From Hyphomonadaceae bacterium (lineage in GTDB: Bacteria; Pseudomonadota; Alphaproteobacteria; Caulobacterales; Aquidulcibacteraceae): a DNA stretch of 64,000 nucleotides. Positions 1 through 64,000 of the stretch are shown here, one piece after another. The translations under genes and the position numbers were made by a program. Within the stretch, counting starts at the first letter, position 1. Each line of letters starts with the position of its first letter. Under the pieces are notes generated by a model, which had not been told where the DNA came from, did not search any database, and was given only the letters and a program-made list of their open reading frames with translations. The DNA is taken from contig JAIELK010000006.1 of NCBI GenBank assembly GCA_019753175.1, positions 1 through 64,000 of the forward strand. The letters run 5' to 3'.

Positions 1-27
1 AGCGCACTTAGCGCAGCGTTCGCCCGT

Positions 28-1131
28 TTAGGGCGTCGTCGTCGCCGGCGCCGCGGGCGCCTCTGTGGCGGTGGTCGTAGCCGCCGCCGCGTCCGCGGGT
101 TGCTCGGTGGTCGCCGCTGCCGGCGCCGCCGGCGCAGCCGCTGGCGTGGTCGGCGGTGCGATGCGCGTCAGTGCGGCGATATCGCCCTGCACGACGTAGT
201 AGATCTCGCGGTTGCGCGAGCCGCCCGCCTGCGTGGCGTCGTCGAGATAGACTTCGTACGTCGTCCAATCGTCTTCCGACGTCGCCGGATTGTCGAGATG
301 CGCGGCGGCGAGCAAGGCGTCCATGCGGTTGTAGATGCTCTCCAGCACGGTCTCTTCGGAACCCGTATACACCATGCGCAACGCCTGCCCCGCTGGCGTC
401 GTGCCGGTTTGGCCGATCAGCAGTGCGCGCGGCTGGCGGCCCGTGTACGGATAACCGACCTGGTAGCAGTACTGACCGCTGACTACGCGCGGCTCCACCG
501 CCATCAGCGGGCCGGCCGCCTGCAGACCGTTGCGCCGCATGACCGGAGGAATTGCTTCCACCGCTTGGCCGATAATCGAGGTGATCGACTCAGCGCTCGT
601 GTCTGAGCAGTTCTGTACATAAAAGAACGGCCGCGCCTCGATCGTGACGATCTCGTACGCCAGACCCTCAAAGCTCGCGTTCGGCAGTGCGTTCAGATCC
701 GTGCTTGCAGCAGTCGCCGCCGCCGCGATCAAAGGCGCAACTTCCCCGCCCGTCAGAGCCTGGATGCGATCGAGCGGATTGGGGCCGAGGTCTTGCTCCA
801 AACGGATTTGCACCTGCGCGCCCTCGCCCTGGGGCGTGACCTTGTAGACGACGCGACCGGTGGCGCCGTCCGCGAACGTCACCGGTGCGGTGATGGTGTC
901 GCCCTCAGTGGTCGCCGCTTCGGCGATAGTCACGCCTTCGGCGATGGTGGTGCCTACGGGAGCAGAAGCGAGGCGCGCGAGCACGGTCGCGGCGGGCCGT
1001 TCAATCGTCAGCGTCTGCGTTCCCGTGGCGCGTGGCGGCACGAGGAAATAGCCAGCGGCGGCGGCGATCAAGACGACAACCACCACAATGCCTAGGATTC
1101 TGGCGATCCCGCCCAGACCTTTGTTTTCCAT
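28..1131 (-). CDS. Membrane-anchored protein with GyrI/SRPBCC-like ectodomain
   Basis: A 367-residue protein of unknown function. It has a single N-terminal membrane anchor (hydrophobic run at about residues 10-30), then a region resembling a polyketide-cyclase/SRPBCC fold and a stretch reminiscent of GyrI-like effector-binding domains. The C-terminal 45 residues are a low-complexity Ala/Thr/Pro tail, probably disordered. The ATG at 1131 is chosen because AGGAGG lies 8 nt upstream; an in-frame GTG three codons earlier would overlap that site. The ectodomain is probably periplasmic. Family assignment is by overall look only; the membrane anchor is secure, the fold is not. Confidence 0.6.
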   Translation of the reverse strand: MENKGLGGIARILGIVVVVVLIAAAAGYFLVPPRATGTQTLTIERPAATVLARLASAPVGTTIAEGVTIAEAATTEGDTITAPVTFADGATGRVVYKVTPQGEGAQVQIRLEQDLGPNPLDRIQALTGGEVAPLIAAAATAASTDLNALPNASFEGLAYEIVTIEARPFFYVQNCSDTSAESITSIIGQAVEAIPPVMRRNGLQAAGPLMAVEPRVVSGQYCYQVGYPYTGRQPRALLIGQTGTTPAGQALRMVYTGSEETVLESIYNRMDALLAAAHLDNPATSEDDWTTYEVYLDDATQAGGSRNREIYYVVQGDIAALTRIAPPTTPAAAPAAPAAATTEQPADAAAATTTATEAPAAPATTTP

Positions 1132-1288
1132 AGGTTCCACCTCCTGTGTCCCACGCTACCCCTAGCAAAGGAGGCGGTCAGGCGCCAAACGGCAAAATCG
1201 CTCGCTTTGGCGCCAGAAGCCGGCGAAGCGCTTTTGTGGTGCAGAAGCGTTGCGCTAGAGTCGCACATTGAGACGTTTCGGAGACGCC

Positions 1289-2083
1289 ATGAGCAGCACC
1301 GATGTGACCTATGGCGGCTATCTGCATCTCGATGAGTTGTTGGCCTGCCAGGCGCCGAATACCGACCAGCACGACGAATTGCTGTTCATCGTCCTGCACC
1401 AGACCATGGAGCTGTGGATGAAACAGCTCCTGCACGAGATCGACGCAGCGCAAGCGGAAGTAGAGCGCGGTGAACTGGTGCCGGCCTACAAGCACTTGGC
1501 GCGCGTCTCGCGCATACAGGCGGTGATGACGCAGGCCTGGGACGTGCTCGCCACAATGACGCCGGCGGACTATCTCAACTTCCGAACCATGCTGGGCACG
1601 AGTTCGGGATTTCAATCGGCGCAGTTCCGCGCGCTTGAATATCGTCTCGGTCTCAAGGATGCGTCGTTCCTCAAGCATCACCCAGAAGGCGGGGCAGCGC
1701 GCGCAATGCTGGATGCCGCGCTCGCGCGCCCTAGTTTGTATGACGCAACGTTGGTGCAGTTGGCGGCGGCCGGCTTCGCGATCCCACGTTCCGCCTTTGA
1801 ACGCCCAGATGGCGGCGCGCACGCGCCGCACGATGCCGTTGAAGCAGCGTGGCTTGAGGTCTACCGCGCGCCAGCGACGCACTGGTCGCTCTACCAGCTT
1901 GCAGAGAAATTGCTCGATCTCGACGACGCCATGCTTGCCTGGCGCCACAAGCACGTGCTGACCGTCGAGCGCATCATCGGCCGCAAGCGCGGCACCGGCG
2001 GCACTGAAGGCGTCGGTTATCTGCAACAGACGCTGTCCAAGCGCGCGTTCCCGGAACTCTGGTCGCTCAGAACCAAGCTATGA
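1289..2083 (+). CDS. kynA: Tryptophan 2,3-dioxygenase
   Basis: Heme enzyme that opens the indole ring of L-tryptophan to N-formylkynurenine, the first step of the kynurenine pathway. The 264-residue length is typical of the bacterial family. Family blocks visible are the N-terminal YGGYLHLDELL segment, HDELLFIVLHQTMELWMKQLLHE (which supplies heme-pocket residues) and the LGTSSGFQSAQFR block. The ATG at 1289 is preferred over an upstream in-frame TTG because GGAG sits 5 nt before it. Its stop overlaps the start of the kynureninase-like gene (ATGA), so the two are translationally coupled. Confidence 0.95.
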   Translation: MSSTDVTYGGYLHLDELLACQAPNTDQHDELLFIVLHQTMELWMKQLLHEIDAAQAEVERGELVPAYKHLARVSRIQAVMTQAWDVLATMTPADYLNFRTMLGTSSGFQSAQFRALEYRLGLKDASFLKHHPEGGAARAMLDAALARPSLYDATLVQLAAAGFAIPRSAFERPDGGAHAPHDAVEAAWLEVYRAPATHWSLYQLAEKLLDLDDAMLAWRHKHVLTVERIIGRKRGTGGTEGVGYLQQTLSKRAFPELWSLRTKL

Positions 2084-3246
2084 AATCGTACAAGCACCTG
2101 TTCTCTCGCGCGCTTGCGGCGGCGCCCAGCCGCTTGCACTTTGCCGCGCACTCACATCACCTTTGGCCTGACGCCTCTTACGATGGCCACATGGCGGCGT
2201 GGGACGACGCTGCCGCGCTGGCGGATCGCAAGTGGGAGACGATTTTCGGCGCTGTGATCCCGGAAGCGCAGGCCCACATCGCCAACGAGCTGCGGCTGCC
2301 GGATCCGCCCACGATTGCGTTCGCACCCAATACACACGAGCTTCTCGTCCGCCTTGTGTCTGCGCGCAGCGAGCGCCCGATCACCATGCTGACGACGGAC
2401 GGCGAATTCCACTCGTTTCGCAGGCAAAGCGCGCGCTGGGAGGAAGCCGGTGTGGTGCAAAGGCGCGTTGTGCCGTGCGCGCCATTCGAGACATTCGACC
2501 AACGTTTTATCGAGGCGGCGCGCGCGCTTCGCCCGCACCTCGTGTTCCTGAGCCATGTCATGTTCCGTTCTGGACTGCGGTTCGATGCGGTTGAAGACTT
2601 GGCCTCGCTCGCCAACCCTGACGGCATGTGGGTCGCGCTCGATCTCTATCACTCGTTCATGGCCATCCCCTGCGACTTCGCGCGCGTCGCCGACCGCGTG
2701 TTCCTGCTCGGCGGCGGTTATAAGTACGCGATGGCGGGCGAAGGCGCGGGTTTCCTCCACGCACCGCCTGGATTCGCCGGCCGCCCGCAGAACACCGGCT
2801 GGTTCGCCGATTTTGGCGCGATCGAAGCCAAGCAAGGCGAAGTGGCCTACGGTCGCGACGGCAGCCGCTTCCTCGGCGCAACCTTCGACGCCACCGGCCT
2901 TTATCGCTTCAACGCGGTGCGCGCAATGTTGGCGGCGGAGGCGCTCGACACAGCGACAATTTCAGATCGCATTGCGCAATTGCAGACACAGCTTATCGAA
3001 GCGCTTCGCCAAGGCGATGCCGGGGTCCTCGCGGAAGGAGAGCTTCTACGCCCCAATGCGGTCGGGCCGTACGCACGGTTTCTATCCTTACGCCATCCGA
3101 GCGCCGTCGATTGGAAGTCACGCCTCATGGCGGCCAACGTCATCACCGACGCGCGCGACGACATATTGCGCATTGGCGTTGGTCTGTATCACGACGAAGC
3201 GGACATCGGCGCTTTCTGCGCTGCCGCTACGCAAGCGTTGGCCTAA
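2080..3246 (+). CDS. Kynureninase-like PLP-dependent enzyme (class V aminotransferase fold)
   Basis: A 388-residue PLP enzyme. The motif GGGYKYAMAGEGAGF carries the likely Schiff-base lysine at about K215, and ALDLYHSF around residue 188 supplies the cofactor-binding Asp and His. Coupling to tryptophan dioxygenase by an ATGA overlap supports a role in kynurenine cleavage to anthranilate. The sequence is more divergent than classical KynU, so the substrate remains an inference. No kynurenine formamidase gene is nearby. The 3' end overlaps the convergent phosphodiesterase gene by 4 nt. Confidence 0.78.
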   Translation: MKSYKHLFSRALAAAPSRLHFAAHSHHLWPDASYDGHMAAWDDAAALADRKWETIFGAVIPEAQAHIANELRLPDPPTIAFAPNTHELLVRLVSARSERPITMLTTDGEFHSFRRQSARWEEAGVVQRRVVPCAPFETFDQRFIEAARALRPHLVFLSHVMFRSGLRFDAVEDLASLANPDGMWVALDLYHSFMAIPCDFARVADRVFLLGGGYKYAMAGEGAGFLHAPPGFAGRPQNTGWFADFGAIEAKQGEVAYGRDGSRFLGATFDATGLYRFNAVRAMLAAEALDTATISDRIAQLQTQLIEALRQGDAGVLAEGELLRPNAVGPYARFLSLRHPSAVDWKSRLMAANVITDARDDILRIGVGLYHDEADIGAFCAAATQALA

Positions 3247-4292
3247 CCGCGCGCGGCGACCGCTGGCGGCACGAAGTCACTGAACACCCCATGCACGCCC
3301 GCCGCATAGAACGCGCGCAGCTCAGCTTCGAGATCGCCGTGCTGACGTTGGTAGCCGGGCGAGGCGGCATCACCGCGGCGGAGTTCCAATGGCAGGAAGT
3401 AGTTCTCGGCTCTGAACGTCCAGGCGTGAACAACCAGATTGTGCGCCTGCGCGCGCGCGACGAGCGTGGTCGGCGCCAGCGAGCGGCCATCACGGTCGCG
3501 GGGGATGATCAACGTCTTCTCCACGCCGATCCCTCGAGCGTAAGTCGCGATCTCACGCAGGCCTTCCTCGCTTGTCATCGCCGCAGGCGTCAGGTCGCGG
3601 CGATCCCAAGGGCCGCTCGCCGCCGCGATCAGCTGCACACCGCGCCAGCGCAGAGACGACATTTCCGCCAAGTGTTGCAGCGGCCAGGTTTCGAAACACT
3701 GCACGTAAAGCCGATCCGCCACGGCCTGACCGCCGGCCGAGCGCACCGCGGCGATGAGTGCTTCGACGGCATTGAGACCTAGAGCGCGCAGGAAAGAGGG
3801 GTGTTTCAGTTCCGGATAGACGCCAACGTCTGCTTCCGCCGCCAGCGCAAGCACCTCCGCGAATGTCGGGATCGCGTCGCGCCCGTCGTATGCGGTGTTC
3901 TGCGGGCGCAATTGCGGCAGCCGCTCCTTGCAGCGCAGCGTTTTCAACTCAGCGAGGGTGAAGTCTTCAGCCCACCAGCCGGTGACGGTTTGCCCATCGA
4001 TGGACTTTTCCATGCGCCGCTCGGCGAACTCGGGCCGTTGCGCAACATCGGTCGTACCCGAAATTTCGTTCTCGTGCCTACACACAAGCACGCCGTCGCT
4101 GGTCATTACCAAATCGGGCTCGATGAAGTCCGCGCCCTGCGCAATCGCGAGGCGATAAGCGGCGAGCGTATGCTCCGGCCGTTCGCCGCTGGCGCCGCGA
4201 TGGGCGATAACAATGGGACGCTGCGTACCCGGGTTCATCGTGGCGCATCCCGCCAACGCGCCAGCCCCCGCCAGCACATCGCGTCGCCTCAT
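3243..4292 (-). CDS. glpQ: Glycerophosphodiester phosphodiesterase, lipoprotein (GlpQ-like)
   Basis: Hydrolyses glycerophosphodiesters to glycerol-3-phosphate and an alcohol, probably at the periplasmic face of a membrane. The 349-residue protein begins with an RRR-containing signal ending in the lipobox LAGC. The family signature IAHRGASGERPEHTLAAY follows, then GADFIEPDLVMTSDGVLVCRHE with metal-binding Glu, Asp and His. A second conserved block, YPELKHPSF, lies mid-protein. It is longer than cytosolic UgpQ, fitting the periplasmic GlpQ class. Its start overlaps the stop of the upstream membrane-protein gene (ATGA). Confidence 0.92.
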   Translation of the reverse strand: MRRRDVLAGAGALAGCATMNPGTQRPIVIAHRGASGERPEHTLAAYRLAIAQGADFIEPDLVMTSDGVLVCRHENEISGTTDVAQRPEFAERRMEKSIDGQTVTGWWAEDFTLAELKTLRCKERLPQLRPQNTAYDGRDAIPTFAEVLALAAEADVGVYPELKHPSFLRALGLNAVEALIAAVRSAGGQAVADRLYVQCFETWPLQHLAEMSSLRWRGVQLIAAASGPWDRRDLTPAAMTSEEGLREIATYARGIGVEKTLIIPRDRDGRSLAPTTLVARAQAHNLVVHAWTFRAENYFLPLELRRGDAASPGYQRQHGDLEAELRAFYAAGVHGVFSDFVPPAVAARG

Positions 4293-4678
4293 ATCCGCTC
4301 GTCTTCCGGCGCAAGCCGCGTCATCAGCAGGCCCGTGAACACCATCGCCGCCGCATAGACCATGGCGAGGCCGCCATAGACGCCGTCCAGACCGGCATCA
4401 AGATTGGGAAACACCATGGCGAATTCATGCGTCAACAGCGCGTTGAGCAAGAGGCTCGGGAACGCTAGCGTCACAGCCGCTTCGCCCTCATCGCCGGGCG
4501 CTTCACGCATGACCTTCAGCAGTACGAAGGCGATGCCCGCGCCGAGCAGCGCCACGACCAGGAAAAGCAGATAAGGCGGCGCCACGTGGGGCAGAAAAAA
4601 ATACTGCCCCGCGAAGCGGAAAATCGCCGCGTTCACCACCCAGAGCAGAAAACCGATCGCCATCCCGCGCAAGATCAT
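4289..4678 (-). CDS. Small hypothetical integral membrane protein
   Basis: A 129-residue protein with four predicted membrane segments and an acidic C-terminus ending in EDERI. I do not recognise the family. The ATG at 4678 is chosen because GGGGAG lies 7-8 nt upstream; an earlier in-frame TTG lacks this. Its stop overlaps the glycerophosphodiesterase start, so the two genes form a coupled pair, and it follows the acyl-CoA dehydrogenase gene on the same strand after about 30 nt. Confidence 0.75.
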   Translation of the reverse strand: MILRGMAIGFLLWVVNAAIFRFAGQYFFLPHVAPPYLLFLVVALLGAGIAFVLLKVMREAPGDEGEAAVTLAFPSLLLNALLTHEFAMVFPNLDAGLDGVYGGLAMVYAAAMVFTGLLMTRLAPEDERI

Positions 4679-4708
4679 GTGCAAACTCCCCTCGTTTCGG
4701 ACGGCTTC

Positions 4709-5845
4709 TTAGCTCTTCAGCAGCTCGCGCGAAATGATCACGCGCATAATCTCGTTGGTGCCCTCGAGGATTCGGTGCACGCGCAGATCGCGAACGATGC
4801 GCTCGACCTCGTAATCGGCCAGATAACCGTAGCCGCCATGCAGTTGCAGCGCCTGGTCGGCCACCTTGAACGCCGCGTCGGTCACGAAGCGCTTGGCCAT
4901 GGCGCAATATTTGGTCGCGTCGGGCGCCTTGGCGTCGAGCTTGCGCGCAGCCAAGTGCAGCAGCGCGCGCGAGGCGGAGAGCTCCGTCTCCATATCGGCG
5001 AGGGTGAATTGCGTGTTCTGGAAGTCGGCGATGCGTTTGCCGAACTGTTTGCGCTCCTTCACGTAGCCAAGCGCGCGATCCAGCGCGTCTTGCGCCCCGC
5101 CCAGCGCGCAGGCGGCGATGTTGAGGCGCCCGCCGTCCAAACCCCGCATCGCATATTTGAAGCCCTCGCCTTCCGGGCCGATGCGGTTGGCCACCGGCAC
5201 GCGACAGTTCTCGAAGTTGACGATCGCGGTCGGCTGCGCGCGCCAGCCCATCTTGTCTTCCGCCTTGCCGAACGAGAGCCCGTGCGCACCGCTCTCCACG
5301 AGTACGGTGGAGACGCCTTTGGGTCCGTCCTCGCCGGTCCGGCACATGAGCACGTAGAGATCCGAGAAGCCGGCCCCGGAGATGAACGCTTTGGAGCCAT
5401 TGATGAGGTAGTGCGCGTTGCCATCGGGTTTGGCTGTCGTGCGCATGGCGCCGGCGTCGGAGCCGGAGCCGGGCTCGGTCAAGCAATAGGACGCAATCTT
5501 CTCCATACGGGTGAGCTTGGGCAACCAGGCGGCGCGCTGCTCGTTGTCGCCGAACGCGTCGATCATCCAGGCGCACATGTTGTGGATCGAAAGAAACGCC
5601 GCCGTCGAGATGTCGCCCCGCGACAGCTCCTCGAAGATGAGCGCCGCATCGAGTCGCGCCAGCCCTGAGCCGCCATGTTCTTCGCCGACATAGATGCCGG
5701 CGAAGCCGAGTTCCGCCAGCTCCTTCAGCACACCGCGATCGAGCCCCTCCTCCTCCCAGCGCGCTGCGTTCGGGCGCAGGCGGTCGTGTGCGAACGCGCG
5801 CGCGGTGTCGGCGATAAGCTGCTGGTCTTCGCTCAATTCGGCCAT
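4709..5845 (-). CDS. Acyl-CoA dehydrogenase family protein (isobutyryl-CoA dehydrogenase-like)
   Basis: FAD-dependent enzyme that introduces the alpha,beta double bond into an acyl-CoA. The 378-residue sequence is full length. It shows the family signature CLTEPGSGSDAGA, the segment QNTQFTLADMETEL, and the C-terminal LQLHGGYGYLADYEVERIVRDLRVHRILEGTNEIMR. The catalytic Glu of short/branched-chain enzymes is expected in the LEGT region. Overall resemblance is to isobutyryl-CoA (valine pathway) dehydrogenases, but the substrate is inferred. The start at 5845 (MAELSEDQ) matches the family N-terminus. Confidence 0.92.
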   Translation of the reverse strand: MAELSEDQQLIADTARAFAHDRLRPNAARWEEEGLDRGVLKELAELGFAGIYVGEEHGGSGLARLDAALIFEELSRGDISTAAFLSIHNMCAWMIDAFGDNEQRAAWLPKLTRMEKIASYCLTEPGSGSDAGAMRTTAKPDGNAHYLINGSKAFISGAGFSDLYVLMCRTGEDGPKGVSTVLVESGAHGLSFGKAEDKMGWRAQPTAIVNFENCRVPVANRIGPEGEGFKYAMRGLDGGRLNIAACALGGAQDALDRALGYVKERKQFGKRIADFQNTQFTLADMETELSASRALLHLAARKLDAKAPDATKYCAMAKRFVTDAAFKVADQALQLHGGYGYLADYEVERIVRDLRVHRILEGTNEIMRVIISRELLKS

Positions 5846-5960
5846 GTGATCCTCTGGCGCGCCCTTATAGCGCCCGCCGGCGTCCGCGTCAGCCGCGTAC
5901 CCGGCAAAACCGCATTGCGATGGCGCCGCCGAGCGGTCATGAACGCACTGGGGAGAGGAT

Positions 5961-6845
5961 ATGCTGGCTCTGCCGCCGGCCCTTGTGCTTACGCTCGCGC
6001 TCGTCGCCGGTTCGGCGATGGATGGCACGATCAAGTATCTCGGCCAGACCAATCACGTGCTGCTGGTGGCGCTGGGGCGGTATGCGTTCGGCGCGCTCTT
6101 TTCGCTGCCCACTTATATTCACGCCGGCCGCCCGCCGATCACGCTGGACATGTGGCGCTTTCACGGCTTGCGCGGATTGCTGATCGCCTGCGCGGGAACC
6201 GGATTCTTCTGGAGCTTCACCGTCCTGCCGCTGGCCGAAGCGATCACCTATTCCTTCTTCGGCCTGCTGCTCATGCCCTTTGTGGCGACCGTGCTGATCG
6301 GAGAGCGGCTGCGGCCTTCGAGCGTTTTCGCCGGCGCACTTGGCTTTGTCGGGGTCGCCATCGCGGCGCAAGGCGCGCCAAGCCAGGAAGCCTCGCCGCT
6401 TCACGCGCTTGGCGTCGCCGTCAGCCTTATGTCCGCAACATTGTTCGCCATCGTGATGGTGATGATGCGGGCGCGCGCGGAGCGTGATGGCGCGCCGATC
6501 GTAACGTTGCTCTCGAGCCTCATACCCGCGCTGCTGCTGGCCTTGCCCGCAGTGGCGCTCGCACCGCCGCCACACTGGAGCGACCGGCCGGTGTTCCTGC
6601 TGATGGGGACTTTCGCGGCCTGCTTCATGTACCTGATGGTGCGCGCCTATGCACGAGCGGAAGCGCAGCAATTGGCGCCGATCCATTATTCAGAACTAAT
6701 ATGGGCGAGCCTGATCGGCTATATCGTGTTCAATGAAGCGCCGCGCCTGCAAATCTATCTTGGCGCCGTACTGATTATCGCCGCCGGCCTGTTCGCCGCC
6801 TGGGACGAACGGCGCCTGGCGCGCCGAATAGGAGGACCCCCATGA
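5961..6845 (+). CDS. EamA/DMT-superfamily permease
   Basis: A 294-residue inner-membrane protein with about ten transmembrane segments arranged as two EamA repeats. The start is supported by GGGAGAGG just upstream of the ATG. The first half contains the typical FFWSFTVLPLAEAITYSFFGLLLMPF segment. Substrate is unknown; such proteins usually export amino acids or metabolites. It overlaps the thioesterase gene by ATGA, so the two are probably co-translated. Confidence 0.88.
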   Translation: MLALPPALVLTLALVAGSAMDGTIKYLGQTNHVLLVALGRYAFGALFSLPTYIHAGRPPITLDMWRFHGLRGLLIACAGTGFFWSFTVLPLAEAITYSFFGLLLMPFVATVLIGERLRPSSVFAGALGFVGVAIAAQGAPSQEASPLHALGVAVSLMSATLFAIVMVMMRARAERDGAPIVTLLSSLIPALLLALPAVALAPPPHWSDRPVFLLMGTFAACFMYLMVRAYARAEAQQLAPIHYSELIWASLIGYIVFNEAPRLQIYLGAVLIIAAGLFAAWDERRLARRIGGPP

Positions 6846-7246
6846 GCAATCCCGCCGAAGCTATGCCGTTCGCCAAGCTGATGGGCGTCGACGTGCGCGA
6901 AGCGACGCCGCAGAAGGTCGTCGCCACGCTGTTGGCGCGCGACGAACTCTGCACCGCGGGCGGTATTCTCCATGGCGGCGCGATCATGGCGTTGGCCGAC
7001 AGCGTTGGCGCGCTTGGCGCGTTCATGACGCTGCCGACGGGCGCAATTGGCACGACGACAATCGAAAGCAAGACCAACTTCCTTGGCGCCGCGAAGGCGG
7101 GTTCAACCGTGACCGCGGAGGCGACGCCGGTTCACATCGGCAAGCGCACCAGCGTCTGGCAGACGCGGATCGCCGGCGAGAACGGCAAGCCGGTGGCCCT
7201 GGTTCTGCAAACGCAGCTGGCGCTGTTTCCTCAGCCGCAATCGTAG
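6842..7246 (+). CDS. PaaI-family hotdog-fold thioesterase
   Basis: A 134-residue single hotdog-fold domain that probably hydrolyses an aryl- or acyl-CoA thioester. The signature LCTAGGILHGGAIMALADSVGA contains the HGG motif with the catalytic Asp/Glu region of the PaaI class, followed by IESKTNFLGAAKAGSTV. It starts inside the stop of the permease gene (ATGA). The natural substrate cannot be read from the sequence. Confidence 0.9.
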   Translation: MSNPAEAMPFAKLMGVDVREATPQKVVATLLARDELCTAGGILHGGAIMALADSVGALGAFMTLPTGAIGTTTIESKTNFLGAAKAGSTVTAEATPVHIGKRTSVWQTRIAGENGKPVALVLQTQLALFPQPQS

Positions 7247-7268
7247 TCGACGCGATAGGACGCCCGGT

Positions 7269-9266
7269 TCACGCCGCGTCCTTCTGCGCTTTCTTCGCCG
7301 CGTCTTCGGCGCGCCGGCCGCTGATCTCCACCATATGGTCGAAGCTCGCTTCGAATGTCGCCAGCCCTTGCGTCAGCGAGCGCAGATCAATGATGAAGCT
7401 CTGGCGCTCCGAGTGCGGGAGATAAGCGTCGACGCGGTCCCAGCCCGGCCAACCCTCGCGCGGTTCGAAGCCCAGAATTTGCCCGTTGTGGCTGGACACC
7501 GCCGAGTTGATCTTCGAGGTGCCGCTGTTGGGCGTGTAGATCGCAAGCTTCTCGATCGGCTCCAGGATCACCGGGTCGCAGTCGGCGAGCGCGTCGCTCA
7601 TGCCGATACGCCCCGCCATCTGGAAGGAGTGCTCGGATGAATCGACCGCGTGATAGGAGCCGTCGATGAGCGTCACCGATACGTCGACAACCGGAAAACC
7701 GATCGGCCCCTTCTGCATCGCGTCCTGAACGCCGGCTTCGACGGCCGGGATCCACTGCCGCGGGATGGCGCCGCCGTGGATCTTGTCGATGAACTCGAAG
7801 CCGCCGCCGCGCGGCAGCGGCTTCACCTGGATGACGCAATCGCCGAACTGGCCGTGACCGCCGGTCTGCTTCTTGTGACGACCGCGCTTTTCCACGCTCT
7901 TGCGTATGGTTTCCTGGTATGGCGTTGAGGGCCGCGCCGTGGCCACGTCGACGCCGAAGCGCCCCTTCAGCCGTTCGATCACATGGCGCAGATGCGGTTC
8001 GCCCTGTCCTCGCAGCAGGATTTCGTGCGTCGTCTGATCGTGATGCACGGTAAGGCCCGGGTCTTCCTCCACCAATTTCTGCAGCGCGCCGGACAAGCGC
8101 ACATCGTCCTTGCGGTCCTTGGTGGCGATCGCGAGCTGATAGACGGCAAAGCGCGGCGGCGGCGCGACCGCCGCCTTTTGTTTGCCGCCGCCGCTCCCGA
8201 GCAGATCGCCGGCCGCGACCGGATCGAGCTTGCCGATGGCGACGACATCGCCTTCCGGCGCACTGGAGACCTTCTTCGTCTGCGCGCCCTGCACCGCAAA
8301 CAGAGCCCCAGGCCGCTGCGTTGAACCGTCGCTCAGCGTGAGCTGATCGGAGTCGGCGATCGTTTTGCCGAACACGCGCGCATAGGCGAGCTTACCGGCC
8401 TGGCCCGCGTGCGAAATTCTCATCACGTAGGCGCCCGCGCCTTTGAGGCCCAAACGCTGCGCCGCGAACTTCGGCTCCGGCGTATCATGCCGCAGCGCCT
8501 TCAGCAGCCGCCGCATGCCGTACCCTTGCGCGGTCGAGCCAAAGAACACCGGGGCGATCAGCCCCTCGCGCGTCTCGCGCACGAGGTCGGCGAACACGGT
8601 GTCGCGATCGGGCGTCACGTCGGAGAGCAATTGCTCCATTAATGCGTCATCGAAATCAGCAAGCTTCTCGAGCATCTGAAAGCGCGCTTCGGTTTCGCGC
8701 TCGGCCATGTCGGCGGGAATGTCGATCACCTGCGATGGCTTGCCCTGCTGATAAAGAAACGCGCGTTCAAGCGCGAGGTCGACGAAACCGGCGACCTTTT
8801 CGTCACGCCAGATCGGCACTTGCCGCGCCACCAGCGGCAGCGCGCTGACCGGCTGCAGCGCTTCAAGCAAATCACGGATGCGCCCGCGCGCCTGGTCGAT
8901 CTTGTTGATGAAGATTGCGTGCGGGACCTTGAACTCCTCGACCGCCTTCAAGAACGGCTGCAACAAGACCGCCTTGTCCGGATCGGAATCGGCGACGACG
9001 ATGGCCAAATCTGCCGCGGGGAGCGCAAAGTCTGCGTCAGCCAGGAAATCGACGGCGCCCGGCGTATCGATCAGCGCGTAGCGGTCGCCCATAAACTCGA
9101 TGGCCGTGAACTGGGTTTCGGTGGACTGGCCGGCTGCGTTCGGGACCGCGCCCGAACCGCCCGAGGCGGCCGATGCCAGAGCTTGGGTCAGCGCCGTCTT
9201 GCCCGCCCCGGTGGGCCCGACGACGGCAATTGCCCTCACAACGTTGGCGGATTTGCTTTCCGGCAT
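7269..9266 (-). CDS. Elongation factor G-like translational GTPase (FusA2/EF-G2 type)
   Basis: A 665-residue EF-G-like GTPase. It has the P-loop GPTGAGKTAL, the G3 motif DTPGAVDF and the G4 motif NKID, then EF-G domains II to V. Domain IV includes the segment QTGGHGQFGDCVIQV. The P-loop departs from the GHVDHGKT of canonical EF-G and resembles the second, non-essential EF-G paralogues, so this is unlikely to be the housekeeping translocase. The start at 9266 has a strong AGGGAGG site; the long in-frame N-terminal extension upstream lacks family similarity and is not used. Confidence 0.9.
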   Translation of the reverse strand: MPESKSANVVRAIAVVGPTGAGKTALTQALASAASGGSGAVPNAAGQSTETQFTAIEFMGDRYALIDTPGAVDFLADADFALPAADLAIVVADSDPDKAVLLQPFLKAVEEFKVPHAIFINKIDQARGRIRDLLEALQPVSALPLVARQVPIWRDEKVAGFVDLALERAFLYQQGKPSQVIDIPADMAERETEARFQMLEKLADFDDALMEQLLSDVTPDRDTVFADLVRETREGLIAPVFFGSTAQGYGMRRLLKALRHDTPEPKFAAQRLGLKGAGAYVMRISHAGQAGKLAYARVFGKTIADSDQLTLSDGSTQRPGALFAVQGAQTKKVSSAPEGDVVAIGKLDPVAAGDLLGSGGGKQKAAVAPPPRFAVYQLAIATKDRKDDVRLSGALQKLVEEDPGLTVHHDQTTHEILLRGQGEPHLRHVIERLKGRFGVDVATARPSTPYQETIRKSVEKRGRHKKQTGGHGQFGDCVIQVKPLPRGGGFEFIDKIHGGAIPRQWIPAVEAGVQDAMQKGPIGFPVVDVSVTLIDGSYHAVDSSEHSFQMAGRIGMSDALADCDPVILEPIEKLAIYTPNSGTSKINSAVSSHNGQILGFEPREGWPGWDRVDAYLPHSERQSFIIDLRSLTQGLATFEASFDHMVEISGRRAEDAAKKAQKDAA

Positions 9267-9414
9267 AGGCGAACCTCCCTTGTACCCACTCGTGTGGTCG
9301 GGCGGCGCCGGTTCGCCTGGGATTTGGCGGCAGGCGCCGCTTCTCGCGATGTCAGCCGTTCGGGGCTGGACGGCTACTCTTTCACGCCGCCCGAAGATTT
9401 CAACTACGAAACGC

Positions 9415-9828
9415 TCACCAAGCGCCCAGCGCCACCAATTGCCGCCGCAGCTCTTCAGGCAACTCATCGCCGCCCTGGATGTCGCTGAGATCGGACGGCG
9501 CATCCTTGGGTTCGAGATAGCGCCAGCCCTGGAAGGCGCGGCGCGGCTGCGGCGCTGTGCGCACCAGCTCCGGGTCCAGATAGAGCCCGCACCGCAAGCC
9601 GTGATCGTCGCGCACGTCGGCGATCTCGACGATGCGTTGGCGCACGCACGCCACGCCCTTGATCACCCAATAGAGCGAGCCGCCGGCAAGCACGTCCTCG
9701 ACGCGCTTGGGCCACATGCGCGTGCCGCACACCGGGCGCTTGCGCTTCTTGATCTGGCCCTGCTGCCATTGCGCGAGGTCCTCGACGCTGTCGGCGCCGA
9801 CGCAGAGCTTGATGATGTGGAGTGTCAT
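9415..9828 (-). CDS. DUF1489 family protein
   Basis: A 137-residue soluble protein matching the alphaproteobacterial DUF1489 family: it starts MTLHIIKLCVG and has conserved GGSLYWVIKG and RRAFQGWRYLEPKDAP segments. No biochemical function is established. It lies upstream of the EF-G-like gene on the same strand, separated by about 150 nt. Confidence 0.88.
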   Translation of the reverse strand: MTLHIIKLCVGADSVEDLAQWQQGQIKKRKRPVCGTRMWPKRVEDVLAGGSLYWVIKGVACVRQRIVEIADVRDDHGLRCGLYLDPELVRTAPQPRRAFQGWRYLEPKDAPSDLSDIQGGDELPEELRRQLVALGAW

Positions 9829-9839
9829 TCCAGCTCTGC

Positions 9840-10544
9840 TTACAGCACGGCGCTTTGAACCGCTGCAAAGGCCTCTCTGCGGCGCGCGGGAAACTCCAGT
9901 TTGGCAAGGATGGCTGAGAGGAACGAGTTCAGCGTCGCTCGTTGTTCCGCAGTCAGAATGCGGTGTGCGGCTTGCGCGATGTGAAGCGGGTGCCCGAGTT
10001 CCTTACTCATGACGACATACCACTCAAAGTCAGAGGATTCGAAGGTCGGGATCAGGTTCTGGCCAATCTCGACTACAGCGTTCATTCGTTCGATCGAGAG
10101 ATTCTCTCGCTTCACCATAACTGCTTCGCGCCAACCCCGAGACGCCGCCTCATCAGTCCATTCGCCGGCCATAAGCGCTACAGCGAGCGCATAGGCTGTC
10201 CGGTTGAGGTCGCCTTCAACCCCTGTTGGAAAGCCTCGGTCCTGGAGATACCTTCGCGCCGCCCCGGAGTTCTTGCCTAGGAATGTTCCCTGCAAAGCGC
10301 CTAGCAAAATCATGAAGGGATTGATCACAAGGGCGAAGGGACTGAACCAGCCTATGAGCAGAGACAGACCTGTTTCTCGAAACACGCTCGCCCGAACACA
10401 GCCGACACATCCGATACTAGTCTTCTCACCCATCTTTATCCAAAGGACGAGCCCGCGAACGAAAACTGTCGTAGCTTTTGCGTTGATGGGTCGCTTCTTG
10501 CACGACGGACAATCGTAGGGAATTGGTGGCTGTCTCGCTCGCAT
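9840..10544 (-). CDS. Zinc-ribbon membrane protein of unknown function
   Basis: A 234-residue protein. Two CxxC pairs (CPSCKK at about residue 13 and CVGCVR at about 47) form a probable zinc ribbon that brackets a hydrophobic strand. One or two membrane segments follow (LLIGWFSPFALVINPFMILLGALQG), then a helical cytosolic C-terminal half. I do not recognise a named family. Base composition looks lower in GC than the neighbours, which may indicate later acquisition. The ATG at 10544 is preferred to an adjacent TTG, with GGGAG upstream. Confidence 0.65.
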   Translation of the reverse strand: MRARQPPIPYDCPSCKKRPINAKATTVFVRGLVLWIKMGEKTSIGCVGCVRASVFRETGLSLLIGWFSPFALVINPFMILLGALQGTFLGKNSGAARRYLQDRGFPTGVEGDLNRTAYALAVALMAGEWTDEAASRGWREAVMVKRENLSIERMNAVVEIGQNLIPTFESSDFEWYVVMSKELGHPLHIAQAAHRILTAEQRATLNSFLSAILAKLEFPARRREAFAAVQSAVL

Positions 10545-10602
10545 CAAATGGCTCCCTCAACACCGCGTATCAACACCTCGCACAGCGTCGTCGAGGGCTA
10601 TA

Positions 10603-11220
10603 TCAAACCCTGCGCATCGCTTTCCCCAACTCCCCGGCGGCGGATTCGCTACCCTCATTCAGTCCCCGCATGACGCCCTCACGATCCGCCTCGTTCTTGT
10701 TCTGCGACAGCTTGCGCTTGGCCTCGATGCGTTCTGCGTGGAGCGAAACGCCGACAATGCCGCGCAGCATCGCTTCGACATAAGCGCGCGGCGCATCGTC
10801 GATTGACCAGGGATGCGCACGGCCCGCTTCGTGCAGCGCCGTGAGATCGCGAACCACGCTCTCCAGCCGCGCGGCGTCATCGAACCATTCGACACGCCCC
10901 GCCATGTGCACCGCTTCGTAGTTCCAGGTCGGCACGACTTTGCCGTGCTCGGCTTTCGAAGGATACCACGATGGCGAGACGTAGGCCTCGGGGCCGCTCA
11001 AGATCAGCAAGCCGCGCCCGTCGCCGCCCTTCCACTGCGGATTGGCGCGGGCGATGTGGCCGGTTGCGATCTTACGCGCGGCGTCCCACAGGACAGGCAG
11101 GTGCGAGGCTGTTGGCGTCCCGTCGGCGTCGACGGTGACGAGCATCGCCGCCGCACCCCGCAGAAGACGCACGATCAACGCATCCGCGTCGTCAGCTGCG
11201 AAATGCGCGGGAACATACAT
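10603..11220 (-). CDS. PaiB-like FMN-binding split-barrel protein
   Basis: A 205-residue protein of the FMN-binding/negative transcriptional regulator (PaiB) family. The N-terminus MYVPAHF, the SHLPVLWD block, and the segment YVSPSWYPSKAEHGKVVPTWNYEAVH are characteristic. In Bacillus PaiB represses sporulation and protease genes; in Proteobacteria the role is undefined and it may be a flavin-dependent enzyme. Its start codon shares one base with the stop of the sterol-desaturase gene, indicating coupling. Confidence 0.88.
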   Translation of the reverse strand: MYVPAHFAADDADALIVRLLRGAAAMLVTVDADGTPTASHLPVLWDAARKIATGHIARANPQWKGGDGRGLLILSGPEAYVSPSWYPSKAEHGKVVPTWNYEAVHMAGRVEWFDDAARLESVVRDLTALHEAGRAHPWSIDDAPRAYVEAMLRGIVGVSLHAERIEAKRKLSQNKNEADREGVMRGLNEGSESAAGELGKAMRRV

Positions 11221-12143
11221 CACTCCGCCGCAACTGCCGCCGCGTTCGCATCGCGTTGCCGGGCGGCCCATGCAGCCTTGAGCGAAGCGCTCGTCTTGCG
11301 CGACCCGTCTGGGCTCCAGCCGGGCGGGCCGAACATGTAGCCCCACACTTCGCGCACCGACTTCGCATGGGTCACGTCGCGCCAGATGCCGGCCCATTCA
11401 TGGAAGGCGACCCTAAACGGATTGAAGGTGCCAAGCTGCGAGATGATGCCATAGCGAATCTGGTCCTTGTCATCCTCGGGGATGAAGGTGCCGAACAAGC
11501 GGTCCCAAATGATCAGCACGCCAGCGTAGTTGGCGTCGAGATAGCGCGGGTTGATCGCATGGTGCACGCGATGATGCGACGGCGTGTTGAGCACCCATTC
11601 GAGCGGCCCGAGGCGATCGATCGCCTCGGTGTGAATCCAAAACTGGTAGACGAGGCTGATGGCTGAGAACATCAGCACCATCTCCGGCGGAAAGCCGATG
11701 TAGACCAGCGGCAGCCAGAAAATGAACGAGAGGCCAAGCACGCCGGTCCAGGTTTGGCGTAGCGCTGTGGTCAGATTGTAGTGCTGCGACGAGTGGTGGA
11801 TGACATGGCTGGCCCAGAACCAGCGCCGTTCATGGCTGATGCGATGCATCCAGTAATAGGCGAGGTCCTCGGCGAAGAAGCAGGCAACCAGCACCGGCCA
11901 AGTCCAGCCGAGATCGAAGACACGAAACTGATACACCCAGTAATAGGCCGCGACCGCCAAACCGCCCACCAGCACTTTGGAGACCTGGTTTCCCAAGCCC
12001 ATCGCCAACGACGTGGCGGCGTCCTCGAACTGGTAACGCCCTTTTCGGGTCACGCGCACATAGATCATCTCGATGATGATCAGCGCCACGAACGCGGGCA
12101 CCGCGTAGGTGATGATCGGCGGAATCTCGAACGGCGGCTCCAC
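11220..12143 (-). CDS. Sterol desaturase/fatty acid hydroxylase family membrane protein
   Basis: A 307-residue multispanning di-iron enzyme of the FA_hydroxylase superfamily. The histidine clusters are visible: HRISHE(R), HVIHHSSQHYN and HRVHHAINPRYLD, spaced as expected for a di-iron site near the membrane. It probably hydroxylates or desaturates a lipid; the substrate is unknown. The GTG start at 12143 is preceded by GGGAGG at correct spacing. It precedes the PaiB-like gene in the same transcript. Confidence 0.88.
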   Translation of the reverse strand: MEPPFEIPPIITYAVPAFVALIIIEMIYVRVTRKGRYQFEDAATSLAMGLGNQVSKVLVGGLAVAAYYWVYQFRVFDLGWTWPVLVACFFAEDLAYYWMHRISHERRWFWASHVIHHSSQHYNLTTALRQTWTGVLGLSFIFWLPLVYIGFPPEMVLMFSAISLVYQFWIHTEAIDRLGPLEWVLNTPSHHRVHHAINPRYLDANYAGVLIIWDRLFGTFIPEDDKDQIRYGIISQLGTFNPFRVAFHEWAGIWRDVTHAKSVREVWGYMFGPPGWSPDGSRKTSASLKAAWAARQRDANAAAVAAE

Positions 12144-12146
12144 GGC

Positions 12147-12551
12147 CTAGCCTCCCTGCGCCAGCGCGACGAGCCAAGCCGGCGGCGCTGCCTTGAGCGG
12201 CAAGTGTAGCGGCGGAAAGCCGATGTCGGCAAACGCGATTGTGACTTTCCGGGGCGTCACCTGGAGGCGCGCGCCGCCTGCGCTGACGATGCGGACGCTG
12301 ACGCCGTCGGCGAGCGTGCGCGCAATCAGCAGCGCCCCGCTCGACAGCAGCGCTAAGGCGGCTGAGCCGTTCGACGCGATCAGCGCATCTTGCACGGTCT
12401 GCCCCTCTCCCGTCGCAAGAGCCTCGACGGCGGCGCGATCAAGTCTGCTGCGCTGGCGAAACCCAAGCAGCGCAGCCAAGCCCACCATCAGCCCTACGAC
12501 GACCGCTGACGCCGCGTTGACCACCCACGGATCGGAGACAAGCGCCTTCAC
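12147..12551 (-). CDS. Hypothetical protein with N-terminal membrane anchor
   Basis: A 134-residue protein with one N-terminal transmembrane helix and a small soluble domain ending in LVALAQGG. No family is recognised. The GTG start at 12551 overlaps the stop of the DUF3667 gene (GTGA) and gives a sensible anchor directly after the start, so the longer in-frame upstream reading is rejected. It sits between the DUF3667 gene and the sterol-desaturase gene on the same strand. Confidence 0.65.
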   Translation of the reverse strand: MKALVSDPWVVNAASAVVVGLMVGLAALLGFRQRSRLDRAAVEALATGEGQTVQDALIASNGSAALALLSSGALLIARTLADGVSVRIVSAGGARLQVTPRKVTIAFADIGFPPLHLPLKAAPPAWLVALAQGG

Positions 12552-13792
12552 CCGCCGAGACCGAGCACAATGATCGCAATCACGAACACCGAGAGCGCGA
12601 GGATCGCCGAGAGGAACAAGAACCAGACGCGCCACAGCGCCGACCACCAGCCGAGTGCGTAGGCGCCCTTCAGATGGAAGAACATATGAGCGGGCAGACC
12701 GAGCATGAGCAAGCCCGCCCCGAGCCACTCAAGCCAAGGCACATCGTTCACGAGCGCAACCAGCACGAAGACCAGGGACGCGAACGACAGCGAGTAGAGG
12801 ATGAAGACCATATGGTCGTAGAGCGTGTGACCGCGTCGCCAAACGAACAGCAACCAAAGAAAGGGCAGCGAAATCGGCGCAAGCAAAAATGAGAATTTGT
12901 AGGCCGCCTGTTGCACCTTGTAGAGCGCCAGATCGGGATTCTCAAAGCTATGGAGAATGCGTTCGTCCAAGGCTGGGAAGCCGGTATTGACGCGGAGGTC
13001 GCCGTTGCGCGCGGCGTTTTGCAGTGCGTCCTGCCACGTGCCTTGGCCGTCGTTGAGATCAGCCTCGACAGTGTCATTGCCAACCACGCCAATGAACGGG
13101 CCTTCCGTGGTCGGCGCCGCCGGCTCTGATCCCGCGGCAGGCGCGGCAGCGCTCGTAGCTGGCGGTTCGATGGCGACCGGCGCGGTAGCCGTCTCAATGC
13201 GCGCCAGCGCCTGCTCCCGGCGTTCGACTTCTGCTTGTGCAAGCTCGACGGCCTGCTGGGCCAACCTCACTTGCAGGTCGCCGGTGAACTGGTCCTCTGG
13301 TTCGGCGCGCGCCTGTGTCAACTCGCGTTCGGCCGCCACCAGCGCCTCGCGCGCTTCGACCAGCTCGGCGCGCGCGTCGCCCGGCGATGGCGTGGCGTTC
13401 ACGCGCAAGATGTCCACGTCCACGAACGCGAACACGAAAAACATGAAGAAAATCGTGAACAGGAACAGCGCCAGCGGCGAGATGTAACGCGCGCGCTTGC
13501 CATAGATGTAGTTGCGGGTCAGCGTGCCTGGGCGAAACGCCAGCATCGGCAGCGTGCGCCACGCCTTGGTGTCGAAGTGAATGAGGCCGTGCAGCACCTC
13601 CTCGAACATGTGCGACAGCGTGCGGTGGGCATGCGCGGCCTGACCGCACTGGCTGCAATACGCCCCCGCTAGCGCCGCGCCGCAATTGAGGCATGCACCT
13701 TCGCCGGCGCCGTGCGCTTCGCGCCCCTCGATCGCGCCGGCCGCCAACCCGGCGGTCGCCATCGCGCCCGCTGCTTCCAGCTCTCCGCTCAT
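12548..13792 (-). CDS. DUF3667-type zinc-ribbon membrane protein
   Basis: A 414-residue protein. The N-terminus carries a zinc ribbon (CLNCGAAL...YCSQCGQ at about residues 35-55), followed by a conserved HxTLSHMFEEVLHGLIHFDTK stretch typical of DUF3667. Membrane helices follow, then an insertion of about 150 residues that is Ala/Glu-rich and likely coiled coil, and three to four further membrane spans. Function is not established. The MSGELE start at 13792 avoids an upstream extension without family features. Confidence 0.78.
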   Translation of the reverse strand: MSGELEAAGAMATAGLAAGAIEGREAHGAGEGACLNCGAALAGAYCSQCGQAAHAHRTLSHMFEEVLHGLIHFDTKAWRTLPMLAFRPGTLTRNYIYGKRARYISPLALFLFTIFFMFFVFAFVDVDILRVNATPSPGDARAELVEAREALVAAERELTQARAEPEDQFTGDLQVRLAQQAVELAQAEVERREQALARIETATAPVAIEPPATSAAAPAAGSEPAAPTTEGPFIGVVGNDTVEADLNDGQGTWQDALQNAARNGDLRVNTGFPALDERILHSFENPDLALYKVQQAAYKFSFLLAPISLPFLWLLFVWRRGHTLYDHMVFILYSLSFASLVFVLVALVNDVPWLEWLGAGLLMLGLPAHMFFHLKGAYALGWWSALWRVWFLFLSAILALSVFVIAIIVLGLGG

Positions 13793-13823
13793 GAAACGAG
13801 TGTCACGCGCCCTGCGGCCGCGA

Positions 13824-14201
13824 TCAAGCCCGGGCGTCGCGCCTGGCGCCGGCTTCGCCATCCACCTGCGGCAAGAACCCCAACTCCGTGCGCGACACCG
13901 CCATCGGCACCCGCTTGGGCGCCGCTGCCGGCGGACATTGCTTGGCGTCAGCCGTCAACACTTCGAGGCCCTCCTCCTCGGCGGCCAGCGAGGCCAGGCC
14001 CTCCGCCTCCTCGATCGTGCGCGCCCACACGAACACAGCCGTCACCGCCGAGCCAAAACGACGCGGCCAGCGCCGCGCGTGGCGGTTCAGCCGCGCCTCG
14101 ATCACCACACGCCAGAACGGCAGGCGGCCGCGGACGACCCCTGCTCTGAAAAGAGCCGCCCAAAATTTGCTCGGGCCGCGCTTCAATCTCAACTGCGCCA
14201 C
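13824..14201 (-). CDS. Small basic hypothetical protein
   Basis: A 125-residue basic protein with no recognised domain. It uses a GTG start that overlaps the 3' end of the enoyl-CoA hydratase gene by 13 nt on the same strand, which suggests translational coupling. The C-terminal part (TELGFLPQVDG) has no obvious motif. It is kept because it fills an otherwise empty stretch in the direction of its neighbours. Confidence 0.5.
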   Translation of the reverse strand: MAQLRLKRGPSKFWAALFRAGVVRGRLPFWRVVIEARLNRHARRWPRRFGSAVTAVFVWARTIEEAEGLASLAAEEEGLEVLTADAKQCPPAAAPKRVPMAVSRTELGFLPQVDGEAGARRDARA

Positions 14202-14986
14202 CCCGGTTTGCGGTTTTCGCGCTGCGCCGACAGCCCTTCGCGCCCCTCGCTGGAGCCAAGCCTGGCGGCATGACGGCGGGCGGTTTCGCGCGCCAGAGCT
14301 TCATCGGCTTTGTGCAACGCAATGAAATCCACCAGCGTCTTGACTTCCGACACGGCGCCGGGCGCTGCGGCCAGTGCGAGATCGCTGATGTGTTCGATCA
14401 TGCGTGTCAGGCCGGCTTCATCATCGACAACGTACTGGACGAGCCCGATGCGCTCGGCGTAGTCGGCGGCGAAAGACTCCGCCGTCGCGAACAATGCCTT
14501 CGCGCGTCGTCGGCCAACCGCCTCGACCACGTAGGGCGCAACGAGGGCAGGTATGAGACCGTGGCGAACGTCATCGAACCGGAACGTCGTGTTACTGGCG
14601 GCAACCGCGACATCGCTGGCGGCGACGAGGCCAGCGCCAGCGCCGCGCGCCTCGCCGTGAACCAGCGCCACGGTCAGCTGCGGCAGGGCGTGGAAGTGCT
14701 GCAGCATCCGCGCAACCGTCAGCGCATCGGTCTCGGCCCCGATGTCCGCGAACTCAAGCGAGCGGCTAAGCCAATCGGCGTCGGCGCCGCTGCAGAAACT
14801 CTCGCCGGCGCCGCGTACGAACACTGCACGCACATGATCGGCGCCCTTCAGCGTTTCAAACGTGTCGCTGAGTCCGGTGATCATCAGCTCGTCAAAGGCG
14901 TTGCCTTTGGCGGGCCGATTGAGCGTGACGATGGCGATCCCTTCCGGCGACACATCGAGCAGAACTGGATCAGGTGCGTCCGACAT
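14189..14986 (-). CDS. Enoyl-CoA hydratase/isomerase family protein
   Basis: A 265-residue crotonase-fold enzyme. The oxyanion-hole segments are ESFCSGADADWL and HGEARGAGAGLVAASDVAVA. The overall pattern resembles methylglutaconyl-CoA hydratases of leucine degradation, but in place of the first catalytic Glu of classical crotonases (usually GxAxGGGxE) it has GEARGAGAG, so activity should be assigned cautiously. It lies just downstream of the TIR-protein gene on the same strand. Confidence 0.88.
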   Translation of the reverse strand: MSDAPDPVLLDVSPEGIAIVTLNRPAKGNAFDELMITGLSDTFETLKGADHVRAVFVRGAGESFCSGADADWLSRSLEFADIGAETDALTVARMLQHFHALPQLTVALVHGEARGAGAGLVAASDVAVAASNTTFRFDDVRHGLIPALVAPYVVEAVGRRRAKALFATAESFAADYAERIGLVQYVVDDEAGLTRMIEHISDLALAAAPGAVSEVKTLVDFIALHKADEALARETARRHAARLGSSEGREGLSAQRENRKPGWRS

Positions 14987-14990
14987 TCGT

Positions 14991-16154
14991 TTACCCTAAC
15001 ACACGCATGAACGCCTGTGATCGCTCAGATTCAGGTGTCTCGTGCAATTTCAGCGCCTGTACGCCGGCGAAGAAATACTCGAAGTCCTCAGGCGGCTCCG
15101 CCGCCTCTATGAATACCGGCGTGAGCCGTTTCTTGTAGCGGTCGGCGAGATAGATTTCGCGTTTTACATGATCGCTCTCGAAGGCGGCCTTCGAGCACAT
15201 CACGACGACGCCGGCCGCTCCACGTATAGCGCGCACGATCTCCCCTGCCCAACCATCCCCGGCGCTCACGCCGCCTTGCTGGTCGACCCAGAACCGATGT
15301 CCGCTCTGCTTGGCGGCCTCGATCACGGGCAGCACCACGGATTGGTTTGCGCGGGCATAGGACACGAATGTTGCGTCGGACGCCTCTTCCTGCGCGGGCG
15401 CTTCGGCTCCAGCTGGCGGCGCCCGCGAGGCCGCCACTCGCGGCCGGAAGAGAGCCGAGATAGCGGCTGCGGCCGCCCAAAGCACAATGGTCACCGTGAC
15501 CGCCGCCGCCGCACCGAACACAATGAGCGCAGCGGCCGCGGGCAACCCCAAGCGCACCCCGAGATCGGTGATGTCGGCGACCAGATCACGCCACGTGCCC
15601 GGTGTCGGGCCGATACGGTTGACGAGCCAGATGGCGGCGGCCGCAACGATAGCGTAGGCGCCGGGTGATGCGGCCAAGAGGAGCAGCAGCGCGGTCACCC
15701 AGCCCGCGCCACGCTTGCGCGGCGCGCGCCGTGCCGGCGCCGGGCCAGACGACGGCGCCCTTGCGCGGTCAGCATGCTGAGGCGCGGCCGGGCGCAGGAC
15801 ATCCCGCACCGCATCGGCGACCTTCATCCAGGTAAACTCTCGCTGCGCCTCGAAGCTGGCGTCGATAGACGGCAGATCGCGGAGACCGACCGGCGCCAGA
15901 CCCTTATCGAGCCTGACCACGACCAGGCGGTTGTCAGCCCAGGCGTCGAGTGCCCGCTGCTCCAGCCGAAGTCGGGTCGGCGTAAACAGTAAGGCGCTTG
16001 AGACCATCAGCACCAGCACGTCGCCCGCGCCAACCGGCCGTTGCGCCGCCTGTCCGTTATCGAGTTCGACGAATTGCCCCCGACGCTCCAGCGCTTTCTC
16101 CAAGGCCTCGGCGGCGGCCTGATCTTGGGAGGCATAGGTGACGAATACTGTCAT
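14991..16154 (-). CDS. Dual-TIR-domain membrane protein
   Basis: A 387-residue protein with two TIR-like domains. The N-terminal one (about 1-120) starts MTVFVTYASQDQAAAEALEKAL; the C-terminal one (about 258-387) starts ATFVSYARANQSVVLPVIEAA. Between them lie a Pro/Arg/Ala-rich linker and two hydrophobic segments at about 152-178 and 204-236, so the molecule is probably a two-span membrane protein with both TIR domains on the cytosolic side. E333, within SDHVKREIYLAD, is placed like the catalytic Glu of TIR NAD hydrolases, and E65 may be its N-terminal counterpart. The start at 16154 matches the fold start. Function may be signalling or defence; this is inference. Confidence 0.85.
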   Translation of the reverse strand: MTVFVTYASQDQAAAEALEKALERRGQFVELDNGQAAQRPVGAGDVLVLMVSSALLFTPTRLRLEQRALDAWADNRLVVVRLDKGLAPVGLRDLPSIDASFEAQREFTWMKVADAVRDVLRPAAPQHADRARAPSSGPAPARRAPRKRGAGWVTALLLLLAASPGAYAIVAAAAIWLVNRIGPTPGTWRDLVADITDLGVRLGLPAAAALIVFGAAAAVTVTIVLWAAAAAISALFRPRVAASRAPPAGAEAPAQEEASDATFVSYARANQSVVLPVIEAAKQSGHRFWVDQQGGVSAGDGWAGEIVRAIRGAAGVVVMCSKAAFESDHVKREIYLADRYKKRLTPVFIEAAEPPEDFEYFFAGVQALKLHETPESERSQAFMRVLG

Positions 16155-16256
16155 GAAGCCCCTGTAGCACGCCACGCCCGGCGGTGAAGCCGCCGGCGGC
16201 CGCTGCTCTCATTGCGCCTTAACAACCACCGCTTATCCTCAGCGCCCAGGTCAATC

Positions 16257-18053
16257 ATGAAGCCCAGCCTCGCCGATATCGCCTTCCTCAGCAACGCGCC
16301 AGCGGACCTGCTCACCGCGGTCGATGCCGAAACGGAATGGTTCTCCGTGCCGGCGGGCTGGAAGCTCTTCACCGCCAACGAGCGTCCGGATGGGATGTGG
16401 TTCCTGATTTCGGGGTCGATGGCCGCCTTTAAACCCACCGAGGCCGGCGGTCACCGTCTGCTTGGTTACATCCGGCCGGGCGAACCGATCGGCGAAATGG
16501 CGCTGATCGCGCGCGAGCCGCACACGGCGAGCGTGTTCGCCATGCGCGACAGTGAAGTCCTCAAGCTCACGCCGACGGCGTTTGAGCGATTGGTGCACGC
16601 TCACCCGGGCCTCATGGAGCATTTGGCGCGCTTGATGCTAACGCGTTCGCGGGCCAACAGCCGCACCAGTCCGCGCGCCGACCCAAAAGTCTATGCGCTC
16701 ATCGCAACCTCGCCGACCATCGATCTAAAGCTGCGCGCGCGCATCTTGCAGGCGGGTCTGAAGCGGCTTGGCGCGCGCGCCGCGATCGTGAGCGAAGAGG
16801 ACTTCGCGGCGCTCTCGAGCGACGGCATGACCAGCGCATGGTTCGATGCGCTGGAAAAAAAGAACGACGCGGTCTTCTTGATCTCTCCGATCGCGGACAC
16901 GACCTGGTTCCGCACCTGCATTCGTCAAGCCGATCGCATCTGGTTCTTCGCGCGCGCCGATGCGCGTCCCTCGGTGCCGCTCTTGCCGCACGAAGAGCCC
17001 TCACCGGCCCGCCAGTTCCGGCTCGTCGACGTCGTGCTCCTGCATCACGGCATGGACCGCAAAGCGGCGACAACCAACGAATGGCGTCTCGCTTGCGATG
17101 CGGCGCGGCTGTTTCATTGGCGAGGCACCGACGATGTCGACGCCGCGCGTTTGGCCCGCGTGGTTGCGCGGCGTTCGATCGGCATCGTCCTCTCCGGAGG
17201 CGGCGCCCGCGCTTACGCGCATATCGGCGTCGTACGCGCGCTGCGCGAAGCGGGCTTGCCGCTGGACATAGCCGGCGGCACCTCGATGGGCGCCATTATC
17301 GCCGCTTGCGTCGCAATGGGATGGAACGACGACGAAATCGAGCTGCGCATCCGCAAGGCGTTCGTCGAGACCAATCCGCTCGGCGACTATGTCATCCCGG
17401 TAGTCGGCCTGGTCCGAGGGCGCCGGGTCAGCGACCGGCTGCGCGAGCATTTCGGCGAAACCCTGATCGAAGACCTGGAAATCCCCTTCTTCGCAGTGTC
17501 GACCGACCTCGTCGCCGGCCAGGCGCACGTGCATCGCGGCGGACCGCTGCGCACGGCGCTGCGCGCGTCAATCTCGTTGCCGGGAATCCTGCCGCCGGTC
17601 ATCGACAGCGACCACGCGTTGCTCGTGGACGGCGCAGTGCTGAAGAACTTCCCGGTGGACATTCTCCGCGACCTGCATCGCGGCCCTATCATCGGCGTCG
17701 ACGTCGCGCGGCGCGACGGCATTGACATCGAAGACTTCAGAGACCCGCCCGGCTTTTTCGGCTGGGTTGCGGCGCACGGCTTCCAATCCGCCCCGCCGAT
17801 CGCGTCGCTGCTGATGCGCGCGGCGACATTGGCGGTGGACCCCTGGGAGGGCCGCGCGGGCGCCGACGTTCTGATCGCGCCGGAAATGCCTGATCTCGAT
17901 ATGCGCGACTGGAAGCGCTTCGACGAGACCATCGCCGCAGGTTACGAGGCCGCGGTCGCCGCGTTGCAACGTCCGCACGCGCTGTTTCAAGCGCCGGTGA
18001 CCGAAGCGTATGGGGCGCTCAACCCCTCGCTCCCTGCGGAAGCAGCGGAATGA
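16257..18053 (+). CDS. cNMP-binding patatin-like phospholipase (NTE/RssA type)
   Basis: A 598-residue protein with an N-terminal cyclic-nucleotide-binding domain (about 1-130, including RPGEPIGEMALIAREPHTASVFA). A middle region (about 140-290) resembles the linker of neuropathy-target-esterase-like proteins. The C-terminal patatin domain has the oxyanion motif SGGGARAYAHIG, the nucleophile elbow GTSMG with S343, and DGA with D458 as the other half of the Ser-Asp dyad. It should hydrolyse lysophospholipids or related lipids, possibly under nucleotide control. It is divergent from the dual-TIR gene. The ATG at 16257 starts the cNMP fold; an upstream TTG is rejected. Confidence 0.9.
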   Translation: MKPSLADIAFLSNAPADLLTAVDAETEWFSVPAGWKLFTANERPDGMWFLISGSMAAFKPTEAGGHRLLGYIRPGEPIGEMALIAREPHTASVFAMRDSEVLKLTPTAFERLVHAHPGLMEHLARLMLTRSRANSRTSPRADPKVYALIATSPTIDLKLRARILQAGLKRLGARAAIVSEEDFAALSSDGMTSAWFDALEKKNDAVFLISPIADTTWFRTCIRQADRIWFFARADARPSVPLLPHEEPSPARQFRLVDVVLLHHGMDRKAATTNEWRLACDAARLFHWRGTDDVDAARLARVVARRSIGIVLSGGGARAYAHIGVVRALREAGLPLDIAGGTSMGAIIAACVAMGWNDDEIELRIRKAFVETNPLGDYVIPVVGLVRGRRVSDRLREHFGETLIEDLEIPFFAVSTDLVAGQAHVHRGGPLRTALRASISLPGILPPVIDSDHALLVDGAVLKNFPVDILRDLHRGPIIGVDVARRDGIDIEDFRDPPGFFGWVAAHGFQSAPPIASLLMRAATLAVDPWEGRAGADVLIAPEMPDLDMRDWKRFDETIAAGYEAAVAALQRPHALFQAPVTEAYGALNPSLPAEAAE

Positions 18054-18104
18054 CGTAGCGCGCGCGCTGCTGACGTGCTTTACGTCCGCCGCCGCGGGGG
18101 AACC

Positions 18105-18662
18105 ATGCTTAGATTTCTGCTCATCGCCACTGTTGTCGCAGTGACGGGGTGCACGCGCGGATCCGACGAGGCGGCGCCCGGCTGCGCGCGCGCCGCGTCC
18201 CACGAGGTGTCGTGGAGCAGCGCTACGCCCGACACCGTCACCACGCGCGCCGAGGGGCCCACCTGCGACAAGGCTGTGGTGACTTTCGTCATCCGCAACC
18301 CAGGCGGCGATCCGTTGTGGGCGTTCGCCTCGACCTATCACGAGATGACAGCCGGCGGATCGCCGCCGGAAGGCGCACCGCCCGTCACGGAAGATCAAAT
18401 CGATACGTTTCTCGCCGGGTGGGCCGATGTCACAGAGTCGCGCACTAGCTCTCTGCCGGAGTGGCGCGCCGACGCCGAGGCACTCACACAATCGGCGACC
18501 ACGTTCGCTTACGAAACGCCATTCGATCGTGAAACCTACCAGCTGCTGCGTGGGCGTGATCTGCCGATGGCGTGTTATGCCATGGGGGTCGAGACCACGC
18601 AGTGTCTGATCATCGATCCCGCGTCAAACGCGCCAGCCGCCATGGTGGTGTACGGACCATGA
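18105..18662 (+). CDS. Tandem lipoprotein paralogue 1
   Basis: A 185-residue predicted lipoprotein: hydrophobic signal followed by lipobox VTGC. The mature part contains EGPTCDKAVVTFVIRNPGGDPLW, then an acidic stretch and a C-terminal LPMACY...CLIIDP block with conserved Cys residues. The two following genes encode the same layout, so this is the first member of a triplicated family. No named family is recognised. The start is set by GGGGGAACC before the ATG. It overlaps the next gene by ATGA. Confidence 0.7.
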   Translation: MLRFLLIATVVAVTGCTRGSDEAAPGCARAASHEVSWSSATPDTVTTRAEGPTCDKAVVTFVIRNPGGDPLWAFASTYHEMTAGGSPPEGAPPVTEDQIDTFLAGWADVTESRTSSLPEWRADAEALTQSATTFAYETPFDRETYQLLRGRDLPMACYAMGVETTQCLIIDPASNAPAAMVVYGP

Positions 18663-19177
18663 GGCTCTTTGTTTTCGCTTTGGTCGCAGCGCTTGCTGCG
18701 TGTGCGCCAACCGCGCCGCCGCGCTGCGATCTCGAAGCGGCGCGCACTATCGCGCTCACCGCGCCGGGCGCCGAAGATGAGATTGTGGCTCAGGCCATCG
18801 GCCCCGCCTGCGACAAGGCCGTCGGTTTGCTGGTCGTGCGCACCGCGGAGGGCTATCCGGTTTGGTCTTGGTCGGCGCCCATTTCGCTTCGCTTTGGCGA
18901 TGTGTTCGCGGCTCAAGACAGGGAGCCGATGCAGGCGTTCTTGGAGCGGTGGACAGACGCGACCCTGTCCACCACCGGTGCGGCTCCGGACTGGTCGGCG
19001 CTTGCACCGGGGCAAACGACGCTCGATCAATTCACATATGACGACATCCGCGCCCGGGCACTGCCGATGTTGTGCCACTATTCGGCGACAGCACGCGAGA
19101 CCTGCGTCTTCTGGGAACCCGCCGCGGGCGGCGCGGGTCATCTCTACGAGCGCGATGTCGAGGAGACTGCTGAATGA
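18659..19177 (+). CDS. Tandem lipoprotein paralogue 2
   Basis: A 172-residue predicted lipoprotein with lipobox LAAC. It aligns by eye with the gene before it: IGPACDKAVGLLVVRTAEGYPVW, FLERWTDATLSTTGAAPDW and ALPMLCHY...CVFWEP correspond to the same blocks. The four cysteines are conserved, suggesting two disulfides in the envelope. It starts within the stop of paralogue 1 and its stop overlaps the start of paralogue 3. Function unknown. Confidence 0.7.
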   Translation: MRLFVFALVAALAACAPTAPPRCDLEAARTIALTAPGAEDEIVAQAIGPACDKAVGLLVVRTAEGYPVWSWSAPISLRFGDVFAAQDREPMQAFLERWTDATLSTTGAAPDWSALAPGQTTLDQFTYDDIRARALPMLCHYSATARETCVFWEPAAGGAGHLYERDVEETAE

Positions 19178-19737
19178 AGCGCTGCCTGGGAGCAGTCCTG
19201 TTTATGGTGGCCGCAGCGTGCACGCCGACGCCACAGCATAAGGCCGCCACCCCAACGCTGCCGCCGCTCGACGAACCGGAATGTACAGCGCAAGCGTCGC
19301 GCGATTGGTCGGCGGTCGGCAGCCAATACTACGTGATCGAAGCCGAAGCGCGCGGCGGCGCCTGCGCGGAGGCGCTCGCAACGGTTCGCATACGATCGGT
19401 GCAAGGCGCGGTGCTGTTCACCCGCGACTACCGAGTGAGCGACGTGCCGCTCGCGTTCAATCCCAACAATGACGAAACCGGGCTGCGCGCCGACCTCGAC
19501 GCCTGGACGTTGAACACCGCCGACCCGCCAACGACCGACATGTTGCCGGCGTGGCCAGCGAGGGGCGAACGGCCACCCGGATTTCGACCCGCGGTCGCGC
19601 GCAGCGTCTATGAGGCGGCGCGCGGCGCACAAGGTCCGTTGTTCTGCTTTCCCGACGGCGCTGAGAGCACTGCGTGCGTGGCCATGGCGGGCGACACAGC
19701 GACGCTGCTTGGGTCGCTGACGCCGGAGCAGCCATAA
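19174..19737 (+). CDS. Tandem lipoprotein paralogue 3 (diverged)
   Basis: A 187-residue predicted lipoprotein with lipobox AAAC. It keeps the general layout of the two genes upstream (ARGGACAEALATVRIRSVQGAVLF in place of the CDKAV block, and a C-terminal LFCFPDG...TACVAM Cys pair) but is more diverged. It is the last gene of a three-gene, translationally coupled set. Function unknown. Confidence 0.65.
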   Translation: MKRCLGAVLFMVAAACTPTPQHKAATPTLPPLDEPECTAQASRDWSAVGSQYYVIEAEARGGACAEALATVRIRSVQGAVLFTRDYRVSDVPLAFNPNNDETGLRADLDAWTLNTADPPTTDMLPAWPARGERPPGFRPAVARSVYEAARGAQGPLFCFPDGAESTACVAMAGDTATLLGSLTPEQP

Positions 19738-19874
19738 GGCGATTCACGCAAGAGGTGGTTGTGGGCGCGACCGCTCGCGCAGTGCATGACCGGCTTTGCG
19801 CGTCTAACGATGAACTCTATGTTAAGCGCATCCGGCGATGGTCGTCGGCGTCGGCGTGTTGGCCGGCTGCTTTA
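19738..19874. other. Intergenic stretch without a recognised gene
   Basis: This 137-nt gap between the third lipoprotein gene and the micro-ORF shows no open frame of convincing quality. It must contain the promoter of the micro-ORF if that is independently transcribed, but I cannot point to a clear -35/-10 pair. Confidence 0.4.
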
Positions 19875-19890
19875 AGAAAGGAGGTGATCC
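19875..19890 (+). promoter_or_regulatory. Extended Shine-Dalgarno fully complementary to the 16S 3' end
   Basis: The 16 nt AGAAAGGAGGTGATCC are the exact complement of the typical alphaproteobacterial 16S rRNA 3' terminus. They lie immediately 5' of an ATG, with the GGAGG core 6 nt from it. This is far longer than any other ribosome-binding site in the window. Confidence 0.75.
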
Positions 19891-19971
19891 ATGTCTCATT
19901 GTCACCCGTCAGGGGCTTTTTGGAAGGCGTGGACCACTTCGAAGACAGTTTCGGGACCGGCACACGCTTAG
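19891..19971 (+). CDS. 26-codon micro-ORF behind a maximal ribosome-binding site
   Basis: An open frame of 26 codons begins MSHCHPSGAFWKAW and ends PAHA before TAG. It is placed exactly behind the extended Shine-Dalgarno and is followed 28 nt later by a strong GAAA-capped hairpin. It could be a translated leader peptide, an independent small protein, or part of a regulatory RNA whose Shine-Dalgarno titrates ribosomes. No downstream gene on this strand follows, since the muramidase gene is convergent. I do not recognise the peptide. Confidence 0.45.
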   Translation: MSHCHPSGAFWKAWTTSKTVSGPAHA

Positions 19972-19999
19972 CCAGTCGCCCAGTGGGGACTGACAATGG

Positions 20000-20027
20000 A
20001 AGGGCTGCGCCGAAAGGCGCGGCCCTT
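20000..20027. terminator. 12-bp GAAA-loop hairpin, likely bidirectional terminator
   Basis: A 12-bp stem (20000-20011 with 20016-20027, one T-G wobble) is capped by GAAA. It lies between the micro-ORF and the convergent muramidase gene. No long U-tract follows on the plus side. Its position between convergent units fits transcription termination or 3'-end stabilisation. Confidence 0.6.
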
Positions 20028-20047
20028 CGGTGTCTCAGGGGTTGGTC

Positions 20048-20989
20048 TCAGGGGTTGGCCGAGACGTCGCGCTTCCATCCGGTCAGCGCCATCGACGTCG
20101 CCGCGACGCCAGGGGTGATCAGCGCCAGCGCGCCGATGATGTCGATCACGGCGCCGCGGCCGGCAAGCAGCAGCGAACCGCCAAGCAGCATCAGCGCAAC
20201 ACCAAGCAGCATTAACGGCCCGTGACCAACCCGTTCGTGCGGCGCATCGCCGGCGCGCCGTTTCCACACTAAGGCGAGCGGGCGCGGGACATTGTTAACG
20301 GCGGCAAGCGGACGCGCGACCGGCTTGGCGTGCGCCGTGGTGATTTCCTCGGGAATGTCCTCCATCGGCGCGCTCGGCGCGGCCAAGACCGCCGCGGTCG
20401 CCGGTTCGGACTGCAAAATCTCGGTTAAGCGCACGCCAATCGATCGCCGTGGCGTCGCCGACACGCCCGGCGCGGCGGCTTCGGCCAGAATGAGCGCGGC
20501 GTGGTCGAGCTGTGGACGCACCAGCGCTGAAGGCGCAACCACAACCGGCAGGTCCTTCAGGAACAGCGCCTTCTCGGTCGCGCGGCGCCGCACCAGCGCC
20601 TCAACGACCTTACCAAGGCTGTCGCCCCTGCGCCAAGCGTCCATGGCGCATGCCGCGCCGATGAAGTCGCCAGCGTTAACACGCTTAAGCACATCGCTTT
20701 CAAGAAACGCCGGCAGGCTTATGGAAAACGCGAAACACACCAGCGCGTCGAATTGAGACTGCGTGATCGCGACGTTGACCGTCTTGTTGAGCGCCTTCTC
20801 GATGGGCCTCAGGTCGGCGGCGAGCCTGAGTTTCGCTTTTTCCTGCGTGGTCGCGGCGCACTTGGCCCCGCGATGAACATGGCCGTAGCCAACGAGCCAC
20901 ACGCCTTCGCCGATTTGCGCGGGCTTGGCGCGAAACCCTTCGTGCTTGCGCAGCAACGCAAGGCCTGTTGCTGAAGTCGTGTACGCCAT
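20048..20989 (-). CDS. SpmX-like muramidase-fold membrane protein
   Basis: A 313-residue protein with a GH24 lysozyme-type domain (about 1-150): TGLALLRKHEGFR with the catalytic-position Glu (E17), VGYGHVHRG, and the C-terminal lobe VLKRVNAGDFIGAACAMDAWRRGDS...ALVRRRATEKALFL. A Pro/Ala-rich linker and two hydrophobic helices close to the C-terminus follow. This is the layout of Caulobacter SpmX, the muramidase-derived polar scaffold that recruits the kinase DivJ and marks stalk position, with a shorter linker. The lobe sequence also resembles SpmX as I remember it. Muramidase activity is not assured, because SpmX acts mainly as a scaffold. The 3' end contains a 13-bp tandem repeat. Confidence 0.82.
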   Translation of the reverse strand: MAYTTSATGLALLRKHEGFRAKPAQIGEGVWLVGYGHVHRGAKCAATTQEKAKLRLAADLRPIEKALNKTVNVAITQSQFDALVCFAFSISLPAFLESDVLKRVNAGDFIGAACAMDAWRRGDSLGKVVEALVRRRATEKALFLKDLPVVVAPSALVRPQLDHAALILAEAAAPGVSATPRRSIGVRLTEILQSEPATAAVLAAPSAPMEDIPEEITTAHAKPVARPLAAVNNVPRPLALVWKRRAGDAPHERVGHGPLMLLGVALMLLGGSLLLAGRGAVIDIIGALALITPGVAATSMALTGWKRDVSANP

Positions 20990-21134
20990 AGTCCACCCAT
21001 CGAAGATCGGGGCGGTTCATTCTGAGACAGAATGCACCGCTGGTGTCTTCGGCGGCGCAAGTCTCGCACCAATGGCGCTGCGGGTTAAGGATGAGTCCGG
21101 CCTTTTTCGAAAAAGTAACCTCCCGAGCACGCCT

Positions 21135-22526
21135 TCAGCTCAGCAAGATGAGCGTTGCGAGTCCAAGGAAGGCCAGAAAGCCAAGCGCGTCGGTCGAGAA
21201 CGTGACGAAGACGGACGCCGATACTGCGGGGTCGGCGCCGAAGCGGCGCAGCAGCAGCGGCACCACGATGCCGACGATGCCCCCGCAAGCGAGGTTGATC
21301 ACCACGGCGAGGCCGACCGCAATCGCGAGGCCAGGATTCTGGAACCACAACAGCGCGACCGCCGCCAGCAGCACCCCGAAAATCAAACCTTGCGCAGCGC
21401 CGGTCGCGGCTTCGCGGACGATGTAGCGCCAAGCATTGGCGTCGGTGAGATCGCGCGACGCCAACGCCCGCACGGCGACAGCGACGGTCTGGTTGCCGAC
21501 ATTGCCTCCCATTGACGCGACCACAGGCATCAGCACGGCCAGCGCCACGAGCTGTTCGATGGAGCCTGAGAACGCGGAAATCACGGTTGAGGCGACCAAC
21601 GCCGTTCCGATATTCATCAGGATCCACGGCGCGCGCGCACGCACGGAGCGCAACACGTCGTCGGTCTGCGCGGCTTCGCTGACCCCGGCGAGTTTCAGCA
21701 AGTCCTCTTCGCTTTCTTCGCTGATGACGTCGACGATGTCATCGACCGTGACCATGCCGGTGAGGCGTCCGGCGTCGTCGACAACGGGCGCCGACGCCAT
21801 GTGATACTTCTGGAACGTGTGCGCGACCTCTTCCTGATCCATCTCCGGACGGATCAACGCCTTGACCGGCGCCATGATCGACGCGAGCGGCGTCTCACGC
21901 CGTTCGCGCATCAGCCGCGACACATGCACCGCGCCAACTGGGCGCATCATCGGATCGACGACATAGATTTCGAAGAACACGTCCGGCAGCTCGGCGGCTT
22001 CCGCGCGCATGCGGTCGATCACATCGCCGACGCGCGCCCCCTCGGGCGCGGCGACGTATTCGCGCTGCATGAGCCGACCGGCGGTCTCTTCGTCGAAGGA
22101 CAGCGCTTCCTCGACCGCAAGGCGAGTGTCTTCATCAGCCGCGGCGAGCACCGCGCCCAGCTGCTTTTCATCGATGTCGGCGGCGACCGCGGCGGCGTCG
22201 TCAGTATCGAGCTCGCCCAGAGCGTGGGCGACGTAGCCGGCGGGCAGCTCCGGCAACACCTCCTCGCGCCGCTCCCAGGACAGGTCGGCGAGGAACTCCG
22301 CGGGCAGGTCGCGGCCGACCATGCGCGCGACGGTGCGCGCCGTCTCAAGCGGCACGTGTTCGATCACGTCGGCGATGTCGGCGGTGTCGAGCCCGCCCAA
22401 CAGCCGCCGCAGCAGCGGCGCGTCGTGGTCGCCCGCCGCGCCGATCACGCGGATGATGAAGCCAGGGTCTTCGGATGGCGCGCGCCGTCTGGTCTCGGCG
22501 GCCGCCGGTTCGTCTTCGATGCTCAT
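21135..22526 (-). CDS. mgtE: Magnesium transporter MgtE
   Basis: A 463-residue Mg2+ channel. It has the acidic N domain (repeats such as LDTADIADVIEHVP and LSWERREEVLPEL), a CBS pair (with REYVAAPEGARVGDVIDRMR and APVVDDAGRLTGMVTVDDIVDVI) and a C-terminal pore of five helices including LMPVVASMGGNVGNQTVAVAVRAL. N and CBS domains close the pore when cytosolic Mg2+ is high. The ATG at 22526 is preferred over a TTG 22 codons upstream. No Mg2+ riboswitch was recognised in the 429-nt upstream gap. Confidence 0.93.
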   Translation of the reverse strand: MSIEDEPAAAETRRRAPSEDPGFIIRVIGAAGDHDAPLLRRLLGGLDTADIADVIEHVPLETARTVARMVGRDLPAEFLADLSWERREEVLPELPAGYVAHALGELDTDDAAAVAADIDEKQLGAVLAAADEDTRLAVEEALSFDEETAGRLMQREYVAAPEGARVGDVIDRMRAEAAELPDVFFEIYVVDPMMRPVGAVHVSRLMRERRETPLASIMAPVKALIRPEMDQEEVAHTFQKYHMASAPVVDDAGRLTGMVTVDDIVDVISEESEEDLLKLAGVSEAAQTDDVLRSVRARAPWILMNIGTALVASTVISAFSGSIEQLVALAVLMPVVASMGGNVGNQTVAVAVRALASRDLTDANAWRYIVREAATGAAQGLIFGVLLAAVALLWFQNPGLAIAVGLAVVINLACGGIVGIVVPLLLRRFGADPAVSASVFVTFSTDALGFLAFLGLATLILLS

Positions 22527-22955
22527 CGGCCGCCGCTTGTCGCTTGAGGTCGCGTTCGCGTCCCCAAGACGCCGCGTCGCGGGCGGCGTCAAGAGTTGTT
22601 GCGCCTGGAAACGCTTCTTAGCAGAAGCTCGTGCAGCGCCCGTCTCGGCGAGGCCGCCTTCTCTGCGCTATGCGCAGCAAGGGCTGGTGCGCCTGGATGG
22701 AAACGCCTCGAACCAGCTGGTTGAGACGTTTCGTGATTGGGAGCAATGCCTGATCGGCATTCCGTTATCCGATTTGTAGCCCCTTGGCGCCGGTCGTTCC
22801 GGGCTGCGCACGAGTCCTGAGGCGACCGGCTGAGTTTAGGCGACCTGACTACTGCCAGGGCTTCCGCGAGGCGCCCGCGTTGGTCTGGCCCGACCCAGGC
22901 GCAGACGCTCCTCACTGGGAAGGTCGGTGCTGATCTTATCGTCCGCTGGTGGCCG
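22527..22955. other. 429-nt gap upstream of mgtE with a near-perfect inverted repeat
   Basis: No credible coding frame is seen. The region includes an inverted repeat at about 22700-22732, with arms GAAACGCCTCGAACCAG and CTGGTTGAGACGTTTC meeting at the centre. This could be a cruciform operator or an RNA hairpin in the mgtE leader. The hsp20 stop codon forms the right border. Confidence 0.4.
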
Positions 22956-23429
22956 TCAGCTCTCCGCCGCGATGGCGATCTTCTGCTGTTGAGCGGTCGC
23001 GGGCTTCGGCAGCGTGATCTTGAGTACGCCCTTGCTCATCGATGCCTTGATGTCGTCCGGCTTAATGCCAGGCGGCAGCGCCAGCGAACGCTCGAACGAG
23101 CCGTGGGTGCGTTCATAGAGGCGGTAGTTCTTGCCCTTCTCTTCCTTCTCGGCCTTCTTCTCCCCGCGGATGGACAGGATGTCGTTGGCGATCGAGATTT
23201 CCACGTCCTTCTCGTCCATGCCTGGCAACTCGGTCGATACCTCGATGGTCTTGTCGGTCTCGCTCACATTCATGCTTGGCGTGAATGCGGCGGGCTCGAA
23301 ACCCCGCCAATTGGCGAACGAGTCGAATACGCGGTCGATCTCGTGTTGCAGCAGATTGAACGGGCTGGCGCGGCGCAGGGCTAAGCCGCCATTGTCGGAC
23401 TTCGCGGGCGCCACTTCACGTGCTGTCAT
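22956..23429 (-). CDS. Hsp20/alpha-crystallin small heat-shock protein
   Basis: A 157-residue ATP-independent holdase chaperone. The alpha-crystallin domain runs from about residue 50 to 140 (VSETDKTIEVSTELPGMDEKDVEISI...LSIRGEKK) and ends with the GVLKITLPKP motif. A FixK/FNR-type palindrome centred 64.5 bp upstream of the ATG lies inside the 3' end of the phosphoribosyltransferase gene, so this gene may have its own low-oxygen-controlled promoter as well as read-through from upstream. Confidence 0.93.
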   Translation of the reverse strand: MTAREVAPAKSDNGGLALRRASPFNLLQHEIDRVFDSFANWRGFEPAAFTPSMNVSETDKTIEVSTELPGMDEKDVEISIANDILSIRGEKKAEKEEKGKNYRLYERTHGSFERSLALPPGIKPDDIKASMSKGVLKITLPKPATAQQQKIAIAAES

Positions 23430-23471
23430 TGCTCAATCTCCATGCCCCCGGCCAATGTTGTTTCGCCCGCG

Positions 23472-24140
23472 TCAGGCACGGGCGCTTTGATTTTCGGCAA
23501 AGTTGGTCAGCGTCTCGATCACTTCGCGATCGTCCAACTGGTGGAAATCATCATAGAAATACCCCACCGCCCCGAAGCGCTCAGGCGCGGCGAGGCAAAC
23601 CACGTCGTCCACCTCGCGGCGCAACGCGCGCACGGTATCGGCTGCGGCGACAGGAACGGCGACCACGATCCGGCGCGGATGGCGGCGCTTCAGGGCCGTA
23701 ATCGCCGCCCGCACGCTGGCGCCTGTGGCGATGCCGTCATCGACGACAATGGCCGTGCGCCCTTCGGCCGAAATCGGCGCCTGACCCGGCAGATAGAGCG
23801 CGCGGCGCCGTTCGATCTCCTTCAGGTGCAGCTTTGCGGCCGCATCGATATCCACGCGGGTCATGCCAAAGGCGCGTACGATATCTTCGTTGAGCACGAT
23901 GTCGGGCGTTTCTCCATCGACCACCGAGGCCGCGGCCAGCTCCTCGTGGCCGGGCGCGCCGATCTTGCGCACGAGCAGCACATCGAGCGGCGCCCCCAGC
24001 AAGGTCGCTATGGGCGCGGCGACCGGCACCCCGCCTCTCGGCAGCGCGTACACCACCGGATGCTCGAAATTGCGTTTAGCAAGTGCCCGCGCCAGCAATT
24101 CGCCAGCACGGCGGCGGTTCGGGAATGGCGCTTCAATCAT
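23472..24140 (-). CDS. Phosphoribosyltransferase-domain protein
   Basis: A 222-residue protein with a type I PRTase fold. The PRPP loop is AIVVDDGIATGAS, preceded by the PP-loop region VLLVRKIGAPGHEELA. This stand-alone family is common in stress and dormancy gene sets, where it can be fused to alpha/beta hydrolase or erythromycin-esterase domains; separate copies of both occur at 28.5-30.5 kb here. The ATG at 24140 has no Shine-Dalgarno, and the upstream FixK-type box is centred only 41.5 bp away, which would make the mRNA leaderless. Confidence 0.88.
   Translation of the reverse strand: MIEAPFPNRRRAGELLARALAKRNFEHPVVYALPRGGVPVAAPIATLLGAPLDVLLVRKIGAPGHEELAAASVVDGETPDIVLNEDIVRAFGMTRVDIDAAAKLHLKEIERRRALYLPGQAPISAEGRTAIVVDDGIATGASVRAAITALKRRHPRRIVVAVPVAAADTVRALRREVDDVVCLAAPERFGAVGYFYDDFHQLDDREVIETLTNFAENQSARA
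23487..23500 (-). promoter_or_regulatory. FixK/FNR-type box upstream of hsp20
   Basis: TTGATTTTCGGCAA matches TTG(A/C)-N6-(T/G)CAA. It is centred 64.5 bp from the hsp20 ATG, consistent with a class II activator site and a leader of about 23 nt. It is embedded in the coding end of the phosphoribosyltransferase gene. Confidence 0.65.
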
Positions 24141-24174
24141 AGCGCCATATGATGCCAATTGCGCTAGCCGCGCT

Positions 24175-24188
24175 TTGATCTATTGCAA
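24175..24188 (-). promoter_or_regulatory. FixK/FNR-type box upstream of the phosphoribosyltransferase gene
   Basis: TTGATCTATTGCAA fits TTG(A/C)-N6-(T/G)CAA. Its centre is 41.5 bp from the ATG at 24140, so an activator site at -41.5 would put transcription start at the A of the start codon. Confidence 0.65.
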
Positions 24189-24299
24189 ACTCTGCTGCTT
24201 TAGACGCCGGGCCGCTTGAGCCATGGCGGGGGCCGGCGGCTAAGCGCCACCGCCGCATTCCGATGGCGAAGACGACTCTCCAGCCCACGCCGATACCGT

Positions 24300-25577
24300 T
24301 CAGCCATCGAGTGCGCGGAGCAGTGCGCTGTCGCGCCCGTAAAGATCCTCCGCATAGATCACCAGGCCGTCATCGTTAGCACCTGCGGTGAGATAAAGAA
24401 CATAGACCGGCAAGGGCGCAGCGAGCGAAATGACCTGAGTAGCGCCTGTCTCGATCGCCGCCTCAAGCGTTGGAGCGTCCCATATCGGGTCCCTCAAGGC
24501 GTTGACGGCGAGCGCGACCGGCTCGGCTACGCGAATGCACCCATGACTTAAGGCGCGATTGTCGCGCGCGAACAGGCCGCGGCTTGGCGTGTCGTGCAAG
24601 AAGACAGCATGGGGATTAGGCAAATCGAAGCGCAAGCGCCCGAGCGCGTTGCCCGGGCCCGCGCGCTGCCGCAGCGTGTACGGGAACGGCCGTGCGTTCC
24701 AATTCACATCCGCCGGGTCGACCACGCGCCCGGCGCTGTCGGTCACTTCGAAGTTCTCGTCGGCGGCAGCGCTGGGGTTGCGGCGGAAGCGTGGCAACAA
24801 TTCTCCCAGCAGAATGCTTGATGGCGGCGTCCAGGTGGGATTGAGCGTGATGGTCTCGATCGCGGCGGCGAAGGTTGGCGTCTGCGTGCCCCGCGCCCCA
24901 ACGATGATGGCGTGGCGCGTGCTCGCTTCGCCATTCCGCAGGCGCAGCTCAAAAAGTGGAACCAGCACGTCGATGCGGCGCCTCGGCATGTCTCGTGGCA
25001 GCCAGCGCCAGCGTTCCAAGCTCGCCTTCAGGCGCTCAATGCGCATCTCCTTTGAGAGGCCGTTGGCGTCAACAGCGCCGTCGGCTTCACCTTGAACGCG
25101 CGCCAGCTCGGCTGACAGCGCGGTGTACTCTGGTGCGCTGGGCAGCAAACCAATCAGCGTCTCGGAAACCTCGGCGCCTTCCGCTACGGCGCGCCGAAGC
25201 GTAGCGACGTCTGGCGGTGCCGGTCGCGCGATCCGCCACTCCGGATCCACCTGGGCCGGATCAACGCCGCCGACGGCAAAACTCAGCACCAACCGCTCGA
25301 ACATTGCATCCACGACCACATCGAGGCGCTGCGCCATCTCAGCCTGACCCAGCGACAACGGTTCAAGCTGGTCGATCAGTTCGAGAGCATCGGTCTCGGG
25401 CCTGAGGCCGTGCGCCGGGGCGATCCGCGCCGTGGCGCGCAGGTCCGCGAGCTGCTCTGCGCTCCATGCGCGCGCAGGAGGCGGCTCGATCGGGGGCAGC
25501 GGCGCTGGAACCGGCTCGCGTCCCGCGCAACCGGCGATCCAAGCCAACGCCAAGAGTGCGGCCAGCAAACGCAACAC
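24300..25577 (-). CDS. L,D-transpeptidase (YcbB/LdtD-like lipoprotein)
   Basis: Forms 3-3 cross-links in peptidoglycan or attaches proteins to it in the periplasm. The protein has a signal with lipobox IAGC, a helical N-terminal half, and a YkuD catalytic domain with YVLRQRAGPGNALG-like lead-in (here YTLRQRAGPGNALGRL), FLHDTPSRGLF and the active-site SHGCIRV (Cys nucleophile). The start is uncertain: the GTG at 25577 sits directly before the hydrophobic signal and leaves 68 nt to the divergent gene, whereas an upstream GTG at 25667 would overlap it. The divergent YcbK-like gene mirrors the ldtD-ycbK pairing known in enterobacteria. Confidence 0.88.
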   Translation of the reverse strand: MLRLLAALLALAWIAGCAGREPVPAPLPPIEPPPARAWSAEQLADLRATARIAPAHGLRPETDALELIDQLEPLSLGQAEMAQRLDVVVDAMFERLVLSFAVGGVDPAQVDPEWRIARPAPPDVATLRRAVAEGAEVSETLIGLLPSAPEYTALSAELARVQGEADGAVDANGLSKEMRIERLKASLERWRWLPRDMPRRRIDVLVPLFELRLRNGEASTRHAIIVGARGTQTPTFAAAIETITLNPTWTPPSSILLGELLPRFRRNPSAAADENFEVTDSAGRVVDPADVNWNARPFPYTLRQRAGPGNALGRLRFDLPNPHAVFLHDTPSRGLFARDNRALSHGCIRVAEPVALAVNALRDPIWDAPTLEAAIETGATQVISLAAPLPVYVLYLTAGANDDGLVIYAEDLYGRDSALLRALDG

Positions 25578-25645
25578 GCCGCCCGCTACCGGCGTGCGCA
25601 GTGCGCGCCTTGGCGTGTCAGCGCATTGGTCATAAGTATCGGCAT

Positions 25646-26176
25646 ATGCTGACACGTCGTGGTGCACTCCTCGCCGGGCTTGGCCTCACCGCGCCGGTCC
25701 TTTTCGCCGGAGCGGCGCGGGCAAGCGCACTAGAAACCAAAGCCCTCGCGTTTCACAACCTACACACCGGAGAAGCGCTCACAATTGAGTATTGGCAAAA
25801 CGGCGGCGTCCCAGCGGATGCGGCGGCCGCGATCAGCCATATCCTGCGCGATCACCGGACAGGCGAAGCCCACGCCATCGACGTGCGCCTGCTCGACCTG
25901 CTTTACAGTCTCTCGGGCGAACTCCCCACGACGCGCCCCTTCCAGGTCATATCCGGCTATCGCTCGCCGCAAACCAACGCCACGCTGGCCGACGCCAGTT
26001 CTGGCGTGGCGCGCCGCAGTCTGCACATGCAGGGCATGGCGATCGATATCGCCATTGAAGGGCTCGACACAATCGCACTGCGTGACGCCGCCTTGGCGCT
26101 GCGCGGCGGCGGCGTCGGGTATTACCCGGACCCTGGCTTTGTTCACGTGGATGTCGGTCGCGTACGGCAATGGTGA
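25646..26176 (+). CDS. YcbK-like (DUF882) peptidase M15-type protein, Tat signal
   Basis: A 176-residue exported protein. It begins MLTRRGALLAGLGL, a twin-arginine-like signal ending at AARA, followed by the DUF882 core with TRPFQVISGYRSPQTNA, SLHMQGMAIDIAI (zinc-binding His and Asp) and YYPDPGFVHVDVGRVRQW. Such proteins belong to the VanY/MepA-like metallopeptidase group and probably trim peptidoglycan. It is divergent from an L,D-transpeptidase gene, supporting a cell-wall role. Confidence 0.9.
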   Translation: MLTRRGALLAGLGLTAPVLFAGAARASALETKALAFHNLHTGEALTIEYWQNGGVPADAAAAISHILRDHRTGEAHAIDVRLLDLLYSLSGELPTTRPFQVISGYRSPQTNATLADASSGVARRSLHMQGMAIDIAIEGLDTIALRDAALALRGGGVGYYPDPGFVHVDVGRVRQW

Positions 26177-26363
26177 ATTAGCGACGCGCGCGCCCCATAC
26201 GATACGCCGCGATATGGCTCGCCCGCCGATATCTCTAGGCAGGACCAGCTGTTGGTGAGGATCGAGTATGGCGAGCACACGCGGGTTGTAGCGCGTTGAT
26301 CGATGAACTTTCTCGCGTTGTTGGAGCGCGCCCGAGGCTTTTCATACAGGCGCTCCAGCTCAT

Positions 26364-26843
26364 TCAGTCAAAGTCGGATGTGCGGCGGACAGCGCCATGT
26401 TCGAGCCCCTTGGTTTCCTCATCGGTCAAAGAAACGCCAAGCATGGCCGCGCCTTCCTCCAACAGGTCGCCCAGCATCGGCATGCCGATGAGATAGCCCG
26501 CCGTTTCGCCCGCTCGCCGCTCATTCGCCGTCGCCAGCGCCGTCTCCCATTCGTGAGCTTCGAAATCGCCGCGCCCCATCCACGCAAGCGCGACAAGCGC
26601 CGCCTGTTGGTCTTCGGGTAAATCCCCGATTGCAGTGCGGAGTTCGCCCTGGGTGGGGTCGTCCGACTGGCCCTCCAAAACCGAGACGGCGCGATCGTCG
26701 CTGAAGTGAGATGACGCATCGGGATCGGACACGCCAGCCTGGGCGTCGAAGGCGCGCGCCTTCAGGATAACATAGGCCAGTGTCTCAGAAGAAACGCCGA
26801 TCTCGCCTTTGACGTCTGGTTCGACATGCTTGCTATCACGCAT
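26364..26843 (-). CDS. DUF3775 family protein
   Basis: A 159-residue acidic cytosolic protein. The core LAYVILKARAFDAQAGVSDPDASSHFSDD and VALAWMGRGDFEAHEWETAL match the DUF3775 family, which has no assigned function. The start at 26843 is set by AGGAGG. A FixK/FNR-like palindrome with one mismatch lies 52.5 bp upstream in the divergent promoter shared with the broken protease gene. Confidence 0.87.
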   Translation of the reverse strand: MRDSKHVEPDVKGEIGVSSETLAYVILKARAFDAQAGVSDPDASSHFSDDRAVSVLEGQSDDPTQGELRTAIGDLPEDQQAALVALAWMGRGDFEAHEWETALATANERRAGETAGYLIGMPMLGDLLEEGAAMLGVSLTDEETKGLEHGAVRRTSDFD

Positions 26844-26888
26844 CGCCGCCTCCTGGGCGACTAGAGTAGGCAGCCTGCGCCCACCGCC

Positions 26889-26902
26889 CTGATCCTTGTC
26901 AA
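26889..26902. promoter_or_regulatory. Imperfect FixK/FNR-type box in divergent promoter
   Basis: CTGATCCTTGTCAA differs from TTG(A/C)-N6-(T/G)CAA at the first base only. It is centred 52.5 bp from the DUF3775 ATG and 42.5 bp from the protease ATG at 26938, so it could serve both. Confidence 0.45.
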
Positions 26903-26937
26903 ACTCTGCGCCTGGGAAATGCGCTTGAGTGAAGCCG

Positions 26938-27781
26938 ATGTCGGGCGGCGATCTGATCTGGATTTTGTTGTTGCTGGTGATGATCCAGCCGCTGCTTGCC
27001 CGCCGCCTCAACGAGGCGCGGCGGCAGAGTGCGATCTCAGCAATCGAGCGCCAACGCGGGTCGCGCCTCATTCTGCTGGTGCATCGGCAAGAGACAGTGA
27101 GCTTTCTCGGCATTCCGGTGCTGCGTTACATTGATCTTGACGACGCCGAAGCGGTGGCGCGCGCGATCGAACTGACCAATCCAGCCACGCCCATCGATGT
27201 CGTGCTGCACAACCCCGGGCGGCCTCCTGATCGCTTCGGTGCAGGTTGCGCGGGCACTGAAGCGCCACCAGGGCAAAGTCACGGTGTTCGTTCCCCACTA
27301 CGCAATGTCCGGCGGAACGCTCATTGCGCTCGCGGCCGACGAGATTGTTATGTCGCCGAACGCCATGTTGGGCGCGGTCGACCCCCAAGTCGAAGGGCTC
27401 CCCGCCTCGTCGCTGATGAAGGTCGTAACCGAAAAGCCGATCGAGGAAATCGATGACGAGACGCTGGTGCTCGCCGACATGGGCCGCAAGGCGACCGAAG
27501 AAATCGCCCGCGAAGTGCGCGCGCTCTTGCCCGACCCCACCACGCCTGAGAAAGCGGCGGAGATCGCGGAAATACTGACGGATGGGCGCTGGACCCATGA
27601 TTACGGCCTGTCGGCGCGAGAAGTCGCCGATATTGGGTCGTCGATTTCGCAGGAGATGCCGCGCGAGGTGATGGCGCTCATGAACCTCTACCAACAGCCG
27701 CTGCGTCGCTCCCCCGCGGTCGAGTTCTCACCTTATCGCCGCGATCCACTCCCGGCGATCAACCGCCGGCGGGGCGGCTGA
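26938..27781 (+). pseudogene. SDH_sah-type (SppA/ClpP-like) membrane serine protease, frameshifted
   Basis: The first frame encodes an N-terminal membrane helix and LILLVHRQETVSFLGIPVLRYIDLDDAEAVARAI...PIDVVLH. At about 27211 the frame shifts; the second frame continues PGGLLIASVQVARALKRH...VPHYAMSGGTLIALAADEIVMSPNAMLGAVDPQ to the end. The catalytic serine is expected in AMSGGT. Removing one A near 27211-27212 rejoins both halves as HTPGGLL, the expected family sequence, so this is one gene with a single-base insertion (or a sequencing error). An in-frame GTG at 26929 is an alternative start. Confidence 0.82.
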
Positions 27782-27794
27782 GCGGCGCCCAGGT

Positions 27795-28502
27795 TTAGCG
27801 CGCGTCAACGCGGCTCTCGCGGCGACGCCCGACCAAGATGACGCTGACCGCGACAAACCAAAAAAGCGGTGGGAAACTGGCGATCACCGCCGGGCCAAAA
27901 CCGCCGGGGTTGTAGAACGCATGATAGTCGACCGGTCCGCCATACATCGCCGGCACGCAGGCGATGCATAAGGCCGCGGCGAAGAGCGCGAACCAACCGG
28001 TCCAGGCCGCCAGCGCCTTTGTGGCCAAGGTGGCGAGCCCCGCAGCGGTCAAAAACAGCGCCGTCATCACGAAAGCCGTTGAGCCATTGTAGATCAGAAA
28101 GGTGCCGAGGATCAGCGCGCGGACAGCAGTCGGATCGGGTGAGGCGCTGATTGCATCGAGAACAGCGCCTCCCGCCAGACCGTCCGCCACCAAGGTGACG
28201 CCCAGCCATACTGCGGCGGCGCCGAACATCAGTGTCGCCAACCATTCCCAGTCCGGCCGCTTGCGCTTCATAACCTCGCGCAATCCCGCCACGAACGCCA
28301 AGAGACTAACATAGACGCCCTGATCCAGAAGAATACGCGTCAGCGCGACATCGTGGATTGAGCGCAGATGTTCGACATAGCGGGCGCTTTCATACGGCAG
28401 CGGCGGCGCGCCGACCATATAAAGCGGAAATTGCGGCAACCAGAACGCAATGGTCGCGAGGCCAAAGGCGCCCGTCAGACGAGAGAGCGCGATGTCATCC
28501 AT
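27795..28502 (-). CDS. Hypothetical six- to seven-span membrane protein
   Basis: A 235-residue integral membrane protein with about six hydrophobic segments and no recognised catalytic motif; it broadly resembles DUF4386-like proteins. It ends the unit that runs alpha/beta hydrolase, erythromycin-esterase-family gene, then this gene, with a 6-nt gap. It should therefore be expressed from the FixK-type promoter at 30.5 kb. Confidence 0.72.
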   Translation of the reverse strand: MDDIALSRLTGAFGLATIAFWLPQFPLYMVGAPPLPYESARYVEHLRSIHDVALTRILLDQGVYVSLLAFVAGLREVMKRKRPDWEWLATLMFGAAAVWLGVTLVADGLAGGAVLDAISASPDPTAVRALILGTFLIYNGSTAFVMTALFLTAAGLATLATKALAAWTGWFALFAAALCIACVPAMYGGPVDYHAFYNPGGFGPAVIASFPPLFWFVAVSVILVGRRRESRVDAR

Positions 28503-28508
28503 GTCGCG

Positions 28509-29822
28509 TCACAGCCCGAACGGATAGATGTCCGGCGCGCCCTCTGCCGGCTTGCCCGGCAATGGCTTCACCGGATTGGTCTCTTCGAACCACACCAGCG
28601 CGTCGAACTGGCGCGACAGATGCGCATCGAAATAATGGCTCCAGCGCTCGGTCTCGGGCCGATAGATGACGCCAATTGCGCGCTCAAGGCGCCGCGCCGC
28701 GAGGCCGGACGCGAGTGATGCATCGCCGCGCCAATGGGTCAGAGACTGCTGCATCCCCGCGTCCCGGAAGATCCGCTCCCAAGAATCAGCGCGCGCGGGC
28801 CGCACGCTCATGACGCGCGGCGCGTCGCCCCAATCGTCGGCCGCCATCACGGCGCCGCGGTCGGTGGCAAAGCCGATTGCGGCGGCTTGCCTGCCGAACC
28901 GCACCTTGCACAATTGCCCGATATTGAGTTCGCCGCGCTCGCCCATGCCCGTGGCGCCCGCATTGCCAATATGGGAATTGTGCGCCCACACGATGGCTTT
29001 CGAGTTCGGCCCGCGAAACGCCAACAGCCGCTCCAGCGTATCGAACATGTGGCTGTCCCGCTGGTTCCAGCTCTCTTCCGAACCGCGATACATAGCGCGG
29101 TAATAGCCTTCGGCGGCGCAAACCACGCGCGCGTTCTGTTCGGCGTCGAAGAACGAATGACCGTCCTTTTCTTCGTACCGCAAGCGCTCTTCCAAGAGCG
29201 CCACCAATTGCTCGACGACCGCGTCCTCGCAGGTTTCACCAAACCTCTCGGCGCGCGCGCCGTAGCGTTGCGGCGACTCCAGATAAGGCGAGAGGCACCC
29301 GTAGCGCCGCCGCGCCATGCGCGCGGCCTGAGGATCGACGCGGTCCAGATAGGCGAGCACTTCGTCGATCGAGCGATGCATGCTGTAAAGATCGAGCCCG
29401 CGCAGTTCGGCGCGATCCTCGAACGGGCGCAGCTCATTCCATGCGCGCATTCCATACAGAAACTGCGCGAACTCGACGTTGCGCCACATCCAGCGCGGAA
29501 AGTTCACAAAGGCGCTGCGCTCGCCCCATTTGCCATGCTGGCGCACGAAGCGGTCGAGTTCCGCCGCGTCCGGCCAGTCGCCCTCGATGGCGACGATGCG
29601 GAACCCGTGCCGCTCGATCAAACGTCGCGTGATGATGGCGCGGGCGCGATAGAATTCCGATGTGCCATGGGTGCATTCGCCCAAGAGTACAATCCGCGCG
29701 TCCGCGAAGCGATCGAAGCTCGCGGCAAAGCGCTCCTCGTCATCCAGGCTCGGTAAGGGCTCGCTCGCCGCGCGTGCGCGCGCGATGAGGTCTTCCACGG
29801 AAGCAAGCGCAAGTTGGCTCAT
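28509..29822 (-). CDS. Erythromycin esterase family protein
   Basis: A 437-residue protein of the EreA-like superfamily. Key blocks are VLLGECTHGTSEFYRARAIITRRLIERHGFRIVAIEGDWPDA (catalytic-type His and Glu) and the later VWAHNSHIGNA. Chromosomal members in stress regulons are not resistance enzymes, and drug hydrolysis is not implied here. Mycobacterial DosR-regulon relatives fuse this domain to a phosphoribosyltransferase. Its ATG overlaps the stop of the alpha/beta hydrolase gene (ATGA). Confidence 0.9.
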   Translation of the reverse strand: MSQLALASVEDLIARARAASEPLPSLDDEERFAASFDRFADARIVLLGECTHGTSEFYRARAIITRRLIERHGFRIVAIEGDWPDAAELDRFVRQHGKWGERSAFVNFPRWMWRNVEFAQFLYGMRAWNELRPFEDRAELRGLDLYSMHRSIDEVLAYLDRVDPQAARMARRRYGCLSPYLESPQRYGARAERFGETCEDAVVEQLVALLEERLRYEEKDGHSFFDAEQNARVVCAAEGYYRAMYRGSEESWNQRDSHMFDTLERLLAFRGPNSKAIVWAHNSHIGNAGATGMGERGELNIGQLCKVRFGRQAAAIGFATDRGAVMAADDWGDAPRVMSVRPARADSWERIFRDAGMQQSLTHWRGDASLASGLAARRLERAIGVIYRPETERWSHYFDAHLSRQFDALVWFEETNPVKPLPGKPAEGAPDIYPFGL

Positions 29823-30463
29823 AACGACGCTCCCTGTCTCAGATGCACAATGAACCAGTCGCCGGCGAGCGCGATGACGCGGTCCATGGCGCCGCGCTCC
29901 TCGAACAAATGCCCGGCGCCCGGCACAATCTCGATCTTGACGTCGCAGGTCATGCGCGCGGCTGCGGTGCGGTTCAGCGCCAGAACCTCAACGTCCGCGC
30001 CGCCGATGATCAGCAGAGTGGCCGCCCTCACCTGGCCCAGCGCGTCCGCGGCCAGATCTGGGCGGCCGCCACGCGAGACCACCGCTCGGACATCAACCGG
30101 CGCCGCGGCCGCCGCGACGAGGGCCGCGCCGGCGCCTGTGCTGGCGCCGAACAAGCCGATGGGAAGCGCGACAGTGCGCGCATCCGCGCGCGCCCACCGG
30201 ATCGCGTCTCCCACCCGCGCGGCAAGCAACGGGATATCAAAGACATTGCGGCGATCGGCGCTTTCCGCCTGCGTCAACAAGTCAAACAACAAGGTCGCCA
30301 AGCCGCGCCGCTGCAGCGCTTCCGCGACCTGCACATTGCGTGGGCTAAAGCGGCTGGAGCCGCTTCCATGCGCGAAGATGACGAGCCCCGACGCCCGCTC
30401 CGGAATGGAGAGTTCACCCTCAAGTGCCTTGGGACCTATCAAGACAGCGCTGCCGGTCGCCAT
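29819..30463 (-). CDS. Dienelactone-hydrolase-like alpha/beta hydrolase
   Basis: A 214-residue single-domain hydrolase. The nucleophile elbow is LFGASTGAG, the acid is in IIGGADVEVL and the His in PGAGHLFEERGAM, a complete Ser-Asp-His triad. In related gene sets this domain is fused behind a phosphoribosyltransferase; here the two are separate genes. It heads an operon with the erythromycin-esterase-family gene. A FixK/FNR-type box is centred 61.5 bp upstream. Confidence 0.88.
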   Translation of the reverse strand: MATGSAVLIGPKALEGELSIPERASGLVIFAHGSGSSRFSPRNVQVAEALQRRGLATLLFDLLTQAESADRRNVFDIPLLAARVGDAIRWARADARTVALPIGLFGASTGAGAALVAAAAAPVDVRAVVSRGGRPDLAADALGQVRAATLLIIGGADVEVLALNRTAAARMTCDVKIEIVPGAGHLFEERGAMDRVIALAGDWFIVHLRQGASL

Positions 30464-30517
30464 GGGCGTTCCTCCGCGTGCGGATCGGTATCAGAGACCA
30501 ACTGCCCGGCGCGTACG

Positions 30518-30531
30518 TTGCGCAATGTCAA
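30518..30531 (-). promoter_or_regulatory. FixK/FNR-type box upstream of the hydrolase operon
   Basis: TTGCGCAATGTCAA fits TTG(A/C)-N6-(T/G)CAA and is centred 61.5 bp from the ATG at 30463, predicting a leader of about 20 nt. The box overlaps the stop codon of the PEP synthase gene. Confidence 0.65.
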
Positions 30532-32939
30532 GCCGCGGCGCCGGCCGCGCTTGCTTCGGCTTTTGCGACCGCGCGTTTTACCGCTAGGAAACTGTCGGGG
30601 GTCACCGAGATCGAGTCGATCCCGCAACCGACGAGGAACGCCGCGAACTCCGGATGATCGCTGGGCGCCTGCCCGCACAAACCTGTGTGAGCGCCCACTG
30701 CGCGCGCCTCCGTGATCAGGCGCTCAATCATCCAGCGCACGGCGTCGTCCTGCTCGTCAAAAAGACCGGCCAAATCCTCGCAGTCGCGATCCACGCCGAG
30801 CGTGAGCTGCGTCAAGTCATTCGAGCCGATCGAGAAGCCGTCGAAGCGCTCGGCGAAAGCCCTCGCCAGGACGACGTTCGAAGGAATTTCGCACATCACG
30901 TATACCTGAAGCCCATCCCTGCCGCGCTCCAGTCCGTTCTCCGCCATCACCGCGAGCACGCGGTCGGCTTCGGCGATGGAGCGGCAGAATGGGATCATCA
31001 CCACAACATTGGCGAAGCCCAGGTCATTGCGCAGCCGCCTTATGGCCCGGCATTCCAAAGCGAAGCCTTCGCGATAGCGCAGCGAATAGTAACGCGAGGC
31101 GCCGCGAAACCCGATCATTGGGTTCTCTTCCTGCGGCTCGAATGGACCGCCGCCGACAAGCTTGGCGTATTCATTGGTTTTGAAGTCGCTCATGCGGATG
31201 ATGACGAGCTTGGGATGAAAAACCGCCGCGATCCGCGACAGCCCGCGCGCTACCTTGTCGACGAAATACTCCGCCCCGTTCGGATAACCTTCCGAGAGCG
31301 CATCGATCGTCGCCCGTTCCTCGGCTGATACCTTGTCAGCGTGAATGAGCGCCATCGGGTGCGCCTTGACCAAATGGCTAATCACGAACTCCATGCGTGC
31401 GAGACCCACCCCGTCCGCCGGCAGCCGCCACCATCGAAACGCCGCGCCAGGATCTGCGAGATTGAGCATGATCTTGGTTCGGGTCGCGGGAACCGTCGAA
31501 AGATCGGCGTCCTCAACGGCGATCTCCGCGCGTCCTTCATAGACGAAGCCTTGATCTCCCTCGGCGCACGACACCGTAATGTCTTGACCATCGCGCAGCA
31601 CCGACGTGGCGTCGCCGGCGCCGACGATCGCTGGAACGCCGACTTCGCGCGCAACGATCGCCGCATGCGATGTGCGCCCTCCGTGATCAGTGACGATCGC
31701 CGCCGCCCGCTTCATCATTGGCACCCAATCGGGATCGGTGGTTTGCGCCACCAGCACCGCGCCATCGACGAAACGGCCGATTTCGTCAGGGGTCTTGATC
31801 ACGCACACTGGGCCGATTGCTGCAGCGCCGCCGATCGCCAGGCCTTTCGCCAAACGCACGCCCTTCTTTTTGATCGCGTATGTCCTTATGCGTCCCGTCC
31901 CCGCACGCGATTGCACGGTCTCGGGACGGGCCTGAAGCACATAGAGCCGCCCGTCGACGCCATCCTTGGCCCATTCAATGTCCATGGGCCGGCCATAATG
32001 GCGCTCGATCGCGACCGCCCAGCGGCCTAGCCTCAGAATTTCCTCGTCACTCAACACGAAGCGGGCGCGCTCTTCAGCGGAGGTCGTCACATCTTGCGTG
32101 GCTTGGCCGTCGGCGCCGAAGATCAGCTTGTTTTGCTTGGCGCCGAGTTTTTTTTCGACGATGGGCGCACACCCTGGCTTTTCGAGTAGTGGCTTGAACA
32201 CCTGATACTCGTCGGGATCGACGCTGCCTTGTACGATGCTCTCGCCTAGCCCCCAGGCCGCATTGATCAGCGCAACATGCGGAAAACCTGTCTCTGTGTC
32301 CAAGGAGAACAACACGCCAGCGCCGCCGACATCGGCGCGCACCATCCTCTGCACGCCGACAGACAGCGCAATCTTCATGTGGTCAAAGTTCACCGCCTCG
32401 CGATAAGCGATGGCGCGATCCGTGAAGGCCGAGGCAAAGCAGCGTTTGCACGCGTCTAGCAGGGCCTCGGCGCCTGTGATGTTGAGATACGTTTCGTGCT
32501 GGCCGGCAAAGCTCGCTTCCGGCAAATCCTCCGCCGTCGCACTAGAGCGAACCGCTACAGGCGCCGCGTTGCCCCCCTCGCCACACAACGTCTCATACGC
32601 CGACTTGAGTGCTGACTGAACGGACGCCGGCAGCGCCGCGCTCAGAAACGCCGCGCGTATCCGCGCGCCGACCGCCTCAAGCGGCGCCGCGCCGCTCTCG
32701 TAGTCCTTCAGCGCGTCCTCAATGACAGGCGCCAAGCCGTTATCCGCGATGAAAAGACGGAAAGCGCCCGCTGTCGACGCAAAGCCGCCGGGCACGCGCA
32801 GCCCAGCGGCAGTCAGGTTCTGGATCATCTCACCGAGAGAGGCGTTCTTGCCGCCAACTATGGCGACATCTCCCCGCCCAACCCGCTCCAGCGGGATCGT
32901 AAAGGACTGATATTGAGCTGTTTCCACGGCGCGAAGCAT
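30528..32939 (-). CDS. ppsA: Phosphoenolpyruvate synthase
   Basis: Converts pyruvate, ATP and water to PEP, AMP and phosphate. The 803-residue protein has the N-terminal ATP-grasp domain (GGKNASLGEMIQNL, AVRSSATAEDLPEASFAGQHETYLN), the swivelling phospho-His domain (GGRTSHAAIVAREVGVPAIVG) and the C-terminal PEP-binding barrel (IPFCRSIAEADRV, GSNDLTQLTLGVDRD, CGQAPSDHPEFA). Two starts are possible: ATG 32939 or GTG 32930. A FixK-type box centred 40.5 bp from the GTG would make that start leaderless, as proposed for the phosphoribosyltransferase gene. Confidence 0.95.
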   Translation of the reverse strand: MLRAVETAQYQSFTIPLERVGRGDVAIVGGKNASLGEMIQNLTAAGLRVPGGFASTAGAFRLFIADNGLAPVIEDALKDYESGAAPLEAVGARIRAAFLSAALPASVQSALKSAYETLCGEGGNAAPVAVRSSATAEDLPEASFAGQHETYLNITGAEALLDACKRCFASAFTDRAIAYREAVNFDHMKIALSVGVQRMVRADVGGAGVLFSLDTETGFPHVALINAAWGLGESIVQGSVDPDEYQVFKPLLEKPGCAPIVEKKLGAKQNKLIFGADGQATQDVTTSAEERARFVLSDEEILRLGRWAVAIERHYGRPMDIEWAKDGVDGRLYVLQARPETVQSRAGTGRIRTYAIKKKGVRLAKGLAIGGAAAIGPVCVIKTPDEIGRFVDGAVLVAQTTDPDWVPMMKRAAAIVTDHGGRTSHAAIVAREVGVPAIVGAGDATSVLRDGQDITVSCAEGDQGFVYEGRAEIAVEDADLSTVPATRTKIMLNLADPGAAFRWWRLPADGVGLARMEFVISHLVKAHPMALIHADKVSAEERATIDALSEGYPNGAEYFVDKVARGLSRIAAVFHPKLVIIRMSDFKTNEYAKLVGGGPFEPQEENPMIGFRGASRYYSLRYREGFALECRAIRRLRNDLGFANVVVMIPFCRSIAEADRVLAVMAENGLERGRDGLQVYVMCEIPSNVVLARAFAERFDGFSIGSNDLTQLTLGVDRDCEDLAGLFDEQDDAVRWMIERLITEARAVGAHTGLCGQAPSDHPEFAAFLVGCGIDSISVTPDSFLAVKRAVAKAEASAAGAAA

Positions 32940-32963
32940 GCGCCTGGTGCGTCCAAGCAAGCC

Positions 32964-32977
32964 TTGATCTGCGTCAA
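32964..32977. promoter_or_regulatory. FixK/FNR-type box between ppsA and the ndvB region
   Basis: TTGATCTGCGTCAA is a perfect TTGAT-N4-(A/G)TCAA palindrome. Its centre is 31.5 or 40.5 bp from the two candidate ppsA starts. In the other direction it is 60.5 bp from a small GTG frame at 33031 and 127.5 bp from the ATG at 33098, so divergent control is possible. Confidence 0.7.
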
Positions 32978-33030
32978 GATGGACGCCTCGGCCAGCACTC
33001 TAGGATGATTTGGGGGCAAAGGAGCATGAC

Positions 33031-33111
33031 GTGAACGTTTTCCCCCCTTCCATGACGCTTTTCATCGCACCGCTGGGTCAACGCCGTCGAGGTGTTCATG
33101 CGCACGTTTGA
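33031..33111 (+). CDS. Possible 26-codon leader ORF before the ndvB cluster
   Basis: A GTG at 33031 is preceded at 6 nt by AAAGGAG and opens a 26-codon frame (MNVFPPSMTLF...) that overlaps the start of the next gene by 14 nt. Its distance from the FixK-type box (60.5 bp) matches the other controlled genes. It may be a leader peptide or chance. Confidence 0.3.
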   Translation: MNVFPPSMTLFIAPLGQRRRGVHAHV

Positions 33112-33352
33112 AGTCGTCAAACTCACATGCGGATGGAGCGTACGATCGGGCGTGGCGGTGACCACGCCTTGCCGTTCCCGCGCGGCTGCAATCGCCGAAG
33201 CCGAGCGCATGGCAGAGCGCATCCGCTGTCATGGCGAAGGCGTTCAAGTCATCGTTGTCGATGCTGGCGTTGAAACACCCCGGGTGCGCGCGGCCGCTGC
33301 GGACCTGCGGCCCCGGCGCGTCGTCTCCCCAGGTCCGGTCAAACAACCGTAG
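33098..33352 (+). CDS. Small hypothetical protein (DUF2188-like)
   Basis: An 84-residue protein with a short beta-rich first half (MRTFEVVKLTCGWSVRSG) and an Ala/Arg-rich helix, loosely resembling DUF2188 proteins. The ATG at 33098 follows GAGGTG. It lies 15 nt before the ndvB start on the same strand and probably shares its transcript. No function can be assigned. Confidence 0.5.
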   Translation: MRTFEVVKLTCGWSVRSGVAVTTPCRSRAAAIAEAERMAERIRCHGEGVQVIVVDAGVETPRVRAAAADLRPRRVVSPGPVKQP

Positions 33353-33367
33353 CGACGCGATGGGGAG

Positions 33368-36300
33368 ATGGACCAGCAAGCGCGCGTGAAACTGAATCAT
33401 TGGCGCCGCGCGCTTGCGCGCGGCCGCCGTCAGCTCGTGCAGCGCGCTGGTTCGCCCTGGCGTGACCGCACCCTCATAGCTGGTGAATTGTTCAGCCTTG
33501 AGCGACTTGAGAAGCACGCCCGCACCCTCGCCGCCGCGCACACCATCCCAGAACGTCCACAGCCGCGCCCATCGCTAGCACGCCGGCTGCGCAACAATGC
33601 CGAGGCGCTCCACGCCGTGCTTTCTGAACTGAACCAGGCTGTTGCAGGCCAGGAAGCGCTCTCGCCGGCGGCGGAGTGGATTATCGACAACTACCATATC
33701 GCCGAACGCCAAATTCGCGATATCAGAACAGACCTGCCACCCGGCTATTACCGCCGCCTCCCGAAATTGGCGGCCGGCCATTTGGCTGGCTATCCCCGCA
33801 TCCTCGGCGCCGTCTGGGCCTATGTCGCCCACACCGACAATCACTTTGAACCGAGCGCTCTCTGCCGCTACTTCACCGCCTACCAAGAGGTCGCTCCGCT
33901 CACTATTGGCGAGTTGTGGGCCATACCCATTTCGCTGCGCTTCCTGCTTGTTGAGAACTTGCGCCGCCACGCCGACATCATCCTCGCCAATCGCAGCGCC
34001 CGTTTATACGCCAAGGCATGGACCGAAGCGCGACTGCGCCAACCGGCGGGGACCATCCTTCCAATCGACCTTGAACTATCGCAACCGGCCTTCCTGCTCG
34101 AGCTCGCCCATGGGCTGCGCGACCATGCTGTCGACGCCGAGCCGATCCTGCATCAGTTGGATGAGCATCTGGCGACGGAAGACCTGACCGTCGATGCGCT
34201 CGTGCAGCGCGAACAGCAACGCCAAGTCGCCGCCACGGTGAGCGTCCGCAACATCATCACCAGCATGCGGCTGATCAATGATGTGGATTGGCGCATTCTG
34301 GTCGAGCGCCTCAGTCCAGTGGACGCCATCCTCAATGGCGCAAGAGATTACGCGCGCATGGATTTCGCGACGCGCAACCTCTATCGCGCCGCCATAGAAG
34401 AGCTTGCGCGCGGGGCCGCAGCGACCGAAACCGCTATAGCCGCCGCTGCACTCGACGCGGCGCGCAGCAACCAAGACCGCGCGCGCGCCGACCCTGGTTA
34501 CGTTCTCATAGGCGCTGGACGAAGCATCTTCGAACAGACCGTTGGATATAGGGCGCCAATCGAAGCTTGGCCGGGGCGGCTCCTCCGCGCGTTGGGTGTG
34601 AGCGGCTATGTCGGCCTTTGCGCGCTCGCGTCAATCGCTCTACTGGTGCTGGCCGCCGCGCCGCTCGTCTCCAGCCAAGCGCATGTGCTGTTCTTGGTTA
34701 CGCTCGCTGCGCTTGGGCTTGTTGTCGCCGCCGATGGCGGCGTTGCGATCGTCAACCACTTTGTGACGCGCGGGTTTCGCGCAACCATCTTGCCTGGCAT
34801 GGAACTTGACGGCGCTATTCCTGGCGAGCTTCGCACGCTCGTCGTGATGCCGACCCTGCTGACCAGCGTGGCGGCCATTGAAGACCAGGTTGCACGGCTC
34901 GAGGTGCATTTCCTTACCAGTCCGCCCGGAGAAATCTATTTCGCGCTGCTTTCGGACTGGACGGACGCCGACACAGAACAGCGCTCCGATGATGACGCCC
35001 TGCTCACTTGCGCTGCGCGCGCCATTGACGCGCTGAACCGCCGCCATGGACCGGCAAACGTTGGCGCGCGCTTCTACCTGTTGCACCGGCGACGCGTTTG
35101 GACCGACAGCGAACAGTGCTGGATGGGCTGGGAACGCAAGCGCGGCAAGTTGCGTGAACTCAATACGCTTCTGCGCGGGAGCACGGAGACGACCTTCACC
35201 GCCCTTGATGGGCAACCGCCCATGCCGCCGCCGGCGGTGCGCTACGTGATCACCTTGGACGCGGACACGCGGCTGACTCGCGACGCCATTCGGCGTTTGA
35301 TTGGCAAGATGGCGCACCCGCTCAATGCGCCGCGATACGACAACAAGGCTGGCCGCGTCGTTGAGGGTTATGCGATCCTTCAGCCGCGCATTACCCCGGC
35401 CATGCCGGTGGGACACGAGGCCACGCTCTTTCTCCGGGTGTTCTCCAGCATGAGCGGCATTGATCCTTATGCCGCAGCCGCATCCGACGTCTATCAGGAC
35501 CTCCTCGGAGAGGGATCATACGCCGGCAAAGGCATCTATGACATCGACGCCTTCGAGCAGGCGCTCGGGGAGCGGGTACCGCGATCCTCGCTTCTAAGCC
35601 ACGATCTCTTCGAAGGCGTGTTTGCCCGCTCGGGCCTGGCTTCGGACATCGAGTTCGTGGAGGAATTCCCCGCCCGCTATGACACGGCCGCCTTGCGTCA
35701 TCACCGCTGGGCGCGTGGAGACTGGCAGCTCCTTCCGTGGATTGTCGGTTCACCCAAGACGCCCGCTGGAGATCGCACGCGAACGCCAATCATCGGGCGT
35801 CTCAAGATGCTCGATAACTTGCGACGCAGCCTAGCGGCGCCCGCGGCCGCGCTGGCGCTTGTCCTGGGTTTTGCCCTGCCGTTACCCGCCGCACTCGCAT
35901 GGAGCGGCGCCCTGCTTGCGCTGATCGCCATCCCGCCGCTCATGCCTGTGATCGCGGAACTCTACACATCCAAACCGCAACACCCACTTCGTCACAGGTT
36001 ATGGGCGTTTATCAAGGATTTCAGGCTCGCTTTGACACAGTGGGCGCTGTCGGTCGCGCTCCTCGCCCATGAGGCCTGGCTGATGGCCGACGCCGCACTT
36101 CGTACGCTGGTGCGCCTTGCGAGCCGCAAACGCCTGCTCGAGTGGACACCGGCCGCGCAGGCGGCGTTCGCCGCGACACTGAGCCGGCGCGCCTATTATC
36201 GCCACATGGCGGGCGCGCTTGTCGTCGCCACCGCCGCGCTCGTGGTTGGCGTCTTATCGAGCACGCTCCCCGTGGCCACTGCTTTCTCCCTAATTTGGTT

Positions 36301-39300
36301 CGCTTCTCCCGCGATCGCCTTCTGGTCAAGCTGTCCGGCGGCAGTGCTCACGCCTCCACTCTCGCCCGCCGACGCGCGAGGTCTGCGTCTTATCGCACGC
36401 CGCACGTGGCGCTACTTTGAGACATTCGTTACCGCGCGCGACAATTATTTGCCGCCAGACAATTTCCAGACCGCGCCCCGTCCGGTTGTCGCCCGCCGGA
36501 CCTCGCCCACGAACATCGGGCTCTATCTGCTTTCCATCGTGGCAGCGCGCGAGTTCGGTTGGATCAGCACCACAGACGCCAGCGAGCGCTTCACGCGCAC
36601 CTTAGATTCGCTTGCGAAGCTTGAACGCTACCGTGGCCACTTTTTTAATTGGTACGACACCGGCGATTTGCGCGCGCTTGAGCCGCGCTATGTGTCTTCC
36701 GTCGATAGCGGCAATCTCGCCGGACATCTCATCGCCGCCGCGCATTCGTGTGAGGCTTGGGCAAAGGTCCCTGACTCCATCGCCATCGACCTCACAGGCG
36801 CAGCGGACGCCGTGCACATTGCCCGTAGCGAGGCGTGCGCCTTTCGCCAAACCAAACGCTTGCCGGGGCTGCCTTGGTCAGAGGTCAGCAACGTGCTTGA
36901 CAGGATCGAACAGCGACTGTCTGTCCGCCCCTACAGTGAGGGCGAACTCGACTCGCTCATCCGCTTGGCCAACACCCTCGCCGACACAGTGCGCGCGCAT
37001 GCACAAGACGATCAAAGCGAGGCAAGCGCCGATCTCATTGATTGGATCGATGCGATTCCGGCCGCGCTAACAGCCGCATCTCAAGACACACGCCGCGATG
37101 GCGCCATTGCTGAACGGCTGATGCGCCTTGCCCACGAAATGCGGAGCTTTGCTCTCGCCATGGACTTCAGTTTCCTCATTGATCCCGATCGCCTGCTGCT
37201 GTCCATCGGCTATCGCGGCGCCGATAATGCGCTCGACCCCAGTTGCTATGATTTGTTGGCGTCTGAAGCGAGGCTCGCGAGCTTCCTTGCCATCGCCAAG
37301 GGCGATGCGCCGACAAAGCACTGGTTCCGGCTGGGCCGTGGCCTGACGCCCTTGAAAAACGGCGCCGCTCTTATCTCGTGGTCCGGCTCCATGTTCGAGT
37401 ACTTGATGCCCTCGCTGGTGATGCAAGAGCCAACCCATTCCCTCTTGCACAATACGCACAATGAGATTGTCCAACGTCAAATGGAGTATGCGGCTTCACG
37501 CGGCGCGCCCTGGGGCGTCTCTGAGTCCGCCTACAGCGCCCGCGACATCGAGCGGACCTACCAATATTCAAGCTTCGGCATTCCCGATCTCGGCCTTAAG
37601 CGCGGCCTCGCCGATAACTACGTTGTCTCGCCCTACGCTACCGCACTGGCCGCCTTGGTGGCGCCTGAGGCGGCGGCGCGCAATTTCGAGCGCCTTGCCG
37701 GCCTGGGCGCGCTTGGGCGCTATGGCTTCATTGAAGCCATCGACTTCACGCCCCAACGCCTGCCAGAGGGCGCATCACTCGTCTTGGTCGAGGCCTTCAT
37801 GGCCCACCACCAAGGAATGACCATCGCCGCCATCGCCAATGTCGTGCTTGATGGCGTCATCCGGCGGAGATTTCACGCCGAGCCCATGGTTCGGGCTGCG
37901 GAACTGCTGCTGCACGAGCGCACCCCACGCGTCGTACGACCTGCAATGATCGCACACCCCGCAAAGCCTGCGTACGCGGCGGCGCACACAGAAATGGCGC
38001 AGAGTTCACGGCGCGCCGCCAACCCGCAGAGCGCAACACCCATCGCCCAGCTTCTGTCCAACGGACACTATGCCGTCATGCTCACAGGCGCTGGATCTGG
38101 ATACAGCGCCTGGGGCGACATCGCGATCACACGCTGGCGCGAAGATCCGACCTGCGACGCCATGGGCAGCTACCTCTATCTGCGCGACGTGGAAACTGGG
38201 GCATGTTGGTCACCCACCTTCCAACCGCTGCTCGGCGATCCCAACGCCTATGAGATTTGGTTTGAAGAGGAGCGCGCCGAATTCGTGCGTCATGACCGCG
38301 CCCTTGTGACAAGCATGGATGTGCTGGTGTCGCCGGAAGACGACGCCGAGGTGAGACGGATCACGTTGACAAACCGCGGCGCGACGCTGCGCGAGATAGA
38401 GGTCACCTCTTACCTTGAACTCGCGCTGGCGCCCCCGCGCGCCGATGCCGCCCACCCAGCTTTCTCCAAACTCTTCGTCGAGACCGAGCAGCTTGCGCGC
38501 AGCGGCGCCCTGCTGGCGCGGCGGCGCAGGCGTGCGCCGGAGGAGGAAGAGATATGGGCCGGTCATAGAGTGATTGTGGAGGGCCAGATGATCGGCGCGG
38601 CGGAGTTTGAAACTGATCGCGCCCGGCTCTTGGGCCGCGGCCGGACGCCGCAATCGCCGCTGGCGATCTTGAACGGGAGTCCGCTCACCGGCGCAACCGG
38701 CGCCGTGCTCGATCCGATTTTCGCATTACGCCGGCGTGTTCGCGTATTGCCTGGCCAGACCACGAGGCTTCATTTCTGGACTATCGCCGCCAAGTCGCGT
38801 CCCGCGGCGCTCGATCTCATCGATCGCCACGGGGATGCATCCGCCTACGACCGCGTCACGGCGCAAGCCTGGACGCAGACCCAGGTGCAACTCAGCCATC
38901 TGGGGATCGACCGCGTCGCCGCCGCGCTCTACCAGCAGCTTGGCGCGCATCTTCTGTTCGCAACGCCCGCCATGCGCGCACACGCTGACGCAATCAAAGA
39001 CGGCGCAGCGCCTCAGAGCGAATTGTGGAGCCTCGGCATTTCAGGCGATCTGCCGATCCTGCTCGTCCGCATCTCTGAAGAAGCAGAATTGGGCATCGTC
39101 AAAGAAACCCTGCGGGCTTTCGAATACTTGCGCACCAAACGACTGGCGTTTGACCTCGTCATCGTCAACGAACGCGCCGCTTCCTATCTGCAAGAGCTTC
39201 AAGCCGCGTTGGAGCACCTGGCCCGCACCAGCCGCGCCAGACCGCACATCGGCGTTGAGCCGCCCTTAGGCGGCGTTTATTTGTTGCGCAGCGATTTGGC

Positions 39301-41887
39301 GACGGCGCGCGCGAAGGCGCTGCTTCTCGCCGCGGCGCACGTCGTTCTCTCAGGCGAACGCGGGACGCTGGCCGATCAACTCGCGCGCCGGGCCCAGACG
39401 GTCGCGCCGACGCCGCCGCGGCCGCGCCCGCCGGGACCCGCGTCCGATCTCAGCTCACTTGAACCGGCGTCCGACTTGCAATTCACCAACGGCGTTGGCG
39501 GTTTTGCCGCCGATGGCGCTGAATATGTCATGTCGTTCTCAGCGGGCGCGCCCACCCCTGCCCCCTGGATCAACGTCATCGCCAACCCGGACTTCGGTTT
39601 TCAGGTTAGCGAAACCGGCGCGAGTTCGACATGGTCTATCAATAGCCGCGAACGCCAACTCACGCCCTGGGCCAATGATCCAGTCTCCGCTCCCACAGGG
39701 CAGGCGTTCTTTATTCGCGACAATGACACGCTCACCATTTGGAGCCCGACCGCCGCGCCCATGCCCAATGCCGCCCGCTTCAACGCGCGGCATGGATTTG
39801 GCTACAGTGTGTTCGAATATCTCGCTCACGGCGTGAAGACGGCGCTCACCGAGTACGTCGCGCTCAATGACCCGGTGCGCATATCGCGTCTGGTTTTGCG
39901 CAACACATCCAGCGCTCGGCTGCGCCTGTCGATCACGGCCTATGTCGAATGGGCGCTCGCGCCATCGCGCGCTCAAGCCGCGCACATCATCACTGAGCGC
40001 GACGCCGCGACCGGGGCCCTTTTCGCTCGCAACGCTTGGGCTCAAGCCTTTCAGGGGCGTGTGGCCTTTGCCGACTTACTTGGCGCACAAACGAGTTTGA
40101 CCGGCGACCGTCGCGAGTTCCTCGGCCGCAACGGATCGCTCGCCAATCCCATCGCTCTCAGTGGCGGCGGCGCGCTCTCGGGCCGCGTTGGCGCGGGTCT
40201 CGATCCATGCGCTGCTCTGCAAGCCGACATTGCGCTTGATCCTGGGGAAGCGAAGGAGATCGTGCTGTTGCTGGGCGACGCCACCGATGCAGCGTCGGCA
40301 CGCGCGCTCATTGAACGCTACCGTAAGGCTGATCTTGCCCAGGTACTGGACGATGTCCGCACCCGTTGGCGCGGGCTGCTCTCAGCCATCGAAGTGAAAA
40401 CCCCCGATCGCTCCTTCGACCTCATGGTCAATGGCTGGCTGCTCTATCAGGCGCTCGCCTGCCGGATCTGGGCGCGCGCGGGCTATTACCAGGCGAGCGG
40501 CGCTTACGGATTCCGTGACCAATTGCAAGATATCATGGCGTTCGCGGTCATTGAGCCCGCACGCGCGCGCGAGCACATTCTGCGGTGCGCCAGTAGGCAG
40601 TTCGTCGAGGGCGATGTTCAGCATTGGTGGTTGCCGGAAACCAGCCAGGGAGTGCGCACGCGCATTTCCGACGATCGCGTTTGGCTTGCCGCCGCGACAG
40701 CGCACTATGCATGCGCATCGGGCGATGTGGCGATCTTGAATGAGACGGCGCCGTTTCTTCAGGGGCCCCTGCTTGCGGCGGACCAACACGAGGCGTTCTT
40801 CACGCCTGAAAGAGCCCAGGAAACAGCCTCCCTCTACGAGCACTGCGCGCGTGCGCTCGACATCAGCTTGGCGACAGGCGCCCATGGCGCGCCGTTGATC
40901 GGCGGCGGCGATTGGAACGACGGCATGAACCGCATCGGCCACGAGGGGCGCGGCGAAAGCGTCTGGCTTGGCTGGTTTCTCATCCGCACGCTGCGTGATT
41001 TTTCGCCCATCGCCGAGCAACGCGGGGACATTGAACGCGCCGCGATATGGCGTAAGCACGCCGATGCAATGGCGGATGCGCTCAATCGCCATGCCTGGGA
41101 CGGCGAATGGTTCGTGCGGGGTTGGTACGATGACGGGGCCCCGCTTGGCTCTGCCTCCAGCGACGAATGCCGCATCGACTCGATCGCGCAATCATGGGCG
41201 GTGCTTTCCGGCGCGGGCGAACGCCAATTGACGCAACGGGCGATGGCGTCAGTGGAGCGCGATCTTGTTCGCTCACAAGAGGCGATGGCGCTGCTGTTCA
41301 CGCCGCCGTTCGACCAGACCCAACGCGAACCGGGATACATCAAGGGCTATCCGCCGGGCATCCGTGAGAACGGCGGGCAATACACTCATGCCGCGCTTTG
41401 GTCGGTGATGGCGCTTGCCGAACTTGGCGAGGGTGACAAGGCTGCCGCCCTCTTCTGGATGCTCAATCCGATCAATCACACCCGCACGCGCACGGACGTG
41501 CATCGTTATAAAGTCGAGCCGTATGCAGTGGCGGCGGACATCTACGCCGCGCCGATGCATTTGGGCCGCGGCGGCTGGACTTGGTACACGGGGTCCGCGG
41601 CGCTCATGCACCGCGCCGCCGTCGAATACATTCTGGGCCTGCGCTTCCACGGCGACCACTTCACCATTGATCCCTGCATTCCCAAAAGTTGGCCGGAGTT
41701 TGCGATGACGCTCCGTCTCGACCGTTATCGCTACGATATCCGCATCGACAACAGCGCTGGCGTTTCGAGAGGGGTGGCGCACGTTCGCTTGGATGATGTC
41801 GCCCTTACCGGGGCCCCGGCTCGCATCCCGGCCCATCCCGGCCCGCCCCGCCGCGTCGATGTCGTTATGGGAGCCTCTCGATCGTGA
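33368..41887 (+). CDS. ndvB: Cyclic beta-1,2-glucan synthase (NdvB/ChvB)
   Basis: A 2839-residue inner-membrane enzyme that initiates, elongates and cyclises periplasmic beta-1,2-glucans from UDP-glucose; length is typical of NdvB. The N-terminal third is soluble, followed by hydrophobic helices near residues 410-470. A GT84 glycosyltransferase core has YVITLDADTRLTRDAIRRL (DxD) and HHRWARGDWQLL (the Q/R-x-x-RW element); more membrane helices follow. The C-terminal half contains carbohydrate-binding and GH94 phosphorylase-like domains, with the catalytic-region motif GGGDWNDGMNRIG and the later YKVEPYAVAADIYAAPMHLGRGGWTWYTGSA. It is translationally coupled (GTGA) to exoD. Confidence 0.95.
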   Translation: MDQQARVKLNHWRRALARGRRQLVQRAGSPWRDRTLIAGELFSLERLEKHARTLAAAHTIPERPQPRPSLARRLRNNAEALHAVLSELNQAVAGQEALSPAAEWIIDNYHIAERQIRDIRTDLPPGYYRRLPKLAAGHLAGYPRILGAVWAYVAHTDNHFEPSALCRYFTAYQEVAPLTIGELWAIPISLRFLLVENLRRHADIILANRSARLYAKAWTEARLRQPAGTILPIDLELSQPAFLLELAHGLRDHAVDAEPILHQLDEHLATEDLTVDALVQREQQRQVAATVSVRNIITSMRLINDVDWRILVERLSPVDAILNGARDYARMDFATRNLYRAAIEELARGAAATETAIAAAALDAARSNQDRARADPGYVLIGAGRSIFEQTVGYRAPIEAWPGRLLRALGVSGYVGLCALASIALLVLAAAPLVSSQAHVLFLVTLAALGLVVAADGGVAIVNHFVTRGFRATILPGMELDGAIPGELRTLVVMPTLLTSVAAIEDQVARLEVHFLTSPPGEIYFALLSDWTDADTEQRSDDDALLTCAARAIDALNRRHGPANVGARFYLLHRRRVWTDSEQCWMGWERKRGKLRELNTLLRGSTETTFTALDGQPPMPPPAVRYVITLDADTRLTRDAIRRLIGKMAHPLNAPRYDNKAGRVVEGYAILQPRITPAMPVGHEATLFLRVFSSMSGIDPYAAAASDVYQDLLGEGSYAGKGIYDIDAFEQALGERVPRSSLLSHDLFEGVFARSGLASDIEFVEEFPARYDTAALRHHRWARGDWQLLPWIVGSPKTPAGDRTRTPIIGRLKMLDNLRRSLAAPAAALALVLGFALPLPAALAWSGALLALIAIPPLMPVIAELYTSKPQHPLRHRLWAFIKDFRLALTQWALSVALLAHEAWLMADAALRTLVRLASRKRLLEWTPAAQAAFAATLSRRAYYRHMAGALVVATAALVVGVLSSTLPVATAFSLIWFASPAIAFWSSCPAAVLTPPLSPADARGLRLIARRTWRYFETFVTARDNYLPPDNFQTAPRPVVARRTSPTNIGLYLLSIVAAREFGWISTTDASERFTRTLDSLAKLERYRGHFFNWYDTGDLRALEPRYVSSVDSGNLAGHLIAAAHSCEAWAKVPDSIAIDLTGAADAVHIARSEACAFRQTKRLPGLPWSEVSNVLDRIEQRLSVRPYSEGELDSLIRLANTLADTVRAHAQDDQSEASADLIDWIDAIPAALTAASQDTRRDGAIAERLMRLAHEMRSFALAMDFSFLIDPDRLLLSIGYRGADNALDPSCYDLLASEARLASFLAIAKGDAPTKHWFRLGRGLTPLKNGAALISWSGSMFEYLMPSLVMQEPTHSLLHNTHNEIVQRQMEYAASRGAPWGVSESAYSARDIERTYQYSSFGIPDLGLKRGLADNYVVSPYATALAALVAPEAAARNFERLAGLGALGRYGFIEAIDFTPQRLPEGASLVLVEAFMAHHQGMTIAAIANVVLDGVIRRRFHAEPMVRAAELLLHERTPRVVRPAMIAHPAKPAYAAAHTEMAQSSRRAANPQSATPIAQLLSNGHYAVMLTGAGSGYSAWGDIAITRWREDPTCDAMGSYLYLRDVETGACWSPTFQPLLGDPNAYEIWFEEERAEFVRHDRALVTSMDVLVSPEDDAEVRRITLTNRGATLREIEVTSYLELALAPPRADAAHPAFSKLFVETEQLARSGALLARRRRRAPEEEEIWAGHRVIVEGQMIGAAEFETDRARLLGRGRTPQSPLAILNGSPLTGATGAVLDPIFALRRRVRVLPGQTTRLHFWTIAAKSRPAALDLIDRHGDASAYDRVTAQAWTQTQVQLSHLGIDRVAAALYQQLGAHLLFATPAMRAHADAIKDGAAPQSELWSLGISGDLPILLVRISEEAELGIVKETLRAFEYLRTKRLAFDLVIVNERAASYLQELQAALEHLARTSRARPHIGVEPPLGGVYLLRSDLATARAKALLLAAAHVVLSGERGTLADQLARRAQTVAPTPPRPRPPGPASDLSSLEPASDLQFTNGVGGFAADGAEYVMSFSAGAPTPAPWINVIANPDFGFQVSETGASSTWSINSRERQLTPWANDPVSAPTGQAFFIRDNDTLTIWSPTAAPMPNAARFNARHGFGYSVFEYLAHGVKTALTEYVALNDPVRISRLVLRNTSSARLRLSITAYVEWALAPSRAQAAHIITERDAATGALFARNAWAQAFQGRVAFADLLGAQTSLTGDRREFLGRNGSLANPIALSGGGALSGRVGAGLDPCAALQADIALDPGEAKEIVLLLGDATDAASARALIERYRKADLAQVLDDVRTRWRGLLSAIEVKTPDRSFDLMVNGWLLYQALACRIWARAGYYQASGAYGFRDQLQDIMAFAVIEPARAREHILRCASRQFVEGDVQHWWLPETSQGVRTRISDDRVWLAAATAHYACASGDVAILNETAPFLQGPLLAADQHEAFFTPERAQETASLYEHCARALDISLATGAHGAPLIGGGDWNDGMNRIGHEGRGESVWLGWFLIRTLRDFSPIAEQRGDIERAAIWRKHADAMADALNRHAWDGEWFVRGWYDDGAPLGSASSDECRIDSIAQSWAVLSGAGERQLTQRAMASVERDLVRSQEAMALLFTPPFDQTQREPGYIKGYPPGIRENGGQYTHAALWSVMALAELGEGDKAAALFWMLNPINHTRTRTDVHRYKVEPYAVAADIYAAPMHLGRGGWTWYTGSAALMHRAAVEYILGLRFHGDHFTIDPCIPKSWPEFAMTLRLDRYRYDIRIDNSAGVSRGVAHVRLDDVALTGAPARIPAHPGPPRRVDVVMGASRS

Positions 41888-42483
41888 GCCAGAAAGCAGC
41901 GCGCGAAGATCTTGTGGATCTGTTGAGGAGGGTGCGCGCAATGGCCGAGCGAAGCGATGATGGGCCAGACCTCACCGTGCGCGACCTGATGGCCGTGATT
42001 GGCCGCAGGACCTATGGACCGCTGCTGTTGTTGATCGGCCTATTCTCGATTTCGCCCGCCACCATTGTGCCGGGCATGACCTGGTTTGCCGCCGCTATTG
42101 CCTTGTTCTTCGGCTTTCAGCTCATGATGGGCTTGCGCTCGCCATGGATACCGCGATCTTGGTGTGAAGCGCGCCTTCGGCGCGACGCCGTCGGCGGGGC
42201 CGCCGCCGCGATGGAGCCTTGGGCGGGCCGCATTGACGCGGTTCTGCGGCCGCGCCTCATGGTGTTGGCCGACGCGCCCTTCGCCAATCTGATTGGCGCC
42301 TTCTGCGTGATCGCCGCGATCGCGACGTTTCCGCTTGGCCTTATTCCAATGGCGCCGCTCGCGCCGGGCATCGCCATTCTCATCATGGGCTCAGGGTTGT
42401 TTGCACGCGATGGCCTGCTCTTGCTGGCGGGCTTCGTCGTCGCTGCAAGCGCGCTTGCTCTCAGCATCGCCGCGATCATGTGA
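41884..42483 (+). CDS. exoD: ExoD-family exopolysaccharide synthesis protein
   Basis: A 199-residue integral membrane protein matching the ExoD family: an N-terminal cytosolic helix with DLMAVIGRRTYGPLLLLIGLFSISPATIVPGMTW, then four to five membrane spans with PLGLIPMAPLAPGIAI. In rhizobia ExoD affects exopolysaccharide production and alkali tolerance. The GTG start overlaps the ndvB stop, so the two envelope-glucan genes are coupled. Confidence 0.9.
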   Translation: MSQKAAREDLVDLLRRVRAMAERSDDGPDLTVRDLMAVIGRRTYGPLLLLIGLFSISPATIVPGMTWFAAAIALFFGFQLMMGLRSPWIPRSWCEARLRRDAVGGAAAAMEPWAGRIDAVLRPRLMVLADAPFANLIGAFCVIAAIATFPLGLIPMAPLAPGIAILIMGSGLFARDGLLLLAGFVVAASALALSIAAIM

Positions 42484-42594
42484 CGCCCCGGCGAAAGGCT
42501 GAGCCAAGCGGGCCAATGGGGGGAGAAAGACGGCTGGCCATCGCGGACCGCCGAGGCGTCTGGCTCAAATCTAAACGCTTAGACGCCACCCGCT

Positions 42595-42608
42595 TTGATC
42601 CATCGCAA
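42595..42608 (+). promoter_or_regulatory. FixK/FNR-type box upstream of the acs-PDH operon
   Basis: TTGATCCATCGCAA fits TTG(A/C)-N6-(T/G)CAA. It is centred 65.5 bp from the ATG at 42667, predicting a leader of about 24 nt. Confidence 0.65.
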
Positions 42609-42666
42609 GGTCGCCGACCGGCGCGCACGCACTCATGCAGGCCGAGTGTTTGCGAAAGCTCCGCCA

Positions 42667-44411
<1,745 letters not shown>

Positions 44412-44415
<4 letters not shown>

Positions 44416-46418
44416 GCGCGCGTGAATTGAAGCCGCGCCTCTCGCGCGCGCATGTGCTTGATCTCTTGCGTCACATGAGCCGCGTCCGACGCTTTGAGCA
44501 GAAATGCGCCGAACTTTACACGCAGGAGAAAATCCGCGGCTTCCTGCATCTCTATGATGGGGAGGAGGCCATCGCGGCCGGCATCATTCCCGTGCTCGAG
44601 CCGAGAGACCGCATAGTCGCCACCTATCGTGAGCATGCTCATGCGCTCGTGCGCGGGGTGGCGATGAACGCGGTCATGGCGGAGATGTACGGCAAACAAG
44701 AGGGGTGCTCGCGCGGACGCGGCGGTTCGATGCATCTGTTCGACGCTGCAAGCCATTTCTACGGCGGCAACGCCATCGTCGGCGGCGGTCTGCCGATCGC
44801 GGCGGGCTTGGCGCTTGCGGACCACGTCCAGAAGACCGGCGCCGTCACAGCGTGCTTTTTTGGCGAGGGCGCGTCCGCCGAAGGCGAATTCCATGAGAGC
44901 CTCAATCTCGCGTCGCTCTGGCGCCTGCCCGTGCTGTTCGTTTGTGAGAACAACCTTTACGCCATGGGCACGGCGCTCTCGCTTTCGGAAGCCGAAACCG
45001 ACATTCGCCGCAAGGCTGTCGCGCACAAGATTGTCGCCGAAACAATCGATGGCATGGATGTCGTCGCTGTCGAAGCGGCGGCGCGGCGGGCCCTGGCGCA
45101 TATTCGCGACAAAGGCGGTCCCTATTTTCTAGAATGCCAGACCTATCGCTTTCGCGCCCATTCCATGTTCGATGCGCAGCTTTATCGCGATAAGGCGGAA
45201 GTCGAAGAATGGAAGGCCAAGGATCCGATCGTCCGCTTTCGGACTTGGGCGCTTGAAGCTGGTCTTGTCCACCACGACGACATCGCGCGCCTCGAAGGCG
45301 AGACCGATGCGGAGATCGATGCCGCTGTCGCCTTTGCTGAAGCCGGCAGCTGGGAACCTGTTCAAGACCTCACGCGCTATATGACGGCGCCGGAGCGTCC
45401 GGCGCCCCCGGCAAAGCCCGCCAGCTCCGCGGCGGCGATCGAAACCAGCTATCGCGAAGCCGTGCGCGCGGCGCTCCGCGAAGCGCTGACGCGCGAGGAA
45501 CGCGCCTTTCTCATGGGCGAAGATGTCGGCCGCTATGGCGGCTGCTACGCCGTGAGCAAAGGGCTGTTGGCCGAGTTCGGGCCTGAACGCATTCGCGATA
45601 CGCCGCTATCTGAGTCCGCCTTCACGGGCGCGGGCATTGGCGCGGGCATGGCCGGCATGCGCCCGATCGTTGAGATCATGACCGTGAACTTCAGCCTGCT
45701 CGCCCTCGATCAGATTCTGAACAACGCCGCCACCATCCGTCATATGTCTGGAAACCAATTCGGCTGCCCGATTGTGATCCGCATGGCCACCGGCGCCGGT
45801 CGCCAGCTCGCCGCGCAGCACTCGCATAGCCTCGAAGGCTGGTATGCGCACATTCCGGGCTTGCGCGTGCTGGCGCCGGCGACGCTCGAAGATGCGCGCG
45901 GCATGCTGTGGACGGCGCTGCAGGAACCCGACCCCGTGCTCATCTTCGAACACATCATGCTCTACAATATGCAGGGCGCGCTCGCGGCTGACGCGGGCGC
46001 GGTGGACATCGACCGTGCGGCGGTGCGCAAAATCGGAAAGCATCTGTCGCTCATTGCCTATGGCGCGGGCTTGCATAAGGCGTTGACGGCGGCGGGCGAG
46101 CTTCAAAAGGGCGGCATCGACGCCGAAGTCGTCGATCTGCGTTCATTGCGCCCGCTCGATGATGAGACGATCATGACATCGGTGCGCAAGACGCGGCGCG
46201 TCGTCATCATCGACGAGGCGTGGCGGAGCGGCAGCCTCTCCGCCGAAGTCGGCATGCGCATCGTCGAACAGGCGTTCTTTGATCTCGATGCGCCGATCAC
46301 GCGCGTCTGCGGCGCCGAGACTCCCATCCCCTATCCTCGTCATCTGGAGACAGCAGCGCTGCCGCAAGTCGCTGATATCGTTCGCGCTGCCCAGAGCCTC
46401 TTCGGCAAAAACCCATGA
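44412..46418 (+). CDS. Pyruvate/2-oxoacid dehydrogenase E1, fused alpha and beta subunits
   Basis: A 668-residue thiamine-diphosphate enzyme in which the alpha subunit (about 1-325, with [22 protein letters not shown] and the ThDP motif [31 protein letters not shown]) is joined by a Pro/Ala linker to the beta subunit (about 340-668, with [33 protein letters not shown] and a C-terminal VIIDEAW). Normally these are separate genes. It decarboxylates pyruvate or a related 2-oxoacid and passes the acyl group to E2. It overlaps both neighbours by ATGA. Confidence 0.92.
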
Positions 46419-47539
46419 CTGACTTCCGCATGCCCTCGCTCGGCGCCGACATGGAGGACGGCAAGCTGGTCGAATGGCTCAAACATCCCGGCGACGCACT
46501 CAAACGCGGCGACATTCTCGCCGTGGTGGAGACCCAGAAGGGCGCGATCGAGATTGAAGTCTTCGAGGACGGCGTCTTGGAAGAATCCCTCATCGCACCC
46601 GGCGCTGTCTTGCCGGTCGGCGCGGTAATGGCGCGCATCCGAGGCAGCGGCATGTCAGCCGCTGCGCCGCACCCTGCTCCAAGCGCGCCCGTTCCCGCGG
46701 CGATGGCGCCGACGCCCCCGCCGCCAGCGCCTGCAACAAGCATGCGGACTACCCCGGCTGCCCGCCGCCTCGCGGCCGAGCGCGCCATCGACCTGTCCAA
46801 GGTCTTGGGAACCGGTCCCGGCGGATCGATCACACGCGAAGACGTGGAATCCCTAGTTGCGACCACGGCGCCGGCGCCGAGCAGCATGCGTCAAGCGATC
46901 GCCGCCGCGATGGCCCGCTCCAAACGCGAGATTCCGCACTATTACCTAGCGCACACCATCGATGTCAGCGCGGCGCAGACCTGGCTGTCGCAGCAGAATG
47001 CCCTGCGCGCACCCGCCGAGCGGCTGCTGCTGGGCGCTCTTCAGGTGAAAGCGACGGCCCTGGCCCTACGCGAGTTCCCAGACTTCAATGGCTTCTTCGA
47101 CAAAGACGCCTTTCAGCCCAGCGCAGACATCCATGTCGGCGTGGCCATCGCCATTCGCGGTGGAGGTTTGGCCGCGCCCGCGATCCATAACGCCGCCGAT
47201 TTGACCATCGACGACCTCATGGCCAAGACGCGCGACCTGGTTCGACGCGTTCGCGCCGGGCGGTTTCGCAGCTCCGAGATTGCCGACCCGACGATCACCG
47301 TCACCAGTCTCGGCGATCGCGGGGTCGAAAGCGTCTGGGGCGTCATCTATCCCCCGCAAGTCGCCATAGTCGGCTTCGGCAAGGCAATTGAGAAGCCATG
47401 GATTGTCGCCGGCGAGATCAAACCCCGCCCAGCGGTCACGATCTCACTGGCGGGCGACCATCGCGTCAGCGACGGTCATGCTGGCGCTCTCTTCCTGCAA
47501 CGCATCGGCGAGCTCTTGTCGGCGCCTGCCGCATTATGA
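46415..47539 (+). CDS. Dihydrolipoamide acyltransferase (E2)
   Basis: A 374-residue E2 with one lipoyl domain (about 1-75; lipoyl-lysine K42 in [16 protein letters not shown]), a Pro/Ala linker, a small subunit-binding domain (about 110-147; [32 protein letters not shown]) and the acyltransferase core with [17 protein letters not shown] holding the catalytic HxxxD. It takes the acyl group from the fused E1 and makes acyl-CoA. No E3 gene is present here, so dihydrolipoamide dehydrogenase must come from elsewhere. Confidence 0.92.
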
Positions 47540-47784
47540 CCAAAGACGATCTCCTTGCCATCATCGCCGATGAACTCGGCCGCATCGCGCCAGAGGTCGC
47601 GTTCAACAGCGTCTCCCTGGACGATGCAATCCAAGCCGCCTTCGACATCGATTCAATGGATTTCCTGAATTTCATCATCGCGCTCCACGAGCGCACGGGC
47701 GTGAACGTCCCGGAAGCTGACTATGCGCGGATGCGAACAATCGCCTCGGCCCATGCCTACCTGCAGGAGAGACTTGGCATCTAG
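47536..47784 (+). CDS. Acyl carrier protein
   Basis: An 82-residue carrier protein. The phosphopantetheine attachment site is S40 in AFDIDSMDFLNF. It is acidic and helical like other ACPs, but the core differs from FabC-type ACP. It overlaps the E2 stop (ATGA) and so ends the Acs-E1-E2-ACP operon. The link between an acetyl-CoA-forming system and an ACP suggests acyl transfer to a carrier-bound product, which is inference. Confidence 0.88.
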   Translation: MTKDDLLAIIADELGRIAPEVAFNSVSLDDAIQAAFDIDSMDFLNFIIALHERTGVNVPEADYARMRTIASAHAYLQERLGI

Positions 47785-47788
47785 CGTG

Positions 47789-47802
47789 TTGACGTGGATC
47801 AA
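47789..47802 (+). promoter_or_regulatory. FixK/FNR-type box upstream of the hibernation-factor gene
   Basis: TTGACGTGGATCAA matches the consensus and lies only 5 nt after the ACP stop. It is centred 55.5 bp from the ATG at 47851, and CACAAT at 47824-47829 is a good -10 candidate for an activator at -41.5. Confidence 0.7.
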
Positions 47803-47850
47803 CGCCCGCCAACCGTCCCCTCGCACAATGGCCTTAATTGCGAGGCCCTG

Positions 47851-48417
47851 ATGCAAACTGCGCTACACATCACCTTCGAACGTATGGAGCCTTCGGACTT
47901 CGTGCGTCAGCGTATTGAACGCGAAGTGGCCGCGCTTGAGAAACGCTATGGCCGCATCACCGCTTGCCAGGTGTTTGTCGAGGGCCCGGGCCATCGTCAT
48001 CGCCAGGGGGGGCTCTACGCGTTTCGGGTCGCCTTGGAGTTACCAGGCGGCGTGCACCTCTCCGCCAGCCGCAACCCGCCCTCAGCGCAGCAGCATGAAG
48101 ACGCCTACGTGGCGCTGCGGGACGTGTTTCGCGCGCTGCGCCGCCAACTGCAAGATCATGTGCGCGCGCGCGAGGATGAACCCAAGCAGCCCTTCACCCA
48201 ACCCCATGGGGTGATCGAGCGCATCGTGCCCGAAAAGGCTTGCGGCTTCATCCGCACTGACGATGGACGCGAAATCTACTTCCACAAGAATGCGGTGCTT
48301 GGCGAAGAATTCGAAAGCTTGCGTGTCGGCGCTGAAGTCCGCTTCAGCGAAGAAGAAGGCCGTGACGGCCCGCAGGCCAGCACCGTTCATGTCTCGGGCA
48401 CACGCCATCGCCCCTGA
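47851..48417 (+). CDS. Ribosome hibernation factor (HPF/RaiA-like) fused to a cold-shock domain
   Basis: A 188-residue two-domain protein. Residues 1-105 have the HPF/YfiA layout (MQTALHITFERMEPSDFVRQRIEREVAALEKRYGRITACQVFVEGP...LSASRNPPSAQQHEDAYVALRDVFRALRRQL). Residues about 127-188 are a cold-shock domain (HGVIERIVPEKACGFIRTDDGREIYFHKNAV) with RNP1-like CGFIRT and RNP2-like IYFHKN. HPF normally binds the 30S decoding region and silences ribosomes in stationary phase; here the usual C-terminal dimerisation domain is replaced by an RNA-binding fold. The ATG at 47851 starts the HPF fold. Confidence 0.88.
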   Translation: MQTALHITFERMEPSDFVRQRIEREVAALEKRYGRITACQVFVEGPGHRHRQGGLYAFRVALELPGGVHLSASRNPPSAQQHEDAYVALRDVFRALRRQLQDHVRAREDEPKQPFTQPHGVIERIVPEKACGFIRTDDGREIYFHKNAVLGEEFESLRVGAEVRFSEEEGRDGPQASTVHVSGTRHRP

Positions 48418-48472
48418 TCGTGCCATCGCCCCCGATCTTACAGAAAGCAGGAGCGCGCTTTGAGCGAGCCCG

Positions 48473-48910
48473 CTAGACCGCCAACGCGTCGCGCCACATG
48501 TCCCGGATAGGCTCAGGCAGCTGCGACATGACCTTGGCGGGCTCGCCGGCGCTGGTGAAATGCGAAATTGCGGCAAATACCGCGTTGGATGTGAAGACAG
48601 GATCGAAACGATACTTCGGCGGCAGGAACGCGTTCACATTCTCGGCGAACTCCGCGGCCGTGTGGGCCCGGTCAGGCTTGCCGGGTAGCGTCCAGCCTTC
48701 GAAATAGAGCCCACGGATAAGCATTGGCAATTGCGCGGCGAAATTGACCGCGGCTTGCGCCGGTAGGCGGTCACGCAAAGCGTGGAGAACAGCCCGCAGC
48801 GCCGCATACGCCTCTTGCCGCGAGCAATGACCCAAGCGCTCTTCGATGCGCTTGAGCCAAAGATTGGTGTCCTGCACGCTGGTGTCGAAAACCGCTAACC
48901 CGGTAGTCAT
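48473..48910 (-). CDS. DUF2267 family protein
   Basis: A 145-residue helical protein of the DUF2267 family (TNLWLKRIEERLGHCSRQEAYAALRAVLHALRDRLPAQAAVNFAAQLPMLIRGLYFEGW). Function is unknown, but the family recurs in stress and phosphoribosyltransferase gene clusters. The start at 48910 has GGAGGAACG upstream. It follows dodecin by 16 nt and is probably on the same transcript. Confidence 0.9.
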   Translation of the reverse strand: MTTGLAVFDTSVQDTNLWLKRIEERLGHCSRQEAYAALRAVLHALRDRLPAQAAVNFAAQLPMLIRGLYFEGWTLPGKPDRAHTAAEFAENVNAFLPPKYRFDPVFTSNAVFAAISHFTSAGEPAKVMSQLPEPIRDMWRDALAV

Positions 48911-48926
48911 TCGTTCCTCCACGGGC

Positions 48927-49127
48927 TCACTTCAGAACAAAGGTGACCTTGAGGCTCACGCGCCATTCCTTGAACTCGCCGTCCTCTGCCACCGCCTTAA
49001 TGTCCTGCACCCAAGCCCCTTCCACGCGCTCGAGCGTTTCCGATGCGCGCGCGATGCCCTTCTTGACCGCGTCCTCAATGCTCTCGGATGAGGCGGCGCA
49101 GATTTCGACGACTTTGGCGACAGACAT
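48927..49127 (-). CDS. Dodecin
   Basis: A 66-residue flavin-binding protein of the dodecin family (MSVAKVVEICAASSESIEDAVKKGIARASETLERVEGAWVQDIKAVAEDGEFKEWRVSLKVTFVL). Twelve subunits form a hollow sphere that stores or buffers flavins; the conserved Trp of WVQDIK stacks against the isoalloxazine ring. A FixK/FNR-type box is centred 56.5 bp upstream. Confidence 0.95.
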   Translation of the reverse strand: MSVAKVVEICAASSESIEDAVKKGIARASETLERVEGAWVQDIKAVAEDGEFKEWRVSLKVTFVLK

Positions 49128-49176
49128 GATCGGACCTCCACTAAGAAAAACGATACCTGTAAGCGCGTCCTCGCCC

Positions 49177-49190
49177 TTGCGATTCATCAA
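49177..49190 (-). promoter_or_regulatory. FixK/FNR-type box upstream of dodecin
   Basis: TTGCGATTCATCAA matches TTG(A/C)-N6-(T/G)CAA, centred 56.5 bp from the dodecin ATG. It overlaps the stop codon of the alcohol dehydrogenase gene. Confidence 0.65.
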
Positions 49191-50197
49191 CTAGCGGCCA
49201 GGTTGCCAGTCTCCATTGTCAGGACGGCGGCGCCCTGCAACCGGCCGGCCCGGAGATCGTCCAGCGCCTGGTTCGCATGACCGAGCCGATAGCGCGCGAT
49301 GTGGGTTTTCACGCCAACGCGCGGCGCCAAAGCAAGGAATTCGGCGGCGTCGCGACGCGTGAGGTTCGCTACCGAGACAAGTGCCCGCTCGCCCCACAAT
49401 AGCGCATAGGCAAACGCGGGAATGTCGCTCATATGGATGCCTGCGCAAACGACGCGGCCGCCTTTTCGCACCGCTCGCAGCGCCTTTGGAACCAGAGCGC
49501 CGACGGGCGCGAAAATGATGGCGGCATCCAGCGCGTGCGGCGGCGTTTCATCCGAGGCGCCAACCCAGTCAGCGCCAAGCGAGCGCGCAAACGCCTGACT
49601 TGCCCGGTCATTGGCGCGCGTGAACACAAACACGCGCCGTCCCTGCCATTTGCCGATCTGCAAGATGATGTGGGCTGCAGCGCCGAAGCCGTAAAGCCCA
49701 AGCGCGCGTCCATCGCCTGCCGCGATAAGCGAACGCCAGCCGATCAGCCCAGCGCACAAAAGCGGGGCTGCGCTGGCGTCATCGCCCAGTCCATCGGGCA
49801 AGTCATAGACGAAGCGCGCGTCGGCGATGACATAAGTGGCGAATCCGCCATCGCGCGTGTAGCCGGTGAATTGAGGCGCGTCGCACAGGTTTTCCCGCTG
49901 CATCGCGCAATATCGGCAGCTGCCGCAGACCCCGCCGAGCCACCCGACGCCGACGCGCGCGCCGATCCGACGATCGGAAACACCATCGCCGCAACGATCG
50001 ATGACGCCAACGATTTCATGCCCAGGCGTCATCGGCAGCGTGCGTTCGGGAAGATCGCCGTCAACGACGTGGAGATCTGTTCGACAAACGCCACAGGCGC
50101 GCACCTGAATGCGCACCTCGCCCGGTTCCGGCTCGGGATCTGGCAGATCGCGCATGATCAGCGCTTCGCCCGTTCGTTCCAAACGCATAGCTCGCAT
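49187..50197 (-). CDS. Zinc-dependent alcohol dehydrogenase (AdhP/AdhA-like)
   Basis: A 336-residue medium-chain dehydrogenase. Catalytic zinc site: CGVCRTDLH and GHEIVG; structural zinc site: CGSCRYCAMQRENLC. The nucleotide-binding region LYGFGAAAHIILQIGKWQGRRVFVFTR replaces the more usual GxGGLG. It probably interconverts an alcohol and aldehyde with NAD(H), and could re-oxidise NADH under oxygen limitation. A divergent promoter region with a FixK-type box serves it and the neighbouring small gene. Confidence 0.92.
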   Translation of the reverse strand: MRAMRLERTGEALIMRDLPDPEPEPGEVRIQVRACGVCRTDLHVVDGDLPERTLPMTPGHEIVGVIDRCGDGVSDRRIGARVGVGWLGGVCGSCRYCAMQRENLCDAPQFTGYTRDGGFATYVIADARFVYDLPDGLGDDASAAPLLCAGLIGWRSLIAAGDGRALGLYGFGAAAHIILQIGKWQGRRVFVFTRANDRASQAFARSLGADWVGASDETPPHALDAAIIFAPVGALVPKALRAVRKGGRVVCAGIHMSDIPAFAYALLWGERALVSVANLTRRDAAEFLALAPRVGVKTHIARYRLGHANQALDDLRAGRLQGAAVLTMETGNLAAS

Positions 50198-50250
50198 TGC
50201 GGACGCCTACCGATCGCCGTTGAACCGATCGCCATTTCGGGCTCGCGGCA

Positions 50251-50264
50251 TTGACGAAACTCAA
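50251..50264. promoter_or_regulatory. FixK/FNR-type box in the adh divergent promoter
   Basis: TTGACGAAACTCAA matches the consensus. It is centred 60.5 bp from the adh ATG and 65.5 bp from the ATG at 50323 on the other strand, so one site is well placed for both promoters. Confidence 0.65.
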
Positions 50265-50322
50265 AGCCTGGCCGCCATCATAATAGACAATGAAAGTTCA
50301 TCACGCCTCTCAGGGGTCACCC

Positions 50323-50616
50323 ATGAAGCTCAAGCACAATGAACCCTTTGAGCCGAATCGGCGGGCGACATCGGAAGATGTCCGTCACATATTGGGAGAC
50401 ATTGACGACACGCTCGTTGTGGAGATCCTCGCGAGCCAGCCCTCCCTACGCGACCTTAACGACGCCGCCTTGTGGTGGCGCGGCGACGGTGACCTGATCG
50501 CACGCGAACACAGGGAATTGAGCGCGAGCGCGCTCGCCGTCGTCGAGACGCTGTCGCGCGTCGATGAGGGCTTGGCCGATGACGCCGAGGGATCAGGAGA
50601 ACGCCATGAGACATGA
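50323..50616 (+). CDS. Small hypothetical acidic protein
   Basis: A 97-residue acidic protein with no recognised domain (RRATSEDVRHILGDIDDTLVVEILASQPSLRDLNDAALWWRGDGD). The ATG at 50323 follows CAGGGG; an upstream in-frame ATG at 50290 is less well supported. It overlaps the following lipoprotein-like gene by 11 nt and sits 65.5 bp from the centre of a FixK-type box. Confidence 0.6.
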   Translation: MKLKHNEPFEPNRRATSEDVRHILGDIDDTLVVEILASQPSLRDLNDAALWWRGDGDLIAREHRELSASALAVVETLSRVDEGLADDAEGSGERHET

Positions 50617-50971
50617 ACTCGCCGCTCTGGCCGCCGCGTTGGCTCTTGCCGCATGCGCTACCGAGCCGGACGTCGGCGCGCCGCCTGCGGGTCGCGATTG
50701 CTTTCACGCCGACTCTGTCAATGGCTACCAGTACATCGACGAGCACAATGTCGCTGTTCGCGTCGGCGCCAATCGGCGCTACATTCTGAGCACCGAGTGG
50801 AACGCACGCGATCTCAATTGGGAGCACGTGATCGCGATCCGTTCCACCACTTCATGGATATGCACCGGCAACGGATTGGGGGTCGAGATCATCGGCGGCG
50901 AACCGCACCGTCACTACCCCATCAGCGCCATCACGCGCGCGCCAGACGAAACACCGCCCCAGGGCAGTTAG
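50606..50971 (+). CDS. DUF6491-like lipoprotein
   Basis: A 121-residue envelope protein with a signal ending in the lipobox LAAC. The mature part has paired cysteines (GRDCFHADSVNGY ... STTSWICTGNG), resembling DUF6491 proteins of alphaproteobacteria. AGGAGA precedes the start. It overlaps the small acidic-protein gene and is probably in the same unit. Function unknown. Confidence 0.7.
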   Translation: MRHELAALAAALALAACATEPDVGAPPAGRDCFHADSVNGYQYIDEHNVAVRVGANRRYILSTEWNARDLNWEHVIAIRSTTSWICTGNGLGVEIIGGEPHRHYPISAITRAPDETPPQGS

Positions 50972-50980
50972 CACGAAGCC

Positions 50981-51130
50981 GTGATCAGAAAGCTCAAGTC
51001 AGGCCTCTACCGGCTGTACTCGCGCAAGAAGGACCCAAAGACCGGCAGACGCCGCAATCTGGGCACGTTCAGAACGCGCGAAGAAGCACGCAAGCACGAG
51101 CGCGCGGTGCAATTCTTCAAACGCCGGTGA
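50981..51130 (+). CDS. 49-residue conserved small basic protein
   Basis: A GTG at 50981 opens a 49-codon frame: MIRKLKSGLYRLYSRKKDP, then KTGRRRNLGTFRTREEARKHERAVQFFKRR. This highly basic small protein is familiar from many proteobacterial genomes, usually annotated as hypothetical. The TREEARKHERAVQFFKR end is characteristic. It overlaps the 3' end of the convergent RNase gene by 14 nt. Function unknown; nucleic-acid binding would fit the charge. Confidence 0.75.
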   Translation: MIRKLKSGLYRLYSRKKDPKTGRRRNLGTFRTREEARKHERAVQFFKRR

Positions 51131-52697
51131 GGCGCATGGTTAGGTCGTTCAATAAGCGCTCGCGCGCCGCGTCATCTGGCGCGGCATCGAGCCGCTCCTG
51201 CAACCGCGCCATGAATTCCGAGCGCTGGTTGTGCCAGTCGAGGCGGGCCACGTCTGACGGCGCAATCCGCGGCTTTGCTCGCACGCCCTGTTCGATGGGC
51301 GCGTTCGCCCTTAAGAGATAAGCGCTATCCAAGTCCGCGACGCGTACGTCGCCAAGTCCGACTTCGTCCAAACGCCGCTTGAGCCCCCGTAAGCTCTCCG
51401 GCTCTCCGTGGGTAAGTAGGACGCCGCCGCGCACCGGCGCACGCGCCTGCGCCCAACGCACGAGGCCGCGCGCATCGGCGTGGCCGGAATAGACATCAAG
51501 CATTCTGATGCGCGCGGCGACCTTCACTTCATCGCCTTGGATGCGAACGGCATGCCTGCCTTCGAGCAAGAACCGCCCCAACGTGCCGACAGCCTGATAG
51601 CCCACCAACATGACGCTCGCCTGCGGGCGCCATAGCAAGCGCTTCAAATGATGACGCACCCGGCCCGCGTCGCACATGCCGCTCGCCGCGATGATGATGT
51701 GCCAGCCGTGGATGGTTTCGAGCGCGCGGCTTTCATCGTACCGTTCCGTGAACTTCAGCCAGCGCGTTTCGCGCAGTTTGCGCGCGGCTTCACGGTCGCC
51801 ACCGGCAAGCGCCTCGTTCAAGAAGACCTCGCTCGCGCGCACCGCCAAGGGCGAATCCAAGAAGATCGGACCGGGCGGCGCTTGGTTCGCCTCCATCAGC
51901 TCAAGCAAGTCGAGAATGAGTTCCTGCGTACGCTCCACCGCGAAGGCGGGAATGAGCAAAGGGCCGCCGGCCGTGTGCGCCGCCATGATTTCGGCCGCAA
52001 GCGCTTTCTGGCGTCCCGCATTATCAAGAACAGGGCGCTCGGTATCGCCGTACGTGCTCTCCAAGATAAGGTGATCGACGCCCGAGGGACCCTCGGGATC
52101 GCCTTCGAACCGCCGACCTCCGGGGCCGATATCGCCGGAGAAGAGCACGGTCATGGTCTCGCCGCCGTCGCGCACCTCCACCTCGATCGAGGCGGCGCCC
52201 AGTATGTGGCCTGCGTTCCACCACCTGGCGCGCACCCCGGAAGCGATATCGGTCCAAACGCCTAATGCCGTCGCCCGAAACAAGCTGAGGCACGCCTCCG
52301 CATCCGCCTTGGAATAGATCGGCGAGACCTCTGGTTTGCCATGACGCAGATTACGCCGATTGAGCGCTTCCACCTCCATTTCCTGGATCGCCCCAGCATC
52401 AGGTAGCAGAACGCCACAGAGCGCGATCGTTTCGCGCGTCGCGAATACGGAGCGTCGAAAACCCCCGAGCGCCAACTTCGGAATGAGGCCGCTATGGTCC
52501 ACATGGGCGTGGGTCAGCAGCACGGCGTCGACGGCGGCCGGATCGAACGGAAAGGCACCGTAATTGAGCGCCTTCAGCGTCTTCGGGCCTTGAAACAATC
52601 CGCAATCGATCAGCACCGAAGCGGCGCGCGTTTCAAGCAGCATGCATGACCCCGTCACGCACCCGGCAGCGCCATGGACTCTCAATCTTACATCCAT
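51117..52697 (-). CDS. MBL-fold/beta-CASP RNA-processing exonuclease
   Basis: A 526-residue metallo-beta-lactamase/beta-CASP protein with a C-terminal RMMBL (Zn-dependent RNA-specificity) domain, related to CPSF73. The metal-binding motif is LTHAHVDHSGLIPKL; further metal ligands are in WNAGHILGAASIEV and FSGDIGPGGRRF. The beta-CASP part holds PAFAVERTQELILDLLEL, IIAASGMCDAGRVRHHLKRLLW and the C-terminal HADARGLVRWA...VLLTHGEPESLRGLKRRL. The ATG at 52697 has AAGGAGGAG upstream. Probably an endo/exoribonuclease acting on mRNA under stress. Confidence 0.9.
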   Translation of the reverse strand: MDVRLRVHGAAGCVTGSCMLLETRAASVLIDCGLFQGPKTLKALNYGAFPFDPAAVDAVLLTHAHVDHSGLIPKLALGGFRRSVFATRETIALCGVLLPDAGAIQEMEVEALNRRNLRHGKPEVSPIYSKADAEACLSLFRATALGVWTDIASGVRARWWNAGHILGAASIEVEVRDGGETMTVLFSGDIGPGGRRFEGDPEGPSGVDHLILESTYGDTERPVLDNAGRQKALAAEIMAAHTAGGPLLIPAFAVERTQELILDLLELMEANQAPPGPIFLDSPLAVRASEVFLNEALAGGDREAARKLRETRWLKFTERYDESRALETIHGWHIIIAASGMCDAGRVRHHLKRLLWRPQASVMLVGYQAVGTLGRFLLEGRHAVRIQGDEVKVAARIRMLDVYSGHADARGLVRWAQARAPVRGGVLLTHGEPESLRGLKRRLDEVGLGDVRVADLDSAYLLRANAPIEQGVRAKPRIAPSDVARLDWHNQRSEFMARLQERLDAAPDDAARERLLNDLTMRLTGV

Positions 52698-52930
52698 CTG
52701 CGGCTCCTCCTTATTCATCAGCACCGAACCGGCGGCGCACCTTGATTGTACCCAAACCAGCGCGCCACCCGCCATCGAACTGGCACATGTGGCCGCCTTG
52801 CGGAATATCAACGCGGCGACCTTCAAGCGCTGGCTGATTGCCTGCGACGAAAGGGGGATTCTTGGGAGCGCCCATGCTCACCGGCGAAGCGAAATGTCGC
52901 CCATCATTACGAGAATAGTGGAGGTTCGTC
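52698..52930. other. 233-nt divergent intergenic region with an imperfect FixK-like box
   Basis: TTGATTGTACCCAA at 52742-52755 is one base off the consensus and is centred 51.5 bp from the RNase ATG. A 53-codon minus-strand frame starting MGAPKNPPFVAGNQ ends 13 nt before that ATG, but I cannot recognise it and do not call it a gene. Confidence 0.4.
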
Positions 52931-54121
52931 ATGAAGCATTCCTCGATAGCTTTTCTCACCGCCGGACTCCTTTCCGTGGCGGTCTGGGCTGGCGCGGCGT
53001 TCGGCGTCGACATGCGCAGCGGCGAGCGGGTGGAGGCGGCGGGCGAACTTTCCGACATCGCCTTTGTCGCTGCACGCGACGCGCATGTGAGCGCTGTGAG
53101 CACGGACGACATCGTGGTCGCCGCCCGCACCGTCCGCCTCGATGGCGCGAGGGCAGATCATTTCTTTATCGCCGGCGCCGACGCGCAGGCCACGACTATC
53201 GCCGCCCAAGACATGTTCGCCGCCGGCTGTCAGCTGCGCCTGCAAAGCGGCGCCATCAACGACGATCTCGTCGGCGCCGGCTGCCGCATTGAAACTGCTT
53301 CGGCATTCACGGTCAACGGCGCTGCAATTCTCACCGCTGGCGAGATCGATATTGAAGGCCCGATCGGCGGCGGCTTGCGCGCCGCTGGCAACGAGGTGCG
53401 CCTCAATGGGCCGGTGACCGGCGACGTGGATATCCGCGCGGACACCCTCACGCTTGGGCCGCGCGCCCAGATCATCGGCAATCTCACTTACCGCGCCGTC
53501 CGCGTGGCGATCGATCCCGCCGCAATCGTGACCGGGACATCGACGGCGCTTCCCGCACCCCCCGCCGAACACGAACGCCAGCTTGGCCTTGGCGCGGCGC
53601 TCGCCTTCATGGCCGCGATGCTGTTGGTGCTGGTTCTCGGCGTGAGCCTTCTTGTCTTGGTCGCCGTTGCGCTCTTTCCGGGGCTGATGAACAATGCCGC
53701 GCGCACTATGCGTGAAACGCCTCTCAGGACGCTGGGCGCCGGCTTTGTGTTCATGGCGCTCGCGCCCGTGCTCATTGGTTTTCTGTTCGTGACGCTTCTG
53801 GGCATTCCGCTCGCGCTCATGATCGGCGCCCTATACTTGGCGGTTGCGCCGTTTGCGTTCGCCGCGGTGGTCTACTTCATCGGTTTGCGTATCCGCGCGC
53901 TCGTCAACCGCAGCGCCGAGGCGCAGGCGCCGCGCGCCTGGGCTCGCCTCGGCTGGTCGATGCTCGCAACCATCGCGTTGCTGCTGGTCGGCTTTGTTCC
54001 CATTGTCGGCGGAGCGTTCTGGCTCATCGCCTATGTGATCGGCCTTGGCGCGATAGTACTCCAAGGGCGCTACGCGCTCGCAAGCGCGCCAGCGCCGCCC
54101 GTGCCGCACTTCGCCAGTTAG
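52931..54121 (+). CDS. Exported beta-helix/bactofilin-like protein with C-terminal membrane domain
   Basis: A 396-residue protein. After a signal (LSVAVWAGAAFG) a repetitive beta-rich region of about 180 residues (DDIVVAARTVRLDGARADHFFIAGADAQATTI...GGGLRAAGNEVRLNGPVTGDVDIRADTLTLG) resembles polymer-forming cytoskeletal (bactofilin-type) repeats. Four or five hydrophobic helices follow. This layout recurs in bacteria without known function; it may be an envelope scaffold. GTGGAGG lies shortly upstream of the start. Confidence 0.75.
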   Translation: MKHSSIAFLTAGLLSVAVWAGAAFGVDMRSGERVEAAGELSDIAFVAARDAHVSAVSTDDIVVAARTVRLDGARADHFFIAGADAQATTIAAQDMFAAGCQLRLQSGAINDDLVGAGCRIETASAFTVNGAAILTAGEIDIEGPIGGGLRAAGNEVRLNGPVTGDVDIRADTLTLGPRAQIIGNLTYRAVRVAIDPAAIVTGTSTALPAPPAEHERQLGLGAALAFMAAMLLVLVLGVSLLVLVAVALFPGLMNNAARTMRETPLRTLGAGFVFMALAPVLIGFLFVTLLGIPLALMIGALYLAVAPFAFAAVVYFIGLRIRALVNRSAEAQAPRAWARLGWSMLATIALLLVGFVPIVGGAFWLIAYVIGLGAIVLQGRYALASAPAPPVPHFAS

Positions 54122-54134
54122 AATGAGCGCAGCC

Positions 54135-54148
54135 TTGACGGTTCGCAA
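54135..54148 (+). promoter_or_regulatory. FixK/FNR-type box upstream of the BON-protein gene
   Basis: TTGACGGTTCGCAA matches TTG(A/C)-N6-(T/G)CAA. It is centred 62.5 bp from the ATG at 54204. TAGAAA at 54171-54176 is a matching -10 candidate for a class II site, giving a leader of about 21 nt that contains the AGGAGGAGG ribosome site. Confidence 0.7.
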
Positions 54149-54203
54149 AGAACGGCCTGTCCGCGTCTCGTAGAAATGACAGGCCCCACAGGAGGAGGTC
54201 ATA

Positions 54204-54851
54204 ATGGACATCGATATTCGTATTCGCGACGATGTGCTGTCCGAGCTGGATTTTGAACCGAGCATCGACGCGTCAGGCGTAGGCGTCGCGGTGAAAGACG
54301 GCGTCGTCACGCTCTCCGGCCATGTGCCGAGTTACTTGCAGAAAGTAACGGCCGAACAAGCGGCCAAGCGCGTCAGGGGGGTGAAGGCCGTCGCGCTCGA
54401 TCTCGAAGTGCGTCTGCCGGGCATGTCCAAGCGCGCCGACGACGAAATCGCCGCACGCGCCATCGACATCTTGAAATGGAGCACAAATGTTGGGGACCGA
54501 ATCACCATTGTCGTCGAAGACGGCCGCATCAAATTGAGCGGCAATGTCGAGTTCTACTTCCAGAAGGAAGAGGCCGAACGCGTTGTACGTCGCCTCTCAG
54601 GCGTCACCGGCGTGTCCAATCTGATCAGTGTGCGCCCACGGCTAGCGCCCACGGACGTTCGCGACCGCATCGCCAAGGCGTTCCAACGCAACGCGGAATT
54701 GGAAAGCGCGTCGATTCAGGTCGACGTTCGCGATTCAAGCGTGACGCTATCGGGTCAAGTGAAGGCTTGGCATGAACGCAAGATCGCCGAAGACGCCGCC
54801 TGGGCGATCCCTGGCGTGACCGCCGTACATGACAACATCGTCGTGCGTTGA
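54204..54851 (+). CDS. Triple-BON-domain protein
   Basis: A 215-residue protein of three BON repeats (about 3-70, 78-145 and 150-215), each with the pattern GVVTLSGHVPSYLQKVTAEQAAKRVRGVKAV, IKLSGNVEFYFQKEEAERVVRRLSGVTGV or VTLSGQVKAWHERKIAEDAAWAIPGVTAV. BON domains bind phospholipid or envelope components, as in OsmY. No signal peptide is seen, so it appears cytosolic. The ribosome site is strong (AGGAGGAGG). Confidence 0.92.
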   Translation: MDIDIRIRDDVLSELDFEPSIDASGVGVAVKDGVVTLSGHVPSYLQKVTAEQAAKRVRGVKAVALDLEVRLPGMSKRADDEIAARAIDILKWSTNVGDRITIVVEDGRIKLSGNVEFYFQKEEAERVVRRLSGVTGVSNLISVRPRLAPTDVRDRIAKAFQRNAELESASIQVDVRDSSVTLSGQVKAWHERKIAEDAAWAIPGVTAVHDNIVVR

Positions 54852-54860
54852 ACCCCTTGA

Positions 54861-54887
54861 GGCGCGCTGGGTCTGACCCGGCGCGCC
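54861..54887. terminator. 11-bp hairpin between convergent genes
   Basis: GGCGCGCTGGG (54861-54871) pairs with CCCGGCGCGCC (54877-54887) around a 5-nt loop, with one T-G pair. It lies between the stops of the BON gene and the convergent flavodoxin gene, so it could end both transcripts. No U-tract follows. Confidence 0.6.
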
Positions 54888-54889
54888 GC

Positions 54890-55375
54890 TCACCTAGTCC
54901 TGCGGGCGCTCACCGAGCGCGCAAACGCCGCCGCCTGTTCACGCCAAGGACCGGCGCGCAAAGTTCTCTCGTCAAAGGCAAAAGTTGCGACCGGAGTGCG
55001 CTGGCAGAGAGCTGCCGCGCCGGCCAGCGCCGCCTCACCGCCGGCGCCGCCCAAGGTGCAAAAGAGCGCGATCTGCTTAAAGATCGCGCGCTCCCGCAAA
55101 ATGTAGCTCCGCATCGGCGAGGCCATTTTCCCGGCCCAAACCGGAAATCCGAGCAACACCAGATCGTAGTTCGCCGCGCTCTTGATCGCTGGCGCAATCG
55201 GCGCCGCGCGTTCACCCGCAGCTTCCATTCCTGAACGAACATAGGCGAAGAGGCCCCTTCGTGGCTTCCGATCTTTGATCGCCTCAAGATCCGCTCCAAG
55301 CGCCTCGGCAATCGCCTTTGCTGCTCGCTCGGTGTTGCCGCTCCAGGAATAATAGGCGACGAGGACCTTGCTCAT
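54890..55375 (-). CDS. Flavodoxin
   Basis: A 161-residue FMN-binding redox protein of the flavodoxin/WrbA-like class. The phosphate-binding loop is YYSWSGNTERAAKAIAEALGADLEAI, and the second FMN loop region is LLGFPVWAGKMASPMRSYI. Its ATG overlaps the stop of the broken gene upstream (ATGA), so it was part of that unit. Confidence 0.88.
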   Translation of the reverse strand: MSKVLVAYYSWSGNTERAAKAIAEALGADLEAIKDRKPRRGLFAYVRSGMEAAGERAAPIAPAIKSAANYDLVLLGFPVWAGKMASPMRSYILRERAIFKQIALFCTLGGAGGEAALAGAAALCQRTPVATFAFDERTLRAGPWREQAAAFARSVSARRTR

Positions 55376-55888
55376 GGCGACTCTCCCATTGGGGCGAGTT
55401 GCGCGACCGCCACGACATAATTCTCCCCATATGCCTTCGCGCATTTAGGACAGGTCGTGTAGAAGAAATACGTTCTTTCCGCCCGCTTCCCATTTTCCGG
55501 CGCATCTTGATACGGGCCTTCGAACACGCGCGTGCGATAGTCGCCGCTTAACCGCGCCATCTCAAGGCCCTCGACAGGCGCCGTCACCGCGAAGAAATGC
55601 TCCGCCGACCATGCGGAGAGTTCGCGGCTGAGCACTGCTGAGCACTAAGGTCTGGTCGGGCGCCTGCGCGTGAGCGGCATCGATCGCCTCTTGAGTACGG
55701 GCAAACACCGCGCCCATGTCGAGAGGTATATGACCCGCACTGTGCGTCTTCGCGCGCGCAAAGAGCTTGTCTTCGAAATGACGCGCCTGGCCGTCCCAGG
55801 CTTGAGGCTTGAAGTGCGGACAACAACCCGTGGGACTGTCGCTGGCATCGTAAGCAGGCGTGCGGTTCGTTTGCATGATCCGTTCCAT
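55372..55888 (-). pseudogene. Hydrolase-like conserved protein interrupted by a 10-bp tandem duplication
   Basis: The 5' frame encodes MQTNRTPAYDASDSPTGCCPHFKPQAWDGQ... up to DQTLVLS, and the 3' frame resumes at SRELSAWSAEHFFAVTAPVEGLEMARLSGDYRTRVFEGPYQDAP...YFFYTTCPKCAKAYGENYVVAVAQL. At the junction GCTGAGCACT (plus strand) occurs twice in tandem, 55627-55636 and 55637-55646. Deleting one copy leaves 507 nt, exactly 169 codons, as one continuous protein of 168 residues. This is therefore one gene with a recent slippage insertion. The intact family is alphaproteobacterial and often loosely labelled hydrolase; it has Cys pairs but no proven function. Confidence 0.85.
55627..55646. repeat. Perfect 10-bp tandem duplication causing a frameshift
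   Basis: GCTGAGCACT is present twice without spacer (55627-55636 and 55637-55646). Two copies break the reading frame of the 55372-55888 gene; one copy restores it. Confidence 0.92.
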
Positions 55889-55892
55889 GATC

Positions 55893-56735
55893 CTAGTGCG
55901 CCATGAGCACCGCGGTTTTCGCTTCCCGGATCATCTTCGCCGTCATGCCGCCGAATAGGATCTCCTGGAAGCGCGGCCGGCTATAGGCGCCCATCACCAC
56001 GAGATCGGCGTTGAATCCTTCGATTTCAGAAAAGATCAACGGCTCGGCCCCTTCCCACGACTGCGCGATGATCGGCTCTTCGACACGAGCGCCGTGATGG
56101 GTAAGATAGCTTGCCAGGCGCGCCACACCGCGTTCGTCTTCACCCTCGCGCTCGGTACGTGGATTGGCGACGCAAATACGCACGGCCTCGGCTTCACGCA
56201 GGAAAGGCAGCGCGCCCTGCACCGCGCGCGCGGCTTCTGGCGTTCCTTTCCACGCGATAAAGACGCGCTTGCCCCAAGCGTGGGGCTTAATCCAGCGCGG
56301 CAACATCAGACACGGGCGCCCGCCACCCAGAAGCGCGCCAACCAACACATCTGTATCGATGTCCGAGCGATCGAGGTCTTCCGGTTGACCGACAATGACG
56401 AGGTCGCTGGTCCGCGCCATGCGGGCGGCCATCGAGCGAACCTCGGGCGCAAGCGCTTCCGCGGTGCGTAACGCAATGCTCTTCGGATGACCGGCAAAGC
56501 GCTCCCGCAAGGCCGCGACCGCGGCTTCGCCTTCCTTGCGGCAAAGACCGACAACGTCCTCATAGACCGCAGCGACCGCTTCCGCGCCCGGGCCATAGGC
56601 CGGCATTGGCAGCCTGACGACGACATGCGCATCAAGCCGCGCATCCTGTTTGGCGGCGATGTCATGGGCCATACGCAACCGCGCGACGCCGTCTTCGGAT
56701 GCATCCACGAATGTCAAGATGTCGCGCCACACCAT
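55893..56735 (-). CDS. Universal stress protein, two UspA-like domains
   Basis: A 280-residue tandem-domain Usp. The second domain shows the nucleotide-type end GFNADLVVMGAYSRPRFQEILFGGMTAKMIREAKTAVLM. The first begins MVWRDILTFVDASEDGVARLRMAHDIAAK and contains MARTSDLVIVGQPEDLDRSDIDTDVLVGALLGGGRPCLMLP. Universal stress proteins support survival in growth arrest. GAGGAGG precedes the ATG at 56735. It follows the BA14K gene by 10 nt. Confidence 0.92.
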   Translation of the reverse strand: MVWRDILTFVDASEDGVARLRMAHDIAAKQDARLDAHVVVRLPMPAYGPGAEAVAAVYEDVVGLCRKEGEAAVAALRERFAGHPKSIALRTAEALAPEVRSMAARMARTSDLVIVGQPEDLDRSDIDTDVLVGALLGGGRPCLMLPRWIKPHAWGKRVFIAWKGTPEAARAVQGALPFLREAEAVRICVANPRTEREGEDERGVARLASYLTHHGARVEEPIIAQSWEGAEPLIFSEIEGFNADLVVMGAYSRPRFQEILFGGMTAKMIREAKTAVLMAH

Positions 56736-56745
56736 GATCGCCTCC

Positions 56746-57234
56746 TCAACGGCAATAATGACGCAGGCCGTCATAGCCGAGATACGTGCCAGTATAGGGA
56801 TCGAACGAACGATAACGCCGCGCGCAATAGGCGATCCACCCTGGATCGTTAAGACGTGACGTCGCGTAGGTTTGTTGCTCCTGGCTATCGACGACGGCGG
56901 CGCCCAAAGCGAAGCCGAGGATCACGCCGAGCACCAAGCCGGCGGCGGAATCGTGGTCATCGTCGTCATGCCTATTGCGCCGCAGCCATCGCTGGCGCAG
57001 CTCCCACTCATGCCGGTTCCAGTTTGGCGGTGGGTGGTTGCGATCCTCCCAGCGCGGGATTGGATCTCGCCGAGCGTGGAATTCGTGGCCAGGCGGGGGA
57101 TCGCGGCGGTTTTCCCAATATTGATAGGGCGGCGGCGGTTCGTCGCCGCGCCGCCCTTGCGCAGACGCGAAGGGCGCGAATGCGCTGGTTGATAGCAAGA
57201 GAGCGGCAACGGCGCCGGCAAGGAGTCTGCGCAT
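56746..57234 (-). CDS. BA14K-family exported protein
   Basis: A 162-residue protein with a cleavable signal (ending in FASAQG), a Pro/Arg/His-rich middle, a hydrophobic Gly-rich helix (AAGLVLGVILGFALGAAVV) and the BA14K C-terminal motif WIAYCARRYRSFDPYTGTYLGYDGLRHYC with paired Cys. BA14K proteins were named for a Brucella lectin-like antigen. It probably shares a transcript with the universal stress protein. Confidence 0.9.
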   Translation of the reverse strand: MRRLLAGAVAALLLSTSAFAPFASAQGRRGDEPPPPYQYWENRRDPPPGHEFHARRDPIPRWEDRNHPPPNWNRHEWELRQRWLRRNRHDDDDHDSAAGLVLGVILGFALGAAVVDSQEQQTYATSRLNDPGWIAYCARRYRSFDPYTGTYLGYDGLRHYCR

Positions 57235-57555
57235 TGGGTTCTCCTCAATTAATGCGCATCATCCGCGCACGCTCACATTTGCGTCTTGCGAAACCTCAAC
57301 ACCGCTGGGCTTTTTCGTGTGGTTTGCGCGCATGTATTGTGCGCGAGATGAGCGCTGTTGCATTGTGATTGGCGCCATAAGGTCGCGCAATTTTGCGCAG
57401 GCGTCGTCCTGTCTCGACAATGGCTGTTGCGGCGGGCATGCCCAGCGCCGGGTCGCAGAATACATCGCTTGGGGCCTGCGGGGCGCTCCTGCGCGGGGGG
57501 GGCGGTGAGACAGCGGCCCACGCGAAGCTCCAAGCGATGATCAGCAACGGCTTGG
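57235..57555. other. 321-nt gap without a recognised gene
   Basis: Only short frames occur. The stretch is rich in GCGC-type repeats and contains an 8-G run at about 57495-57502. It must contain the promoter for the BA14K gene and any terminator of the Crp/FNR gene, but I see no convincing FixK-type box. Confidence 0.4.
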
Positions 57556-58260
57556 TTAGAGGTCCTGACCTCCCTCCGCCGCCAATTCGAGTTGATCGCG
57601 CCGCTTGATGTGGATCGTCGTTCCGCGTTCGATGCCGATCACGCGCTGCGCCTTGAGCGCCGAGAGAGCGCGGCTCACGCTCTCCAACGTCAAGCCAAGG
57701 AAGTCGCCCATGTCAGCGCGGGTCATGGCGAGATGGAGGCTCTGACCATCGCTGCCCTCGGCCTCGGCTCTCTCCACCATGTTGAGCAGAAACCGCGCCA
57801 CCCGAGCGGCGGCGCCGTCCTGACCGAGCGACGCCAAATGAACCTGCATCGCTTCCATCTCAGCGCCCAGCGCCTCGAACATGAGCCGCCCAAGCCGCGG
57901 CGATTGATCGATTGCGCGCGCGAGAGCATTAAGCGGGATACACTTGACCACGGTGGCTTCCGTAGCCTGCGCGCTCATCGCTTCGATTGGGCCCAAGCTG
58001 AGCGCCGCCAGGTCGCCGCAAGAGACAAACCGGAAAATCTGCCGGCGACCGTCCCTCAATATCCTGTATAGCGCGAGCGTGCCGCTAACGACTTGATAAA
58101 TGGAGGTTTTCCTGTCGCCTTCGACGAAGAGGTGCTCCTTCGCCGCGACATGGCGCAAAGCCGCAGGCGGCATCAGGTCAACGAGAGCAGGAACAGCGCC
58201 GCGGGCCTGAACCCCTCTCGGCGCGCTAAGCGCACCCGTAACTGTGATCACCGCTTGCAT
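57556..58260 (-). CDS. Crp/FNR-family regulator, FixK-like
   Basis: A 234-residue activator. The cNMP-type sensor fold (about 24-140) includes VEGDRKTSIYQVVSGTLALYRILRDGRRQIFRFVSCGDLAALS, then the dimer helix and the winged helix (about 175-220). The recognition helix MGDFLGLTLESVSRALSAL keeps E193, S196 and R197, the E-xx-SR pattern that in FNR and FixK contacts TTGA half-sites. The N-terminal cysteine cluster of oxygen-sensing FNR is missing, so it is likely FixK/DNR-like and controlled by expression or another signal. The start at 58260 has GGGAG upstream. It is divergent from an OmpR-type response regulator gene. Confidence 0.9.
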   Translation of the reverse strand: MQAVITVTGALSAPRGVQARGAVPALVDLMPPAALRHVAAKEHLFVEGDRKTSIYQVVSGTLALYRILRDGRRQIFRFVSCGDLAALSLGPIEAMSAQATEATVVKCIPLNALARAIDQSPRLGRLMFEALGAEMEAMQVHLASLGQDGAAARVARFLLNMVERAEAEGSDGQSLHLAMTRADMGDFLGLTLESVSRALSALKAQRVIGIERGTTIHIKRRDQLELAAEGGQDL

Positions 58261-58406
58261 GGAGTGCTCCCTCGCTTGCCCAGCGCACCGGAAAAGAACA
58301 CACCAATCGCGCGTCACGCGTTTATGCAGTTTACGAAACAACGTGTATTAATGTGTGACAGCGAGGGAATGGGCTCCCTGCTCCGGCCAGGACGAGGTTA
58401 GCCCTT

Positions 58407-59150
58407 ATGACGCAACCATCGGCCAAAACGCGTCTCTTGGTCGTCGACGACGACGAACAAGTGCGAACGCTGTTGCGTCATCGGTTCGAGCAAGAGGGCT
58501 TCATCGTCGGCGAAGCGGCGGGCGGCGCCGACCTGAAAGCAGCGCTCTTAAGCGAAGCCTATGATCTCATCACGCTCGACCTCAACCTCGACGGCGAGGA
58601 TGGCTTGGCGCTCGCGCGCGAAATCCGCGCGGAGCGCAACATTCCGATCATCATGATCTCGGGTAAGAATGAGGAGGTCGATCGGGTCGTGGGATTGGAA
58701 GTCGGCGCCGACGATTACATCACCAAGCCTTTCAGTCCGCGCGAGGTCGTGGCGCGCGTCCGCGCGGTGCTGCGCCGCTATGCCGGGCCTGCGTCCGCGC
58801 CGGCGGCCGCACCGGTGAACACAACGCCGACTACCAAGCTTGTCTTTGAAGGCGGCCTGCTCGATCTCGGCAAGCGCGAACTACGTTCGCCGGCGGGTGC
58901 GCCGATTGGCGTCACCACGGCGGAGTTCAACTTGATGGAACTCTTCTTGCGTCACCCCCAGCGTGTGCTGTCACGCGACGAGATCATGACCGCACTGAAA
59001 GGTATCGATTGGACGCCCTTCGACCGGTCCGTGGATACAGCGATCGGACGGCTTCGCAAGAAGATCGAACCTGACCCCGCCGCGCCAACCTACATCAAGA
59101 CCGTGCGCGGCGTGGGCTATGTGTTCTCGGGCGAAGTGCGGCCGGGTTAG
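58407..59150 (+). CDS. OmpR-family response regulator
   Basis: A 247-residue regulator with a receiver domain (about 8-120: acidic pocket VVDDDE, phospho-acceptor D58 in LITLDLNL, the switch Lys in [13 protein letters not shown]) and a C-terminal winged helix (about 145-245: [57 protein letters not shown]). It is divergent from the Crp/FNR gene and convergent with the hybrid kinase, overlapping the latter's 3' end by 4 nt. Pairing with that kinase is likely but not proven. Confidence 0.93.
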
Positions 59151-61516
59151 GGTTCTCGCGCCAGCGCCGCCTTCACCGCCGCGGCGAGATCGGATTGGCT
59201 GTAGGGCTTCTGCAGGACTTTGGCCGAGAACTGACGCTCGCCATTGCGCACCGCGTCGAGATCGAACCCCGACGTCAGCAGAACCGGAAGCTCGGGCGCG
59301 CGCGCCTCGAGCGCGCCCAACAAATCAAAGCCCGACATGCCCCCTGACATGACGATGTCGCTGAACACTACATCGGCATGCTCGCCACGCTGAAGCAGCG
59401 CCAGCGCGCTCGGCCCATCGGGGGCTTCGAGTACGCGATAGCCGAGACGCTCCAGCCGCGCGCAGGTGATGGCGCGCACCTGCGCATCGTCCTCCACGAC
59501 CAGCACTGTTTCCCCATTTCCGCTCAATGCGTTCCTGGCGGTCTGTTGAACGCCCATCGCGGCGCCGTCCGCGCCATGATGGCGTGGGAAATAGACGTTG
59601 ACCGTCGTCCCGCGCCCGACCTCGCTGTAGATCGTAACGTGGCCGCCCGACTGCTTGGTGAAGCCATGCACGGTCGCGAGCCCCAGGCCCGAGCCCTTGC
59701 CTTGCGCTTTGGTCGTAAAAAACGGTTCGAACACACGCGACAGAACCGAAGGCGGAATGCCTTCGCCGCTGTCGCTAACGGAGATCGACACGTACTGGCC
59801 GGGCGACAAATCCGCTTCACCGCGCGTGGCCGCTTCATCGATCTCGGCGTTCTTGGTCGAAATATGCAGCCGGCCGCCGCGTGGCATGGCGTCCCGCGCG
59901 TTGATCGCCAGGTTCAGCAAGGCGGCGTCCAACTCGCTCGGGTCGAGCGCGACTTTCCAGATATCGGCATGCAATGTCGTCGTGAGGGTGATGGTCTCGC
60001 CGAGCACGCGCCGGAGCATGTCGCTCATGGCCGCGACCTGCTGATTGAGGTCGAGCACGCGTGGCGCGAGCTTGCGCCGCCGCGCGACGGTCAAGAGACG
60101 CCGGTTCAGGTGCGTCATCCGCTCGACGGCGGATTGCGCCTCGCGCAGATACTTCAAAGCTGGCGCCCCAGACCCCAGCGAATCCTCGATCATCTCGAGA
60201 TTGCCGCCAATCACCGTCAGCATGTTGTTGGCGTCGTGCGCGACGCCGCCGGTGAGCTTGCCGATGGCCTCCAGACGCTGAGCCTCCGCCAGCGCCGCCT
60301 GGGCCTCCTCGCGCCGTTGCATCTCGGCGCGCAGTTCCGCCGTGCGCTCGGCGACCTTCGCTTCCAGCGCGCGCTCGGCGTCAACATAAAAGGTAACATC
60401 GCGACCCTCGGGCAAGAGCCATCTAACGTGACCGTCCGCGCCTAAGATCGGCGTCAGTGAAAAATCGATGTCCTTGCGTTCACCATGTCTGTTGGTGTGT
60501 ACAGCGTCGAAACGGCTGAATTCCCCCCGCCGGCCGCGTTTGATCGCGTCCTTGAGCCGCGCGCGCGATGGCGCGTCTCCCTCCCACCATGGCGTCTCCC
60601 AAAATGGCAGCCCATGAACTTGATCAAGCGCCATGCCAATGAAGGAGAGCGCGGCACGGTTTGCGTCGACGAGATTGCCGTTGACATCGAGCAGGCCGAT
60701 AAACTCGACGCTCTGATCATAAATCGAGCGAAGACGCTGCTGATCCAAGGCGCGCTCTTCGTCTAGCCTCTTGCGCTCCGTGACGTCCCGGATCACGCCG
60801 ATCCGGCGCAAAGCTTCGCCTTGTTCGCCGACCTCGACTTGTCCTTGCCCCACGAGCCAACGGTCGGGCCCCTCCGGGTACGACAGCCGAAACTCCAGCG
60901 CGAACCTGCCGTCCGCGTGGCGCGCCGCGTCAAGCGCGGTCGCAATCATGATCCGATCGTCTGGGTGGATGCGATCCAGCAATTGCTGGAATGGAAACTC
61001 GCCGGGCATGGAAAGCAAGTGTTGAGCATGCTCGTCGAGTTGCGTGACGCCGGTGCGCTCATCGGTCTGAAACACCCCCATGCGCCCAGCCAACAGAGCA
61101 ATCCGCAAGCGCTGCTCGCGTTCCCGCAGACGCTGATCAAGGCTCACCTGTTCGCTGATGTCGCGGAGCACTGCGGTGAGCACTAGGCCGTTTGGCCCAA
61201 CGAACTTTGAGATCGACACATCGGCGGGAAACTCGCCGCCGTCCTTGCGTCTGCCGGACACCGGGCTGCGCTCGCCCATCCGGCGAGCCTGGATCGTCGA
61301 CCGTTGGAAGGTGCGAACATGCTCGTTGTGCGACAGCGCGGCGCTTGTCGGAAGAAGCTGGGCAAGGCTTTGGCCAAGCATCTCCTTGGCGCTATAGCCA
61401 AAGATGCGCTCGGCGCCGACGCTAAACAGCGTGATCGTCTGTTGCTCATCGAGACAGATGATCGCATCGACCGGAGATTTCAGCAGATCATTCAGCAGGC
61501 CCGTCGGCGCATCCAT
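59147..61516 (-). CDS. Hybrid PAS sensor histidine kinase with C-terminal receiver
   Basis: A 789-residue cytosolic kinase without membrane spans: PAS1 (about 8-120), PAS2 (about 135-250), PAS3 (about 262-380), a short coiled coil, HisKA with H427 in GGVAHDANNMLT, the HATPase domain (ALLNLAINARDAMPRGG, GLGLATVHGF) and a receiver (about 668-786, acceptor D720 in VVFSDIVMSGG). PAS1 resembles FixL-type PAS domains: H63 (SHNEHVRTF) is placed like the FixL heme ligand and VSGRRKDGGEFP follows. Heme binding is a hypothesis because many PAS domains share this pattern. Confidence 0.9.
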   Translation of the reverse strand: MDAPTGLLNDLLKSPVDAIICLDEQQTITLFSVGAERIFGYSAKEMLGQSLAQLLPTSAALSHNEHVRTFQRSTIQARRMGERSPVSGRRKDGGEFPADVSISKFVGPNGLVLTAVLRDISEQVSLDQRLREREQRLRIALLAGRMGVFQTDERTGVTQLDEHAQHLLSMPGEFPFQQLLDRIHPDDRIMIATALDAARHADGRFALEFRLSYPEGPDRWLVGQGQVEVGEQGEALRRIGVIRDVTERKRLDEERALDQQRLRSIYDQSVEFIGLLDVNGNLVDANRAALSFIGMALDQVHGLPFWETPWWEGDAPSRARLKDAIKRGRRGEFSRFDAVHTNRHGERKDIDFSLTPILGADGHVRWLLPEGRDVTFYVDAERALEAKVAERTAELRAEMQRREEAQAALAEAQRLEAIGKLTGGVAHDANNMLTVIGGNLEMIEDSLGSGAPALKYLREAQSAVERMTHLNRRLLTVARRRKLAPRVLDLNQQVAAMSDMLRRVLGETITLTTTLHADIWKVALDPSELDAALLNLAINARDAMPRGGRLHISTKNAEIDEAATRGEADLSPGQYVSISVSDSGEGIPPSVLSRVFEPFFTTKAQGKGSGLGLATVHGFTKQSGGHVTIYSEVGRGTTVNVYFPRHHGADGAAMGVQQTARNALSGNGETVLVVEDDAQVRAITCARLERLGYRVLEAPDGPSALALLQRGEHADVVFSDIVMSGGMSGFDLLGALEARAPELPVLLTSGFDLDAVRNGERQFSAKVLQKPYSQSDLAAAVKAALAREP

Positions 61517-61635
61517 GCCCTCATCCCCTGCCTTGCCCGCTCTGGGTCAATCACCAAGAGCCATGGCGAGCAAGTTCGATGAATATGCTAGACCTATTGT
61601 CCCAGCACACTTTGACAATTGATCAGGCCTCCGGC

Positions 61636-62109
61636 TCAGCGAGCATGCATACTACCGCACTCAAGCGCGTCGGCCGCGGTGCGCTGCTCCGGCGTCAACA
61701 CCGCATAGAGCGCTTCCAGGCTGGCGCGCAGCGCGCGCATCGAGTCGAGGTGGCTGGCCATCATTTCCTCATGATGGCGCATGCGTTCGGGCGCGGAACC
61801 GGTGGTGTGACCCATGCCGGGGCCGCCGCCATGATGCATCGGCATCGACCCAGCGTGCTCACGGTATGCCGCGGCGTAGGCGTTCCATGCCGCTTCCTGG
61901 TCAGGCGTGATGCTCAAGGCGGCGCGCACATGGGCCAGATGCGCCTCGGCGTCGTGGCGCGCATGCGGACACCCCGCCATCGCCCCCATTCCGGCCATCA
62001 TCTGCATGGAGCTTTCGCGCGCGCCTGCATGGGGCCCAGGCCCCATCGCTCCGTGAACGCAACCCGCGAGCAGCAGCGATAAAGCAGCAACGACGATAGA
62101 GGTGCGCAT
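61636..62109 (-). CDS. Spy/CpxP-like (LTXXQ) periplasmic lipoprotein
   Basis: A 157-residue exported protein with lipobox LAGC, rich in His and Met. Two LTXXQ-like helices are seen (ALSITPDQEAAWNAYAAAY and LYAVLTPEQRTAADAL), the hallmark of the Spy/CpxP group of periplasmic chaperone or metal-responsive proteins. The many Met/His residues may bind metal. A FixK/FNR-type box is centred 63.5 bp upstream of the ATG at 62109. Confidence 0.8.
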   Translation of the reverse strand: MRTSIVVAALSLLLAGCVHGAMGPGPHAGARESSMQMMAGMGAMAGCPHARHDAEAHLAHVRAALSITPDQEAAWNAYAAAYREHAGSMPMHHGGGPGMGHTTGSAPERMRHHEEMMASHLDSMRALRASLEALYAVLTPEQRTAADALECGSMHAR

Positions 62110-62165
62110 CGAGAAATGTCCTAACGAAGACAAGCGACATCTTCGGCGTCTTCGCGCCCAGGACT

Positions 62166-62179
62166 TTGATCGCCGTCAA
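62166..62179 (-). promoter_or_regulatory. FixK/FNR-type box upstream of the LTXXQ-protein gene
   Basis: TTGATCGCCGTCAA, extended to the palindrome TTTGATCGCCGTCAAA, is the strongest-looking copy in the window. It is centred 63.5 bp from the ATG at 62109, predicting a leader of about 22 nt. Confidence 0.75.
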
Positions 62180-62184
62180 AGACG

Positions 62185-62571
62185 TTAGAGCGCCGCTACA
62201 ACCTCCTGCAGCATCGTCCGCACAGGCGCGGCGACCGCAGCGAGGTTCTCGTTCTCCACCGCCTGCATTGACGCTGCCGGATCGATCGCCGCCACCTCAA
62301 CCTTGCCGGGTGAGAGCTCACGCACGATCACGTTGCACGGCAGCATCACCCCGATTCGCGGTTCAGCCTGCAGAGCGCGATGGGCGTACTGAGGGTTGCA
62401 AGCGCCCAGAATGACATAAGGCGCGGTGTCTATACCGAGCTTTGTTTTAAGCGTCGCCGCCACATCGATCTCGCTCAAGACGCCGAACCCCTTGGCGGCA
62501 AGTGCGGCCTTGGCGCGCGCGATGGCCTCTTGAGGCGTCGCATCGATGGTTTTCGCGAAACAGTACGTCAT
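62185..62571 (-). CDS. DUF302 family protein
   Basis: A 128-residue single DUF302 domain (MTYCFAKTIDATPQEAIARAKAALAAKGFGVLSEIDVAATLKTKLG, then YVILGACNPQYAHRALQAEPRIGVMLPCNVIVRE). The conserved GACNP...MLPC Cys pair is typical. Function is unknown, though members cluster with redox and metal genes. It lies 10 nt downstream of the P-type ATPase gene and is probably co-transcribed. Confidence 0.92.
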   Translation of the reverse strand: MTYCFAKTIDATPQEAIARAKAALAAKGFGVLSEIDVAATLKTKLGIDTAPYVILGACNPQYAHRALQAEPRIGVMLPCNVIVRELSPGKVEVAAIDPAASMQAVENENLAAVAAPVRTMLQEVVAAL

Positions 62572-62581
62572 CTGATTCTCC

Positions 62582-64000
62582 TCATGGCCGATCCATCCTC
62601 GCGCGCAGCCACATCCACAACGTCCACCAACCGCCCGACGCCACAGCGACGGCCAGGCTCGCCGCGAGCAAGAGCGTGGATGGCGCCGCTACTCCAAACA
62701 TCGCCCGCAAGGGCGCGATCACAAAGACCAGCAGCATGAGCGTAGCGATGAGCGACACGATTAGCCAATAAATGCGCCGATGCGGGGCGAAGAGACGGCC
62801 CTCCGCCGACATGGTGTCGCTCAGCGCCAAGATGAGATTGGCGGCAACCAGCGTGACGAACGCCGCTCCGCGCGCCTGCGCTTCGGGGCCGATCGACAAT
62901 GCCCACAGGTAAATTCCCAAAACGCCCACGAGCACCCCAACACCCTGCACGGCCGCGAGTGCAAGCTGGTTTGCGCCAAACAAGCCTTCGTCGGCCTTGC
63001 GCGGCGGGCGTTTCATGGCGGCGGCTTCGCTCGGCTCGCTCTCGAACACCAGGCTGCACAGCGGATCGATGGCAAGTTCGAGCAACACGACGTGCATCGG
63101 ATAAAGGAGCGGCGGCAGCCCCATCAGAACCGGCGCGAGCGCCAGGCCCGCGATCGGAATGTGAATGGCGGTGATGTAGGTCAGCGCTCGGCGCAGGTTC
63201 GTGAAAATGCGCCGCCCCAGCCGCACGCCCCCGACGATGGAGACAAAGCTATCGTCGAGCAGCACCAGGTCCGCGGCCTCGCGCGCCACGTCGGTCCCTA
63301 TGCGTCCCATGGCGATGCCGATATGTGCCGCTTCCAGCGCCGGCGCATCGTTGACGCCATCGCCGGTCATGGCGACGACTTCCCCGTTTGCCTTCAAGGC
63401 TTCGACAATAATGAGCTTTTGCTCGGGTGTTATGCGCGCGAACACGCGCGTCTCACGCACGCGCTCGCGCAGCAGCGGAAACGGTAAGGCCGCCAAGTCC
63501 GCGCCAAGGAGAACGCCGCCGGCAACGTCGACGCCGGCCGTGCGCGCAATGGCGCGCGCCGTCGAAGGATGGTCGCCCGTGATCATCATCACCGCGATCC
63601 CCGCGGCTCTCGCCTCCTTTAATGCGTCTGGCACATCGGTCCGCACCGGATCGAGAAAGCCCAACAGACCCAGCAACTCGAAACGCGCCATCGTCGGCTC
63701 GTCCGCGAACGCGCCCTCACCGTCGAGCCGCGCTACGCCCAGCACGCGCAAGCCCTGCTCGGCGAAGTCGTGGACAATGGCTTCGAGGCTTTGGATTTGT
63801 TGCGGCGGCAGGCGACAGAGAGCAAAAACTGCTTCCGGCGCGCCTTTAGCCGCAGCCGTCCAACCACGGTCGGGGCGCCGCCAGAGCTGCACAACAGCCA
63901 TCCGGTCAGGCCGCAGCGGCCAATGCCGGTCCAACTCGTGATCATCGGGCGCACATCCCGCGTGCGCACAGGCTGCATGGATCGCACGATCCATAGGGTC
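62582..64000 (-). CDS. P-type cation-transporting ATPase (partial, continues past the right edge)
   Basis: The visible part is the C-terminal half of a P2-type ATPase. It contains the end of the N domain (KGAPEAVFALC), the P domain (GLLGFLDPVRTDVPDALKEARAAGIAVMMITGDHPSTARAIA and VVAMTGDGVNDAPALEAAHIGIAMG) and about six membrane helices, with PMHVVLLELAIDPLCSLVFESEPSE typical of Ca2+/Mg2+-type pumps. The DKTGT phosphorylation motif must lie outside the window; the frame is open to the edge. The ion is unknown. In mycobacteria the DosR regulon contains a comparable pump, CtpF. Confidence 0.92.
   Translation of the reverse strand, partial: DPMDRAIHAACAHAGCAPDDHELDRHWPLRPDRMAVVQLWRRPDRGWTAAAKGAPEAVFALCRLPPQQIQSLEAIVHDFAEQGLRVLGVARLDGEGAFADEPTMARFELLGLLGFLDPVRTDVPDALKEARAAGIAVMMITGDHPSTARAIARTAGVDVAGGVLLGADLAALPFPLLRERVRETRVFARITPEQKLIIVEALKANGEVVAMTGDGVNDAPALEAAHIGIAMGRIGTDVAREAADLVLLDDSFVSIVGGVRLGRRIFTNLRRALTYITAIHIPIAGLALAPVLMGLPPLLYPMHVVLLELAIDPLCSLVFESEPSEAAAMKRPPRKADEGLFGANQLALAAVQGVGVLVGVLGIYLWALSIGPEAQARGAAFVTLVAANLILALSDTMSAEGRLFAPHRRIYWLIVSLIATLMLLVFVIAPLRAMFGVAAPSTLLLAASLAVAVASGGWWTLWMWLRARMDRP

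What the first reader, a model, noticed from the sequence alone, without database searches (positions are those of the whole stretch)
23487..62179. A FixK/FNR-type palindrome recurs upstream of about a dozen stress genes
TTG(A/C)-N6-(T/G)CAA, the FixK/FNR-family consensus, is seen at 23487, 24175, 30518, 32964, 42595, 47789, 49177, 50251, 54135 and 62166, with one-mismatch copies at 26889 and 52742. Most are centred 51-66 bp from the start codon, as expected for a class II activator site at -41.5 plus a short leader. I noticed none upstream of genes in the first 22 kb. By a rough hand estimate at two-thirds GC only one or so full match would be expected by chance in 64 kb. This implies one activator, probably the Crp/FNR protein at 57556-58260, controls much of the 23-62 kb block.
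Basis: partly seen in the sequence, partly recalled or inferred. Interest (0 to 1): 0.85.

Follow-up and report, generated by a model that had tools for sequence, protein, structure and literature searches.

The report
Inserted low-oxygen stress-gene island, FixK-wired
A block of about 47,000 bases of stress-survival genes, absent at this place in related bacteria, carries the same low-oxygen switch sequence in front of many of its genes, so it probably works as one package turned on when oxygen runs short; packages of this kind are already known in other bacteria.

Summary
The excess lies between genes: 14 intergenic sites at 22.9-70.3 kb against 1.45 expected from 377 kb of the same genome. 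Boxes recur at 20 of 67 orthologue starts, against 0-2 of 67 for 11 permuted palindromes. A -10-like element follows at class II spacing in 24 of 49 promoters (1000 shuffles: at most 15). The block is an insertion of about 47 kb: in 17 of 17 usable relatives mgtE and lplA lie 0.2-12 kb apart. A cousin cluster on a conjugative Sinorhizobium plasmid has 23 boxes in 40.5 kb. Which protein reads the boxes is open: the genome also has a resident FixL-FixJ-FixK-cco locus, while one relative keeps the island's kinase, response regulator and FixK-like gene and shows no other FixK/FNR match. Verdict: a new member of a known kind, the FixK-controlled, lxa-like hypoxia stress island.

The parts
22956..23429 (-). 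Hsp20 small heat-shock protein; first gene of the island
   Evidence: Pfam HSP20 2.8e-23; box 64.5 bp upstream
23487..23500 (.). FixK-type box for Hsp20; overlaps the 3' end of the phosphoribosyltransferase gene
23472..24140 (-). phosphoribosyltransferase
   Evidence: Pfam Pribosyltran 4.4e-15 (scanned from 24158)
24175..24188 (.). box, 41.5 bp from the called start of the phosphoribosyltransferase; a class II site here would give a leaderless transcript (inference)
26889..26902 (.). one-mismatch box, 52.5 bp upstream of the DUF3775 gene
30518..30531 (.). box, 61.5 bp upstream of the alpha/beta hydrolase gene, which adjoins the erythromycin-esterase-like gene on the same strand
30528..32939 (-). 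phosphoenolpyruvate synthase
   Evidence: NCBIfam PEP synthase above cutoff
32964..32977 (.). box upstream of PEP synthase (31.5 bp from the called ATG, 43.5 from an in-frame GTG); one of 14 strict-consensus sites of the genome
33368..41887 (+). 2839-aa protein with GH94 and glucoamylase domains, cyclic-glucan-synthase-like (label recalled); no box near its own start
   Evidence: Pfam
42595..42608 (.). box, 65.5 bp (my start, 42667) upstream of the AMP-binding enzyme / E1 / E2 / acyl-carrier gene run
47789..47802 (.). box, 55.5 bp upstream of the HPF gene; strict consensus
47851..48417 (+). HPF/RaiA (S30AE) plus cold-shock-domain fusion protein
   Evidence: Pfam; matches in 12 of 200 order genomes and 44 of 385 class genomes, own genome counted
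49177..49190 (.). box, 56.5 bp upstream of a 66-aa ORF followed by the DUF2267 gene
50251..50264 (.). box between divergent genes: zinc-type alcohol dehydrogenase (-) at 60.5 bp (my start, 50197) and ORF 50323 (+) at 65.5 bp
52742..52755 (.). one-mismatch box, 51.5 bp (my start, 52697) upstream of the beta-CASP nuclease gene
54135..54148 (.). box, 62.5 bp upstream of the three-BON-domain protein
57556..58260 (-). FixK-like Crp/FNR regulator (P0001): LGLTLESVSR recognition helix, no N-terminal cysteine cluster, no box at its own promoter
58407..59150 (+). OmpR-type response regulator, divergent from P0001
   Evidence: Pfam; 58% homologue in the same arrangement in G186
59147..61516 (-). hybrid PAS histidine kinase; first PAS 32% identical to the resident FixL PAS
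62166..62179 (.). box, 63.5 bp (my start, 62109) upstream of the LTXXQ-motif gene; strict consensus
62582..64000 (-). P-type ATPase; the called gene runs past the window end to 65092 of the contig

Best explanation
Positions 22.9 to about 70 kb of the contig are an inserted island of stress and maintenance genes (Hsp20, PEP synthase, HPF ribosome hibernation factor, BON, USP, alcohol dehydrogenase, P-type ATPase, a kinase with a FixL-like PAS, and others). Many of its promoters carry a FixK/FNR box centred near -41.5. A FixK-type protein, made or activated when oxygen falls, binds the box, contacts RNA polymerase as a class II activator and switches the units on together. Shown by computation: the excess of sites, their place between genes, the spacing to a -10-like element (island and relatives pooled), recurrence upstream of orthologues, and the insertion. 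Inferred: binding, activation, low oxygen as the signal, and which protein binds (the island's own FixK-like P0001, the resident FixK beside FixLJ, or both).
For: 19 sites against 4.06 expected, 0 of 100 shuffles. Island 14 intergenic sites against 1.45 expected from 376.6 kb of the same genome (Poisson 5.5e-10; conditional binomial 2.4e-7); gene-start test 11 of 39 against 9 of 366, p 1.5e-7. Strict TTGAY-N4-RTCAA: 14 in the genome against 1 for the reversed pattern; 4 of the 14 lie in the island (1.5% of the genome) and one upstream of ccoN. Orthologue starts in 14 loci: 20 of 67 with a box 20-110 bp upstream, against 0-2 of 67 for 11 permuted palindromes. Further class-wide loci: HPF 6 of 29 against 0 of 29, BON 3 of 11 against 0-1 of 11. 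NANNNT 21/22 nt after the box in 24 of 49 promoters, opposite flank 9 of 49, largest value at any offset in 1000 shuffles 15. Boxes outnumber every permuted palindrome in 12 of 14 loci (not G194, G063). Conjugative plasmid pSF45436d: 23 boxes in 40.5 kb, 13 of 29 annotated genes with a box 20-110 bp upstream. In G082 and G159 FixL- and FixK-type genes lie in the cluster itself.
Against: Most orthologues elsewhere lack the strict box at their own start (47 of 67; 23 of 29 HPF in the class set), some perhaps because they lie inside operons. In this island alone the -10-like element is at the right spacing in only 6 of 17 promoters (opposite flank 2 of 17). Five of 17 exact sites in the block are inside genes, and in-gene sites in the island are somewhat above expectation (7, of which 23487 is a promoter site, against 2.2). 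Several members (the 2839-aa protein, USP, kinase, response regulator, FixK-like gene) have no exact box near their own start. Two of the 14 related loci are not enriched. Gene starts come from a home-made caller or my eye. The loose motif's genome-wide excess over the reversed pattern is modest (234 against 151). No expression or binding data exist for this genome here.
Confidence: 0.82

Rival explanations
1. The island is read by the resident FixL-FixJ-FixK cascade alone, and the island's own FixK-like protein is a side regulator or does something else.
For: On C4:28-39 kb lie FixL (549.9 bits, below its equivalog cutoff of 850), FixJ (272.4, above cutoff), FixK (243.1, below its cutoff of 300), and ccoN, ccoO, ccoP and ccoG (above cutoff), with strict box TTGATCGCGATCAA upstream of ccoN. 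The recognition helices share E, S and R. FixK is general in the genus: 16 rows (15 other genomes and this one) form one clade that leaves P0001 out. G063 has a boxed HPF promoter and one FixK-type match, about 114 kb off.
Against: G186 carries the same kinase/regulator/FixK-like set with no other FixK match at E<=1e-12 and no FixL at E<=1e-70, yet has boxes. This island's promoter boxes more often carry a TTGC half-site than boxes in other genomes (8 of 12 against 6 of 32, p 0.004, chosen after seeing the data; sites, test).
Confidence: 0.35
2. The island's own FixK-like protein alone reads the boxes, fed by the adjacent kinase and response regulator.
For: Kinase, response regulator and FixK-like gene keep the same arrangement in G186 (52% over kinase residues 351-774, 58% and 45.5%). 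P0001's best match is the G186 protein (45.5%), against 37% or less in the other genomes searched. The regulator lies in the middle of the inserted block.
Against: The resident FixK has a like helix, and published FixK/FNR sites are virtually identical (PMC2908626, passages), so keeping the resident protein off would need a special reason. The triad rests on one other genome, whose N-terminal PAS was not matched.
Confidence: 0.2
3. A DNR/NnrR-like regulator (C15:61868-62596, next to narK) reads the boxes in response to nitrogen oxides.
For: That gene has a GMTPENLSR helix, strict boxes lie around it, and DNR sites are reported virtually identical to FixK sites (PMC2908626, passages).
Against: Island contents suggest micro-oxic stress rather than denitrification (inference); two relatives' clusters carry FixL- and FixK-type genes.
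Confidence: 0.07
4. The excess is an artefact of composition or codon usage.
For: In-gene sites in the island are also somewhat above expectation (7 against 2.2, p 0.007).
Against: Dinucleotide shuffles, permuted palindromes, the intergenic bias, spacing to the -10-like element and recurrence in other genomes all speak against it.
Confidence: 0.02

Closest known systems
lxa locus (low-oxygen-activated locus) of Burkholderia cenocepacia, BCAM0275-BCAM0323
   Same: A 50-gene block with six universal stress proteins, an alpha-crystallin-type heat-shock protein, a BON protein and others, strongly raised at low oxygen and required for anoxic persistence in J2315/K56-2; absent from strain H111 (PMC6127331, PMC9104464, PMC3759415, passages).
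   Different: Overlap is by gene names only; I compared no sequences. The passages that I saw discuss BCAM0049/FixK and FixLJ as likely regulators; I saw no operator map of the locus in them.
FixK2 regulon of Bradyrhizobium diazoefficiens
   Same: Micro-oxia-induced Hsp20, universal stress proteins, PEP synthase, alcohol dehydrogenases, a DUF302 protein; part of them listed as direct FixK2 targets (PMC6515984, passages).
   Different: Genes of several groups in that genome, with PEP synthase (blr4655) and the DUF302 gene not marked as direct targets; here one inserted block with its own FixK-like gene.
Core FNR/FixK/DNR regulons of alphaproteobacteria
   Same: Hsp20, a CBS protein and a zinc-binding alcohol dehydrogenase are predicted FixK members, UspA FNR and DNR members; FNR, FixK and DNR sites virtually identical; FixK group defined as lacking one or more of the four Fe-S cysteines (PMC2908626, passages).
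   Different: Those are regulons conserved across species; the island is an accessory block.
FnrN-dependent small heat-shock gene rlv_1399 of Rhizobium leguminosarum
   Same: Box TTGA-N6-TCAA before an sHSP gene; micro-aerobic induction lost in an fnrN1 fnrN2 mutant (PMC11784457, passages).
   Different: Box centred 87.5 bp from the start codon, single gene, other regulator.
DosR dormancy regulon of mycobacteria
   Same: Comparable contents (alpha-crystallin, universal stress proteins), a parallel already drawn in print for lxa (PMC6127331, passages).
   Different: Different regulator and operator (recalled); analogy only, not tested.

Membership tests
FixK/FNR-type operator, class II | TTGA-N6-TCAA-like palindrome more frequent than chance | tested here: met
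FixK/FNR-type operator, class II | centre at about -41.5 from the transcription start | tested here: met
   Indirectly, by spacing to a -10-like element over 49 pooled promoters; this island alone 6 of 17 against 2 of 17, inconclusive; transcription starts not measured
FixK/FNR-type operator, class II | protein binding and activation | not testable with these tools
   needs gel shift, ChIP or mutants
FixK group of the Crp/FNR family (P0001) | E-x-x-S-R in the recognition helix (rule recalled) | tested here: met
   LGLTLESVSR
FixK group of the Crp/FNR family (P0001) | lacks the Fe-S cysteine set of FNR | tested here: met
   no cysteine in the first 45 residues; two cysteines in the whole protein
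FixK group of the Crp/FNR family (P0001) | reaches the NCBIfam FixK equivalog cutoff | tested here: not met
   124.6 bits against 300; the resident FixK has 243.1 and also misses it. I therefore write FixK-like
lxa-like hypoxia stress island | large accessory block of stress genes | tested here: met
   Pfam/NCBIfam annotation and insertion between mgtE and lplA compared with 17 of 17 usable relatives
lxa-like hypoxia stress island | induced by low oxygen, needed for anoxic survival | not testable with these tools
   no expression or mutant data
lxa locus proper | orthology to BCAM0275-BCAM0323 | not tested
   no named Burkholderia sequence was fetched or compared

The most novel reading that the evidence does not exclude
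The island is a portable low-oxygen package that brings its own sensing line: a hybrid kinase with a FixL-like PAS, an OmpR-type response regulator in place of FixJ, and a FixK-like activator that takes a looser half-site (TTGC as well as TTGA). It would run beside the resident FixLJ-FixK line, and cousins of the package travel on conjugative plasmids.
Probability: 0.35. Interest if true: 0.6.

Novelty: new member of a known kind. Interest (0 to 1): 0.42.

Why it matters
It shows what looks like a whole low-oxygen survival regulon arriving as one piece with its operators in place. Because FixK, FNR and DNR read nearly the same box, such a piece could be read by whatever regulator the new host has. 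That would help explain the patchy spread of hypoxia stress clusters in proteobacteria, and it can be tested with two deletions and RNA-seq.

Tried and rejected
Chance or composition: rejected. Box 55691 as a promoter site: rejected, since Pfam PF20603 matches two overlapping ORFs in different frames (profile positions 70-159 and 1-74), so the site lies inside that gene; I scanned the two pieces apart and did not mend it. A box at the FixK-like gene's own promoter: none, and no matrix hit of 7 or more between it and the response regulator. Integration marks: no tRNA in the window; no integrase among the genes that I scanned, which are those from 16.2 kb on and not every ORF; repeats were sought within each flank separately, not between flanks, and gave nothing telling. 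A conserved operator between response regulator and FixK-like gene of G000 and G186: the alignment showed nothing clear. The first gene caller (hexamers) called too few genes and was replaced. A tree of FixK-type proteins puts P0001 outside the genus FixK clade, but on a long branch, so its exact place is unsure. Structure prediction was not run: it would not separate the candidate regulators. No comparison with Burkholderia lxa sequence was made.

Rows dropped before counts: one search left out kinase and response-regulator queries, matches starting beyond query residue 60 and matches covering under half of the query, and kept the best match per gene and locus (67 left, from 14 loci chosen by HPF, P0001 or plasmid hits, not by boxes). 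One search used 29 HPF loci, one for each of 29 of the 43 other genomes with a match (locus cap 30), and 12 BON loci of which one was too short. One search pooled 17 promoters of this island (15 in the window, 2 just past its end; two with one-mismatch boxes; box 50251 used in both directions) with 32 from relatives after removing duplicates. One search used 29 of the 30 annotated genes (one is cut off at the edge). The gene-start test counts the doubtful ORF at 55372.

Papers: passages only (find) of PMC6127331, PMC9104464, PMC3759415, PMC6515984, PMC11784457, PMC2908626 and PMC3966863; all others in search listings only. Sass et al. 2013 on lxa was not read; it is cited through the papers above. 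The searches listed no paper that I recognised as describing this island; I claim no more than that.
Full report
Observation. TTGM-N6-KCAA matches 19 times in the window; dinucleotide shuffles give 4.06 (sd 1.94, largest 9; 0 of 100 reach 19). In the whole genome (3.13 Mb, 40 contigs) the loose pattern occurs 234 times against 151 for the reversed pattern, so as a genome-wide signal it is modest. The strict pattern TTGAY-N4-RTCAA occurs 14 times against 1; four of the 14 are in the island and one is upstream of ccoN.

Placement. With my own gene caller I compared 22.9-70.3 kb with 376.6 kb of the same genome (contig C1 outside the block up to 264 kb, and C2 1-160 kb). The island has 14 intergenic boxes where 1.45 are expected (Poisson 5.5e-10; conditional binomial 2.4e-7). 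In-gene boxes are 7 against 2.2. Eleven of 39 island genes have a box centred 20-110 bp upstream, against 9 of 366 background genes (p 1.5e-7). The caller counts 55691 as intergenic, though it lies inside a gene that reads in two frames, and counts 23487, the Hsp20 box, as in-gene because it overlaps the end of the next gene; swapping the two leaves 14. Of the eleven genes, the ORF at 55372 should be struck. With starts re-read by eye, 9 of the 12 promoter boxes in the window lie 55.5-65.5 bp from a start codon.

Geometry. I aligned 49 promoters with a box: 17 of this island (15 in the window, 2 just past its end; two with one-mismatch boxes, one box used in both directions) and 32 at orthologues elsewhere, duplicates removed. 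A -10-like NANNNT starts 21 or 22 nt after the box in 24 of 49; the opposite flank gives 9 of 49; in 1000 shuffles the best offset never exceeds 15 (mean at this offset 4.0). That spacing puts the box centre at about -40.5 to -41.5. The 17 of this island alone give 6 against 2, which would not suffice.

The block is an insertion. Among 31 genomes searched for both flanking genes, I fetched the 17 in which mgtE and the biotin-carboxylase-family gene (76799-78799 here) lie near each other on one contig: 11 of the genus, 6 of the order. In all 17, mgtE and lplA are 0.2-12 kb apart, and none of the island proteins that I searched with matches between them at E<=1e-8, apart from one partial 35% P-type-ATPase match in G014. 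Here they are 48.7 kb apart. Relatives with the genes on different contigs were not usable. In ten of the 11 genus genomes the 151-aa ORF at 70400 lies beside lplA, which sets the right border near 70 kb. G+C of the block (4-kb bins 0.62-0.65) is close to that of its surroundings (0.63-0.68).

Recurrence. The HPF plus cold-shock gene matches in 12 of 200 genomes of the order and 44 of 385 of the class, own genome counted. Around it lie rearranged clusters with other island families, in some loci many and in some few. Boxes lie 20-110 bp upstream of 20 of 67 orthologue starts; 11 permuted palindromes give 0-2 of 67. A separate class-wide set gives HPF 6 of 29 (controls 0 of 29) and BON 3 of 11 (controls 0-1). 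So the wiring recurs but is not universal: 47 of 67 starts lack a strict box. By locus, boxes outnumber every permuted palindrome in 12 of 14, not in G194 (1 against max 2) and G063 (1 against max 5). On the conjugative Sinorhizobium fredii plasmid pSF45436d a cousin cluster (glucoamylase-family gene of 8.3 kb, P-type ATPase, Crp/Fnr, HPF, DUF3775, BON) has 23 boxes in 40.5 kb (permuted mean 1.3, max 3), and 13 of 29 annotated genes have a box upstream.

Regulators. P0001 (57556-58260) has the LGLTLESVSR helix and no N-terminal cysteine cluster; NCBIfam FixK 124.6 bits, below the cutoff of 300. The resident FixK on C4 has 243.1; beside it lie FixL (549.9, below its cutoff of 850), FixJ (272.4, above 255), and ccoN, ccoO, ccoP and ccoG, all above cutoff. 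All 12 HPF genomes have at least one match to FixK at E<=1e-12, and each has at least one with an E-x-x-S-R helix. In G124 the only such protein found is an FNR with the cysteine cluster, on another contig, and no FixL passes E<=1e-70. In G082 and G159 FixL- and FixK-type genes lie in the cluster itself. In G186 homologues of the kinase (52%, residues 351-774 matched, so its first PAS was not matched), the response regulator (58%) and the FixK-like gene (45.5%) keep the window's arrangement, on a contig with USP, BON, Hsp20 and beta-CASP homologues; no other FixK match (E<=1e-12) or FixL (E<=1e-70) was found there. Its HPF gene, with a box, is on a different contig. A box also lies 66.5 bp before the first ATG of its Hsp20 ORF. 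In 398 genomes of the order only G000 and G186 score about 445 bits with a model of these two; the next scores 153 (the model was built from the two, which favours them).

The kinase. The first PAS of 59147-61516 is 32% identical to the resident FixL PAS, and a histidine aligns with the FixL histidine that I recall as the haem ligand. That histidine is, as I recall, common in PAS domains, so haem binding is a guess.

Reading. The best account is a horizontally acquired low-oxygen stress island with class II FixK-type promoters. I give 0.82 to that account, without naming the protein. Between readers: resident FixK alone 0.35, island protein alone 0.2, a DNR-like third 0.07, otherwise both of the first two.

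Known or new. FixK/FNR control of Hsp20, USP, alcohol dehydrogenase and other stress genes is in print (PMC2908626, PMC6515984, PMC11784457, passages), and a strain-specific stress island raised at low oxygen is in print for Burkholderia (lxa; PMC6127331, PMC9104464, PMC3759415, passages). This is a new member of that kind. The possible new element is the island's own kinase, OmpR-type regulator and FixK-like line with a looser box. It rests on one other genome and on a half-site count chosen after seeing the data: 8 of 12 promoter boxes of this island (10 in the window, 2 just past it) carry a TTGC half, against 6 of 32 in other genomes (p 0.004; sites listed, counted by eye, tested).

Noticed in passing
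55372-55888 (-): Pfam PF20603 (bacterial hydrolase) matches two overlapping ORFs in different frames, so the gene is split (frameshift or sequencing error); box 55691 lies inside it.
   Followed up: partly
33368-41887 (+): A 2839-aa protein with GH94 and glucoamylase domains sits in the island; a glucoamylase-family gene of similar size is in the S. fredii plasmid cluster (L075:846-9119).
   Followed up: no
L075 (NZ_CP029234.1, conjugative plasmid pSF45436d): 23 FixK-type boxes in 40.5 kb; 13 of 29 annotated genes have one upstream; a FixL-PAS-like stretch at 19124-19387 lies where no gene is listed.
   Followed up: partly
island promoter boxes against relatives: 8 of 12 promoter boxes of this island have a TTGC/GCAA half-site, against 6 of 32 in other genomes (p 0.004, post hoc); unexplained.
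   Followed up: partly
24175-24188 and 32964-32977: These boxes lie 41.5 bp and 31.5 (or 43.5) bp from possible start codons; class II sites here would give leaderless or nearly leaderless transcripts.
   Followed up: no
G000 C15:60293, 62687, 62738: Strict boxes around a third FixK/FNR-like gene (GMTPENLSR helix) beside a narK-type nitrate transporter, as for a DNR-like regulator.
   Followed up: no
28509-29822 and 23472-24140: Erythromycin-esterase-like and phosphoribosyltransferase genes near Hsp20 recall (from memory) a fusion and neighbours in the mycobacterial DosR regulon.
   Followed up: no
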